This document shows, piece after piece, positions 1-37,942 of a stretch of 37,942 bases of DNA. The notes beneath the pieces were generated by a model. The model saw only the letters and a list, made by a program, of their open reading frames with translations. It was not told the origin of the DNA and did no database searches. The position numbers and the translations under genes are program-made. The first letter of the stretch is position 1, and every line of letters starts with the position of its first letter. The stretch lies in IMG/VR virus record IMGVR_UViG_3300025137_000106, positions 1-37,942 of that record; one strand, 5' to 3'. The DNA is from a virus.

Positions 1-146
1 AAATTAAATGGCAAAATAAAGTTCATGAGCAAATAGTTGGGATATCTACAAAAGGGGCATTACCAATGGAAGAAGAATGGTGTTTATATCATCCTAAAAC
101 AATAGGAAGACAAGAAACACAAAATAACTTTTATGACACGATATGA
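1..146 (+). CDS. C-terminal end of a probable glycosyltransferase (5' partial)
   Basis: An open frame runs from the window edge (first full codon at base 3) to a TGA at 144-146, giving about 47 residues that end in ...IGRQETQNNFYDTI. The stop overlaps the start of the next gene as ATGA, the same coupling used through this gene train. The tail, with an aromatic/His/Pro stretch followed by a KTIGRQ-type helix, resembles the C-termini of family 2 glycosyltransferases in phage glycan clusters, but the catalytic domain lies outside the window. The assignment rests mainly on context and is tentative; that it is coding is much more certain. Confidence 0.5.
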   Translation, partial: IKWQNKVHEQIVGISTKGALPMEEEWCLYHPKTIGRQETQNNFYDTI

Positions 147-1042
147 TTTTTTGGAGAATAGTAGATAATAAAGTTTACGTAGTAAATGAAACAAATAAAT
201 TAGGTTTTGAAGAATCTGAAGGGTTAAGAATCCCCGACGAATATTTAGAGCAACAAGAATTTGTAATAATGAGAACCTGCTTTGGTATAGGTGATTGGGG
301 TATTTTAACAGCAATGCCCCGTTTACTTAAACAAAAATACCCTAATTGTAAAATATATTTACCTTCAGTTAATCTTTTAGAAGAATTATTTGGTAATATA
401 CAAAGGGGATCTAATGCCCCACAAAGTTGGGATTCCCCCTTTGAAACATGTTTAAGTGTGTTTAATAATAACCCTTACATAAATGGATACAAAGATAAAA
501 TAGAAGGAGAAATATTTCATGACCATTATAGAATATATGATGATAACAACTTAGCTGTACCCTTAGTAGAACAAATATTAAAATTCTGGCAATTTGAAAA
601 AAATGAATATCAAGATTCTCAACCTGATTTATATTTTTCTAAAGAAGAAGAAGAATTAGGTAACATAATTATTAAAGAACATGTAGGAGATAATGAATTT
701 GGCTCACTATTAATATCAAATAGATATGATTTTACTCAAGATAAGTTAATATGTGATTTATTAAAAGAAAACCCACTACCTTATTTTTACTTTACCCCAA
801 AACCAATAAACAAAACAAATTTTAGTTTTATTAATAAAGCTTTAGACTTAAGACACATTTCAATTAGAATTCAATTGTACATTAAATCTAAAGCTAAAAT
901 TAACATAAGTAACCAATGTGGTGTAAGTGATATGATAGCTAGATATTCAATTTCACATGTATTACAAAGACAATTCCCCCACAAACATAACTTTATAAGA
1001 AATGTTAATTATATAAATAATAAATTAAATAGCTATGAATAA
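143..1042 (+). CDS. GT-B glycosyltransferase, heptosyltransferase (GT9)-like
   Basis: 299 aa. Near residues 43-65 it has a GIGDWG loop followed by a helix and a KQKYPNCKIYLPS strand, the pattern of the N-terminal Rossmann domain of ADP-heptose:LPS heptosyltransferases and related GT9 proteins. The C-terminal part (about 240-285) has the SKAKINISNQCGVSDMIA segment, like the GT-B motif in which a Ser/Gly-rich loop binds the donor nucleotide. The likely role is transfer of a sugar from a nucleotide donor to a growing glycan in the cytoplasm. The start overlaps the preceding stop by 4 nt and the end overlaps the next gene by 8 nt. No signal peptide or membrane segment is visible. Donor and acceptor cannot be told from sequence. 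Confidence 0.6.
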   Translation: MIFWRIVDNKVYVVNETNKLGFEESEGLRIPDEYLEQQEFVIMRTCFGIGDWGILTAMPRLLKQKYPNCKIYLPSVNLLEELFGNIQRGSNAPQSWDSPFETCLSVFNNNPYINGYKDKIEGEIFHDHYRIYDDNNLAVPLVEQILKFWQFEKNEYQDSQPDLYFSKEEEELGNIIIKEHVGDNEFGSLLISNRYDFTQDKLICDLLKENPLPYFYFTPKPINKTNFSFINKALDLRHISIRIQLYIKSKAKINISNQCGVSDMIARYSISHVLQRQFPHKHNFIRNVNYINNKLNSYE

Positions 1043-3179
1043 AAAAGTTATATATACTTCAGTATTTGGAGATAATTATTTTTTACATGATCCTGAAGTA
1101 AAATTAGAAGGGTTTGATTTTATTTGTTTTACAGACAATCCCTCCTATAAATCAGATGTGTGGGATATTAAATTAACTACAAAAATATATGATGGGGTTA
1201 GAGATTCTAAAAAACCTAAAATACTACCTCATAGATACTTAAAAGACTATGATGTTAGTATATGGATAGATGGAGATATAAAAATTACCTCAGATATAAC
1301 TACATTAATATATGATCATTTAAAAGCCAGTAACTATGCAGCATTCAACCATGAGTTATGTGGTATATCTACAGGAAATTTAAATAGAAGAAATTGTGTT
1401 TACGATGAAGCCGCTTTTATTAAGTGGTTAGGGGATAATCATCCTCAAAAACATTATAAAGATAATTTAAATATAATAAATGATCAAATAAAAAGGTATA
1501 AACTAGATGGATATCCTTCTAAAAATGGATTAACTCGAAATACTATTCTTATAAGAAAACATAACGAACCGGATGTTATAAAAACAATGGAAGATTGGTG
1601 GAATGAGGTAAAATATGGTAGTAAAAGAGATCAATTAAGTTTTAATTATACTGCGTGGAAAAATAATTTTGAATTTACACACATTGAATATGATATAGAT
1701 AATAATCCTTGGTTTAAATTAATGAAAAAATGGAGACAACAACAAAGTAAAAAATTAAAAACTCCTAAATACCAACCAATTAATTTAGAATATTTTTTAA
1801 ATATGGAATTAGCTGAAGGTGGTGGTGGTAAAGAAATAATAAAACAAGATGGTTCCCTAAAAACAATAAAGGATATAATTAATTATTTCTCCTCTCCTTC
1901 TAATTTAGAATATGTTAAAAATCAATTAAAGCCAGAAAATTGGCAATATTATAACTGTATGATGGCTGAATTTAGACATAATGTGGGGGATCATCATGAT
2001 TTAGGTTGGGAAAATATGACTGAACATTATTATAATGATCTTAAACCTATGACAGATTCTGATATAGAAAAATTCTTAAAAGATAATCCTGTTGAATTTG
2101 ATAATGGGTATATTAGACATAATTACCATAGAGCGTGTGCTATGATTGGTAGACTGATTAGCGGTAAGCCATATATACCATTTTATATGAAAACATCACA
2201 AATATATTCTGAACCTAGAAAACGTGATGGTAAGCATAGAATTAAACCATTAACTAATAAAATTAAATTATTAGAAAAAATGGATAAAATAGGAATAAAT
2301 AGAGATGATTATTGTTTAACTCAAAGTTCTATTTTAAGTATAATGGGTATCAGAGATAATGATGATTTAGATATCATTATTTCTAGTAAACTAAGAGATA
2401 AAAATATACAATTCCCCCCAGGTGTAGATGTATTTGATGCTAATAGGGGAAAATTTAATTATTTTGGAGCTAAAGGAGATGATGATATTTTAAAAAACTA
2501 TTGTATTAAAATTGATGGTTATAATTTTTTAGAACCTAGATTTTATTTTGCACGAAAAAACAGATCAACCGAAAGAGATATATCAGATTGGAAAGCAATA
2601 GAATTATTTTTTAATAATAATCATAAAGGATACCCTTTTAATTTTAATTTTTATAAATGGGGAGTAAATTATGTTAATAAAGTACAACTACAGGATTTAA
2701 GCACTAATAATTTAAAAACTATTATAAATAAATATGATAGAATAGTAGATGGTATTAACCACGGAAGAAATGTTTTTTACGATGAAAAACACAAAAGTTA
2801 TATAAAAATATTTAATCCAAAATATTGTAGATTGAGTAATTTTAAGGAAGCCTTAAATTCGGGATTTTTAGTGGGTTTATGTCCAGCACTAACTGATTTA
2901 ATTTATGATGGAAAAAATTTAGTAGGATATATTTGTAAAGAAGGATCTCACCCACAAAGTATCCCCCAAGATTTTTTAACTACAATATTAAGAAACTGTA
3001 AAAAATGGAATAAAATATATTATGATATAGTACCTCAAAATATAATTAAATTACCTAATGGAGAATACAGTTTAATTGATTTAGAAAGTGTTTATGGTTT
3101 AGATGAATTAGATTTATTACCCAAACATAATGCACAAATTAAACCTACAAATCTTTTAGAATTAATTAATAGAATATGA
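1035..3179 (+). CDS. Multidomain protein: DUF616/TOD1-like glycosyltransferase, nucleotidyltransferase-like and kinase-like domains
   Basis: 714 aa, the largest protein in the window. Residues 1-230 resemble the DUF616/TOD1-like glycosyltransferase fold: an opening KVIYTSVFGDNY strand, FICFTDNP, and a WIDGDIKI segment whose DGD can serve as the metal-binding DxD. A middle part (about 300-390) has many His/Trp/Tyr residues and an NYHRACAMIGRL helix of unknown role. Around 425-450, SILSIMGIRDNDDLDIIIS matches the G...DxD pattern of nucleotidyltransferase-fold domains. The C-terminus (about 560-714) looks like a protein-kinase/APH fold, with DIVPQNII near 663 (catalytic Asp plus Asn) and IDLES near 680 (in place of DFG/DxD). 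Such a fusion could activate and transfer a sugar or sugar-phosphate in one chain. That is inference; the domain boundaries are estimates. Confidence 0.55.
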   Translation: MNKKVIYTSVFGDNYFLHDPEVKLEGFDFICFTDNPSYKSDVWDIKLTTKIYDGVRDSKKPKILPHRYLKDYDVSIWIDGDIKITSDITTLIYDHLKASNYAAFNHELCGISTGNLNRRNCVYDEAAFIKWLGDNHPQKHYKDNLNIINDQIKRYKLDGYPSKNGLTRNTILIRKHNEPDVIKTMEDWWNEVKYGSKRDQLSFNYTAWKNNFEFTHIEYDIDNNPWFKLMKKWRQQQSKKLKTPKYQPINLEYFLNMELAEGGGGKEIIKQDGSLKTIKDIINYFSSPSNLEYVKNQLKPENWQYYNCMMAEFRHNVGDHHDLGWENMTEHYYNDLKPMTDSDIEKFLKDNPVEFDNGYIRHNYHRACAMIGRLISGKPYIPFYMKTSQIYSEPRKRDGKHRIKPLTNKIKLLEKMDKIGINRDDYCLTQSSILSIMGIRDNDDLDIIISSKLRDKNIQFPPGVDVFDANRGKFNYFGAKGDDDILKNYCIKIDGYNFLEPRFYFARKNRSTERDISDWKAIELFFNNNHKGYPFNFNFYKWGVNYVNKVQLQDLSTNNLKTIINKYDRIVDGINHGRNVFYDEKHKSYIKIFNPKYCRLSNFKEALNSGFLVGLCPALTDLIYDGKNLVGYICKEGSHPQSIPQDFLTTILRNCKKWNKIYYDIVPQNIIKLPNGEYSLIDLESVYGLDELDLLPKHNAQIKPTNLLELINRI

Positions 3180-3940
3180 ATATAATTTTTATACCAAACA
3201 TAAACACAGGAAACGACAGAAATACCCCTTACCATTATTCTGTTAAAAGTTGGCAAAAATGGTCAGAACAATATGATGATGTAAAAGTTATAGAATGGGA
3301 TGAACCTATTATGGATCCCAATGAATTTAAAATAACATTACAACGTTATTGGGTTCATGACATATTAAAACATAATGAAGTAGAATATGAACAAGTATTA
3401 ATAGTTGATGCTGACACTATTATACACCCAGATTGTCCTAATTTTTTTAATGAAACAGAAGGTAAATTTGGAGTAGTAGTTAATAATGGGTGTTATGAGT
3501 GGACAACTAGAAGTATTAAACAATGGGGAGACAATTTATTTCCTAATGAACCTCAAGTTAAACCATGGAAATATTTTAATGGTGGTTTTCAAATAACAAG
3601 TAAAAAACACATTCCCTTTTACACTAAAGTTCAAGAATATTATACTGCTAATATAATCAAAATAAACCAATTAAATGAACAAATAAAGGCAGGAACCGAC
3701 CAAACTATTATAAATTATTTGACTCAACAAAATTCTGTTAATACAATATATATGCCTGAGGCTTATAATCTTCAAGATTTATTTCGAAAAAATCTTCTAC
3801 ATATTCCTGGACATTCTTGGTTCCCCGATGAATTAAGGTTTTTAGAAGCAGGGTGGATCTATCATTTTAATGCTATACCCCCCAATAATAGACATGTAGA
3901 TTATTGGATGGAAAGAACATATAAAGAATTATATAAATGA
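3176..3940 (+). CDS. GT-A glycosyltransferase with DxD motif
   Basis: 254 aa. It opens with a short strand (IIFIPNI). Near residue 83 it has QVLIVDADTIIHPD, the hydrophobic strand followed by DxD that binds the metal and nucleotide-sugar in GT-A enzymes. Further on, YFNGGFQITSKKH fits the acceptor-side 'FNxGf' motif of GT8-like transferases. The family is therefore probably GT8-like. ATGA-type overlaps couple it to both neighbours, so it is translated together with the other glycan genes. There is no signal peptide, pointing to cytoplasmic action. The transferred sugar is unknown. Confidence 0.6.
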   Translation: MNIIFIPNINTGNDRNTPYHYSVKSWQKWSEQYDDVKVIEWDEPIMDPNEFKITLQRYWVHDILKHNEVEYEQVLIVDADTIIHPDCPNFFNETEGKFGVVVNNGCYEWTTRSIKQWGDNLFPNEPQVKPWKYFNGGFQITSKKHIPFYTKVQEYYTANIIKINQLNEQIKAGTDQTIINYLTQQNSVNTIYMPEAYNLQDLFRKNLLHIPGHSWFPDELRFLEAGWIYHFNAIPPNNRHVDYWMERTYKELYK

Positions 3941-4851
3941 AAATAGCATTTTTTACAGAGGGAAATTACCAAGGCAAAGTATCTAGAGATAACCCTAATA
4001 TGCGAACAGATTTAGCATGGGTATGTTCACTAGAAGCAGACCATTGGAATATAAACCAACCACCCAACCAACAATATGATTTAGGAATTGTTATTATACC
4101 AAAGAAAAACCCACAATTTAATTTAAATAAAATAAAACAATATTGTAATAAAACAGCTGTAATGCAAGAGGGCCCTAATTGGTTTTGGCAGGATTATCCC
4201 CTAAATCAACAAATATGGTATTTTAATACTATACAAGAAGCTGATTTTATGTTTGTACACAATGAGTCAGATAAAAGATATTATGAAGGTTTGACAGGTA
4301 AAGAATGTAAAATTTTACCTAGCTTAATAATTGAAGATTCTATTAAAGATTTACCCCGGGTAGAAAGAAATAATATAATGATTGGAGGTAATTTTTGTAG
4401 CTGGTATGGTGGCTTTGATTCATATATAACAGCACAAGAAGCAGATTGTCCTATTTATATTCCCAGTATGGGTAGAAAAATTGAAGGTGAAGAACAAATG
4501 CCTAACTTAAACCATTTATCTTACATGAGTTGGGTAGAATGGATTAAAACGCTTAATAAATTTAAGTATGGTGTTCATATGATGCGTACACACGCTGCGG
4601 GTACATTCGCTTTAAATTGCGCTTATTTAGGCATTCCTTGTATTGGTTATGAGGGATTAGACACACAAGAAAAATGCCATCCAGATTTAACAGTTAAGTT
4701 AGGGGATTTGGCTACTGCAAAAGAAAAACTTACAATGTTGAAAACAGATGCAAATTTTTATACCGAATGTTCCCAAATAGCAAAAGACAATTATATAAAA
4801 TATAACGAACAAAACTTTTTAAATAGATGGAAAAAATATACTCAAAAATAA
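3937..4851 (+). CDS. GT-B-like glycosyltransferase
   Basis: 304 aa. The protein has two Rossmann-like halves: an N-terminal MKIAFFTEG strand and a C-terminal half in which HMMRTHAAGTFALNCAYLGIP (about 212-232) resembles the donor-binding loop of GT-B (GT1/GT4-like) enzymes, where a small-residue turn is followed by a helix and a Pro. It starts inside the ATGA overlap with the upstream glycosyltransferase and its end overlaps the cupin gene by 25 nt. Membership in a named GT family cannot be decided by eye. A non-catalytic GT-B-fold protein is possible, but the context of adjacent GT genes favours an active transferase. Confidence 0.5.
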   Translation: MKIAFFTEGNYQGKVSRDNPNMRTDLAWVCSLEADHWNINQPPNQQYDLGIVIIPKKNPQFNLNKIKQYCNKTAVMQEGPNWFWQDYPLNQQIWYFNTIQEADFMFVHNESDKRYYEGLTGKECKILPSLIIEDSIKDLPRVERNNIMIGGNFCSWYGGFDSYITAQEADCPIYIPSMGRKIEGEEQMPNLNHLSYMSWVEWIKTLNKFKYGVHMMRTHAAGTFALNCAYLGIPCIGYEGLDTQEKCHPDLTVKLGDLATAKEKLTMLKTDANFYTECSQIAKDNYIKYNEQNFLNRWKKYTQK

Positions 4852-5240
4852 AACCAAATAAGTTATTACATGTTATAAATAGATTATCAGAAATAGAAAG
4901 CAGAACGGAAGTTATACCTGAAGATAATTTTATACAATGTGCTACTTTAAAAATGGAAAAAGGTAAGACATTCCCTCCCCATAAACATATTACAAAAGAT
5001 AGACATTATCCTGAACAAATAGCCCAAGAATCTTGGGTAGTGATTAAAGGAAAAGTTAAATGTATATTTTATGATATAGATGATAACATTATAGCAACCC
5101 CTATACTAGAAGTAGGAGATGCAAGCTATACATTATATGGTGGACACACGTATGAAATATTAGAAGAAGATACAATTGTATATGAATATAAAACTGGTCC
5201 TTATGAGGGGCAAAAATTAGATAAAACTTTTATAAAATGA
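4827..5240 (+). CDS. Cupin-domain protein (RmlC-like fold)
   Basis: 137 aa. The cupin core is visible: PHKH near residue 52, then QESWVVIKGKVKCIFYD with the typical 'E..vl.G' second strand, LEVGDASYTLYGGHTYEI as the G-D turn and second histidine, and EYKTGPYEG at the end. Cupins of this size in sugar clusters often act as epimerases, isomerases or sugar-binding modules. The start lies 25 nt inside the upstream gene; no later Met gives a complete domain, so this start is likely. It ends in an ATGA overlap with the carbamoyltransferase. The substrate is unknown. Confidence 0.65.
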   Translation: MEKIYSKIKPNKLLHVINRLSEIESRTEVIPEDNFIQCATLKMEKGKTFPPHKHITKDRHYPEQIAQESWVVIKGKVKCIFYDIDDNIIATPILEVGDASYTLYGGHTYEILEEDTIVYEYKTGPYEGQKLDKTFIK

Positions 5241-6880
5241 AAACAGACAAGATTTTAGGATTTCAATCAGGCCATGATGTAAGTTATTGTTTATTAGAAA
5301 ATGGTATACCTATTATACATGAAGAATTAGAAAGATTTATTAGGGAAAAAGAACCCTTAGGAGATGGATTAGAAATGGCTTTGCAAAGATTACCCGACTT
5401 AAATAATATTAAGTATTTTACTCACGGAAATCCAGGGGGTAGAGGGGGGAAATATCAACCCCAATGCGGAAAAAAAGAAGCTGAGGACATAATGAAATCA
5501 ATTTTAAAAGAAAATGGTGGAGAGTATTTTGTTATAGGACATCACCAAGCTCATGCAGCTAATGCTTTCTTTTCTAGTAATTATGATGAAGCTTTAATTA
5601 TAACTATAGATGGTAGTGGCACTGAAAAAACAGATCCTAACGATATAACTAATGAACCAGACAATTCAAATACATTTTCAACAGCATTTACTTTTTGGGA
5701 AGGTAAAGGAAATAAAATAAAACCAATAAAAAGAATCCCAATGGGTGAATTAACCTTGGGTTCACCTTGGAGGGTTTACACTAGGGATTTATTTGGCCTA
5801 TCAGATGGTCATCCCCATGGTTTTGCGGGGGGAACAGTAATGGCTATGGCCTCTGCGGGAATCCCTAAATATTGGGAAGACTTTTATGATGCCTTTTTAA
5901 AGGGGGGAGGTGGACCTAGTGCCCCTACTTATGCTAATGTTAAAAAATATAAACCTTTAATAGAAAAAAGTGAAAAAGAGAAATTTGATGTAGCGGCATC
6001 TATTCAACTAGCAACTGAAAAGGTAGCTTATAAAATAATAAAACCTTTTATAGATAAATATAACCCCAAAAATATATGCTTTGCAGGCGGGGTAGTATTA
6101 AATTCTGTAATGATGGGTAAAATGTATGATTGGTTTGGGGTTAAAAATATGTATGTTTGTCCCGTACCTTATGATGGTGGTCTTTCAATAGGAAGTGCCC
6201 AATTTGTATGGCACCAAATACTTGATAAACCTAGGGTAAAGTGGGATGATGTTAGTCCTACTTATTTAGGAACATCCTATAATGAAGAAGAAGTCTTAGA
6301 AGCCTTAAAACACCCCTCTATTAACTATACTAAAACAACAGATGAACAAGTTTTAGATTTATTAAATCAACAAAATATAATATCTATATTTAATGAAGGG
6401 GCCGAATCAGGAAGAAGAGCATTAGGCAATAGGAGTATCATTACAGATCCAAGAAGTCCTAAAATGAAAGATCTAATCAATGATAAAGTTAAACATAGAC
6501 AATGGTTTAGACCTTTTGCCCCCTCTATTTTAAAAGAAGACGTTAAAGATTGGTTTGTAAGAGACATAGAAAGTCCCTATATGAGTTTTGTATTACCTTT
6601 TAAAGAAGAAGCAAAAGATAAAGTCCCAGCAGTAGTCCATTTAGATGGAACTGGTAGATTACAAACAGTTACAGAAAAAAGTAATAAATGGTATTATAAC
6701 TTCATTAAAAAATGGAAGAAAAAAACAGGAGTCCCTATTTTATTAAATACAAGTTTTAATGATAGAGAACCTATAGTAGAAACTCCAGAACATGCTATTA
6801 ATTGTTTTCTTGGGACTAATATTGATTATTTATATTTTCCCCAATATAATATTTTAGTGTCTAAAACTAATAAATTATAA
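5237..6880 (+). CDS. Carbamoyltransferase, NodU/TobZ/CmcH family
   Basis: 547 aa, close to the family's usual 550-600. The N-terminal Kae1-like domain has ILGFQSGHDVS, GHHQAHAANAF (residues 101-111, metal-binding HHxAH), IDGSGTE and the DGHPHG and FAGGVVLN segments that bind the adenylate. The C-terminal YrdC-like part has SGRRALGNRSI near 391 and LLNTSFNDREPI near 500, both diagnostic of O-carbamoyltransferases. The enzyme uses carbamoyl phosphate and ATP, via carbamoyl-AMP, to carbamoylate a hydroxyl, here presumably on a sugar or nucleotide-sugar made by the surrounding genes. It sits between a cupin and a tiny membrane protein in the same gene train. All key motifs appear intact. Confidence 0.93.
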   Translation: MKTDKILGFQSGHDVSYCLLENGIPIIHEELERFIREKEPLGDGLEMALQRLPDLNNIKYFTHGNPGGRGGKYQPQCGKKEAEDIMKSILKENGGEYFVIGHHQAHAANAFFSSNYDEALIITIDGSGTEKTDPNDITNEPDNSNTFSTAFTFWEGKGNKIKPIKRIPMGELTLGSPWRVYTRDLFGLSDGHPHGFAGGTVMAMASAGIPKYWEDFYDAFLKGGGGPSAPTYANVKKYKPLIEKSEKEKFDVAASIQLATEKVAYKIIKPFIDKYNPKNICFAGGVVLNSVMMGKMYDWFGVKNMYVCPVPYDGGLSIGSAQFVWHQILDKPRVKWDDVSPTYLGTSYNEEEVLEALKHPSINYTKTTDEQVLDLLNQQNIISIFNEGAESGRRALGNRSIITDPRSPKMKDLINDKVKHRQWFRPFAPSILKEDVKDWFVRDIESPYMSFVLPFKEEAKDKVPAVVHLDGTGRLQTVTEKSNKWYYNFIKKWKKKTGVPILLNTSFNDREPIVETPEHAINCFLGTNIDYLYFPQYNILVSKTNKL

Positions 6881-6884
6881 TAAT

Positions 6885-7037
6885 ATGAAACAATTTAACA
6901 CAATATGGTTTATATGGCTTTTACTAGTTAGTATTTGGAATTTTGGGTGGCCTTCAGTACCACCAATTGCAGATATATTAGTAGCAGTTGGTTTATCAAT
7001 ATTAGTTTACCAGTATAAAAATAGAAAAAATGTATAA
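6885..7037 (+). CDS. Small membrane protein, 50 aa
   Basis: ATG at 6885, 4 nt after the carbamoyltransferase stop, gives 50 residues ending at a TAA (7035-7037) that overlaps the next start by 8 nt. Residues 5-22 (NTIWFIWLLLVSIWNFGW) and 27-43 are strongly hydrophobic, separated by a Pro-rich turn, and the C-terminus is basic (YKNRKNV), so it is probably a two-span helical hairpin with a cytoplasmic tail. It is the only membrane protein in the glycan region. It might anchor a glycosylation step or be a small effector. I do not recognise the family; coding is supported by spacing and overlap. Confidence 0.5.
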   Translation: MKQFNTIWFIWLLLVSIWNFGWPSVPPIADILVAVGLSILVYQYKNRKNV

Positions 7038-7380
7038 TAGTAGATATTCATTATTTGTGGGAAGATATCAACCTTTTCATAAAGGCCATAAATGGCTAAT
7101 ACAACAGAGATTGGATATAGGGAAAAAGGTTTGTATAGCAATTATGGATATTCATGATTTAGAACCAGAAAAAAATCCATATCCCACAGAAGAAGTTAAA
7201 CAAAATATAGATAATCAATTAAAAGATTTAATAGATCAAGGCACAGTAAAAACTATTATAATACCCCCTATTGAGTCTGTAAATTATGGTAGAACAGTAG
7301 GATATGATATTATTGAACACACCCCACCACAAGATATTAAAAAAATCTCAGCAACGAAAATACGAAACAAACAAAAATGA
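7030..7380 (+). CDS. HxGH-type nucleotidyltransferase (NMNAT/cytidylyltransferase superfamily)
   Basis: 116 aa. LFVGRYQPFHKGHKWLI (residues 8-24) contains the HxGH nucleotide-binding motif, and KKISATKIR near the C-terminus is the matching ISATxIR signature. Together they define the nucleotidylyltransferase superfamily that includes NMN adenylyltransferase, FAD synthase and glycerol-3-phosphate cytidylyltransferase. It is shorter than NadM-type NMNATs (about 170 aa), so it may be a minimal form. The 4-nt overlap with the APS-kinase-like gene suggests a joint pathway. It does not look like ATP sulfurylase. The substrate is undecided. Confidence 0.75.
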   Translation: MYNSRYSLFVGRYQPFHKGHKWLIQQRLDIGKKVCIAIMDIHDLEPEKNPYPTEEVKQNIDNQLKDLIDQGTVKTIIIPPIESVNYGRTVGYDIIEHTPPQDIKKISATKIRNKQK

Positions 7381-7802
7381 TATATTGGTTTACAGGACAA
7401 CCGGGAGCAGGTAAAACTACATTAGCCAAAGCAATGATAAAAAAATGTAGTGATAATTGTATCCATATTGATGGAGACGAACTTAGAGATATATTTCAAA
7501 ATTATGATTATACTATAAAAGGTAGAGAAAAAAACATGAACTCAGTTTTAGATTTATGTAGATTTTTAGATAATAAAGATTTTACACCCGTAGTTTCTGT
7601 GGTTGCTCCTTATAAACATATAAGAAACTCATTAAAACAAACAAATAACGTTACTGAAATATATGTCCACACAACAAAAATTAGGGGTAGAGAAAATTTC
7701 TTTACCAATGAATATGAACCCCCTACTGAAGATTTTATTAATATAGACACAACTCAATTAACAATAAACCAATGTTTAAATAAAATTAAATTTAACTTTT
7801 AA
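7377..7802 (+). CDS. cysC: Adenylylsulfate kinase-like protein (CysC family)
   Basis: 141 aa. The Walker A motif GQPGAGKTT is at residues 7-15, followed by HIDGDELRDIF (about 31-41), which matches the substrate-binding region of APS kinases, and VVSVVAPYKHIRN (about 74-86), which matches the 'P..R' loop. Length is somewhat below the usual 170-200. The reaction would be phosphorylation of APS to PAPS, the sulfate donor for the sulfotransferase encoded 550 nt downstream. No ATP sulfurylase is visible, so APS would have to come from the host. A caveat is that CysC-like kinases in capsule clusters (for example Campylobacter Cj1415) act on other nucleotide substrates. Confidence 0.75.
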   Translation: MIYWFTGQPGAGKTTLAKAMIKKCSDNCIHIDGDELRDIFQNYDYTIKGREKNMNSVLDLCRFLDNKDFTPVVSVVAPYKHIRNSLKQTNNVTEIYVHTTKIRGRENFFTNEYEPPTEDFINIDTTQLTINQCLNKIKFNF

Positions 7803-7813
7803 AACAATTAATT

Positions 7814-8338
7814 ATGCTTTTAATTTCAAACCACTTAACACAATTAGATCAATTTAAAAAACTAAAAGGTGTAGTCATTAGAATTAACATGGCTCATGTA
7901 AAAGATTCAAAACAACTAGAAGAATTTGTAAATGTTCCCTATGATGTATTTTTAGATTATCCCAAAGGAAGAAGTAAACCACCTTTACCATCATCAAATC
8001 TTGACGAAGCAATAGCGTTTACTAGAAAATATAATAATATTAAGTATTTTGCTACTTCAAACATTGAAGAAATAGCTGAAGTAAATTTAATATGTGAAAT
8101 GTTACCAGAAGGAGTAAGTTTTGTACCTAAAATAGAAACATTAAAAGGTGTACTTAATTTAAGTAAATTATTTGATACAGGTAAAATTAAACATATAATG
8201 CTTGACGCTGAAGATCTTTATACTAATATTCAAAATGATGTAGAATTATTTATTAATTTAAAAGATAGAGTAAGAAGGATATGTGAAGAATATAAAGTTG
8301 AATTACTTGAGTTATATGGAGTTGTTTTTTCATCATAA
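7814..8338 (+). CDS. Pyruvate kinase/HpcH-HpaI-like TIM-barrel protein, short form
   Basis: 174 aa. Segments recall the pyruvate kinase barrel in order: VVIRINMAH (compare RINFSH), VFLDYPKGRSKPP (compare DLPGPKIR), YFATSNIEEIAEV, VPKIETLKGVLNL (compare the catalytic-Lys KIE loop) and KHIMLDAEDL (compare MVARGDLG, with its metal-binding Asp). The Lys, Glu and Asp of the active site are therefore recognisable, but the protein is only about a third of pyruvate kinase length, with no B or C domain. It probably belongs to the wider PEP/pyruvate superfamily, which also contains HpcH/HpaI aldolases and citrate lyase beta. A lyase or aldolase acting on a small keto-acid is plausible. Context is the sulfation and glycan genes. 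Confidence 0.5.
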   Translation: MLLISNHLTQLDQFKKLKGVVIRINMAHVKDSKQLEEFVNVPYDVFLDYPKGRSKPPLPSSNLDEAIAFTRKYNNIKYFATSNIEEIAEVNLICEMLPEGVSFVPKIETLKGVLNLSKLFDTGKIKHIMLDAEDLYTNIQNDVELFINLKDRVRRICEEYKVELLELYGVVFSS

Positions 8339-8349
8339 AAAATTAAAAA

Positions 8350-8985
8350 ATGGACAATAGATATACAGATTATTTAAGATTAAAAAGAGATTATAATTAT
8401 GATATATTAAGGAGTATTTGTGTCAACCCAACATCAAAATTAATTTATTTTAAACCTGGAAAAGCAGCAGGAACATCTATTTTTAGAAGAAATTTACAAC
8501 CCCTGGGAGGATGGATTATTCAAAAAGATAACCCAAAAGAATTTAATAATTGGTTACAAAATATAACTGATAAAGAATTAAATTTATATTTCAAATTTAT
8601 ATTTGTTAGAAATCCTTTTAGTAGATTAGTTTCATATTGGTATGATACATTTTTATCTGTATACCCTAATTTTAAAGATTTAGTAAAAGAAGGTATTTTT
8701 AATAAAAACGGAAATCCTAAAAAATTACATTTTCAAACTCAATCAGGTTTATTTAGTACCCCCAAAGATAATATTTTAAATTTAGATTTTATAGGAAAAG
8801 TTGAAAATATAGATAATGATTGGGAAATTTTATGCAATAAAATTAATATACCCCATCAAAAATTAGGCCACTATACTAAAAATTCTTACAATAAATATAC
8901 TACATATTATGATAATGAAACTATAGATATAGTATCCGAATGGTATAAAAAAGATCTACAAATTTTTAATTATAAATTTAACTAA
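8350..8985 (+). CDS. PAPS-dependent sulfotransferase (Sulfotransfer_2 type)
   Basis: 211 aa. KLIYFKPGKAAGTSIFR (residues 30-46) is the 5'-phosphosulfate-binding loop that binds PAPS, and FVRNPFSRLVSYWYD (85-99) is the 3'-phosphate-binding motif with its conserved Arg and Ser. These are the two hallmarks of carbohydrate sulfotransferases. It would transfer sulfate from PAPS to a hydroxyl, most likely of the sugar made here. The APS-kinase-like gene two positions upstream could supply the donor. There is no membrane anchor, unlike Golgi enzymes, as expected for a cytoplasmic phage-encoded enzyme. Confidence 0.85.
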   Translation: MDNRYTDYLRLKRDYNYDILRSICVNPTSKLIYFKPGKAAGTSIFRRNLQPLGGWIIQKDNPKEFNNWLQNITDKELNLYFKFIFVRNPFSRLVSYWYDTFLSVYPNFKDLVKEGIFNKNGNPKKLHFQTQSGLFSTPKDNILNLDFIGKVENIDNDWEILCNKINIPHQKLGHYTKNSYNKYTTYYDNETIDIVSEWYKKDLQIFNYKFN

Positions 8986-8986
8986 C

Positions 8987-9334
8987 ATGACGAATTATAA
9001 AGAAACACGCCCTTGGGGTACATTTGAAAATTTATTAGACACTGATTACTGTAAAGTAAAACAAATTATCATTAAACCAGGTCAAGCACCAAGTTACCAA
9101 TACCATTTTAAAAGAGAAGAAGTGTGGGTTGTAGTACAAGGCGCAGGAGAATTAAATCTAAATGGAGACAAAACACAAGTATCTAAAGGACAAATTATAC
9201 ATGTACCTACTGAAGCAAAACACCAAATAACAAACAATACAGAAAAAGATTTAATTTTTATTGAAGTTCAAATGGGTGAGTATTTTGGTGAAGATGACAT
9301 TGTAAGATTAGAAGATAAATATGGTAGATTATAA
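8987..9334 (+). CDS. Cupin similar to the phosphomannose isomerase (type II) C-terminal domain
   Basis: 115 aa. The protein begins with ETRPWGTFENL, has IIKPGQAPSYQYHFKREEVWVVVQG (residues 25-49) and finishes with VEVQMGEYFGEDDIVRLEDKYGR-type residues (about 92-113). This order (RPWG, H-x-R-x-E-x-W-x-V-x-x-G, G-x-x-x-GEDDIVR-x-x-D-x-Y-G-R) is the classical ManC/AlgA C-terminal cupin. In bifunctional enzymes this domain interconverts fructose-6-P and mannose-6-P. Here it stands alone, without the GTP-transferase half. It could supply mannose-6-P for the GDP-mannose used by the Gmd encoded downstream. Confidence 0.8.
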   Translation: MTNYKETRPWGTFENLLDTDYCKVKQIIIKPGQAPSYQYHFKREEVWVVVQGAGELNLNGDKTQVSKGQIIHVPTEAKHQITNNTEKDLIFIEVQMGEYFGEDDIVRLEDKYGRL

Positions 9335-10859
9335 GGTATTAATAACAACAAGTGGTATAGGAAGTAGATTAGGTAAATTAACTGATTTTACTAATAAGTC
9401 TTTAGTAAGAATAGGCGATAAACCTGCTATCTCCCATATTATAGAATATTATCCTGAAGATACTTCATTTGTAATTACATTAGGACATTTTGGATCTTAT
9501 GTAAAAGAATTTTTAAAGTTAACATATCCCCATAAACATTTTACCTTTATTAAGGTAGACAACTTTAAAGATCAAGGTAGTAGTTTAGGACATTCTATAT
9601 TACAAGCTAAAAATGAACTACAATGTCCCTTTATATTTCATGCTAGTGATACTATTTTAACTAAAGAAGATATAATACCTAATTTAGAACATAATTGGTG
9701 TGCTGGGGCCTATAAAGAAGAAACATCACAATATAGAACTATAAGGACAAACAATGGTTGGGTAGATACTATCACAGAAAAGGGAGAAATCAATTTTGAT
9801 TATCCTTATATAGGATTATGTGGGATAAAAGACTATAAATTGTTTTGGGGCAAATTAGAAACATTACCACACAACAATTCACTTTCAGATGTTCACGTAA
9901 TAAATGAAATGCTAAATAAGGTTACTTTTAATTTTCACAAGATAAATAACTGGTTAGACATAGGAAATACCACAGAATTAAATAAAACAAGAGAATATTT
10001 TGGTAGTAGTATAAAAGTATTAGATAAAAGTAATGAATCTATATACTTTTTTGATAATTTTGTAGTAAAATTCTTTGCAGATAAAAACATAAATAAAAAT
10101 AGAGTAAAAAGAGCTTCAATGTTAAAGGGATTAGTCCCCGATATGCTAGCATATACTCCTAATTTTTATAAATATAAAAAAGCAGAAGGTAATTTGTTTG
10201 CAAAATCTGTAAATGAAAATACATTTAATTCCTTTTTAAAATGGACTAAAGATAATTTATGGAAACATAAACCCGTAAATAATTTTTCTAAAAAATGTTT
10301 TAACTTTTATGTAACAAAAACAGATAAAAGAATAAATCAATACTTAAAAGAAAAACCAGATACATCTGAAATTATAAATGGTGAGTTAATACCACCTATA
10401 AAAGATATATTATCTCAAATAGATAGGGAATGGTTATGTGATGGTGTACCCGTACAGTTCCATGGTGATTTTATTTTGGATAATGTAATTGAAACACAAG
10501 ATAATTTTTGTTTAATAGATTGGAGGCAAGATTTTGCTGGTGATTTAGAAGTTGGAGACATATATTATGATTTAGCTAAATTAAACCATAATTTAATGGT
10601 TAACCATGATATAGTAGATAAAAAATTATATGATTCATCACCTAAAAATTGTCATATATTATGTAATAGTACTTTGCTTAGGTGTAAAGATTTATTACAT
10701 AATTTTATTATAGAAAATGGGTATGACCTTAAAAAGGTAAAAGTATTAAGTTCAATTATTTGGATTAATATGGCTCCTCTACATGAATATCCCTTTAATA
10801 AATTTTTATTTAATTTTGGAAAATATAACTTATATAAAACACTAAATGATATATCCTAA
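9321..10859 (+). CDS. Fusion of sugar/choline nucleotidyltransferase (LicC-like) and APH/choline kinase-like domains
   Basis: 512 aa. The N-terminal part (about 1-230) has VLITTSGIGSRLGKLTDFTNKSLVRIGDKP, matching the G-x-G-(T/S)-R-L...K signature of NTP-transferases such as LicC, with Ala of the usual opening replaced by Thr. Near 90-115 a FHASDTIL segment gives the metal-binding Asp. The C-terminal part (about 240-510) is an aminoglycoside/choline kinase fold: VQFHGDFILDNVI near residue 378 is the catalytic HGDxxxxN loop and CLIDWRQD near 396 the metal-binding IDW. A kinase joined to a nucleotidyltransferase could phosphorylate a small alcohol or sugar and then attach CMP or another nucleotide. 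It overlaps both neighbours by 14 nt. The substrate is unknown. Confidence 0.75.
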   Translation: MVDYKVLITTSGIGSRLGKLTDFTNKSLVRIGDKPAISHIIEYYPEDTSFVITLGHFGSYVKEFLKLTYPHKHFTFIKVDNFKDQGSSLGHSILQAKNELQCPFIFHASDTILTKEDIIPNLEHNWCAGAYKEETSQYRTIRTNNGWVDTITEKGEINFDYPYIGLCGIKDYKLFWGKLETLPHNNSLSDVHVINEMLNKVTFNFHKINNWLDIGNTTELNKTREYFGSSIKVLDKSNESIYFFDNFVVKFFADKNINKNRVKRASMLKGLVPDMLAYTPNFYKYKKAEGNLFAKSVNENTFNSFLKWTKDNLWKHKPVNNFSKKCFNFYVTKTDKRINQYLKEKPDTSEIINGELIPPIKDILSQIDREWLCDGVPVQFHGDFILDNVIETQDNFCLIDWRQDFAGDLEVGDIYYDLAKLNHNLMVNHDIVDKKLYDSSPKNCHILCNSTLLRCKDLLHNFIIENGYDLKKVKVLSSIIWINMAPLHEYPFNKFLFNFGKYNLYKTLNDIS

Positions 10860-11790
10860 ATATTACATAGGACCTATGTCTCAAAACATAGTAGATTCTA
10901 TTATTGAGTTTTGTAATGAAACTAACAACAAAATAGGCTTAATCCCTTCTAGAAGACAAGTAGAGTGGGATGGGGGTTATGTTAACAAATGGACAACAGA
11001 AACCTTTAGCAAATATGCTAATAAGTTATTTTTAGTAAGAGACCATTCGGGACCTAGACAAGGCTACACAGACGATGATGGATATAAGTCTTTAAAAGAA
11101 GATTGTAAATATCTAGATATGATCCACATAGATCCATGGAAAAAATACTCACTATACGAAGATGGGTTAAAATGGACTATTGATATGATTCAATTTTGTT
11201 ATACTGAAAATCCTAATATTGAATTTGAAGTAGGAACTGAAGAAGCTATAAGAAAATTTGAACCTGAAGAATTAGATATGTTGTTAAATGATCTTCATGT
11301 TAGATTAGAAGAAAAGATATTCGCTCAAATTAAGTATGCTGTGATTCAATCAGGCACATCCCTTAAAGAAACCACAAACACGGGGGAATATGATAGAGAC
11401 AGACTCACATCAATGATTCAAGTAGTTAAAAACCACAATTTATTATCAAAAGAACATAATGGTGATTATATACCTGTGGGTCTTATAAAAGAAAAAATGA
11501 ATTTAGGTTTAGATGCAATAAATATAGCACCGGAGTTTGGCCTTATAGAAACCCTTTCATACATAAAGGAGGGGATTAATATAGATAAATTTTGGAAAAT
11601 ATGTTATGATTCTAAAAGATGGGAAAAGTGGGTAAATTCTGATTTTGATCCTTATACCCAAAAACTAGATCTAATTAAAATTTGTGGTCATTATGTTTTA
11701 TCACATCCTGATTTTTTAAAAATTAAACCTAATATTAATGGTATTATTAAGTTAAACATCAAAAATAAATTAAATGAACTATATAGATAA
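10846..11790 (+). CDS. GatZ/KbaZ-like class II aldolase subunit family protein
   Basis: 314 aa. Several blocks follow tagatose-bisphosphate aldolase subunit GatZ/KbaZ: SRRQVEWDGGYVNKWTTETF (compare SNQVNQ.GGYTGMTPADF), LVRDHSGPRQ (compare LGGDHLGPN), DMIHIDP (compare KIHLDAS), FEVGTEEA (compare YVIGTEVP), AVIQSGTSL..YDRDRL (compare VVQPG..YDR) and AINIAPEFGLIETLSY (compare LKVGPALTFALREAL). The conserved Asp-His and the phosphate-type loop are present. The protein is about a quarter shorter than GatZ (about 420). GatZ is regarded as a non-catalytic partner of GatY, but no GatY homologue is visible here. In sugar clusters such barrels may be stand-alone aldolases for unusual sugars. Confidence 0.65.
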   Translation: MIYPKYYIGPMSQNIVDSIIEFCNETNNKIGLIPSRRQVEWDGGYVNKWTTETFSKYANKLFLVRDHSGPRQGYTDDDGYKSLKEDCKYLDMIHIDPWKKYSLYEDGLKWTIDMIQFCYTENPNIEFEVGTEEAIRKFEPEELDMLLNDLHVRLEEKIFAQIKYAVIQSGTSLKETTNTGEYDRDRLTSMIQVVKNHNLLSKEHNGDYIPVGLIKEKMNLGLDAINIAPEFGLIETLSYIKEGINIDKFWKICYDSKRWEKWVNSDFDPYTQKLDLIKICGHYVLSHPDFLKIKPNINGIIKLNIKNKLNELYR

Positions 11791-12145
11791 AAGACCCATT
11801 ACTATATTCTGTGATATTGATGGTACATTAGTAACACATACTAAACCTACAGATGCTCAATTACCCACTCATAAATTAGATTTATTAGAAGGCACAACAG
11901 ATAAAATTCTAGAATGGGATAGATTAGGATATAATATTATCCTTACTACAGGTAGAAAAGAAAGCCTTAGAAATATTACAGAAATCCAATTATCCCAAGT
12001 TGGAATTATTTATGATCAACTTATTATGGGAATAGGAGGGGGAAAACGCTATTTAATTAACGATAGAAAACCTAATGGATCTGAAGATTATGCTATTGCC
12101 ATTAATCTAATAAGAAACGAAGGAATAAAACTATTACAAATATGA
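11774..12145 (+). CDS. HAD-superfamily phosphatase
   Basis: 123 aa. FCDIDGTLV (residues 12-20) is HAD motif I with both Asp residues. IILTTGR (about 57-63) is motif II. KRYLINDRKPNGSED (about 90-105) is the motif III/IV region with Lys and Asp. It is a small, capless HAD and so probably acts on a phosphorylated sugar or another small molecule. Lying directly after the aldolase-like gene (17-nt overlap) and close to a kinase-nucleotidyltransferase fusion, it would fit a dephosphorylation step in precursor synthesis. The start overlaps the upstream stop. Confidence 0.8.
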   Translation: MNYIDKRPITIFCDIDGTLVTHTKPTDAQLPTHKLDLLEGTTDKILEWDRLGYNIILTTGRKESLRNITEIQLSQVGIIYDQLIMGIGGGKRYLINDRKPNGSEDYAIAINLIRNEGIKLLQI

Positions 12146-12900
12146 AGATAGCGTTATGTTTAATGGGGGTAGTAGGTGCTGCAGAAAAGAAATATGGAGT
12201 GGGACATCCTATAGATCCTAGAATAGGACATTACTTTTATAAAAAACACATATTTGATTGTAATGATGTTGATGTTTTTATTCATAGTTGGAGTACTGAT
12301 TTTGAAAAAGAATTTATAGAATTATATAACCCAAAAAAATATTTAATAGAAAAACAAATCAATTTTAATCAAAATGATGTAAGAACAAATAGTGTGGCTA
12401 GTAGGTGGTATTCTACAGCAACTAGCATTAATTTAAAAAGTTCTTATGAAAAGGAAAATAATATAGAATATGATTTTGTAATGGTAGGAAGATTTGATTG
12501 TATGTTTAATAAGGATATAATATTTTCTCATTTTAATAAAAATAATTTCTATATTTCTCATGTAAATGAATGTTATAATAAACCATGTAAATGTAATATA
12601 GGAGATATGTATTCTGATCTTTGGGCATTTGGAAATTCTAAAGATATAAATACTTTTGGATCCCTATATGAACAATGGGGCGAATATGGAATAAATAACC
12701 CCCATAAAGAACTTAAACACCATATCCAAAAAACAGGATTACAACAAAAATTAAAACATGTTTTTTATGAAAGGTATGATCATTACCCTATAAGAACCCA
12801 ATTTATTAACTGTCATTATAATCCTAGTATAGATTTAAATATTAATAACTTAAAAACTTTTAAATGGGGAGAAGGTTATGCCAAAAGAACAAAAAAATGA
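12142..12900 (+). CDS. Putative glycosyltransferase-like protein of unknown family
   Basis: 252 aa. The order of segments is MKIALCLMGVVGA, VDVFIHSWSTDF, RWYSTATSINLK, YDFVMVGRFDCMF and YSDLWAFGNSKD. The pattern of a 'vfiHSW' strand, a Ser-rich Tyr helix and an 'RFDxxF' turn recurs in uncharacterised transferase-like proteins of polysaccharide and phage glycan clusters, where the RFD can stand for a metal/nucleotide-binding acidic turn. No definite DxD is seen, so the activity is inferred from the fold pattern and the neighbours. It overlaps the preceding HAD gene and the following DegT gene by ATGA junctions. Confidence 0.45.
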   Translation: MKIALCLMGVVGAAEKKYGVGHPIDPRIGHYFYKKHIFDCNDVDVFIHSWSTDFEKEFIELYNPKKYLIEKQINFNQNDVRTNSVASRWYSTATSINLKSSYEKENNIEYDFVMVGRFDCMFNKDIIFSHFNKNNFYISHVNECYNKPCKCNIGDMYSDLWAFGNSKDINTFGSLYEQWGEYGINNPHKELKHHIQKTGLQQKLKHVFYERYDHYPIRTQFINCHYNPSIDLNINNLKTFKWGEGYAKRTKK

Positions 12901-13529
12901 GTTTTAGTAAAGTAACAGAATTTGAAAATAAAATAGCAGAATTTTTTGGTGCACCATATGCAGTAGCAGTAGATTGTTGCACACACGGAGTTGAATTATG
13001 TTTAAGGCATCAAAATATTTCTTATATTAATGTACCTAAAAGGACATATATTTCTATCCCTTTTTTGGCTAAAAAATTAAATATACAGTTAAATTGGAAA
13101 AATGAAAATTGGAAAGATTATTATTATTTAACTAAACATTTAACACCTATTATAGATGCAGCTGTTTTATGGAAAAAAAATAGTTATATACCTGGAACCT
13201 TTATGTGTTTAAGTTTTCAATTTAGAAAACATTTGGCTTTAGGTAGAGGAGGTATTATATTATGTGATAATAAAGATGATGCCTTCGAACTTAAAAAAAT
13301 GAGCTATGATGGTAGACATCCCTACATACCTTGGAGAGAACAAGATATTGAAACTGTAGGTTACCATTATTATATGACACCCGAAACTGCTGAGTTAGGT
13401 TTAAAAAAATTACCCAATGCAATAAAAGAAAAACCAGTACAATGGACAATTAATGATTGGCCTGATGTATCAAAGATGAAAGTATTTAATAAAAGTGAAG
13501 GAATAGATCCTTATTTACAAACAAAATAA
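12897..13529 (+). CDS. Short DegT/DnrJ/EryC1/StrS-family aminotransferase
   Basis: The start is placed at the ATG at 12897, which forms an ATGA overlap with the upstream stop. An earlier in-frame ATG at 12864 would add 11 Lys/Arg-rich residues inside the neighbour and is less likely. The protein is 210 aa. FENKIAEFFGAPYAVAVDCCTHGVEL opens the fold, IIDAAV gives the Asp (D87) that contacts the pyridoxal nitrogen, and SFQFRKHLALGRGG gives the Schiff-base Lys (K111) and the glycine turn. Family members are usually about 370 aa, so most of the small C-terminal domain is missing. The next gene makes GDP-4-keto-6-deoxymannose, so a GDP-perosamine-type 4-amination is a natural guess. Confidence 0.7.
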   Translation: MSFSKVTEFENKIAEFFGAPYAVAVDCCTHGVELCLRHQNISYINVPKRTYISIPFLAKKLNIQLNWKNENWKDYYYLTKHLTPIIDAAVLWKKNSYIPGTFMCLSFQFRKHLALGRGGIILCDNKDDAFELKKMSYDGRHPYIPWREQDIETVGYHYYMTPETAELGLKKLPNAIKEKPVQWTINDWPDVSKMKVFNKSEGIDPYLQTK

Positions 13530-13532
13530 CTT

Positions 13533-14510
13533 ATGAAGAAAAAAGCATTTATAACAGGCATAGGAGGGCAAGATGGTAGTTATCTAGCTGAATATTTAGT
13601 AGAACTAGGGTACGAAGTACATGGTATAGTTAGAAGAAATTCAACTCCTGAAAACCAAGATCAAAGACTATCTAATGTAGAAGATAAAATTACAACTTAT
13701 TATGGTGATTTATTAGATCAAGGGGGAATTGAAAAATTACTAGATACAATTCAACCAGATGAAATTTATAATATGGCGGCACAGTCCCACGTAAGGATTA
13801 GTTTTGATATACCTCAATTCACAGTACAAACAAATGCATTAGGTGTTCTCAATATGCTAGAAGCTTATAGAAGGGCTTGTCCTAAAGCTAAATTTTACCA
13901 AGCAAGTAGTTCTGAAATGTTTGGTTTATCTGTTGAAGATGATAATTTTCAAAGAGAAACTACAGTAATGAATCCAGTATCACCTTATGGTTGTTCTAAA
14001 GTATTTGGTTATAACATTGTAAGGAATTACAGACGTGCATATAAATTACATGCTACAAACGGTATATTATTTAATCATGAATCACCTAGAAGAGGATCTA
14101 ATTTTGTAACAAATAAAGTAGCTAAAGCAGCTGCTAAAATAAAATTAGGTTTACAAGATAAATTAGAATTAGGTAATATGGATTCTTATAGGGATTGGGG
14201 TCATTCATATGATTATGTAAGAGCAATGCATTTAATGATGCAACACGATAAACCTGGTGATTGGGTAGTATCAACTATGGAAACACACTCAGTAAGAGAA
14301 ATGTGTGATGTAGTATTTAGTCATTTAGGTTTAAATTATAAGGACTATATTACACAAAACCCTAAATTTATGAGACCTGAAGAACTACCTTATTTAAGGG
14401 GGGATTCAACTAAAATTAGAACAGAATTAGGATGGAAACCAACATATACATTTAAAGATATGATGGAAGAGATGGTAGACCATTGGTTAAAAATTTATAA
14501 AAATGATTAG
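13533..14510 (+). CDS. gmd: GDP-mannose 4,6-dehydratase
   Basis: 325 aa. The Rossmann motif ITGIGGQDGSYLAEYL (residues 7-22) is diagnostic for Gmd. SSSEMFG (about 125-131) supplies the catalytic Ser and Glu, and PVSPYGCSKVFG (about 148-159) supplies YxxxK. FNHESPRRG, MDSYRDWGHSYDYV and the PEELPYLRGDSTK stretch near the end are also Gmd-typical. The enzyme converts GDP-mannose to GDP-4-keto-6-deoxymannose in the cytoplasm, the branch point to fucose, perosamine and rhamnose. No GDP-fucose synthase follows; the adjacent DegT gene instead suggests amination. Length is slightly below the usual 340-370. Confidence 0.95.
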   Translation: MKKKAFITGIGGQDGSYLAEYLVELGYEVHGIVRRNSTPENQDQRLSNVEDKITTYYGDLLDQGGIEKLLDTIQPDEIYNMAAQSHVRISFDIPQFTVQTNALGVLNMLEAYRRACPKAKFYQASSSEMFGLSVEDDNFQRETTVMNPVSPYGCSKVFGYNIVRNYRRAYKLHATNGILFNHESPRRGSNFVTNKVAKAAAKIKLGLQDKLELGNMDSYRDWGHSYDYVRAMHLMMQHDKPGDWVVSTMETHSVREMCDVVFSHLGLNYKDYITQNPKFMRPEELPYLRGDSTKIRTELGWKPTYTFKDMMEEMVDHWLKIYKND

Positions 14511-14564
14511 TATAGTTCAAAATTTTATATGTACTAAAGATGAAAGATTAAAAGTTCTTGAACA
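14500..14564 (+). repeat. 65-bp direct repeat, copy 1 (5' end of paralogue A)
   Basis: Bases 14500-14564 are identical to 15722-15786. They cover the last 3 nt before the ATG and the first 62 nt of two paralogous genes, and identity stops abruptly in the codon after Leu-Glu. The two copies are 1222 nt apart and enclose most of one glycosyltransferase-like gene and the methyltransferase. Perfect DNA identity, including third positions, next to clearly diverged remainders points to recent exchange or duplication. Confidence 0.9.
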
Positions 14565-15183
14565 AGAAACACCTAAAATGGGTAAAATATTTAAGGATCA
14601 TGAATTTATTATTAATTATGGTTCTAAAATAAATTTAGATAATGTACATTCTATATATAAAGATAATATTAGTAAATTAAATTTTTATAATAATTTGGAA
14701 CCCAACTGGGGTTTAATAACTTTATCATTATTAAAAGAGGTAAAAACCCCATATACCCTTATTTTTTGTGAAGATTTTACTTATAATATGGATTATAATT
14801 ATTGGCAAGATATAGTAAAAGAAGTAATCCAAAATGATATATCATACATGCCCATAGGTAGATTATGGAAATATACTAAAAAAGAATATTGGAGGGGGTA
14901 TGAAAATGGGGATTTATTATGGAAATATAAAGCATCTAATTCCCCAGGTTCCTCTTTATCTGTAGATGCATTATACAAAACAGATTTATTAATACAAAAG
15001 TTAGAAAAATTGATGAATTATTATCCTAGAAGATTTCCTTTAAACCTCCCACACCATTATGAAGATATATTCCTTGAACCTAATGGTGTATTATCATGGG
15101 GTGATAATATAATGTGTGCTGTGCCTAAAAAAGAAATTTTAATTCATACACAAACTGAAACTGAAACCTTTTTAAATAAATAA
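14503..15183 (+). CDS. Putative glycosyltransferase, paralogue A
   Basis: 226 aa. It starts in the last 8 nt of gmd. It begins MISIVQNFICTKDERLKVLE, identical in both protein and DNA to the start of the gene at 15725. The two then diverge while keeping matching blocks: FIINY, SIYKDNI, FYNNLEP, TLSLL.EVKTPY and CEDF/CEDM. The last (here FCEDFTYN, about residues 87-94) could be the metal-binding acidic motif of a GT-A-like transferase. The later half has SSLSVDALYKTD, shared as SLDALYKTE in the paralogue. It is probably a phage glycan glycosyltransferase, but no characterised family is recognised. Confidence 0.5.
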   Translation: MISIVQNFICTKDERLKVLEQETPKMGKIFKDHEFIINYGSKINLDNVHSIYKDNISKLNFYNNLEPNWGLITLSLLKEVKTPYTLIFCEDFTYNMDYNYWQDIVKEVIQNDISYMPIGRLWKYTKKEYWRGYENGDLLWKYKASNSPGSSLSVDALYKTDLLIQKLEKLMNYYPRRFPLNLPHHYEDIFLEPNGVLSWGDNIMCAVPKKEILIHTQTETETFLNK

Positions 15184-15188
15184 AAATT

Positions 15189-15728
15189 ATGAAAAAAATA
15201 AATTTAGGATGTGGGTGGAGAAATTTTGGTAAAGATTGGATCCATATAGATGGAGGTAATTATTCCCACTTAGACTCAAAAGATATACTTATTTTACCTT
15301 ATGAAGATAATTCTATTGATTTAATATATGCTAGTCATGTTATTGAATATTTTGATAGAGAAGAAATATTAGATATTTTAAATAAATGGAAAGCTAAATT
15401 AAAACCTGGGGGAGTATTAAGACTAGCTGTGCCTAATTTTCAAGCTATGGCTAAATTATATATAGAAGATAATATACCTTTAGATAGTTTTTTAGGTCCT
15501 TTATATGGGAAAATGAAAATGAGTAACGAAACAATATACCATAAAACTACTTATGATTTTAAAGAATTAAAGTCAATATTAAATAAGTGTGGTTTTTCAG
15601 ATATAGGTTACTATGACTGGAGAGAAACAGAACATAGTGATTTTGATGACCATTCACAAGCATATATCCCCCATATGAATAAAGAAAAAGGAACGCTAAT
15701 TAGTTTAAATATAAAAGCAATAAAATGA
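15189..15728 (+). CDS. SAM-dependent methyltransferase (Methyltransf_11-like)
   Basis: 179 aa. KINLGCGWRNFGKDWIHIDG (residues 3-22) is motif I: an L-G-C-G glycine loop followed by the acidic residue that binds the SAM ribose. ILPYEDNSIDLIYASHVIEYF (about 35-55) holds motif II, with SH.IEY in the position often filled by S-x-VLEH. LKPGGVLRLAVPNF (about 72-86) is motif III. This pattern is common in class I methyltransferases acting on sugars. It could O-methylate a sugar of the glycan. It sits between the two paralogous transferase genes that share the 65-bp repeat. Confidence 0.85.
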   Translation: MKKINLGCGWRNFGKDWIHIDGGNYSHLDSKDILILPYEDNSIDLIYASHVIEYFDREEILDILNKWKAKLKPGGVLRLAVPNFQAMAKLYIEDNIPLDSFLGPLYGKMKMSNETIYHKTTYDFKELKSILNKCGFSDIGYYDWRETEHSDFDDHSQAYIPHMNKEKGTLISLNIKAIK

Positions 15729-15786
15729 TTAGTATAGTTCAAAATTTTATATGTACTAAAGATGAAAGATTAAAAGTTCTTGAACA
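15722..15786 (+). repeat. 65-bp direct repeat, copy 2 (5' end of paralogue B)
   Basis: Perfect copy of 14500-14564, including the ATG at 15725 and the next 59 nt. It begins within the ATGA junction with the methyltransferase gene. Homologous recombination between the two copies would remove the methyltransferase and fuse the two paralogues in frame. Confidence 0.9.
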
Positions 15787-16444
15787 TAGTGTTATATCAT
15801 TAGCTAATACTTTTCCAAATTCTGAATTTATTATAAACTATAATTCAACAATAAATTTAGATAAGGTATATTCAATATATAAAAATAATATAAAAAATTT
15901 AAAATTTTATAATAATTTAGAACCAGAATGGGCTAATGTAACTTTATCATTAAGTAATGAAGTAAAAACTCCTTATTTAATATGTTTATGTGAAGATATG
16001 GTTGTAAAGAGTACTAAGAAAAAAGTAGATGCATGTATTAAAGAATTTATTGGCAGTGATTTTGATTATATGTTATTATGTAAATTACATAAATATTTAG
16101 AACCCCAATTTATTAATGGATATACTCCTTATAATCAAAATAAATCACCTGGATATAAAAAATTAAATAATGGTTATTTTTATTTGGGTAAACATGCCCC
16201 CCATAAAAGACTTAGCTTAGATGCTTTATATAAAACAGAATGGTGGAAAGAAAGACTTTCTGAATTTATTTTAAACCACCATAAATGTACCCATGATATT
16301 CCTATTAGAGATATAAGAAAGCCTAATTTTTATGAAGGATATTATGATTTTAATAACGGAATGGCTAGATTTTCAGATCTAAAATGTTATATACCTGATG
16401 AGATTATTATGCTAGAAATTGAAAATGTAAAACAAAATAGATGA
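15725..16444 (+). CDS. Putative glycosyltransferase, paralogue B
   Basis: 239 aa. It shares its first 20 codons exactly with the gene at 14503, and further blocks more loosely (FIINYNSTINLDKVYSIY, FYNNLEPEW, TLSLSNEVKTPY, CLCEDMVVK). The CED near residue 91 is a possible metal-binding site. The middle part (FILNHHKCTHDIPIRDIRKPNF) is rich in His and Arg and differs from paralogue A. Both ends overlap the neighbouring genes by 4 nt. A sugar transferase role is inferred from the context of the glycan train and the paralogy; direct motif support is limited. Confidence 0.5.
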   Translation: MISIVQNFICTKDERLKVLEHSVISLANTFPNSEFIINYNSTINLDKVYSIYKNNIKNLKFYNNLEPEWANVTLSLSNEVKTPYLICLCEDMVVKSTKKKVDACIKEFIGSDFDYMLLCKLHKYLEPQFINGYTPYNQNKSPGYKKLNNGYFYLGKHAPHKRLSLDALYKTEWWKERLSEFILNHHKCTHDIPIRDIRKPNFYEGYYDFNNGMARFSDLKCYIPDEIIMLEIENVKQNR

Positions 16445-17688
16445 AAATAAGTTTAATACAACCAGGCAGAAATAATCTTAAGTACCTTAAATGGTCTTAC
16501 AATTCAATAAGAAAAAATCAAGGCAAACATGAAGTCGAAATTTGTGTTGCTGATGACTTTTCAAACGATGGAACACTTGAATGGTGTATCCAAATGGCTG
16601 AAATAGATGTAAATTTTAAGTTTATCACAAACCAATCAGGTAAAAGATTAGGCCATACAATTTTATACGACAGATTAATTAATGAAGTTGCTACAAGTGA
16701 CATTTGTATGATTTACCATGCAGACATGTATTTGTGTCCTAATGCGTTAGATGAAATTGAAAAACACATTAAAGAAAAAACAATTGTATCACTTACTAGA
16801 ATTGAACCACCATTACATCCAGATGGACCCGAAAAAATATTATTAGACTGTGGTATTGAACCTGAAGAGTTTGATGAAGACATGTTACTTACTCAAGTAG
16901 AAAGATTAAAGACAAAAGATAAAACAACAGAAGGTATATTTGCACCTTGGGCATTTTATAAATCAGATTTTCAAGAAATAGGTGGGCATGATCCTATATT
17001 TGCCCCTCAATCAAAAGAAGACACAGACATATTTAATCGTTTTCATTTAAATGGTTGTAAGTTTATTCAAACCTGGGAAGGATTTGTTTATCATATGACT
17101 TGTAGAGGCTCAAGATTTGCAGATGGGGCAACACGAAACCCAAATGGCGAAGTGTTTATGAAGAATAGAGAAACAGATGAATGGTTAAAACAAAATCAAA
17201 AATCAACTAAAGAATTCTTACGTAAATGGGGCCATTTCTGTAAACATGATACTCTAATGAAACCAATTGTTCCACCAAAGTATAATATAGGTTTTATACT
17301 TAAAAATTGTACTCCTCAGTTATTAGAGACACTTGAACCTTGGTGTAGTACAATTTATGTAGATGAAGGAAATACCCCTACAATAATTAAAAATTATATT
17401 AATTTAGAACAACCTAATACATCATTTGATTTACAAGAAAAAATAAAACCTTATGATAACAAAAAACAAAATGATATTTTAGTTACAATAGATGGTAGTA
17501 AATTCACACAGCAAGATTTTCAAATTATCCAACAACTATCTGAAATACTTGCTAATGATAAACAATTACATGAAGATTTCTTTGTTGAACCCACCCAATT
17601 TACAATAGAAAATTTACAAATAACAATAACAAACTTAAACACATACGAAAAAGACTTAATATGTGTTCGCACAAATTTAATTAATTAA
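16441..17688 (+). CDS. Family 2 glycosyltransferase with extra C-terminal domain
   Basis: 415 aa. The GT2 (GT-A) domain is clear: ISLIQPGRNNLKYLKWSYNSI, EICVADDFSNDGTLEW (residues about 33-48, the nucleotide-binding VxDDxSxDGT motif), and MIYHADMYLCPNALDEIE (near 90), where HAD takes the place of DxD. FAPWAFYKSDFQEIGGHDP (about 165-185) matches the acceptor-loop 'GGxD' of GT2. Residues 275-415 form a second part (YNIGFILKNCTPQLLETLEPW..., DILVTIDGSKFT) of unknown function. It is the last gene of the glycan train; 8 nt later the thermonuclease-like gene begins. Confidence 0.8.
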   Translation: MKISLIQPGRNNLKYLKWSYNSIRKNQGKHEVEICVADDFSNDGTLEWCIQMAEIDVNFKFITNQSGKRLGHTILYDRLINEVATSDICMIYHADMYLCPNALDEIEKHIKEKTIVSLTRIEPPLHPDGPEKILLDCGIEPEEFDEDMLLTQVERLKTKDKTTEGIFAPWAFYKSDFQEIGGHDPIFAPQSKEDTDIFNRFHLNGCKFIQTWEGFVYHMTCRGSRFADGATRNPNGEVFMKNRETDEWLKQNQKSTKEFLRKWGHFCKHDTLMKPIVPPKYNIGFILKNCTPQLLETLEPWCSTIYVDEGNTPTIIKNYINLEQPNTSFDLQEKIKPYDNKKQNDILVTIDGSKFTQQDFQIIQQLSEILANDKQLHEDFFVEPTQFTIENLQITITNLNTYEKDLICVRTNLIN

Positions 17689-17696
17689 TATAAAAC

Positions 17697-18086
17697 ATGG
17701 AAAAGTACATTTACAGAGCAAAATTAGACAGAGTAGTTGACGGTGACACAGTAGACGCCTTAATTGACGTTGGATTCGACATTTGGTTTAAAAAACGAAT
17801 TCGTTTCATGGGTGTAGACACTTGGGAATCAAGAACAAGAGATCTTGAAGAAAAAAAATTAGGCAAATTAGCTTCAGCTCGTACAAAACAATTATTAGAG
17901 GAAGTGTCAGCTAAATCAGGTTACTTTAGACTTAAATCACATGGTTTAGGAAAATATGGTAGAGTGTTAGGTGAATTATTTGTTATGGATGTAGATGGTA
18001 AACAGTGGAATGTTAATGAAACATTAATAGCTGAAGGACATGCTTACGTTTATGACGGAGGTAAGAAAAAAGTGTTCACCTCGTAA
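17697..18086 (+). CDS. Thermonuclease-like protein (SNase fold)
   Basis: 129 aa. VVDGDTVDALIDVG (residues 13-26) and RIRFMGVDTWESR (34-46) correspond to the DGDT and R-x8-E active site of staphylococcal nuclease: Arg36, Asp41, Thr42 and Glu44 align with R35, D40, T41 and E43. GKYGRVLGEL (85-94) supplies the second catalytic Arg. There is no signal peptide, so it probably acts inside the cell, for example degrading host DNA or RNA during infection or processing phage DNA. The spacing between the DGDT and the catalytic Arg is a few residues longer than in SNase. Members of this family are frequent in marine phages. Confidence 0.85.
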   Translation: MEKYIYRAKLDRVVDGDTVDALIDVGFDIWFKKRIRFMGVDTWESRTRDLEEKKLGKLASARTKQLLEEVSAKSGYFRLKSHGLGKYGRVLGELFVMDVDGKQWNVNETLIAEGHAYVYDGGKKKVFTS

Positions 18087-18125
18087 ATTTTTTCCATATG
18101 TATAATAAATAAAGGTCACTTAATC

Positions 18126-18365
18126 ATGATAAAAAAAATTAAAAACATGTGGAACATTTTTAAAAATGACAACGAATGGAATGAAAAAACAGTAGTTGGT
18201 TTTATAGCATTCTTAGTTATGGTAGCTTTTGCCTCATTAGATTTAGTAACTGGGTATGTAGGTAAAGATTTAGTAATAAACGAAAATATATATGATTCAT
18301 TTACATGGATTGTAATAGGATGTTTCGGTATTGCGGGAGCAGAAAAATTCGCAAAAAAACAATAA
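18126..18365 (+). CDS. Holin-like two-span membrane protein
   Basis: 79 aa. A basic N-terminal amphipathic stretch is followed by two hydrophobic helices (about 23-43 and 57-72) separated by a short turn, and a basic end (EKFAKKQ). Size, hairpin topology and charged tail are typical of small phage holins, and a candidate peptidoglycan-cleaving enzyme is encoded 1 kb downstream. The gene starts 39 nt after the thermonuclease stop, one of the longer gaps in this part. I infer holin; a different small membrane role is not excluded. Confidence 0.55.
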   Translation: MIKKIKNMWNIFKNDNEWNEKTVVGFIAFLVMVAFASLDLVTGYVGKDLVINENIYDSFTWIVIGCFGIAGAEKFAKKQ

Positions 18366-18366
18366 T

Positions 18367-18948
18367 ATGAATTGGAAAGATATAAAAGATATAATTAAAG
18401 AAGAACTTAAAGAAGCTACAGAAGTAAGCGCAGGTGGTTCTAAATTTACATTAAGAACAGGTGTAAACAAAAATCCAACTAAATTGGGTATTAAAATTCA
18501 ATTTGAACCTAAAGAAGGAATGCAAATGAATCCTGATGTTAAAGCTAAATTAGAAGTTGCTTTACAAGAAAAGTTAAATGAGGGATTAAGTAAATATAAA
18601 ATTCAAGTAAGTAAAGACACTGATGTACCTAGAGATGAAGTAATAGGATTTTTTATTCCTCTAGCTCAATTAAAAGCTTTAATCATTGAAGGTTTAGGTC
18701 AAGGAGAAGCATCATCACCTGACGCCCCCCTAGCACCTGAACCAGAAGAAGAAGAAATTAATGAAATGATTCTTAATGAGATGAAAGTTCGTGATTTAAA
18801 TGAAGCTTCTAAAATAGTAAATAAAGATGATTTTTATGCTTTTATCAATGCAGGTAATAATATTATAAGAGATATGGAAACAGCAGGTAAATCTAAACCA
18901 GAAGCTAAAAAATATTTAAGCTATTTAACTAAACACAATATAATGTAA
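18367..18948 (+). CDS. Hydrophilic phage protein with N-terminal amphipathic helix, unknown function
   Basis: The ATG at 18367, one base after the upstream stop, is preferred over an in-frame ATG at 18331 inside the previous gene. The product is 193 aa. It opens with MNWKDIKDIIKEELKEATE, an amphipathic helix of the 'IIKEEL' kind also seen in other proteins of this region. The middle (about 30-105) has mixed strand and helix content, then an Ala/Pro/Glu-rich linker (APEPEEEEIN), then a second helical part ending in KYLSYLTKHNIM. LNEMK and LNEAS resemble LxE cleavage sites of T4-type prohead proteases, but this is a loose match. No enzymatic motif is seen. Confidence 0.7.
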   Translation: MNWKDIKDIIKEELKEATEVSAGGSKFTLRTGVNKNPTKLGIKIQFEPKEGMQMNPDVKAKLEVALQEKLNEGLSKYKIQVSKDTDVPRDEVIGFFIPLAQLKALIIEGLGQGEASSPDAPLAPEPEEEEINEMILNEMKVRDLNEASKIVNKDDFYAFINAGNNIIRDMETAGKSKPEAKKYLSYLTKHNIM

Positions 18949-18949
18949 T

Positions 18950-19222
18950 ATGCCTAAAAAAATCCCAATCATATCACTTGAAGATTTTGAAACAAAAGCT
19001 AAAAAACCATTAATGATGAAAACATTAGTGGCAAACATAGCTGAAGGGGTAAAAGACAATTTAGAATCAGTAAATATAGCAGAAATAGAACACACAGACA
19101 TAATATTAAATGTCCCTAAATCTGAATGGAAGGTTGGTTTAGAAAAAGCTATAGAATATTACATTGAAAAAGAAGAATATGAACAATGCTCTAAAATAAG
19201 AGATTTAATAAACAAGTTATGA
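18950..19222 (+). CDS. Small protein with UVR-like helical hairpin at the C-terminus
   Basis: 90 aa, starting 1 nt after the previous stop. The last 30 residues (GLEKAIEYYIEKEEYEQCSKIRDLINKL, 63-90) follow the UVR/UvrB-C type pattern: L..AI...I..E.YE.C.KIRD.I. In UvrB, UvrC and McsA this hairpin mediates protein-protein contacts. The N-terminal part (IISLEDFETKAKK) is not recognised. The same helix type ends the protein at 31024. Function unknown; an adaptor role is an inference. Confidence 0.6.
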   Translation: MPKKIPIISLEDFETKAKKPLMMKTLVANIAEGVKDNLESVNIAEIEHTDIILNVPKSEWKVGLEKAIEYYIEKEEYEQCSKIRDLINKL

Positions 19223-19377
19223 CAAAATATGGAATGTTTCTTAAAAATGGAAAAGATTTAATCCATTTAACCCACCAAGAAACACTAGAAATGGCAACAA
19301 AATATTTTGCAAGTGTAAAACAAATGCCTATAAAGAAATTTAAAAATATATTTATAGTAACTGAAATAAAAAAATAA
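19219..19377 (+). CDS. Small basic protein, 52 aa
   Basis: ATG at 19219 overlaps the upstream stop as ATGA and runs to a TAA at 19375-19377, just 4 nt before the next gene. The sequence (MTKYGMFLKNGKDLIHLTHQ...) has a Lys-rich second half (KQMPIKKFKNIFIVTEIKK), predicted as mixed strand/helix. The tight junctions on both sides support a real gene. No family is recognised. Confidence 0.55.
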   Translation: MTKYGMFLKNGKDLIHLTHQETLEMATKYFASVKQMPIKKFKNIFIVTEIKK

Positions 19378-19381
19378 ATAA

Positions 19382-20002
19382 ATGAAAACATGTTATACAA
19401 GAGAACAGATAGAAACTACTGTTAAAGAAAAAGGATACAAATGGTTTGAAGACAACAATGATAAAGGATATGATGTTAATATTATAGGAGTTAGAAATTC
19501 AGAAACAAAAGGTAGAGTAACTAATGCATTTGATGATTGTATTACTGTGTCTTATAAAACAGATGGTGAATGGCAATTTCATTGTTTTCCTTGTACTACA
19601 GACCCTGGTTCACATTGGGTAAAAAATGTATTAAATAAAAAAGGTGTTGCTATATTAAAACCAAATCAATATAGAGGTTCACATAAATTAAGATTACACG
19701 CAGGTAAATACTTAGCATTAGGTCAAAAGAAAGAAGTTACAGTTTATAGAGACAATAATCGTGATAACAAATATGATTTAAATGAATCAAAAACAGACAC
19801 AGGCTTATTTGGAATTAACATTCACAGAGCAACTGGCAGAGCAGGTGGTAAATCTACAAGAGTAGACAAATGGTCTGCAGGTTGTCAAGTAATTGCTGAC
19901 AATGATGATTGGCACACATTTTTAGACATTTGTCAGTCAGCAAGAGAAATTCATGGTAATTCATTTAGTTATACTTTACTTGAAAGTAATGATATAGCTT
20001 AA
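19382..20002 (+). CDS. Candidate peptidoglycan enzyme, L,D-transpeptidase (YkuD)-like
   Basis: 206 aa. GINIHRATGR (residues 144-153) followed by VDKWSAGCQVI (161-171) resembles the YkuD active site, in which a His and a Cys of an S-x-G-C motif lie about 15-20 residues apart (H148, C168). A preceding FGIN strand and the YLALGQKKEVTVYRDNNRD segment fit the beta-rich fold. There is no signal peptide, as is usual for endolysins that rely on a holin; the two-span protein at 18126 could be that holin. It may therefore be the lysis enzyme, or a virion-associated one. The classical 'GCIR' Arg is replaced by Gln/Val, so the family link is not certain. Confidence 0.55.
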   Translation: MKTCYTREQIETTVKEKGYKWFEDNNDKGYDVNIIGVRNSETKGRVTNAFDDCITVSYKTDGEWQFHCFPCTTDPGSHWVKNVLNKKGVAILKPNQYRGSHKLRLHAGKYLALGQKKEVTVYRDNNRDNKYDLNESKTDTGLFGINIHRATGRAGGKSTRVDKWSAGCQVIADNDDWHTFLDICQSAREIHGNSFSYTLLESNDIA

Positions 20003-20014
20003 AAATAAAAGGTT

Positions 20015-20437
20015 ATGTCAAAAGAAGAAAACGTTGATAAAATAAAATCATACATTGATGAAGTTTTAGGCACTAAAAGCAGTTTAAGAAAAAAACTACC
20101 TTCTAAAATATCAAAAGAAAAACAATTATTTTGTGAAATACTTCAAAATTTACAATTTGTAAATGGTAGAACTATGGGTATGAAACATGATTATAAAATT
20201 GATATGATGACTTATGATGATCCCTTTTATGTAACCATAGAAAATCTACTTAAATTACATTATACCCAAGAACAACAAAATATAGTAAATTGGTGGTTGT
20301 ATGATAAATTCCTCCCCACAGGCGAAATCTTAATTTTAACTGATAAAGACACTGAAGAAGAAATACCTAGTGACACACCAGAAGATGTTTGGGATTTAAT
20401 CCAAATCCATAAAGATGAAAAAAAAGATAATAAGTAA
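20015..20437 (+). CDS. Unknown phage protein, acidic C-terminus
   Basis: 140 aa, 12 nt after the YkuD-like gene. Residues 1-45 are a basic, helical stretch (VDKIKSYIDEVLGTKSSLRKKLPSK). The middle contains the aromatic run NIVNWWLYDKFLP (about 89-101), and the C-terminus is acidic (DKDTEEEIPSDTPEDVWDLI). The end overlaps the HNH-like gene by 23 nt. I see no known domain. The charge split suggests a binding protein rather than an enzyme. Confidence 0.6.
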   Translation: MSKEENVDKIKSYIDEVLGTKSSLRKKLPSKISKEKQLFCEILQNLQFVNGRTMGMKHDYKIDMMTYDDPFYVTIENLLKLHYTQEQQNIVNWWLYDKFLPTGEILILTDKDTEEEIPSDTPEDVWDLIQIHKDEKKDNK

Positions 20438-21050
20438 GGACATGGTTGAACGTGCTATGAAGCACACTAAGTCAAACATGTCTGCTGCTCGTTATTTAGG
20501 TTGTTCATATCCCCATTATAAACAATACGCTAAATTATACAAAAACGAGGAAGGTCAAACATTGTTTGACGCACATTTAAACAGACAGGGTAGAGGCATT
20601 TCAAAACATTTATATAAAAAGAAAGACCTTACACCTATAATGGACATCTTAGAAGGTAGAGTTGATGTGTCAAATTATAGCCCTAAAGACATAAAAGAGC
20701 GACTTATACACGAATCTTTAATCGCAGAAGAATGCAATAGCTGTGGATTTAACGAACGTAGAGTGGTTGACTATAAGGTACCGTTAATACTAAATTTTAT
20801 TGACGGAAACGCAAAAAATTGGAAGTTAGAAAATCTTGAATTGTTATGTTACAACTGTTATTTTTTAAATGTTGGTAACGTGTGGAGCGATAATCAACTA
20901 CAACAAATGGAAGATTACAATCAAAAGAATAAATTCAACAACGATCCAGAACCAGATTGGGAAATGGACGCATCACACATTGAACATCTTAAAGGTCTCG
21001 GATTGTGGGACGAAAAGGAAGATGGAGAAGAATTTATAGACTTTACGTAA
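20415..21050 (+). CDS. HNH-fold zinc protein lacking catalytic histidines, with HTH-like N-terminus
   Basis: 211 aa. Residues 10-45 (ERAMKHTKSNMSAARYLGCSYPHYKQYAKLY) resemble a helix-turn-helix. CNSC (107-110) and CYNC (145-148) are the zinc knuckles of an HNH module, and LNFIDGNAKNWKLENLELL fills the middle as in 'LHHxDGxxxNxxxxNLxxLC'. The catalytic HH is replaced by NF (127-128) and the final His by Tyr, so nuclease activity is doubtful and DNA binding or regulation more likely. An alternative start at 20442 would avoid the 23-nt overlap with the upstream gene and has AAGGA just before it. A gene-specific promoter lies directly downstream, for the next unit. Confidence 0.75.
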   Translation: MKKKIISKDMVERAMKHTKSNMSAARYLGCSYPHYKQYAKLYKNEEGQTLFDAHLNRQGRGISKHLYKKKDLTPIMDILEGRVDVSNYSPKDIKERLIHESLIAEECNSCGFNERRVVDYKVPLILNFIDGNAKNWKLENLELLCYNCYFLNVGNVWSDNQLQQMEDYNQKNKFNNDPEPDWEMDASHIEHLKGLGLWDEKEDGEEFIDFT

Positions 21051-21055
21051 AAAAT

Positions 21056-21086
21056 TTGGTTATTTAAAATAATCTTCGTATATTAT
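21056..21086 (+). promoter_or_regulatory. Bacteroidota-type promoter for the gene at 21110
   Basis: TTG at 21056-21058, exactly 20 nt, then TATATTAT at 21079-21086, ahead of an ATG 24 nt further on. It shares TTCGTATATT with the other eight promoters in the window but is the most diverged downstream (TACCATAAT in place of ACGTATAATA). The geometry matches the Bacteroidota consensus TTG-N19/20-TAnnTTTG. Confidence 0.7.
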
Positions 21087-21109
21087 ACCATAATCAAAAA
21101 GGGAAAATT

Positions 21110-21367
21110 ATGGGTAAAATGAAAAACAAATTTATCGAAGAACAAGAACATTTAATTAATGAAGCAGTTAATGCCTTTGTTGATGACGATTGGCAGTATC
21201 ATGAATATCTTAAATCATTAACTCCACCTTCTAAACCAGTTACAATGGAAGAGACAAGTAAAGAGTGGGACGATTGGTGGAATAGTTTGACTAATGTTGA
21301 CAAAGAACAATTGTATAAAGAACAATTAGATGCAGAAGAACATTTTAAAAACAACCCCCTCATATGA
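21110..21367 (+). CDS. Small acidic, Trp-rich protein of unknown function
   Basis: 85 aa, first gene behind its own promoter. The sequence is acidic with clustered Trp (KEWDDWWNSLT near 55-65) and an N-terminal basic start (MGKMKNKF). It lacks any known motif. Its end overlaps the next gene by 4 nt, so the two are co-translated. A short 24-nt leader separates the promoter from the ATG. Confidence 0.65.
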   Translation: MGKMKNKFIEEQEHLINEAVNAFVDDDWQYHEYLKSLTPPSKPVTMEETSKEWDDWWNSLTNVDKEQLYKEQLDAEEHFKNNPLI

Positions 21368-21732
21368 ATGTAGAAAATATATCACAAGAGCGCTTTGAAA
21401 AAGCTAAAAAAGGGATTATTAAAAAATATCCAGGTGCCCACACTGTAATAGACTCAAATGGTAAATATTTTGTTGCCACTAAAAATGGCCGTGACATAAA
21501 TAATTTACAAATTAGCCAAGCTATAAAGGCTTATGATTTTGAAGATGAAAGCGATTTATATGGTTTTAATGCAGCCCTAAATAAAGTTACAACAATACCC
21601 CATTCAAGTACAGTGGTAGAAGCTTGGCTTAAAACGGAGATAGCAATTAAATCATACCACGTTGTAGACAGAAATAGTAATAAATTTAGTGACGATAAAG
21701 TCATGAAAAAAATGACAAAAGATTTTGAGTAG
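21364..21732 (+). CDS. Unknown phage protein
   Basis: 122 aa. It begins MNVENISQERFEKAKKGIIKKYPGAHTV and contains a strand-like TVIDSNGKYFVATKNGRDIN run, then helical segments up to VMKKMTKDFE. No cysteine or enzyme motif is visible. The start overlaps the preceding gene by 4 nt and its end the membrane protein gene by 8 nt, consistent with a three-gene transcription unit from the 21056 promoter. Confidence 0.65.
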   Translation: MNVENISQERFEKAKKGIIKKYPGAHTVIDSNGKYFVATKNGRDINNLQISQAIKAYDFEDESDLYGFNAALNKVTTIPHSSTVVEAWLKTEIAIKSYHVVDRNSNKFSDDKVMKKMTKDFE

Positions 21733-22069
21733 AGCATTATTATACAGTGTGTTAATATTTTTAATAACACAAACAGCAGTTTGGTTTCAAACTAATGGAC
21801 AATTTGTTTGGGAGTGGTGTAAAAATAACCCTTTTATATTAAGTTTAGCAGGTGTACCTATTAGTTTAGGTTACATTTATGCTTCTAGATATGCATTTGT
21901 AGCTTTTGACGAATTACTTTGGCCTGGTAGGTTATTAGGATTTGCATTAGGTATTATTTCCTTTACTGTACTAACCAACTATTATATGGGTGAAGGTATT
22001 ACACCTAAAGTGCTAGTAAGTTTAGTATTAGCAATTGCCTTAGTTTGTATTCAGGTTTTTTGGAAGTAA
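21725..22069 (+). CDS. Polytopic membrane protein, about four spans
   Basis: 114 aa. Hydrophobic stretches lie near 3-18, 34-53, 62-82 and 92-111, separated by short loops such as VWEWCKNNP and AFDELLWPGR. The C-terminal WK ends on a charged residue. It is the last gene of a three-gene unit that starts at 21110. Function unknown; small multi-span proteins of this kind occur in T4-like marine phages, but I cannot name a family. Confidence 0.7.
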   Translation: MSRALLYSVLIFLITQTAVWFQTNGQFVWEWCKNNPFILSLAGVPISLGYIYASRYAFVAFDELLWPGRLLGFALGIISFTVLTNYYMGEGITPKVLVSLVLAIALVCIQVFWK

Positions 22070-22084
22070 TTATATGTATATCTG

Positions 22085-22095
22085 ATTGACTGATC
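22085..22095 (+). repeat. Inverted repeat, left arm flanking hsp20
   Basis: ATTGACTGATC at 22085-22095 is the exact reverse complement of GATCAGTCAAT at 22591-22601. The two 11-bp arms bracket the Hsp20 gene. Immediately after, TGATCG (22091-22096) and CGATCA (22106-22111) could form a second small hairpin. The 85-nt gap before the Hsp20 gene has no clear promoter of the type used elsewhere. Confidence 0.55.
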
Positions 22096-22154
22096 GATCT
22101 TAGGACGATCAACAACAATAAATTTTAGAATTATTAATTAAAAACAGTTTACCA

Positions 22155-22580
22155 ATGGGAACATTATTTTTAGAAAACAAACAATTTTCACCTTTTGACA
22201 TACTAGTCAAAAATTTCTTCCAAGCAGAAGAACAATTTCAAACACCAACAAATAGAATTTTAAATCACCCCTTAGACGTCTACGAAGACCCTGATGGTTT
22301 GTATTTTGACATAGCCTGCACTGGCTTAACTAAAAAACAAATCGATATTAAAGTCGAAGATGATGTTTTACTAGTATCATATACTAAAAAAGATAATAAA
22401 AACGATGAAAATCGTCACATTCATCATTCAGGTATTGCAAAACGTAGTTTTAATTTAGGATGGAAAATCGCTAGACGATTTGAATTGCCAAAAATTGAGG
22501 CTTCAATGAAGGATGGGTTATTAAAACTTTTTATCCCCCTTCAACCTGAAAGCAAACCAAAATCAGTTTCAATCAAGTAA
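22155..22580 (+). CDS. Small heat shock protein, Hsp20/alpha-crystallin family
   Basis: 141 aa. The alpha-crystallin domain occupies about 38-132: DVYEDPDGLYFDIACTGLTKKQIDIKVEDDVLLVSY, then a His-rich loop, then AKRSFNLGWKIARRFELPKIEASMKDGLLKLFIPL with the conserved 'A.L.nGvL.i..P' end. The C-terminal SVSIK resembles the I-x-I/V tail that docks in the groove of neighbouring subunits. It should be an ATP-independent chaperone, which many marine T4-like phages carry, perhaps aiding virion folding. It is flanked by 11-bp inverted repeats and followed by a terminator, so it forms its own unit. Confidence 0.95.
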   Translation: MGTLFLENKQFSPFDILVKNFFQAEEQFQTPTNRILNHPLDVYEDPDGLYFDIACTGLTKKQIDIKVEDDVLLVSYTKKDNKNDENRHIHHSGIAKRSFNLGWKIARRFELPKIEASMKDGLLKLFIPLQPESKPKSVSIK

Positions 22581-22590
22581 GTTTTAATAA

Positions 22591-22601
22591 GATCAGTCAA
22601 T
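22591..22601 (+). repeat. Inverted repeat, right arm flanking hsp20
   Basis: GATCAGTCAAT, located 11 nt after the Hsp20 stop codon, is the exact reverse complement of the left arm at 22085-22095. It does not form part of the terminator hairpin downstream. Confidence 0.55.
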
Positions 22602-22645
22602 TATATCCTCGTTAAATAAATAGGTTATGTCCACTTAAGTAATTA

Positions 22646-22675
22646 AGGGTTGGTTTGAGGAACCAATCCTTTTTT
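22646..22675 (+). terminator. Rho-independent terminator after hsp20
   Basis: AGGGTTGGTT (22646-22655) pairs with AACCAATCCT (22661-22670), one G-U pair included, around a 5-nt loop, and is followed by a run of T to 22675. This is a strong intrinsic terminator, separating the Hsp20 transcript from the next gene 23 nt further on. Confidence 0.9.
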
Positions 22676-22697
22676 ATATTTATAACAAATAAACAAA

Positions 22698-23225
22698 ATG
22701 TTTACATTAGGAATACCAAAAAGAGACTATAGACGAGCTACCCAAGTTTTAGGGTATGAAGCACAAGCTAAAGATGGCCAATCTATAGAATTTGAAGTAA
22801 AAAAACAAGATGATGATTTTTACATATTTAGTTTTCCTGACACAGATGAAAAAGCCTTTAGCGATATAGCAAAATTACTAGATAAAGAGGGAGTCCGAGC
22901 TATAGGTGCGGATGAAGCATTAACAGAAAGAAAAATCATGAAATTAGCAGACTTAATAACAGAAGCTCCAACACAACAAGAAATAGACACACCTAAATGG
23001 TTAATTCAATTACAACGTACTTATGATAGTTGGCAAAGTAAAAAATATCAAGACGATAAAAATAAGTGGGAAATGTTTAATGATGACATTAAAGACTTTA
23101 TAGAACATTGGGAGGATAAAACAAATGAAGAAAAAAAGGAAAGAGAAGAAAGAGAAGAAGGAGTTGTTGCATCACTAGATGAGCAAAAATTAAGATCTTT
23201 AATTAGAAAAACTTTAAAAAAATAA
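22698..23225 (+). CDS. Hydrophilic protein with basic C-terminal helix, unknown function
   Basis: 175 aa. The N-terminal half has a GYEAQ...FEVKKQDDDFYIFSFPDTDEKAFSDIAK strand/helix part. The C-terminal half is highly charged (TNEEKKEREEREEG) and ends DEQKLRSLIRKTLKK, an amphipathic basic helix similar to helices in neighbouring proteins. This is the first gene after the Hsp20 terminator, so a promoter must lie in the 22 nt between or further upstream; I see only a weak candidate. Role unknown; a virion component or DNA-binding protein is possible. Confidence 0.65.
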   Translation: MFTLGIPKRDYRRATQVLGYEAQAKDGQSIEFEVKKQDDDFYIFSFPDTDEKAFSDIAKLLDKEGVRAIGADEALTERKIMKLADLITEAPTQQEIDTPKWLIQLQRTYDSWQSKKYQDDKNKWEMFNDDIKDFIEHWEDKTNEEKKEREEREEGVVASLDEQKLRSLIRKTLKK

Positions 23226-23227
23226 TT

Positions 23228-24661
23228 ATGAAGTTATCATTAATAAATTTAGTTCCTTTAGAAGAAATGGACATGAATGATCCAGTTATGATGAGAGCAA
23301 GAGCATCTCAAATGAAAGCGGATAAAGAAGCTAAAAGAAAAGCAAACAGAATAGATGGTAATGAAGCCATGTATCTTAGAGGTGAAATAGCTGATTTAAA
23401 AGATGAAATTAAACAAATATACATTGATATGGAACAAGAAGCTGAGCCAGAGGGCGGTCCCATAGCTGATATGTATGGTGATTTACTTAACAAAGCAGAA
23501 GCCAAATTAGCTGACATGCAAAGTAAATTAGATGATTATGATATGAATGAATACTCTTCTGAAGGCGAAGGAGGTGATGAAGATGAAATAGAAATTGAGC
23601 GTGATGGAAACATTATTTCAGTTAAAATTTCCGTAGGAGATGAAGTTAGATACAAAGGTCATAAAGGAAAAGTATTAAAAACTGAGTATGATGGTGTTAG
23701 AGTTAATTTCCCAACAATTGGTAAAAGTGGAATGACTATGCATTTCTACTACGAGGATTTATACTCAAAAGAAGGATACTATCAAGCAGTTGATGAATCA
23801 TTAAATGAAGAAATGGGTGAATGGCCTAAAGAACTTACATCTAGACACAGTAATGGATATAGATTTGAATTAGAAAAAATAACCCCAACTTACCAAGACA
23901 AACCCGGAAGAGCTAAATATAGAGTAATTGACATTGAAACTGGAGAACTTAAAGGTACACCTGTATTTGGAAAAATAAAACATCTTATGGCTTATGCTGG
24001 TGATTTAATTAAACCTCAAGGTGGTACTCAATCATCAAATTTTGGAGAATCACTAGAAAAAATGATGAATGAATCAGAAGACAAATGGAATGCTATAGAC
24101 GTAAGTAGAAAAGCAGAAAAAGAAATTGGAAATAAAGAATGGAATGAGCGTACTACTAAGAAATTAGATATGTTAATAGCTCTTAATAAAGCGGGTAAAT
24201 TTAAAAAAGATTTTGATGAAGAAAGATTACAAGGTTGGGTTGATCAAAATTATTCTTGGGAAAAATTATCACGACAGTTTAAAGTAAATGAAGGTTCTTG
24301 TGGGTATGGTCCTAACGGAAAACCAGGTAACACACCAGGTGGAACTAGAGGTATGTCCGCAGATGATCGTACAAGAGGTATGTTTAGAAAATTAATTCAA
24401 AAAGAAATAGCAAAATTAAGTGAAAATGATAATTTTGATTATAGACTAAAATCAATGATGGGTAATGATGCTTTTAATAAAGCAACTAACCCTAAATTAG
24501 CTAAATTAATTAACACAGCTATTATGTCTATTGACCCTAACATGTCATACAGAGAATTTGCTAAAGGGGTAGCACAAGTATTAATAGATGATTATGGTGT
24601 TCAAAACTATGAACCATTTATAAAAGAACTAAAAAACGCTTTAGATTCAACTTTAGGATAA
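23228..24661 (+). CDS. Large hydrophilic protein with KOW/SH3-like segment, unknown function
   Basis: 477 aa, starting 2 nt after the previous stop. Residues 25-105 are a charged, coiled-coil-like stretch (KADKEAKRKANR, LRGEIADLKDEIKQIY, KAEAKLADMQSKLDDY). Near 132-175, ISVGDEVRYKGHKGKVLKTEYDGVRVNF matches a KOW/SH3-type barrel. Around 355-375 is an SCGYGPNGKPGNTPGG Gly-rich loop, followed by a RGMFRKLIQKEIAKLSEND helix like those of nearby proteins. The rest is helical. It looks like a modular adaptor or structural protein. The stop overlaps the next ATG as TAATG. Confidence 0.65.
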   Translation: MKLSLINLVPLEEMDMNDPVMMRARASQMKADKEAKRKANRIDGNEAMYLRGEIADLKDEIKQIYIDMEQEAEPEGGPIADMYGDLLNKAEAKLADMQSKLDDYDMNEYSSEGEGGDEDEIEIERDGNIISVKISVGDEVRYKGHKGKVLKTEYDGVRVNFPTIGKSGMTMHFYYEDLYSKEGYYQAVDESLNEEMGEWPKELTSRHSNGYRFELEKITPTYQDKPGRAKYRVIDIETGELKGTPVFGKIKHLMAYAGDLIKPQGGTQSSNFGESLEKMMNESEDKWNAIDVSRKAEKEIGNKEWNERTTKKLDMLIALNKAGKFKKDFDEERLQGWVDQNYSWEKLSRQFKVNEGSCGYGPNGKPGNTPGGTRGMSADDRTRGMFRKLIQKEIAKLSENDNFDYRLKSMMGNDAFNKATNPKLAKLINTAIMSIDPNMSYREFAKGVAQVLIDDYGVQNYEPFIKELKNALDSTLG

Positions 24662-25104
24662 TGACAAAACTAAAAAGTCTTTTAGAGGTAGAATATGGTG
24701 TACATGATTATCTAACACAATTTAAGGATGCAATCCAAAATAATTTTGGACACCAACAATATAGAGATCTTCAAACATTACTTTCTCAAAATAAAGATAA
24801 AGAAGTAGAAGAATGGTTAAACACAAATGGATACTCTAAAGATAAAAAAATTAGAGAGTATGTTAGAGAAAATCTACGTAACTGGTTTAAAAAAGAAAAA
24901 TGGAAGCGTATAGACACACAAGGAAACATTAAAGGTGATTGTGGTACAATGCCCAAAGGTAAAAAGACACAACGATGTTTACCTGCAGCTAAAGCTAAAT
25001 CACTTACAAAGAAACAACGAGCAGCTACATCAAGGAAAAAGACTAAAAGTAATAAACAATTTGTTTCAAACACAAAAGCAGCAAAAGTAAAATTAAAGAA
25101 ATAA
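24661..25104 (+). CDS. Basic protein with Cys-containing tail, probably nucleic-acid-binding
   Basis: 147 aa. The N-terminal half is helical (LEVEYGVHDYLTQFKDAIQ). The C-terminal 55 residues are very basic with a patterned core: GDCGTMPKGKKTQRCLPAAKAKSLTK, then KQRAATSRKKTKSNK. The two Cys lie 11 residues apart and could form a disulfide or bind metal. Tails like this occur in proteins of marine T4-like phages, but I cannot name the family with confidence. It overlaps both neighbours by one base (TAATG). Binding to DNA in the capsid is one possibility. Confidence 0.6.
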   Translation: MTKLKSLLEVEYGVHDYLTQFKDAIQNNFGHQQYRDLQTLLSQNKDKEVEEWLNTNGYSKDKKIREYVRENLRNWFKKEKWKRIDTQGNIKGDCGTMPKGKKTQRCLPAAKAKSLTKKQRAATSRKKTKSNKQFVSNTKAAKVKLKK

Positions 25105-25715
25105 TGGAAAGAGAAGATCATTTATTTGAAGAACTTTGTAAAAAAGGCAAAGCATACCGTGCTAAACGTATGGCGGCGGGTGAAAAATCATCAGCTTACT
25201 TGTCGGGTAGAGCAGTTAAAGTGTGTAAAGGTCAAATGCAAGGTGAAGGTGAAGAAATAGACGAAGTAGAATCAGAAGACGACACAGAATTTACAGTAAG
25301 TTTAAAACATTTACTTAAAAAACATGTTACTAAAGGTGGTAAGGTAGATGAAGTATATGAAGAAATAGATGCATTACATGAAAATGAAGAATACTGTCCT
25401 AAATGTGCTGCTAAAATAGAAGAAATTATTAAAGAAGAAGTTGAAAAAATAGCTAAAGAAGCAAAAACAAAACCTGCTAAAGGTAAACGTTTTGCTAAAA
25501 AAGTAAAAAACCCAAAGACAGGTAGAACTAGAACTGTGTCTTATGGTCAAGCAGGTAAAGCTAAAAAAGGAGGCGATCGTATAAGACCAGGAACAGCTAA
25601 AGGCAATGCATATTGTGCTCGTTCAGCTAAGATTAAAAAATGTAAAAACCCACCTTGTGCAAACACATTATCTAGAAAAAAATGGAAATGTCAAGGTAGT
25701 AGATCAGTAAAATAA
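25104..25715 (+). CDS. Basic Cys-rich protein, possible DNA-binding or internal virion protein
   Basis: 203 aa. The middle has an acidic stretch (EGEEIDEVESEDDTEF) and CPKCAAKIEEII (about 98-109, a CxxC). The last 70 residues are strongly basic: KRFAKKVKNPKTGRTRTVSYG, then RIRPGTAKGNAYCARSAKIKK, with CKNPPC and a final KWKCQGSRSVK. Several Cys in a Lys/Arg background suggest a zinc-binding or disulfide-stabilised nucleic-acid-binding tail. It is coupled by a one-base overlap to the preceding gene, which ends in a similar tail. No enzymatic motif is seen. Confidence 0.6.
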   Translation: MEREDHLFEELCKKGKAYRAKRMAAGEKSSAYLSGRAVKVCKGQMQGEGEEIDEVESEDDTEFTVSLKHLLKKHVTKGGKVDEVYEEIDALHENEEYCPKCAAKIEEIIKEEVEKIAKEAKTKPAKGKRFAKKVKNPKTGRTRTVSYGQAGKAKKGGDRIRPGTAKGNAYCARSAKIKKCKNPPCANTLSRKKWKCQGSRSVK

Positions 25716-25720
25716 ATAAA

Positions 25721-25999
25721 ATGAAACGACTAAATCTTATATTAATGTTATGTGGATTATCTTTATGTATAAATTCATGTAAACAAACTAAAAATGCAAC
25801 TTCAACAATTAATCACAACTTTGAAACAACTAAACATACTCCTGAACTTTTAGATTATTTTGCAAATTCTAGAATTACTAAATATTCTTATTATATAGAA
25901 GAAGGTGACACGTGCCAAATGGCTTTAAGAGTAAACACTGTACATATTTCATATGCACAAGGTAAAAATGGCATAGTAGTTAATGTTATTGTAAAATAG
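25721..25999 (+). CDS. Small lipoprotein
   Basis: 92 aa. The N-terminus is a lipoprotein signal: KR, a hydrophobic core (LILMLCGLSLC), then INSC with the lipidated Cys at position 20, followed by KQTKN. The mature part has a mixed strand pattern (NSRITKYSYYIEEGD). It would be anchored in the host membrane. A phage lipoprotein in the envelope could act in superinfection exclusion or receptor blocking; that is inference. It sits 5 nt after the previous gene and 6 nt before the next. Confidence 0.7.
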   Translation: MKRLNLILMLCGLSLCINSCKQTKNATSTINHNFETTKHTPELLDYFANSRITKYSYYIEEGDTCQMALRVNTVHISYAQGKNGIVVNVIVK

Positions 26000-26005
26000 A
26001 AACTT

Positions 26006-26503
26006 ATGAAAAAAGCAGAATTAAGACAAATTATTAGAGAAGCATTAGAGGATAAAGTCAAAGAATGTCCTGCTCCCACACAAAATGTAGGTTTAAATAC
26101 TGCTAACCGTGACAGAGCAATACAAGCTGATTTTATTAAATATGGTCCTCTAAATGTAGAAGAACCAGGTGATTATTGGATGCAAATAGCTAAAAAATGG
26201 GACACATCAGTTGAAGCTGCTAAAAAATCTAGATGTGGTAATTGTGTAGCATTTGACGTTTCTCCGAGAATGGTAGAAAAATGTATACCTGCTATTGCTT
26301 CAGAGCCTGTAGAAGATAAAGATGGTGTTTTAGGATATTGTTGGATGCATCATTTTAAATGTCATTCAGCTAGAAGTTGTAATACTTGGGCAGCAGGTGG
26401 GCCCATAAATAAAGATGAGGTTTCATATGATTGGCAAAAACGTAATTTAAAAGTAGCTTTAGATACAGAACCAATTGATCCTGAAATGTATAAAGACATA
26501 TAA
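26006..26503 (+). CDS. Cys/His-rich protein with probable metal-binding site
   Basis: 165 aa. It opens with MKKAELRQIIREALEDKVKE, an amphipathic helix of the 'IIREAL' kind. The core holds RCGNCVAFD (C77, C80), EKCIP, LGYCWMHHFKCHSARSCNTWAAGGP (about 111-135). Cysteines and histidines in this order (CxxC, C, CxxHH..C, C-x-W..GGP) suggest a metal or iron-sulfur site and recall, without proving, HiPIP-like ferredoxins. Its C-terminus (NLKVALDTEPIDPEMYKDI) is acidic. It is the last gene before the strong promoter at 26534 and may belong to the transcript that runs from 22698. Confidence 0.6.
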   Translation: MKKAELRQIIREALEDKVKECPAPTQNVGLNTANRDRAIQADFIKYGPLNVEEPGDYWMQIAKKWDTSVEAAKKSRCGNCVAFDVSPRMVEKCIPAIASEPVEDKDGVLGYCWMHHFKCHSARSCNTWAAGGPINKDEVSYDWQKRNLKVALDTEPIDPEMYKDI

Positions 26504-26533
26504 AATAAAAATTAAAGACTTCTACAAACAAAC

Positions 26534-26564
26534 TTGGAGAAGCAACATTTTCTTCGTATCTTGA
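26534..26564 (+). promoter_or_regulatory. Bacteroidota-type promoter for the DNA-metabolism genes
   Basis: TTG at 26534-26536, 20 nt, then TATCTTGA at 26557-26564, followed by CGTATAATA. The sequence around it, CTTGGAGAAGC, matches the promoters at 36890 and 37668. The ATG of the ligase gene is 22 nt downstream. It should drive the long train of genes from 26586 to about 33900. Confidence 0.8.
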
Positions 26565-26585
26565 CGTATAATATAAAATACGAAT

Positions 26586-27872
26586 ATGCAAGAACTAAAG
26601 GAATTTGTTGAACAAATGAGAGCTACATCCAGTAGCTTAGATAAAGTAGAAATACTAAAAAAACAATCAGACTTTATACAAAAGGTACTTGAGTACACTT
26701 ACAACCCTTACAAACAATATTATGTTACTAGTAAGGCATGTAAGAAAAATAACGACTTACTTGGTCATTCTAACACTTATGGTAGTATATTTACATTATT
26801 AGATGATTTAACTAATAGAGTTACTACAGGACATAATTCAATTGCTAACATTAATAGATTTATTTTAGAAAATAAACAATACGAAAATTTAATTTATAAC
26901 ATAATTGATAAAGATCTTAAAACTAGAACAGGTGCTAAAGTAATTAACAAAGCATTTCCTAATTTAATTCCAACATTCAACGTTGCATTAGCACAAAGTT
27001 ATGAAGGCAAATGTGATTGGAATAACACATGGTATGCTAGTAGAAAATTAGATGGTGTACGTTGTTTAGCAGTTGTAGACGTTGAAGGTAAATGTACATT
27101 GTATAGTAGAATGGGTAAAGAATTTACCACATTAAATAAAATTAAATATGCTATTGAAGCAACAGGCATTATTAACACTGTATTTGATGGTGAAATTTGT
27201 ATTATAGATAAAGATGGTAATGAAGATTTTCAATCAGTAATGAAAGAACTTAGACGTAAAGACCATCAAATTGAAAACCCTACATTTATGTTGTTTGATA
27301 TGATTCACAAAACTGACTTTGAAAACAATAAGTCAACAGAAATACTATCAGACAGATTACACACATTAAGATCATGGTTAGGACCTAGACATGCTATGGC
27401 TAGCCAGATGGCTAAAGACACGTTACGTTATTTAGATCAAGCAGTTGTTTCAGATGGTAGACATTTTGACATATGGAATCAAATGGCAACTGACAACAAT
27501 TGGGAAGGATTTATGTTACGTAAGGATGTAGGTTATGAAGGTAAACGTAGTAAAAATCTACTTAAAGTAAAATCATTTTATGATGCCGAATATGAAGTGT
27601 TAGGTTGGGACATTGATAATCATGAAGTAGTTAGAGATGGTAAGTCAGAATCAATGACTATGTTGGCACAAGTATGGATTGAACATAAAGGTTATATAGT
27701 AAAAGTTGGTAGTGGATTTAGCCAAGAACAACGTTTAGAATATATGGATGGATCAATTGTAGGTAAAACAATTACTGTACAATATTTTGAAGAAACTAAA
27801 AACGATAAAGGGGGAATATCATTAAGATTCCCTACAGTAAAACACATATACGAAAACAAAAGAGACTGTTAA
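26586..27872 (+). CDS. ATP-dependent DNA ligase
   Basis: 428 aa. Motif I is ASRKLDGVR (about 151-159) with the adenylated Lys at 154. VFDGEICI (199-206) and FMLFDMI (234-240) are motifs III/IIIa, EGFMLRK (307-313) is motif IV and LLKVKSF (325-331) is motif V. An OB domain follows (HKGYIVKVGSGFS). The size and the N-terminal helical part fit T4-like viral ligases. It seals nicks during phage replication, recombination and repair. It is the first gene after a strong promoter. It directly abuts a 36-codon gene and is encoded near UvdE, which creates the nicks it could close. Confidence 0.95.
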   Translation: MQELKEFVEQMRATSSSLDKVEILKKQSDFIQKVLEYTYNPYKQYYVTSKACKKNNDLLGHSNTYGSIFTLLDDLTNRVTTGHNSIANINRFILENKQYENLIYNIIDKDLKTRTGAKVINKAFPNLIPTFNVALAQSYEGKCDWNNTWYASRKLDGVRCLAVVDVEGKCTLYSRMGKEFTTLNKIKYAIEATGIINTVFDGEICIIDKDGNEDFQSVMKELRRKDHQIENPTFMLFDMIHKTDFENNKSTEILSDRLHTLRSWLGPRHAMASQMAKDTLRYLDQAVVSDGRHFDIWNQMATDNNWEGFMLRKDVGYEGKRSKNLLKVKSFYDAEYEVLGWDIDNHEVVRDGKSESMTMLAQVWIEHKGYIVKVGSGFSQEQRLEYMDGSIVGKTITVQYFEETKNDKGGISLRFPTVKHIYENKRDC

Positions 27873-27983
27873 ATGAGGAGATTAATTTATGACATGTATT
27901 ATGCTGATGAAATATCAGTAGAAATAGCAGAAAGGCTATTAGCACAATTAGAAAAAAGTAGAAGTAAAGCAAGAAGATACTAA
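27873..27983 (+). CDS. Very small basic protein, 36 aa
   Basis: ATG at 27873 follows the ligase stop directly and the TAA at 27981-27983 overlaps the next ATG. The product MRRLIYDMYYADEISVEIAE is followed by a helical, Lys/Arg-rich end (EKSRSKARRY). Tight joining on both sides suggests a real gene or a translational coupler; no family is known. Confidence 0.5.
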   Translation: MRRLIYDMYYADEISVEIAERLLAQLEKSRSKARRY

Positions 27984-28480
27984 TGAGAATACCCCCAAAA
28001 CCAAAACGCGGAAAACGTTCACCCTATTATTGGTGGCGTAGATGGAAATCACATCAATATTTACCTGTTAAAAAGGGATTGTTAGCTAGAATACAAAATG
28101 GTGACTTTGAATATCCTGAATTGTTTAAATGGGCAGAGTACGAATTACATTATATGAAAGAAGAACATGATGCATATAAGTTAGAATATAAAGGTTGGGG
28201 CGACATTAAATTTACAGAACAATGGATAGACATTGAAAGACGTTATCGTAAACGTTATAGTAAATTATTTAATGATGCTCATGAAGTAGAACACAGACAC
28301 TTAACTAATTTAGTAGACGCATTAATAAAAGAATTTATTATTACTAGAGAAGAGGTAAAAACAATCATGGAAGAATTTGGAGAAACGACAGAGAGTTTGT
28401 ATATTCATGTAGGAAACAATTATGATTTTAAAAAACCAACCAAAGAGAAGGCAATACATTTATTAAAAACAAGAATATGA
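27983..28480 (+). CDS. Unknown basic helical protein
   Basis: 165 aa. It starts with a basic, aromatic segment (PKPKRGKRSPYYWWRRWKSHQYLP) that could bind nucleic acid. It continues as a helical protein with many charged residues (HYMKEEHDAYKLEYKG, EEVKTIMEEFGET). No catalytic motif is seen. It lies between the ligase and the UV-endonuclease genes and overlaps the latter by 4 nt, so a role in DNA repair or replication is plausible but unproven. Confidence 0.65.
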   Translation: MRIPPKPKRGKRSPYYWWRRWKSHQYLPVKKGLLARIQNGDFEYPELFKWAEYELHYMKEEHDAYKLEYKGWGDIKFTEQWIDIERRYRKRYSKLFNDAHEVEHRHLTNLVDALIKEFIITREEVKTIMEEFGETTESLYIHVGNNYDFKKPTKEKAIHLLKTRI

Positions 28481-29376
28481 AATTAGGTTATGCGTGCATT
28501 AACAGTACACTACAAGCAGCAGATGGTATTACTACCAATCGTGGTATGCGACAAAAAACATTCAACGAGAAAGGATTAGATTATGTGTCTGAATTAGCAT
28601 TACAAAATTGTAAAGATTTAGTTACTATAGTTAAATGGAATGAAACAATGGGCATTAAATTATTTAGAATGTCTAGTGATTTATTTCCTTGGATGACGTT
28701 TTATGATTTTACTGACTTACCTGATTATAATGAAATTGTGGAACATTTAGAATTAGTAGGACTACTAGCAAAAGAATATAATCAACGTTTAACGTTCCAC
28801 CCAAGTCATTTTAACGCTTTAGGTTCACCTAATCCTGTAGTTGTAGAAAAGGCCATTAAGGAGTTAGACAAACACAGTGACATAATGGATTTGATAGGTT
28901 TAAGCACTACAGTGTACAACAAAATTAACATTCATGTTGGTGGTGCTTATGGTGACAAGGAATCTACATTAAAACGATGGATTAACAGTTATTATTTGTT
29001 AAGTGACAATACACAAAAACGTTTAACTATAGAAAACGATGACAAAGCAAACATGTATTCAGTAAAAGAATTATATAAAGGTATATCTAAACAATGTGGT
29101 GTGCCTATTGTGTTTGATTATTATCATCACAAATTTTGTACAGGTGGTTTGTCTGAACAGGAAGCGTTAACATTAGCTGCTAAAACATGGCCAAAGGGTA
29201 TTATACAATGTTGTCATTACAGTGAAAGTAGACGTAAAGAACATTTAGACGAATCTATTAGAGCACAAGCACACAGCGATTTGATTTCTGGTATTATAGA
29301 ATCATATGGGTTAGACATTGATGTTGTAGTAGAAGCAAAACATAAAGAATTAGCAGTATTAAATTATAAAAAATAA
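28477..29376 (+). CDS. uvdE: UV damage endonuclease (UvdE/UVDE family)
   Basis: 299 aa, near the usual 290-320. It has the UVDE TIM-barrel blocks: MKLGYACINSTLQ at the start, NCKDLVTIVKWNE, FRMSSDLFPWMT, LTFHPSHFNALGSP, NKINIHVGGAYGDKESTLKRW, RLTIENDDKANMYSVKEL and VPIVFDYYHHKFC, which supply the His and Glu/Asp metal ligands. The enzyme cuts 5' to UV photoproducts, starting an alternative excision pathway. With the ligase encoded 600 bp upstream it forms an incision-and-sealing set. It would help a phage of sunlit surface water. Confidence 0.93.
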   Translation: MKLGYACINSTLQAADGITTNRGMRQKTFNEKGLDYVSELALQNCKDLVTIVKWNETMGIKLFRMSSDLFPWMTFYDFTDLPDYNEIVEHLELVGLLAKEYNQRLTFHPSHFNALGSPNPVVVEKAIKELDKHSDIMDLIGLSTTVYNKINIHVGGAYGDKESTLKRWINSYYLLSDNTQKRLTIENDDKANMYSVKELYKGISKQCGVPIVFDYYHHKFCTGGLSEQEALTLAAKTWPKGIIQCCHYSESRRKEHLDESIRAQAHSDLISGIIESYGLDIDVVVEAKHKELAVLNYKK

Positions 29377-29379
29377 GTT

Positions 29380-29712
29380 ATGAGTAAATTCAATAGTACA
29401 CACAATAAAGGTTTTCGAATGACATTTGAAAATGGATTTTCAATTTCAGTTCAGTGGGGTCCAGGAAATTACTGTGAGAAAAAAGATGCAGATTCTCATG
29501 CTCCTATGAAAGATAATTATTGGGAATCAATATCAGCTGAAATAGCTGTATTTAATAAAGAAGGAAATAGAGTTATACTTGCGAATAAGAGTGATGAAGT
29601 AGCAGGTTGGTTATCAACAGACACAGTGGCAAAGTGTATTACAATAATACAATCAGCTCATCCTGACAATGAAGAAGAAATATCAGAAAAACTAAAAACA
29701 CTAGGATTATGA
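29380..29712 (+). CDS. Unknown small phage protein
   Basis: 110 aa, 3 nt after uvdE. NKGFRMTFENGFSISVQWGPGNYC suggests a beta-rich fold, and the C-terminal half is helical (AKCITIIQSAHPDNEEEISEKLKTLGL). The Trp-Gly-Pro-Gly turn is a striking feature. It overlaps the next start by 4 nt. No function can be assigned; the position among DNA-repair genes suggests an early role. Confidence 0.6.
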   Translation: MSKFNSTHNKGFRMTFENGFSISVQWGPGNYCEKKDADSHAPMKDNYWESISAEIAVFNKEGNRVILANKSDEVAGWLSTDTVAKCITIIQSAHPDNEEEISEKLKTLGL

Positions 29713-29879
29713 TAGAATTTTTAAGACACGCAACAGGTTTATGTGGTGAACCACATCCAAGCCTATTAACATTGTTAATGGGAACACCAGCAGTAGGTTG
29801 GGTATTGTACAAAGTAAAACAAATAAAAAACAAAACAAATGAAAGAATACGTACAGATAATAAAAGGACATTACGATAA
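29709..29879 (+). CDS. Small membrane-associated protein, 56 aa
   Basis: ATGA overlap at 29709-29712 and a TAA at 29877-29879, giving 56 aa. Residues about 18-34 (SLLTLLMGTPAVGWVLY) are hydrophobic and the following KVKQIKNKTNERIRTDNKR is basic, suggesting a single membrane or membrane-surface helix with a cytoplasmic tail. The end overlaps the AAA+ ATPase gene by 41 nt in another frame, one of the longest overlaps here. Coding is supported by the junction and composition; function unknown. Confidence 0.5.
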   Translation: MIEFLRHATGLCGEPHPSLLTLLMGTPAVGWVLYKVKQIKNKTNERIRTDNKRTLR

Positions 29880-30993
29880 TAATGGGACAGTTAAAGCAAT
29901 TGATATACTCAATGACAAACCATTAACAGCGGATTATATGAAAACACGTCCTGACATTAAACAACGTGTTGAAAAGGCAATAAATACTAAAACTTACTTG
30001 GCTACCTACCAAAGGGGTACTAGGTTAGGTTTTAAATGGATTACTAACGAAGAAAAAGAACAATTTATGGGTAAAGAATCTCCAATAGAAGGATTAAAAG
30101 TAACAAAATTAGTAAGTGATTTTAAACACGCTGTACCTCCTAAGGACTTTTTTATTGACACATTAAAATGGAAGTTTCTAGTACGTAACATTGAAAAGGG
30201 TAAAAACATTATGATGACTGGCCCTTCAGGTTGTGGTAAAACAGATGCCACATTTAAAGCAGCAGAATATCTTGAACGTAAAGTACATTATTTTAATTTG
30301 GGTGCAACGCAGGATCCTAGATCTACTTTAGTTGGAAACACACATTATAACAAGGACACCGGCACATATTTTAGTGAGTCATTATTTGTTAACGCAATAC
30401 AACAAGAAAATTCCGTTATATTATTAGATGAATTGTCAAGAGCACACCCAGAAGCTTGGAATATTTTAATGACTGTGTTAGATCCAATACAACGTTACTT
30501 AAGATTAGATGAAAAAGACGATTCACCTACAATTAAAGTAGCGGATGGTGTTTCATTTATTGCAACTGCAAACATAGGAATGGAATACACTTCAACTAGG
30601 ATTATTGACAGAGCTATATTAGATAGGTTTTCATTAATTGAAATGACTGCTTTATCTGAAGATGATGAATACACTTTACTTAAAGGTAAATTTCCCACAA
30701 TTGATGAAAATCAATTATTATTATTGTGTAACATAGTAGGTGACATTAGAAAAGAAATCAACACTGACTCATCAAGAATATCAACAATGATTTCTACTAG
30801 AAACACAATTGAAATAGCAGAATTAATTGTAGATGGGTTTAGTATATTAGACGCAGCTGAATTATTAATTTACCCTCTATACCCTAATGATGGAAATGAC
30901 AGTGAAAGAGTATTTGTTAAACAGTTAATTCAAAAGTATGTTGGTAAAGAAACTAAAAAACAATTATTCGATTTAACAGATTTAGAAGATTAA
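29839..30993 (+). CDS. AAA+ ATPase, MoxR/CobS-like
   Basis: 384 aa. GPSGCGKT (128-135) is Walker A and SVILLDELSRAHPEAW (192-207) contains Walker B and the following sensor region. SFIATANIGMEY (239-250) is sensor 1 and the IIDRAILDRF (255-264) part supplies Arg-finger residues. The order matches MoxR/CobS-type ATPases. In phages, CobS-like ATPases are common next to DNA-metabolism genes. The N-terminal 100 residues are an extra domain of unknown role. Start placed at 29839, inside the upstream gene; the next Met is 33 residues in. Confidence 0.85.
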   Translation: MKEYVQIIKGHYDNNGTVKAIDILNDKPLTADYMKTRPDIKQRVEKAINTKTYLATYQRGTRLGFKWITNEEKEQFMGKESPIEGLKVTKLVSDFKHAVPPKDFFIDTLKWKFLVRNIEKGKNIMMTGPSGCGKTDATFKAAEYLERKVHYFNLGATQDPRSTLVGNTHYNKDTGTYFSESLFVNAIQQENSVILLDELSRAHPEAWNILMTVLDPIQRYLRLDEKDDSPTIKVADGVSFIATANIGMEYTSTRIIDRAILDRFSLIEMTALSEDDEYTLLKGKFPTIDENQLLLLCNIVGDIRKEINTDSSRISTMISTRNTIEIAELIVDGFSILDAAELLIYPLYPNDGNDSERVFVKQLIQKYVGKETKKQLFDLTDLED

Positions 30994-31023
30994 ATCGTAT
31001 TTATAAACAGAATAGATAGTACA

Positions 31024-31629
31024 ATGGGTAAGTGGCATAGACATAGAGAAATGGAAGTATATTTAACTACCTTTGATGGTGCACAGCACCTTCGTTTACA
31101 TGGTTGGTTAAAACGAAATGACACTTTAATTAAATCAGAAAACATAATTGACAATGGTGATTATTTTGGCACATTTATGGTTTACATTACAGAAAATCAA
31201 TTAAATAAACTTAAAGAAAATAACACTGACAGTGGTTTATTTATGGAATTAGAAGTTATGTCATCTGAAAGTGATAGATGGAATATATTTCAAGGGTTAA
31301 AGGAGGATAGTCTTAAAGATAATTTAAAAAATGACTTAGAAAAAATACAAGATTTTATGTTTAGTTTTCAAATTAGGGATAAAGAAGATATTCAGAAGTT
31401 TTTAATACAAGCAAATGAAACCTCACTAGCATTATTTAAAAGAAATAATGATTTTATAGATGATTACGTTAAAACAAACGAAATGTCTAAAGAAGACAAA
31501 ATAAAAGATTTAGACTTAATGATAGAACACTTTCAAGAAGAAGAACGTTATGAAGACTGTGCTTTACTAGTTAAAATTAAAAACAAAATTATTAAATATT
31601 ATAAAAAACAATTAAAACAAAGGTTATGA
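31024..31629 (+). CDS. Unknown protein with C-terminal UVR-like helices
   Basis: 201 aa. The N-terminal part (about 8-90) is a beta-rich segment (MEVYLTTFDGAQHLRLHGWL, GTFMVYITENQLNKL). The last third contains LDLMIEHFQEEERYEDCALLVKIKNKI (about 164-190), a UVR-type pattern like the end of the protein at 18950, followed by a basic end. This hints at protein-protein interaction. It follows the AAA+ ATPase gene by 30 nt. An adaptor function is possible, but nothing identifies the partner. Confidence 0.6.
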   Translation: MGKWHRHREMEVYLTTFDGAQHLRLHGWLKRNDTLIKSENIIDNGDYFGTFMVYITENQLNKLKENNTDSGLFMELEVMSSESDRWNIFQGLKEDSLKDNLKNDLEKIQDFMFSFQIRDKEDIQKFLIQANETSLALFKRNNDFIDDYVKTNEMSKEDKIKDLDLMIEHFQEEERYEDCALLVKIKNKIIKYYKKQLKQRL

Positions 31630-31832
31630 ATGCATCAGAATTTACACTGTGGTTACATGGTTATTTAGAAGCTCTTGAAAATGAGGGCATTGAAAAAATT
31701 AAAATTAAAAATATTAGAGAAAAAATGGGAGAAATAAAAAGCAACCATAACCAAGAACGAGTAGTATTTGGTGGTCCTAGTATTAATCCAACACAACAAG
31801 GTTATGTCAAAACACCTCCAACTAGAAAATAG
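31626..31832 (+). CDS. Small protein, unknown function
   Basis: 68 aa, ATGA-coupled to the previous gene. Residues 1-40 are helical (SEFTLWLHGYLEALENEG, IKIKNIREKMGEI) and the C-terminus is basic, Pro/Gly-rich and likely disordered (VFGGPSINPTQQGYVKTPPTRK). The next gene starts 29 nt before its end. No family is recognised. Confidence 0.55.
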   Translation: MNASEFTLWLHGYLEALENEGIEKIKIKNIREKMGEIKSNHNQERVVFGGPSINPTQQGYVKTPPTRK

Positions 31833-32010
31833 TTACAACAAAACAATTTCAGTAATAGAAAGTTGTAAAACAAAAGATCAACTAGAAGGTGCTTCTAGAA
31901 TGGTAGAAAACTTTAAAACATTATACAGCCCTTGGGTTGGTTACCCCAAACTACTTTTGTACGGTTTAAACGAAACATTAAATAAACAACATACAATATG
32001 TCAATTATAG
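31804..32010 (+). CDS. Small helical protein, unknown function
   Basis: The preferred start is ATG 31804 (68 aa). An in-frame ATG at 31768 would add 12 residues deep inside the upstream gene. The product begins MSKHLQLENSYNKTISVIESCKTKD and continues with an amphipathic helix and FKTLYSPWVGYPKLLLYGLNE. It overlaps the next gene by 13 nt. Function unknown. Confidence 0.5.
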   Translation: MSKHLQLENSYNKTISVIESCKTKDQLEGASRMVENFKTLYSPWVGYPKLLLYGLNETLNKQHTICQL

Positions 32011-32318
32011 GAATAGTATTAGGAGTAATAGCAATAGGGTTAATTTTTTGGTTTAATAAAGATCAACAACGTACTAACGAATTAGTAGAATTTGACATTG
32101 ACCAAGCAAGAATAGCATATAATGCTTTAATGAATGATTTTAATAATTATCAAGTTAAAACAGACAGAAAAATTTCTGAATTAGAAAAACAACTAGAAAT
32201 TAAAAGTAAAAATCAAGATAAAAAGATGGAAAAGCATTTTAAAGAATTACCATCAATAATTGGAAGAGTAGTAGGTCAAATTGAATTTGCACAAGACAAA
32301 ATAAATAGACAAATGTAA
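31998..32318 (+). CDS. Membrane-anchored coiled-coil protein
   Basis: 106 aa. Residues 1-18 (MSIIGIVLGVIAIGLIFW) form one membrane helix, followed by a basic loop and a long helix rich in Lys, Glu and Gln (QVKTDRKISELEKQLEIKSK), likely a coiled coil. The layout resembles Rz-type spanins or other membrane-tethered rods, but no proline-rich or lipoprotein partner is obvious at this site. It overlaps the following gene at one base. Function is open. Confidence 0.6.
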   Translation: MSIIGIVLGVIAIGLIFWFNKDQQRTNELVEFDIDQARIAYNALMNDFNNYQVKTDRKISELEKQLEIKSKNQDKKMEKHFKELPSIIGRVVGQIEFAQDKINRQM

Positions 32319-32533
32319 TGGATAAATCACCCAACAAAGATAATTGGCACACATACACCCATAAAAGACAATACTTATTACACAATGGTTGGTGGGCTCA
32401 TTATCATGAAGATTGTTGGTTTGAATCATCCCTTGATAAACCATATACAAAAGATGGACAAATAGTGGGGTTTAGACCTGAAAGTGAAGGTTTAACATTA
32501 GAAGAAGCATACAAAAAAGCAACAACAAAATAA
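32318..32533 (+). CDS. Small His/Trp-rich protein, unknown function
   Basis: 71 aa. WHTYTHKRQYLLHNGWWAHYHEDCWFESS (about 10-38) is rich in His and Trp and may bind metal or nucleic acid. The C-terminus has SEGLTLEEAYKKATTK. Start overlaps the previous stop by one base (TAATG). No recognised family. Confidence 0.55.
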   Translation: MDKSPNKDNWHTYTHKRQYLLHNGWWAHYHEDCWFESSLDKPYTKDGQIVGFRPESEGLTLEEAYKKATTK

Positions 32534-32538
32534 AAATT

Positions 32539-32766
32539 ATGGAAAAAGTAAGTTTATATGACTACCTAGGACACGCAGCGGGTTCTGATGTAGGACAGCA
32601 AGTAGCACATGCAGCTAAAAAATCAGGAATAATAATAGAAACAAGACAAGTGTCAAATCCAGTTTACAAAGGACCTGTTATGTTATATCCAAGATCATTT
32701 TTAGACTTGTACTTTAGAGGAGGTTTAAATGAAGGTACTAGTGGTAAACAACTATTAAAAGGGTAA
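32539..32766 (+). CDS. Small protein, unknown function
   Basis: 75 aa, 5 nt after the preceding gene. MEKVSLYDYLGHAAGSDVGQQVAHAAKKSG opens a small Ala/Gly-rich helix, then PVYKGPVMLYPRSFLDLYFRGG follows. Nothing identifies a function. The 1-nt gap to the next ORF is typical of this dense run. Confidence 0.55.
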   Translation: MEKVSLYDYLGHAAGSDVGQQVAHAAKKSGIIIETRQVSNPVYKGPVMLYPRSFLDLYFRGGLNEGTSGKQLLKG

Positions 32767-32767
32767 A

Positions 32768-32962
32768 ATGGCAAAATTAGCAAGACAAGTAATATACACA
32801 AATATTAGATGGGAAGAATCTGAACTAACAGACGAAGAACTAGCACAATGGAAAACAGGTGATGAAGACACCCAACAAGACATTATAGATGATGCAGATT
32901 GGGACTTAAAAAGAGACAAACCATTAGATGATTATGGTGACGTTGAATTAATAGAAGATTAA
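32768..32962 (+). CDS. Small acidic protein, unknown function
   Basis: 64 aa. A basic N-terminus (MAKLARQVIYTNIRW) leads into a strongly acidic remainder (EESELTDEELAQWKTGDEDTQQ, DYGDVELIED). The charge and size recall phage DNA-mimic or inhibitor proteins, but that is speculation. It starts 1 nt after the previous stop. Confidence 0.55.
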   Translation: MAKLARQVIYTNIRWEESELTDEELAQWKTGDEDTQQDIIDDADWDLKRDKPLDDYGDVELIED

Positions 32963-32997
32963 TATGTGGACAACAACAACAACATTTGGAAATAACT

Positions 32998-33114
32998 ATG
33001 AAATTAATTATATACTTACAAAGTAAATGTATACCAAAAGTAAAATTTTGGGTACAACAATGGGTTATAGATAATATTATTGATGAAGTTGATCCAGATG
33101 ATTCTAATTTTTAA
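32998..33114 (+). CDS. Very small protein, 38 aa
   Basis: ATG 32998 to TAA 33112-33114. The product is MKLIIYLQSKCIPKVKFWVQ followed by an acidic end (IIDEVDPDDSNF). A competing short frame (20 aa) starts at 32964 and overlaps its beginning. Coding is uncertain but the longer frame fills an otherwise empty gap. Confidence 0.4.
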   Translation: MKLIIYLQSKCIPKVKFWVQQWVIDNIIDEVDPDDSNF

Positions 33115-33126
33115 AAAACACACACA

Positions 33127-33279
33127 ATGACAACAATTATCTACATAGTACTAGCAATCACAATCACTGCACTCTTAATAGGAGCACTTGTAGGTGTGAT
33201 AGAGCTTTTAAAAGTTCACGACCAAATGGGAGTAAGAGACTTTAAAATTGTGCCATGGGTATCAAAAAAAAATAATTAA
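33127..33279 (+). CDS. Small membrane protein, 50 aa
   Basis: ATG 33127 to TAA 33277-33279. Residues 3-28 (TIIYIVLAITITALLIGALV, then GVIELL) form a single transmembrane helix, followed by a hydrophilic tail ending in WVSKKNN. A lipoprotein gene follows after 9 nt, so an envelope-targeted pair is possible. Function unknown. Confidence 0.5.
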   Translation: MTTIIYIVLAITITALLIGALVGVIELLKVHDQMGVRDFKIVPWVSKKNN

Positions 33280-33288
33280 AAAAATAAA

Positions 33289-33480
33289 ATGAAAAAATTA
33301 ATATTAGCAATATGCATAATAGTCTTAATGTCTAGCTGTGCATCTAATTTAAGTCACTATCAAGTTAGGAAAGGTATATACACTAAAGAAAGAAAAACCC
33401 CAGACTGTATACAGGCATGGGATCCTGTAAGCCCCTACAATCAAAGAGGAAATCAAACAAGAAATAATAAAAAAAGATAA
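33289..33480 (+). CDS. Small lipoprotein
   Basis: 63 aa. MKKLILAICIIVLMSSCASN is a lipoprotein signal with the lipidated Cys at 17, after a Ser-Ser. The mature part is about 46 residues, basic and probably flexible. It lies 1 nt before another lipoprotein gene. These would sit in the host envelope. A role such as superinfection exclusion is inferred, not shown. Confidence 0.6.
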   Translation: MKKLILAICIIVLMSSCASNLSHYQVRKGIYTKERKTPDCIQAWDPVSPYNQRGNQTRNNKKR

Positions 33481-33481
33481 T

Positions 33482-33724
33482 ATGAAAAGAATAATTATAA
33501 TTACGGCAATCATAGCATTGTCATTCACATCCTGTAGAAAAGAAACTCTATGTGATTCAAATTGCGGAATAATAGTTGATGATGGGATTACAACAGGTTG
33601 CAATTGGTTAGATATTAGAAATGATTGTAGTGGTAATGTGAAAAGATTTTGCTTTGATACAAGCACATGGCTTAACAATTATGTAGGTGATGATTTTTGT
33701 GTAACTAATGAAAGTGGGTGGTAA
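33482..33724 (+). CDS. Small Cys-rich lipoprotein
   Basis: 80 aa. MKRIIIITAIIALSFTSCRK is a lipoprotein signal with the lipidated Cys at 18. The mature region contains four or more further Cys (LCDSNCGII, TGCNWL, DCSGN, RFCFDT, FCVTN), which could form disulfides in the periplasm. The stop overlaps the next ATG (TAATG). With the previous gene it forms a lipoprotein pair late in the transcript. Confidence 0.65.
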   Translation: MKRIIIITAIIALSFTSCRKETLCDSNCGIIVDDGITTGCNWLDIRNDCSGNVKRFCFDTSTWLNNYVGDDFCVTNESGW

Positions 33725-33900
33725 TGATAAAAGCAATAAGAATATTTGAAGTACCTTTTTACCTGCTAGTAATAGCATTAGGTTGTTTTGAAAATGAGGC
33801 AACTTGGGCTCAGATAACAGGAATAATTTTAACAATAATATCAGCAGGTAGGTTATTAACAAACTACATAACAGATGATATAATTTATAAAAATAATTAA
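33724..33900 (+). CDS. Small membrane protein, 58 aa
   Basis: The start at 33724 is chosen because it forms a TAATG overlap with the upstream stop; an ATG at 33718 would add two residues. Residues about 9-22 (VPFYLLVIALGCFE) and 30-46 (AQITGIILTIISAGRLL) are hydrophobic, so it is probably a two-span protein with a charged end (DDIIYKNN). It is the last gene of this long transcript, before the hairpin terminator. Confidence 0.5.
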   Translation: MIKAIRIFEVPFYLLVIALGCFENEATWAQITGIILTIISAGRLLTNYITDDIIYKNN

Positions 33901-33912
33901 ATAGACAGAAAA

Positions 33913-33936
33913 AAGGCGCTAAATAATTAGCGCCTT
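33913..33936. terminator. Hairpin terminator between convergent units
   Basis: AAGGCGCTAA (33913-33922) pairs perfectly with TTAGCGCCTT (33927-33936) around a 4-nt loop. On the minus strand it is followed by a T-run (the A-run at 33909-33914), giving a typical intrinsic terminator for the minus-strand RecA-fold gene. The plus-strand side has CTCTCT rather than T's, but the G/C-rich stem may still stop the plus transcript. It is the most GC-rich hairpin seen here. Confidence 0.88.
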
Positions 33937-33970
33937 CTCTCTTCGTAAATAATTAGTAAAAACCACTAAA

Positions 33971-34711
33971 CTAATCAACCATTTCAAAACTATAATCTAC
34001 ACAACCTCCTCTATGTAGTGAAAAATAAATTTTATCACCTACACTACCACGTCTGTTTTTACTAAATTCAATGTAACGTTCTGCATCAGCTCCTCTACCA
34101 TCAAATCGTAGTGCTGCCATTGCTGTGGTCATGTGTTTAATTCTATTACTACCTGCAAATTCTCCTGCTTTTGTCATTTGTTGAATACAAATGAATGCTG
34201 TATTTTTATTTGCTTTATTGTTTGCTTTATTTTGTTTTTCTAGTAAATCTAATAACCAAGATTCAACTTTATTTCTAGCCCATCCCATTTGATCTTTAAC
34301 CATTGATGTAACTTCTGCCCAACTGTCCATTAATACAACATCATAACCATCATCTAACACTTGTTCAACTGCTTGCTTTGGGCAATCTGAATAATCACCC
34401 ATAAACATGATAGGCACTTTTCCAAATTTAGGAAATCGTTTTACATAACCATACATGTCAATGTCGTTCATTTCACCTGAGATGAATAATACCTTTTTAC
34501 CTTGTGCTTGCATATTACAAACCCAATCTAACAACACTGTTGATTTACCTACTCCCGGATCACCAATTACTACTGTGTTAGTACCTGGAAAAATACCTCC
34601 TTCAGTACTTAATACTGAATCAACTATTGTTTTAGTTTTCATTGGGATAAACAAGCCGTCATTGAATGTTACGTCTTGCATTTTTACTAGGTTTAATTCT
34701 ACTTTTTTCAT
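33971..34711 (-). CDS. RecA-fold ATPase, RadA/Sms-KaiC-like
   Basis: 246 aa on the minus strand. VVIGDPGVGKSTVLLDW (about 47-63) is Walker A with Lys56, KKVLFISGEMNDIDM (72-86) matches the SGE segment of RadA/DnaB-type ATPases, and YDVVLMDSWAEV (123-134) is Walker B. No zinc finger or Lon-like C-terminus is present, so it is a stripped core. Such proteins act in recombination or DNA branch processing, and in some phages replace UvsX/RecA. It lies next to the SWIM gene on the same strand. The start is 55 nt downstream of a good promoter, and the stop precedes a hairpin terminator. Confidence 0.8.
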   Translation of the reverse strand: MKKVELNLVKMQDVTFNDGLFIPMKTKTIVDSVLSTEGGIFPGTNTVVIGDPGVGKSTVLLDWVCNMQAQGKKVLFISGEMNDIDMYGYVKRFPKFGKVPIMFMGDYSDCPKQAVEQVLDDGYDVVLMDSWAEVTSMVKDQMGWARNKVESWLLDLLEKQNKANNKANKNTAFICIQQMTKAGEFAGSNRIKHMTTAMAALRFDGRGADAERYIEFSKNRRGSVGDKIYFSLHRGGCVDYSFEMVD

Positions 34712-34766
34712 ATTAATTTATTTATGTGGTTTATTATTTACTTAAGCTCGCGCTCCTTATTATACG

Positions 34767-34797
34767 TGAATATACGAATTCTTATTCAGTTCTCCAA
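34767..34797 (-). promoter_or_regulatory. Bacteroidota-type promoter for the RecA-fold ATPase gene
   Basis: Read on the minus strand, TTG (34797-34795), 20 nt, TATATTCA (34774-34767) and then CGTATAATA, identical to the consensus of the other promoters. It is placed 55 nt before the start of the ATPase gene and lies just beyond the SWIM gene. Confidence 0.82.
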
Positions 34798-34802
34798 ATC
34801 TT

Positions 34803-35021
34803 TTACAATTTTTCTTTTAAACGTTTTATGTGTTTACACTCTTTAAGAGATGGTCTATAATCTGTAGCAGGACAGCTACATTCAAAAGCGCCATTTATTA
34901 AATTGCGAGTCACAGTATAATAATTTAACTTGCCTGTTTTTTTATTTCTAGAACCCATTTCTTTATATCTGGCTATGGGGTTATGTCTTCTTAAATTATT
35001 TATCAACTGATCGTATGTCAT
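34803..35021 (-). CDS. SWIM zinc-finger protein
   Basis: 72 aa on the minus strand. GAFECSCPATDYRPSLKECKH (residues 45-64 or so) gives C48-x-C50, then C62-x-H64, the CxC...CxH layout of SWIM domains. Upstream are a basic helix (LINNLRRHNPIARYKEMGSR) and a strand pair (LNYYTVTR). SWIM proteins bind DNA or proteins; the eukaryotic SWS1 partners a RAD51-type ATPase, and a RecA-fold gene lies directly downstream here. Own promoter 16 nt upstream. A full SWIM domain is small, so 72 aa is sufficient. Confidence 0.75.
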   Translation of the reverse strand: MTYDQLINNLRRHNPIARYKEMGSRNKKTGKLNYYTVTRNLINGAFECSCPATDYRPSLKECKHIKRLKEKL

Positions 35022-35037
35022 CTATTTATATTATATG

Positions 35038-35068
35038 TGAATATACGAACTCTCATTCAATTCTCCAA
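35038..35068 (-). promoter_or_regulatory. Bacteroidota-type promoter for the SWIM gene
   Basis: On the minus strand TTG (35068-35066), 20 nt, TATATTCA (35045-35038), then CATATAATA (one base differs from the usual CGTATAATA). The ATG of the SWIM gene lies 16 nt downstream, so the leader is very short. Back-to-back with the plus-strand promoter at 35112. Confidence 0.8.
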
Positions 35069-35111
35069 ATTTTTTTCAATAAACAATAAAAAAAAGTAAC
35101 CACAAATAAAC

Positions 35112-35142
35112 TTGGAAAACGCAAACAAAGTTCGTATATTCA
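35112..35142 (+). promoter_or_regulatory. Bacteroidota-type promoter for genes at 35168-35588
   Basis: TTG at 35112-35114, 20 nt, TATATTCA at 35135-35142, CGTATAATAAG following. With the minus-strand promoter at 35038 it forms a divergent pair in the 146-nt gap between the SWIM gene and the first plus-strand gene. Confidence 0.85.
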
Positions 35143-35167
35143 CGTATAATAAGAAAAGATAAAAACT

Positions 35168-35341
35168 ATGGCAAAAATCGAAATTACGAAAGCACAATTT
35201 GAAGCGTACGTAAGAGTACAAAAATCAGGAGTTACAAACATGTTTGACATAAGAAACGTCACAGCATTAACAGGTTTAGATAAAAACCAATGTATGGAAA
35301 TAATGAGTAACTATAGTGAATTAGAAGAAAAACACCAATAA
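35168..35341 (+). CDS. Small protein, 57 aa, conserved-phage-protein-like
   Basis: ATG at 35168, 25 nt after the promoter, TAA at 35339-35341. The product, MAKIEITKAQFEAYVRVQKS and then GVTNMFDIRNVTALTGLDKN, has two helices around a Gly turn and a helix-turn-helix look in the second half (ALTGLDKNQCMEIMSNYSEL). Small proteins with this pattern occur in several phages. A regulatory role is possible but unproven. Confidence 0.6.
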   Translation: MAKIEITKAQFEAYVRVQKSGVTNMFDIRNVTALTGLDKNQCMEIMSNYSELEEKHQ

Positions 35342-35342
35342 C

Positions 35343-35588
35343 ATGAAACATAATAATGTTACAATAGACTTACAGCCAAGACCTGTATTGCAAGAATTAA
35401 TTGAAGACTTAACTAACAAAATGTTAACACAAAAACAAACGTTAGATAGTTTAGATTCCTATGCTGATCCATTTTTAATTCAGGGATTGGAAGCAGACAT
35501 TAGACTGCTAGATCAAGTAATTGAAAGATGTTATGCACAACAAGAATTAATAAATCTTAGGTCTTCACAACTAATATGTTTAAACTAA
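35343..35588 (+). CDS. Small helical protein, unknown function
   Basis: 81 aa, 1 nt after the previous stop. It is helical throughout (VLQELIEDLTNKMLTQKQ, LEADIRLLDQVIERCYAQQE), probably a coiled-coil or helical hairpin. No motif is recognised. It is the second gene of a two-gene unit and is followed by another promoter. Confidence 0.6.
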   Translation: MKHNNVTIDLQPRPVLQELIEDLTNKMLTQKQTLDSLDSYADPFLIQGLEADIRLLDQVIERCYAQQELINLRSSQLICLN

Positions 35589-35606
35589 AGACGATTGCGG
35601 GGACAC

Positions 35607-35637
35607 TTGGAAGACTGAGTGAGAGTTCGTATATTGA
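35607..35637 (+). promoter_or_regulatory. Bacteroidota-type promoter for the DUF932-like gene
   Basis: TTG at 35607-35609, 20 nt, TATATTGA at 35630-35637, then CGTATAATATAAAG. The gene starts 33 nt downstream. The GGGGACACTTGG upstream is distinct from the other promoters. Confidence 0.82.
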
Positions 35638-35669
35638 CGTATAATATAAAGAGTAAAAATAAATAAATT

Positions 35670-36590
35670 ATGAGTAAAGAAGAATTAAACAACAGTGAAT
35701 TTGAAATTCAAGCAAGAGTACAAAAAGTATTTGTAGATGCAACAGCAAAAAAAGTAGAAAACCATGAAGCATTAAATGACAGTGAAATAAAATTGTTATG
35801 TCCTGTTGCAATGAAAACTACAATGGGTAATGATGAGATAGCTAAATTAGGTTTGTCAGAACATTATTCATTTGTTCCTACCATAAATGTAGTAAATGAT
35901 TTACGTGAATTAGGTTATGAAGTTGTAGATGCAGTTCAAGTTAAATCTAGAAAAAAATCAACTAATGGTTATCAAAAGCATATGCTTACACTTGAACACC
36001 CAAAATATAAAATTGAAGGCTCAGAAGAATATCCACAAATACTATTAACTAACAGTCATGATGGTGGTAATGCATTTTCGTTGTCAGCAGGTATATTTAG
36101 ACTAGTATGTAGTAATGGTTTAGTTATTAAAACTGAAGATTATGGCACAGCTAGATTGGTACACAAAGGTTATTCATTTGAAGCAGTACAAGAGTTAGTT
36201 AAGCAATTTGAAGAACAAATGTCTGAAGTGCTTACTAAAATTACAGCAATGAAAAAGGTTGAATTAACTAAAGCACAACAAATTGAATTTGCTAAAAAAG
36301 CTGCATTGCTAAGATTTACAGCTAAGTCATACAATGAAGATAACATTAGTGACGTAGTTAACATAGATGATTTGTTAAATGTAGATAGAAAAGAAGATGC
36401 AGGTAATGGTTTGTATGAAGTGTTTAATCGTGTACAGGAAAGTATAGTACAAGGTAAATATCTATATGCTTCAAATGGTAAAGTAAAAGATGCTAACACT
36501 AAAACTAGAAAAGCTAGACCAATTAAAAACTTCAAACAAAGTATTGAAGTAAATAAAAAGTTAAGTGAATTAGCATTTGAATTAGTATAA
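35670..36590 (+). CDS. DUF932-like phage protein
   Basis: 306 aa. The block SHDGGNAFSLSAGIFRLVCSNGLVI (about 128-152) is the clearest match to DUF932, a family of phage and plasmid proteins of unknown activity, often near DNA-processing genes. The flanking VPTINVVNDLRELGYEV and HMLTLEHPKYKIEGSEEYPQ segments also fit. The C-terminal 100 residues are helical and basic (KTRKARPIKNFKQS). It has its own promoter and a hairpin directly after it. The biochemical role is unknown. Confidence 0.75.
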   Translation: MSKEELNNSEFEIQARVQKVFVDATAKKVENHEALNDSEIKLLCPVAMKTTMGNDEIAKLGLSEHYSFVPTINVVNDLRELGYEVVDAVQVKSRKKSTNGYQKHMLTLEHPKYKIEGSEEYPQILLTNSHDGGNAFSLSAGIFRLVCSNGLVIKTEDYGTARLVHKGYSFEAVQELVKQFEEQMSEVLTKITAMKKVELTKAQQIEFAKKAALLRFTAKSYNEDNISDVVNIDDLLNVDRKEDAGNGLYEVFNRVQESIVQGKYLYASNGKVKDANTKTRKARPIKNFKQSIEVNKKLSELAFELV

Positions 36591-36600
36591 AGACAATTAC

Positions 36601-36629
36601 AAGGGAATTTGGAAAAGCTAAATTCCCTT
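36601..36629 (+). terminator. Inverted repeat, terminator or operator after the DUF932-like gene
   Basis: AAGGGAATTT (36601-36610) pairs perfectly with AAATTCCCTT (36620-36629) across a 9-nt loop, followed by a single T only. It starts 10 nt after the stop of the DUF932-like gene, so it may be an intrinsic terminator, though the T-run is weak. It also overlaps the TTGG of the next promoter (36609), so it could act as an operator. Confidence 0.6.
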
Positions 36630-36639
36630 TGTATATTCA
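36609..36639 (+). promoter_or_regulatory. Bacteroidota-type promoter for the gene at 36661
   Basis: TTG at 36609-36611, 20 nt, TATATTCA at 36632-36639, CGTATAATAAA following; the ATG is 22 nt downstream. The TTG sits in the left arm and loop of the hairpin at 36601-36629. Confidence 0.82.
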
Positions 36640-36660
36640 CGTATAATAAATAAAAATAAT

Positions 36661-36906
36661 ATGGCAAAAACAGTAGACGACTACAAAGCATTCACTGGGA
36701 TTAATCTTAGTAATGCTAGAAGCGAAAATGAATCTTATGAAGATTATAAAAAACGCTTAAAACAAAACAATGAAATGCTCAAACTGTATAAAACAGTAGG
36801 TAGAGACAATTTTAAACAAATGTTTCCAAATGGTGTGTTTGAGGCAATAAAAAATGCTGAAGAAGCAGAAAAGACAAATGTAGAAACACTTGGAGAAGCC
36901 ACATAG
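36661..36906 (+). CDS. Small protein, unknown function
   Basis: 81 aa. MAKTVDDYKAFTGINLSNAR is followed by a charged helical middle (ENESYEDYKKRLKQNNEML) and an acidic, Ala-rich end (EAIKNAEEAEKTNVETLGEAT). The last codons encode LGEAT because the gene end overlaps the TTG of the following promoter (36890). Function unknown. Confidence 0.65.
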   Translation: MAKTVDDYKAFTGINLSNARSENESYEDYKKRLKQNNEMLKLYKTVGRDNFKQMFPNGVFEAIKNAEEAEKTNVETLGEAT

Positions 36907-36940
36907 AGTTCGTATATTCACGTATAATAAGAAAGGATAA
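36888..36940 (+). repeat. 53-bp direct repeat, copy 1 (promoter module)
   Basis: Bases 36888-36940 are identical to 37666-37718. They hold the whole promoter plus the start of the leader (down to AAGGATAA). Copies are 778 nt apart and flank the gene at 36959. Confidence 0.9.
36890..36920 (+). promoter_or_regulatory. Bacteroidota-type promoter for the gene at 36959
   Basis: TTG at 36890-36892, 20 nt, TATATTCA at 36913-36920, CGTATAATAAG following; the ATG is 38 nt further. The -33 element is inside the end of the upstream coding region. Confidence 0.85.
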
Positions 36941-36958
36941 GAACTAAATAAAACCAAG

Positions 36959-37648
36959 ATGACAAGAAATGATCAACAAATGTATTCTGATGTTACTAGC
37001 ATTGCTAAATCATTAGAAAAAATAGCAAATGCATTAGATAATAATGTGCCACAAACAACTAAAAGCCTAGACGCCTTAGATGTGCTATCTGATATTAAAA
37101 CAATTACAGATGATTATGCTAGCAAGCATGATACGCCAACTTCTAACAATCCTAACCCTGCAGGTTATGGTGATGATGAAAACTTCCCAACAGCAGATTA
37201 TGATTTTGGTAAAGACCTAAGCGCAAGGGTGATTTTAAATGATTCAGACTATGACATAAGAATTGCTGCAAAAATGTATAAAGACTTATTATGGAATGGT
37301 GGTTCTGAAAATGGAAAGAAATTACATACTAAAAAAGATTGTATATTAGATTATGTTACAGATGAATTTAGTGTTTTTGGTGCTAGATACACTGACATAA
37401 TTAAGTTTGCTTATTATCTTAATAACCACAATGGTCCTAAATTTACTAATGTAAACAGAGGATATTATTCATGTGCGTTTAGTCCTAGATTAAATGGCCA
37501 TTTGATACAGGGTGGTAAAGATCAGTTAGTAAAAGGAATTAACTTTGATGGTAATGAAAGATATTTTGCATTAAGTTATGTAGATCAAGCTACTGGATAT
37601 TATAAAAGAATAGGTTTAGATTCACTAATGACAAACAAAATTAGATAA
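36959..37648 (+). CDS. Unknown phage protein
   Basis: 229 aa. The N-terminus is helical (MYSDVTSIAKSLEKIANALD), then a Pro/Asn-rich linker (HDTPTSNNPNPAGYGDDENFP), then a mixed domain with DSDYDIRIAAKMYKDLLWNGG and a Tyr-rich C-terminal stretch (NRGYYSCAFSPRLNGHL, YFALSYVDQATGYYKRIGL). No catalytic motif is seen. It is flanked on both sides by the same 53-bp promoter module. Confidence 0.65.
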   Translation: MTRNDQQMYSDVTSIAKSLEKIANALDNNVPQTTKSLDALDVLSDIKTITDDYASKHDTPTSNNPNPAGYGDDENFPTADYDFGKDLSARVILNDSDYDIRIAAKMYKDLLWNGGSENGKKLHTKKDCILDYVTDEFSVFGARYTDIIKFAYYLNNHNGPKFTNVNRGYYSCAFSPRLNGHLIQGGKDQLVKGINFDGNERYFALSYVDQATGYYKRIGLDSLMTNKIR

Positions 37649-37665
37649 AAGAATTCGCTAAAAAA

Positions 37666-37718
37666 ACTTGGAGAAGCCACATAGAGTTCGTATATTCACG
37701 TATAATAAGAAAGGATAA
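37666..37718 (+). repeat. 53-bp direct repeat, copy 2 (promoter module)
   Basis: Perfect copy of 36888-36940, located 18 nt after the stop of the previous gene. It carries the promoter of the last, partial gene. Confidence 0.9.
37668..37698 (+). promoter_or_regulatory. Bacteroidota-type promoter for the last gene
   Basis: TTG at 37668-37670, 20 nt, TATATTCA at 37691-37698, CGTATAATAAG following; the ATG at 37737 is 38 nt downstream, the same distance as for copy 1. Confidence 0.85.
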
Positions 37719-37736
37719 AACCAAAAAAAAAATCAT

Positions 37737-37942
37737 ATGTCAAAGAAAATTAGAGGGAAGGTTATGACACAATCAGAAAGAGTCAGTGAGTTATTTAGAA
37801 GAATAAGAGATTGGCACGTAGATAAACTTGGTATGCACATAACAGATGCTGCCTCAGACCTACAAGAGTTTATGAGACAATGTTGTCGAGAGTATAATAA
37901 CGAAACCTACGAATGGGAAGATATTAGTGATACTAAAACACT
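37737..37942 (+). CDS. Unknown protein, cut by the window end (3' partial)
   Basis: ATG at 37737 opens a frame that stays open to the end of the window (68 residues). It begins MSKKIRGKVMTQSERVSELF and has a helical pattern (RRIRDWHVDKLGMHI, DLQEFMRQCCREYNNETYEW). A second Met at 37764 could be the true start. It follows a promoter by 38 nt. No function can be given from this part. Confidence 0.6.
   Translation, partial: MSKKIRGKVMTQSERVSELFRRIRDWHVDKLGMHITDAASDLQEFMRQCCREYNNETYEWEDISDTKT

Follow-up and report, generated by a model that had tools for sequence, protein, structure and literature searches.

The first 17,688 nucleotides of the window (the whole stretch of viral DNA analyzed, 37,942 nucleotides in length) are a real cassette, a variable glycan island in a phage slot, and the best explanation overall, to which we assign a probability of about one half, is that it is a decorated-glycan island in an immuto-like slot, in which the products w07, w08, and w10 would activate and transfer sulfate. 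More tentatively, with a confidence just short of even, w07 would represent a third type of ATP sulfurylase, not orthologous to Sat or CysDN: a HIGH-superfamily adenylyltransferase of 115–170 aa which, paired or fused with an APS kinase, would make PAPS in several bacterial phyla, and which phages would have taken up as a portable sulfation kit.

The island belongs to a marine bacterial virus and, according to the ORF list, contains 21 complete frames (w01 to w21), all on the + strand, from 143 to 17688. Bases 1–146 are the 3′ end of one further gene, which is full-length in a longer twin contig (99.95% identical to the window), where the island goes on upstream; directly downstream there is a SNase-like gene at 17697. 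Where the initial annotation had described some 23 co-oriented genes, the common orientation stands and the count falls to about 22, the truncated end included. The genes are tightly packed, with 19 of the 20 junctions lying between −37 and +11 bp, and the sole real gap, of 149 bp (6881–7029), is found immediately 5′ of w07. It had also been said that no promoter or terminator is visible, and this is borne out, as within the cassette both promoter-like sites (118 vs. a shuffle mean of 128.7) and terminator-like sites (5 vs. 6.1) occur at the frequency expected by chance, the same being true of TATAAATA and of the Bacteroidota-type promoter pattern. Eleven of the 21 proteins exceed a curated Pfam cut-off (w02, w06, w07, w08, w10, w11, w12, w16, w17, w19, and w21). 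None of the 21 has a membrane span, the Pfam scan of the cassette proteins of the window gave no match to a family of flippases, polymerases, ligases, or transporters, and no capsid or terminase was matched by Pfam or PHROG among the window proteins scanned.

Glycan islands are already known in phages, and cyanophage P-SSM2 has a large LPS gene cluster. In the present case, the slot is that of the cultured Flavobacterium phage vB_FspM_immuto (MW353175, Immutovirus immuto), which presents a PD-(D/E)XK nuclease, an island, a GT2, and relatives of w24, w27, and w28. The gene-order comparison with related phages that had been recommended at the outset gave a match on both flanks: downstream, the order w21, w24, w27, w28 is found in immuto, and upstream, the nuclease-like and GT-like genes of the twin correspond to it by eye. 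The immuto island has 13 genes, 10 of them annotated with glycan-type functions; unlike the window, it carries no annotated sulfotransferase, APS kinase, or carbamoyltransferase, and w06–w10 have no match there. The segment 7030–8985 (w07–w10) is likewise missing from two close relatives. Another virus of marine origin, the sorted extracellular particle AG-345-E15 (MH319741), whose host is given as unknown in PMC6122165, shares a run of glycan-type genes with adjacent relatives of w14, w11, w12, and w13 (46–59% identity) and a carbamoyltransferase with 32% identity to w06, but differs in lacking matches to w07, w08, and w10 in the 37.6 kb covered. The slot, the upstream continuation, the absence of 7030–8985 from relatives, and the presence there of a nucleotidyltransferase whose family seems to belong to sulfate activation had all been passed over in the initial annotation.

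With respect to the construction of the glycan, at least seven glycosyltransferases had been proposed, of which profiles sustain only two: w02 (1035–3179; 714 aa), with a TOD1_MUCI70 domain (PF04765, E 3e-13; phrog_26101 glycosyltransferase), and w21 (16441–17688), a GT2 enzyme at the conserved end of the slot (PF00535 Glycos_transf_2, E 5e-9; 46% identity to the immuto glycosyltransferase in the same place). The others resemble glycosyltransferases by eye, as in w01 (143–1042; GT9-like), w03 and w04 (together 3176–4851), and the paralogues w18 (14503–15183) and w20 (15725–16444), which share 42% identity; for these and for w15 (12142–12900; DUF7796-like, PF25072 below cut-off and above it in the relative L114), Pfam and PHROG gave no glycosyltransferase match, nor did nine relatives of the profile-less candidates, those of w01 among them. 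The sugar enzymes named at the outset all proved to exceed their Pfam cut-offs, together with the SAM methyltransferase w19 (15189–15728; PF08241 Methyltransf_11): the ManC/MannoseP_isomer-type cupin w11 (8987–9334; PF01050, E 2e-28), the short DegT aminotransferase-like w16 (12864–13529; PF01041, E 6e-15, with family length and lysine motif considered), and the GDP-mannose 4,6-dehydratase (Gmd) w17 (13533–14510; PF16363 GDP_Man_Dehyd, E 1e-117). The remainder comprises w05 (4827–5240), cupin-like by eye, with no Pfam match and detected in 63 of the 79 viral loci around Gmd; w12 (9321–10859), with a sugar-nucleotidyltransferase-like N half (NCBIfam nucleotidyltransferases below cut-off) and an APH-like kinase C half (PF01636 above cut-off); w13 (10846–11790), possibly tagatose-bisphosphate-aldolase-like (GatZ/KbaZ-like by eye; no Pfam match, and in the PDB only KbaY, weakly, at E 0.03); and w14 (11774–12145), HAD-type phosphatase-like (several HAD families below cut-off; PHROG polynucleotide kinase families). 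Against solved structures, neither w13 nor w09 gave a convincing match.

The carbamoyltransferase w06 (5237–6880) has both its N and C domains above cut-off (Carbam_trans_N/C; PF16861, E 2e-62; PF02543, E 3e-17) and the TobZ motifs align, which supports the earlier assignment as a predicted NodU/TobZ-type O-carbamoyltransferase. Full-length NodU-like enzymes with 31–34% identity to w06 are found in marine T4-like cyanophages and pelagiphages (S-CAM1, HTVC008M). The joint presence of sulfate and carbamoyl decoration had been considered unusual for a phage; the pair is indeed uncommon, although the viral contigs L114 and L115 have it too, whereas carbamoylation itself is not, with a homologue in 134 of 50,697 phage records and common in marine phages.

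The final step of sulfation would correspond to w10 (8350–8985), which profile, residues, and fold support as a PAPS-dependent sulfotransferase, as initially predicted: it reaches 67.8 bits with PF03567 Sulfotransfer_2 (cut-off 22; E 2e-18); across 12 sequences R87 and S95 are invariant and K38 and G41 nearly so, residues which we take to be the 5′ phosphosulfate loop and the 3′ phosphate motif of PAPS binding; and for its predicted fold all 50 of the VIA matches listed are sulfotransferases (Z 7.5–9.6), Foldseek alone being weak, with no match at E 0.001. The profile and structure searches that had been proposed as a check thus upheld both the sulfotransferase and the carbamoyltransferase. 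In the phage collection, w10 had no match at E 1e-5, and no paper on viral or phage sulfotransferases was found in the open-licence PMC literature. Its neighbor w08 (7377–7802) gives 50.6 bits with PF01583 (cut-off 21.1; E 3e-13), retains the P-loop, DGD, and R motifs, matches PDB APS kinases, and matches the NCBIfam APS-kinase models below their cut-offs. The segment between its RD and YEPP motifs, presumably the lid of APS kinases, is deleted in the window and in the locus L071 and present in L051, and because of this w08 is classed as APS-kinase-like, the term already used for it. Between the two lies w09 (7814–8338), a conserved companion of w07 and w10 that is weakly HpcH/HpaI-like (PF03328, E 0.005, below cut-off).

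The first member of the module, w07 (7030–7380), is a compact HIGH-type nucleotidyltransferase with conserved motifs and a candidate ATP sulfurylase analogue. It matches only CTP_transf_like (PF01467) and adenylyltransferase profiles, not those of Sat or CysD; in NCBIfam it scores highest against NMN adenylyltransferase models, though far short of their cut-offs (41 bits vs. 418, and 36.5 vs. 181.2). Its predicted fold (pLDDT 81, the C-terminal third uncertain) comes closest to those of phosphopantetheine adenylyltransferases, NMN adenylyltransferases, and tRNA synthetases, with nothing at E 0.001. A cytidylyltransferase, which was the initial reading, is not favored, since glycerol-3-phosphate cytidylyltransferases rank lower among these neighbors. 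Compared with Sat and CysDN, w07 occupies the position of CysD beside the APS kinase, although it is much smaller.

The distribution of w07 in bacterial genomes points in the same direction as this position. Among 147 genomes of the order Flavobacteriales, an APS kinase above cut-off occurs in 62 and Sat in none; 56 of the 62 also have CysD, and the six that do not are exactly the six with w07, which in each is adjacent to the APS kinase. In the phylum Marinimicrobia (120 genomes, 73 with a strong APS kinase), Sat or CysD accompanies the APS kinase in 61 of 67 genomes without w07 and in none of the six with it, by thresholds (E below 1e-40 for w07 and below 1e-15 for APS kinase and CysD) picked after viewing the lists; in five of these six, the short kinase is the sole match to the APS-kinase family. 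A further six Marinimicrobia-phylum genomes have an APS kinase but lack w07 and both canonical enzymes, so the absence of a canonical enzyme may reflect incompleteness, the completeness values being blank for these samples, in which bearers of w07 within one clade may also be kin. Weaker matches to the w07 profile (E above 1e-7) were set aside as other adenylyltransferases by E-value alone (36 of 42 Flavobacteriales and 10 of 16 Marinimicrobia-phylum genomes), and one of them, a 318-aa frame in G253, is possibly a fused relative. Of the 50 w07 genomes that entered this count, out of 67 w07 genome loci, 11 also have a canonical enzyme (Sat in eight, CysD in four, one having both). Among 60 bacterial w07 loci, 31 have a w08-like gene within 3 kb and 18 a long ORF (over 220 aa, the kinase domain having been checked in some only), that of L211 containing a full APS kinase. 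The neighbors are an APS kinase, a CysQ-like gene, and sulfotransferases in L217, and a sulfite/nitrite reductase and a CysH-like gene in L214. In the sampled bacterial genomes, then, w07 replaces the canonical ATP sulfurylase beside APS kinase, and no title on a new type of ATP sulfurylase was found in the open-licence PMC literature.

In viruses, a w08-like gene lies within 3 kb of w07 in 76 of 80 loci, the partner being under 175 aa in 75 of the 76, and DUF2061, a putative marker of cys operons, is near w07 in 34 of the 80. The three genes w07, w08, and w10 are together in L071 and L144, and w07, w09, and w10 in L114 and L115, where w08 was not detected. Once the twin contig was removed, a sulfotransferase was found within 1 kb in 15 of 79 w07 loci and in 1 of 79 Gmd loci, with a detector drawn in part from the w07 loci themselves; with one drawn from Gmd loci only, the figures are 7 vs. 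2 of 79 (p 0.17) within 1 kb, and within 6 kb they are equal, at 10 of 79 each. Phage sulfotransferases are therefore not clearly nearer to w07 than to Gmd, and this weakening of an initially strong adjacency lowers the confidence both in the favored explanation and in a third type of ATP sulfurylase.

If the sulfate reading is followed, the virus, whose host would probably be a marine member of the Bacteroidota, would use Gmd, the short DegT, the ManC-type cupin, and w12–w14 as sugar-nucleotide enzymes, building with the transferases a glycan that would then be methylated, carbamoylated, and sulfated. The segment 7030–8985 would serve this sulfation: w07 would adenylate sulfate to APS, w08 would convert APS to PAPS, provided that so short a kinase can use APS, and w10 would transfer the sulfonyl group from PAPS to the glycan, with w09 as an unexplained companion. 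Attachment would probably be cytoplasmic, because the cassette proteins have neither a membrane span nor a matched export domain, and most simply to virion proteins.

An alternative explanation, which is quite possible although not the one we favor, is that w07 and w08 activate some substrate other than sulfate (for example NMN/NAD, or a small alcohol that would then become nucleotide-linked to the glycan), while w10 uses the PAPS of the host. This would agree with the NMN adenylyltransferase profiles that come top for w07 in NCBIfam, and with PHROG 395/10255; with its fold neighbors; with the missing lid of the phage w08 and the undetected w08 of L114 and L115; with the 56 of 79 viral w07 loci where a search to 9 kb from w07 detected no sulfotransferase; and with a Stenotrophomonas phage in which a fused relative of w07 adjoins a NADAR gene and the 12 kb shown include no gene with a glycan annotation. 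However, it would not account for w07 adjoining a full APS kinase in Flavobacteriales exactly where CysD is absent, for the CysQ-like, CysH-like, and sulfotransferase neighbors in bacteria, or for the short kinase standing alone in its family in most Marinimicrobia-phylum w07 genomes.

As regards the destination of the glycan, it is also fairly possible, though less likely than not, that it is not placed on the virion, and that the host surface (LPS or capsule) is remodeled during infection, perhaps as a barrier to superinfection, through lipid carriers and export of the host. The enzyme types are akin to those of bacterial capsule clusters, such as the one for the sulfated Cobetia marina KMM 1449 capsule, where, according to PMC11766843, genes for sugar synthesis, a glycosyltransferase, PAPS synthesis, and a sulfotransferase stand together, and one relative is labeled by PHROG as GtrB-like O-antigen conversion. 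That cluster obtains APS from CysD/CysN-CysC and includes export genes, whereas the window has w07 instead and no export gene was found; the lack of membrane spans and of flippase, polymerase, ligase, or transporter matches in the window argues against this destination. Finally, bacterial contamination, misassembly, or decaying genes in place of a phage island would fit the lack of a capsid or terminase match among the scanned proteins, but this is highly improbable and largely refuted by the synteny with an isolated phage: the frames are open and closely packed, a second contig is nearly identical, phage-type genes in the immuto order lie on either side, and the independent contig L115 is near-colinear.

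In a phage with apparent sulfate activation beside a sulfotransferase, the sulfation of glycans would be less dependent on the PAPS of the host. If w07 is an ATP sulfurylase, a hole in the pathway would be filled in those marine bacteria in which an APS kinase occurs without Sat or CysD, and many genes now labeled as cytidylyltransferase-like or NMN adenylyltransferase-like would have to be renamed.

The glycan cassette recognized in the initial annotation holds in this 37,942-base IMG/VR virus record as 21 complete co-oriented genes (w01–w21, 143 to 17688), followed by an SNase-like gene; spacing at 19 of the 20 junctions falls within −37 to +11 bp, and the remaining one is a 149 bp gap that precedes w07. 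A near-identical longer contig (the twin, IMGVR 3300025138_010082, 55 kb; 99.95% identity to the window across two stretches of 20,975 and 16,877 bases) reaches further upstream. Four proteins precede w01 there: one of 217 aa (GT2-like), one of 170 aa and two large ones of 436 and 487 aa (both glycosyltransferase-like); farther upstream come a nuclease-like protein, a clamp-loader-like protein and GroEL, the last being the only one of these names not given by eye. The nearest relative of this GroEL is in the cultured Flavobacterium phage vB_FspM_immuto (61%), where 13 genes, 10 of them annotated with glycan-type functions, lie between a PD-(D/E)XK nuclease and DnaK-suppressor/HNH genes; the run ends with a glycosyltransferase that shares 46% identity with w21, after which the window's downstream genes w24, w27 and w28 have relatives in unchanged order. 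Two other loci, L003 and L005, have many cassette genes in common with the window, but w07–w10 are unmatched there. The cassette is a variable glycan island, of established domain identities, slot and recurrence, and the host would belong to the Bacteroidota. The window also encodes an Hsp20-like protein (22155–22580; GroEL is encoded in the twin) and a UvdE-type UV endonuclease (28477–29376; PF03851, E 6e-61).

Pfam cut-offs were passed by 11 of the 21 cassette proteins; of the seven or more glycosyltransferases originally claimed, two, w02 and w21, have profile support. The carbamoyltransferase w06 is alignable to TobZ; 134 phage records out of 50,697, cyanophages for the most part, contain a homologue. 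The sulfotransferase w10 exceeds the PF03567 cut-off and its cofactor residues are kept across 12 relatives; its predicted model (pLDDT 86) likewise resembles sulfotransferases, to which all 50 VIA alignments listed correspond (Z 7.5–9.6), headed by heparan sulfate 2-O-sulfotransferase, while Foldseek alone gave nothing for it at E 0.001. Among the first 110 loci, 22 contain a carbamoyltransferase and 15 a detected sulfotransferase, both occurring only in three entries, all of the twin. Among 79 viral w07 loci (twin left out), six have a carbamoyltransferase, combined in two (L114 and L115) with a sulfotransferase; L115 is near-colinear with the window (w01–w07, w09, w10 and w12–w17, order kept, 32–76% identity), w08 not being detected there.

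Other units of the cassette also recur. The short DegT-like w16 (12864–13529), 221 aa long against a family median of 199.5 aa, repeatedly sits beside Gmd: it was detected in 62 of the 79 viral Gmd loci, in 54 joined by the cupin-like w05. Its 72 homologues from 69 loci, 61 of them ≤230 aa and 71 with a lysine motif, appear by sequence to form a phage family of compact sugar aminotransferases. The unit w11–w14 (8987–12145), present too in L005 and Marine virus AG-345-E15, may make a nucleotide-activated non-sugar group. Finally, w09 (7814–8338), similar to half of an HpcH/pyruvate-kinase-type protein, is strongly conserved alongside w07 and w10 (56% identity in L114, 76% in L115).

The family of w07, a compact HIGH-type nucleotidyltransferase (w07 and neighbours, 7030–8985), was traced to 80 viral and 67 genome loci, the ORF being recovered at 140 (80 viral, 60 genomic). 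A gene like w08, the APS-kinase-like protein, lies within 3 kb in 76/80 viral and 31/60 genome loci, and a long w07 ORF occurs in 18/60 of the latter (either in 49/60), one of which, L211, contains a full APS kinase. L217 (Flavobacteriales) has a full APS kinase, then w07, a CysQ-like inositol-monophosphatase-family protein and a sulfotransferase, and L214 (Nitrospiraceae) has a sulfite/nitrite reductase, then a PAPS-reductase-family protein and w07; within 6 kb, CysQ-like genes accompany w07 in 4/60 genome loci and PAPS-reductase-like genes in 3/60. A DUF2061 membrane protein lies close to w07/w08 in 34/80 viral versus 1/60 genome loci (e.g., L172:4650–4856). In Stenotrophomonas phage Bhz60 (L111:5584–6324), a fused kinase-nucleotidyltransferase akin to w08 and w07 adjoins a NADAR gene, possibly a hint of an NAD-related role.

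In the sampled genomes, w07 stands in place of canonical ATP sulfurylase. Among 147 Flavobacteriales genomes, the order of L217, Sat was found in none and an APS kinase over cut-off in 62, with CysD in 56 of these and w07 (E below 1e-40) in exactly the six lacking it (Fisher 1.6e-8), about 75–105 bp from the APS kinase in all six; among 120 genomes of the phylum Marinimicrobia, 73 with a strong APS-kinase match, Sat or CysD occurs in 61/67 without w07 versus 0/6 with it (Fisher 5e-6), and since w07 bearers in one clade may be kin, neither Fisher value counts independent events. The agreement of two phyla weighs more than these values. Six Marinimicrobia APS-kinase genomes lack Sat, CysD and w07 alike. 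The 50 w07-bearing genomes profiled, from 50 of the 67 loci, lack any strong match to Sat or CysD in 39 cases; Sat is present in eight and CysD in four, including one genome with both.

In phages, the w07 partner is the short APS-kinase form (<175 aa in 75/76, versus 14/31 in genomes), and the lid segment is absent from w08 of the window and of L071. A first count, in which one detector originated from a w07 locus, had 15/79 viral loci with a sulfotransferase at most 1 kb from w07, versus 1/79 for Gmd (Fisher 3e-4 between the two) and 0/17 for the carbamoyltransferase; a profile built solely from Gmd-locus sequences gave 7/79 versus 2/79 (p 0.17), and 10/79 for each within 6 kb. Given these latter counts, the w07–sulfotransferase link in phages is only suggestive, and is carried by the cases L071, L144, L114, L115 and the window.

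According to the proposed pathway, w07 would produce APS, w08 would convert it to PAPS, and w10 would then sulfate the glycan. The interpretation offered in the initial annotation, a cassette whose product would be a decorated sugar on the virion or host surface, is upheld in part. A simple hydropathy scan found no membrane spans in the cassette proteins, nor did any match an export family, and a cytoplasmic acceptor, such as a virion protein, is therefore favored. The most valuable lead, unnamed in that annotation, is a candidate new sulfate-activating enzyme.

Follow-up and report, generated by a model that had tools for sequence, protein, structure and literature searches.

The PeSLs (promoter-early stem-loops) of T4-like phages reportedly join a terminator and an early promoter in one composite element, lie between small variable genes and are linked to the shuffling of gene modules. 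Phage N4 has a hairpin promoter. T4 early promoters and their T4-like counterparts occur as many near-identical copies with a consensus that extends beyond the sigma elements, and they stand before early genes and novel ORFs; the same phages have a distinct late motif and a late sigma factor (PMC2988021, PMC1524935). T4 middle promoters have a box at -30 that replaces the -35 element (PMC2988021). Phage promoters of the Bacteroidota are little mapped. The consensus in Flavobacterium is TAHHTTTG with the start 4-5 nt beyond; its -5 position is a nearly invariant G, and the native -33 element is weak (PMC6847099).

Here we analyze repeated sequences in the window, a 37,942-nt stretch of viral DNA (IMG/VR record IMGVR_UViG_3300025137_000106), and in related viruses. 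These sequences are almost certainly promoters of non-structural genes. Like T4 early promoters they are numerous, nearly identical and extended beyond the sigma elements; they differ from them in being built on a Bacteroidota -33/-7 pattern rather than -35/-10 and in enclosing, in part of the family, a hairpin. Relative to the main-sigma promoters of the Bacteroidota (TTTG / TANNTTTG; PMC6847099), they have the same -33 TTG, TAHHTT, spacing and start distance, but carry A at -5, T at -6 in half of the sites, and a strong TTGG and TTCG. Our preferred reading, which we hold to be probable, is that the sites are early promoters of a T4-related Bacteroidota phage, with hairpin and promoter overlapping in part of the family.

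The repeated motif in the window and its relatives

The pattern TTGG-N15-TTnGTATnTTnA has 9 matches in the window against 0 expected, and TTGGN15TTNGTATNTTNA has exactly 9, with 0 in 100 dinucleotide shuffles. The nine strong matches begin at 26534, 28377, 35112, 35607, 36609, 36890 and 37668 on the plus strand and at 34797 and 35068 on the minus strand, which thus holds two of the nine. A PWM trained on eight of them (28377 was outside the training set) gives the nine scores of 39-57, and 21056, next in rank, has 9.4; shuffled windows reach a maximum of 12.3. With a family-wide PWM, for which a threshold of 14 gives 517 hits in the fetched loci and 0 in reversed-sequence controls, 21056 scores 16.9 and is for this reason counted as a weak member. 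The set in the window is therefore ten, nine strong and one weak. These members are listed below with a nested hairpin and a contrast element.

21056..21086, plus strand: weak tenth member, with -33 TTGG and -7 TATATTAT, before an ORF at 21110 (85 aa)
22647..22685, plus strand: contrast element, a hairpin with a T run followed by late-type TATTTATAA at 22677, before an ORF at 22698
26534..26573, plus strand: predicted promoter of the ATP-dependent DNA ligase gene (26586-27872); window PWM and pattern
28377..28407, plus strand: member within CDS 27983-28480, upstream of the UvdE endonuclease gene (28477-29376)
34758..34797, minus strand: predicted promoter of the KaiC/DnaB-like ATPase gene (34711-33971, minus); window PWM and pattern
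35029..35068, minus strand: predicted promoter of a 72-aa ORF (35021-34803, minus); divergent partner of 35112
35112..35151, plus strand: predicted promoter of small ORFs at 35168 and 35343; divergent partner of 35068
35607..35646, plus strand: predicted promoter of the DUF932 protein gene (35670-36590); window PWM, family PWM and pattern
36602..36628, plus strand: nested hairpin of the 36609 site, -13.4 kcal/mol, z -7.4
36609..36648, plus strand: predicted promoter of an 81-aa ORF (36661-36906); window PWM and pattern
36890..36929, plus strand: predicted promoter of a 229-aa ORF (36959-37648); the -33 overlaps the end of ORF 36661-36906
37668..37707, plus strand: predicted promoter of an ORF leaving the window end (about 37740); window PWM and pattern

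A preliminary description had reported nine near-identical sites. The repetition is real, but that count took in 21056, since the span it gave begins there, and probably missed 28377. The distance of exactly 20 nt from TTG to TA holds at all ten. TTCG just upstream, ascribed to every site, is present at eight, with TTTG at 28377 and 36609, and the downstream element is exact (ACGTATAATA) at seven, reads ACATATAATA at 35068 and is missing at 21056 and 28377.

The core TYGTATATTSACGTATAATA matched 49 IMG/VR stretches. Among the matches listed, the spacer is N15 in 158 of 159 unique IMG/VR sites when 11-19 is allowed; the total number of sites is higher. Twelve whole records contain 1-16 exact sites each, while reversed-pattern matches number 0. 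The motif is a trait of a viral family, a wider scope than the single genome to which it had been assigned. A search of the window against Rfam gave no match, and in the literature searched we found no description of a TTGG-N15-TTCGTATATTnACG promoter.

Among cultured phages, Flavobacterium phage immuto encodes the closest relative of the DUF932 protein; immuto is of the T4 type and has gp20, gp23 and a recombinase. G001, a 164-kb relative, has replication and structural genes in common with immuto, and ligase, ATPase, UvdE, DUF932 and HNH genes in common with the window. All three have the same gene order of glycan genes, an HNH gene and then small genes with promoters of the same geometry, although immuto's own copies are a variant with TTGC and TATATTTAGGTAT. 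The window's relatives are T4-type phages near immuto.

Placement relative to genes and the late-type motif

Every one of the 17 sites scoring at least 24 in G001 is centred between ORFs, at a coding density of 95% (p=2e-22), as are seven of eight in the window, where 28377, which lies in a gene, scores below 24; the motif is thus not equally frequent within genes. Fourteen of the 17 strong G001 sites fall in 48.0-70.6 kb of the 164 kb (p=4e-10), a region between the glycan and structural genes, and none of the 17 precedes a structural gene. G001 thus shows what characterizes T4-type early promoters: repeated sites with an extended consensus before non-structural genes and none before structural ones. 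Across 464 non-redundant sites, TTGG lies a median of 7 nt past the stop of a codirectional upstream gene, and from the predicted start to the next ORF the median distance is 23 nt.

Sites in the window head the genes for the ligase, UvdE, the KaiC/DnaB-like ATPase and DUF932, and small orphan genes. Orthologous genes in relatives keep sites in front of them: the ligase gene in L055, L056 and L058, the ATPase gene in L055 and L056, and the DUF932 gene in L050, L055, L056, G001 and immuto. Five more sequences orthologous to CDS 27983-28480, all distinct, preserve the 28377 site with its N15. They use TTG for Leu throughout and, in two, CTT for the second Leu. These codons are rare by comparison with TTA, the codon for 67% of the window's leucines; we attach no p-value to this conservation because the sequences are related and non-independent.

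These results bear out the promoter reading of the preliminary description, in that the motif heads non-structural genes. The glycan region is free of the motif, as reported, with none in 1-21,055. The claim that a site heads each short unit right of 21 kb is too broad: 22.7-26.5 kb and 29.4-33.9 kb are without sites, and 22677 has a different, late-type motif. Within the glycan region itself, two genes have an identical 65-bp start (14500-14564 and 15722-15786) and then diverge, which suggests duplication or gene conversion.

Structural genes prefer another motif, TATTTATAAT, and on this ground a late-promoter reading of the TTGG-N15 sites was rejected. TATTTAT[AT]A is found upstream of 17 of 69 structural-region genes in G001 compared with 9 of 128 others (p=7e-4), and of 14 of 65 compared with 4 of 152 in immuto (p=2e-5). 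The window has one good copy, at 22677. There, within 22647-22685, a terminator-like hairpin with a T run directly precedes TATTTATAA, so that hairpin and promoter are joined at a late-type site too.

G001, immuto and others also have in common a sigma-70 region 2-like protein. Its matches to sigma-70 region 2 are below the curated cut-offs and a PDB sequence search gave no match; its structure model is weak (mean pLDDT 63), and the structure matches are largely sigma factors. We regard this protein as a probable late sigma factor. Unannotated members of the family, candidate late sigma factors, are encoded at L194:1303-2115, L191:1321-2028 and L052:28174-28872. As with T4 late promoters (TATAAATA) and gp55 (PMC2988020, PMC1524935), a short AT-rich motif stands ahead of the relatives' structural genes, and a sigma-70 region 2-like protein is encoded. 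Differences from T4 are the motif itself, TATTTATAAT, and a sigma match that falls short of curated cut-offs; the arrangement serves here as a contrast class.

A hairpin nested between the -33 and -7 elements

Many of the relatives' copies contain a terminator-like hairpin between the -33 and -7 elements, a feature that is new here and an addition to the earlier reading. We folded a 31-nt stretch that begins 12 nt upstream of TTGG and ends just before TTCG, against mononucleotide shuffles, and found z below -2 in 24% of the 464 sites, compared with 10% and 7% in the flanking stretches. The outer stem shows an excess of Watson-Crick pairs (z 4.5) and a deficit of A-C mismatches (z -4.7), with G-T pairs neutral (z 0.1), the pattern expected of an RNA transcribed in the same direction as the promoter. 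T runs are longer behind strong stems (p=1e-9). Such stems occur at 93 of 357 codirectional sites and 1 of 31 divergent ones (p=0.0015), at a threshold of z<-2 that was picked after looking; a rank test of codirectional versus divergent sites was not significant (p=0.23). In immuto, the -33 TTG lies in the stem of a standard terminator, AAAGGCTTG-loop-CAAGTCTTTTTTCGTATATT. In the window, 36609 alone has a clear nested hairpin, an 11-bp stem with a 5-nt loop whose 5' arm holds the -33 TTGG and which is followed by the TTTG of the -7 region. The 35607 site has a weak one at 35604-35621 (-6.1 kcal/mol, not significant).

Such copies resemble a compact version of the PeSLs of T4-like phages and may, like them, join a terminator stem-loop to an early promoter. 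Unlike in PeSLs, the hairpin is nested between -33 and -7 and uses some of the -33 bases, the host polymerase is different, and strong hairpins are limited to about one site in four.

The nested inverted repeat might not be an RNA terminator but a DNA operator, a dyad bound by a dimeric protein. Dyads are indeed present, and in many sites they are centred at around +4.5 to +5, counted from the first T of TTGG, yet arm length and centre vary. The depletion of A-C but not of G-T is explained only by sense-strand RNA, and the longer T runs after strong stems and their rarity at divergent sites also argue against an operator, which we consider possible but rather improbable. In the terminator reading, the -33 box would in part of the family form one arm of an RNA hairpin ending near the T run before -7, and the same 45 bp would stop incoming upstream transcription and start the next unit.

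Polymerase, timing and host

The phage sites agree with the Flavobacterium consensus at -12, -11, -8 and -7, and all ten window sites have TTG at -33 and TAHHTT at -12 to -7 at the host spacing. At the 26534 site, for instance, the -33 element is at 26534 and the -7 element at 26557-26564, with the predicted +1 at about 26569. This agrees with the Bacteroidota-like geometry proposed earlier, as does the fact that the cultured relative infects Flavobacterium. The match to the published TAHHTTTG is nonetheless incomplete at T-6 and G-5: A stands at -5 in 423 of 462 sites (92%), and T at -6 in 228 of 462. A sigma-70 reading with GTATAATA as the -10 was rejected, as no -35 lies at a fitting distance and GTATAATA is missing at many sites with an intact TTCGTATATT core. 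An N4-like hairpin promoter was rejected as well, the predicted start lying ~30 nt downstream, past the -7 element.

We propose that the sites would be bound by the host's RNA polymerase carrying the main sigma factor, through TTGG at -33 and TATATTnA spanning -12 to -5. Transcription would then begin within the conserved TAATA tract, at a median distance of 23 nt from the start codon downstream. Each copy would open a short unit, among them those of the ligase, UvdE, the KaiC/DnaB-like ATPase, DUF932 and small orphan genes, while structural genes would use TATTTATAAT, probably read by the phage sigma factor.

By exclusion and gene class the nine sites would be early or middle promoters, and early is favoured, since the sites have both sigma elements, -33 and -7, in the manner of T4 early promoters (PMC2988021). 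The rigid TTGG, set against the weak native -33 of Flavobacterium, could mean a phage activator. A middle-type regulon would be one switched on after early protein synthesis, by a MotA-like phage activator at the TTGG region or a phage-modified polymerase. Such a regulon would account for the rigid TTGG, for A rather than G at -5 and for the absence of the full motif from host genomes, and the T4 middle box at -30 (PMC2988021) offers a parallel. We nevertheless think it unlikely: -33 and -7 are both present at host spacing, ahead of these genes we saw no further class of promoter closer to the host type, and we identified no activator. Of the earlier proposal of a regulon of the virus's own, the distinct set of sites stands, but the extended match is equally explained by a very strong early promoter for the host polymerase. 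A bolder proposal, to which we give little weight, is that a widespread Bacteroidota T4-like lineage uses a fused terminator-promoter, 45 bp that end one transcript and form the -33/-7 spacer of the next promoter, and that the -5 preference marks a phage-altered polymerase or activator.

In many uncultured viruses, early-type regions are marked by TTGG-N15-TTCGTATATTnACG, whose sites are testable promoter parts for Bacteroidota. The consensus also suggests that these phages rebuilt the T4 combination of early promoters, a late sigma factor and shuffling cassettes around another host polymerase.

The host is probably a member of the Bacteroidota. Across 257 Gb of prokaryote genomes the 21-mer TTCGTATATTSACGTATAATA matches once; the contig concerned (CAJQJC010000069.1, our L050) was assigned to a Candidatus Pelagibacter bin, which could point to a host outside the Bacteroidota such as Pelagibacter. 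The contig is mis-binned and belongs to a related phage; its DUF932 protein shares 89% identity with that of the window, and it carries many of these promoters. The promoter geometry is unlike sigma-70, and the nearest cultured DUF932 relative, along with a matching promoter layout, is found in Flavobacterium phage immuto; a host outside the Bacteroidota is very improbable. A regulon of the host was rejected on the same count, the only occurrence of the 21-mer being on a phage contig.

The 36890 and 37668 copies have about 53 identical bp with unrelated flanks, and the genes lying between sites are ordered differently in the window, L050, L055 and L056. Such rearrangement and identical copies would fit promoter cassettes acting as recombination homology, a role reported for PeSLs (PMC4503421, citing Arbiol 2010 and Comeau 2014). 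That the block is mainly a mobile or recombination sequence (a repeat cassette) or an operator, with promoter activity secondary or absent, would suit the identical copies and the changing gene order but is scarcely credible, as only promoter-like columns are kept across distant phages and the sites are intergenic, fixed in orientation and distance to starts, and maintained within one CDS.

A separate observation concerns PP395634.1, labelled Microcystis phage Mel-JY01 (L181, L195), whose proteins are close to those of the phages described here. It contains six Bacteroidota-type promoters of the form TTG-N20-TATATTTGTA, with 0 in controls, and its Microcystis host label may be wrong, the host being, for example, an epibiont.
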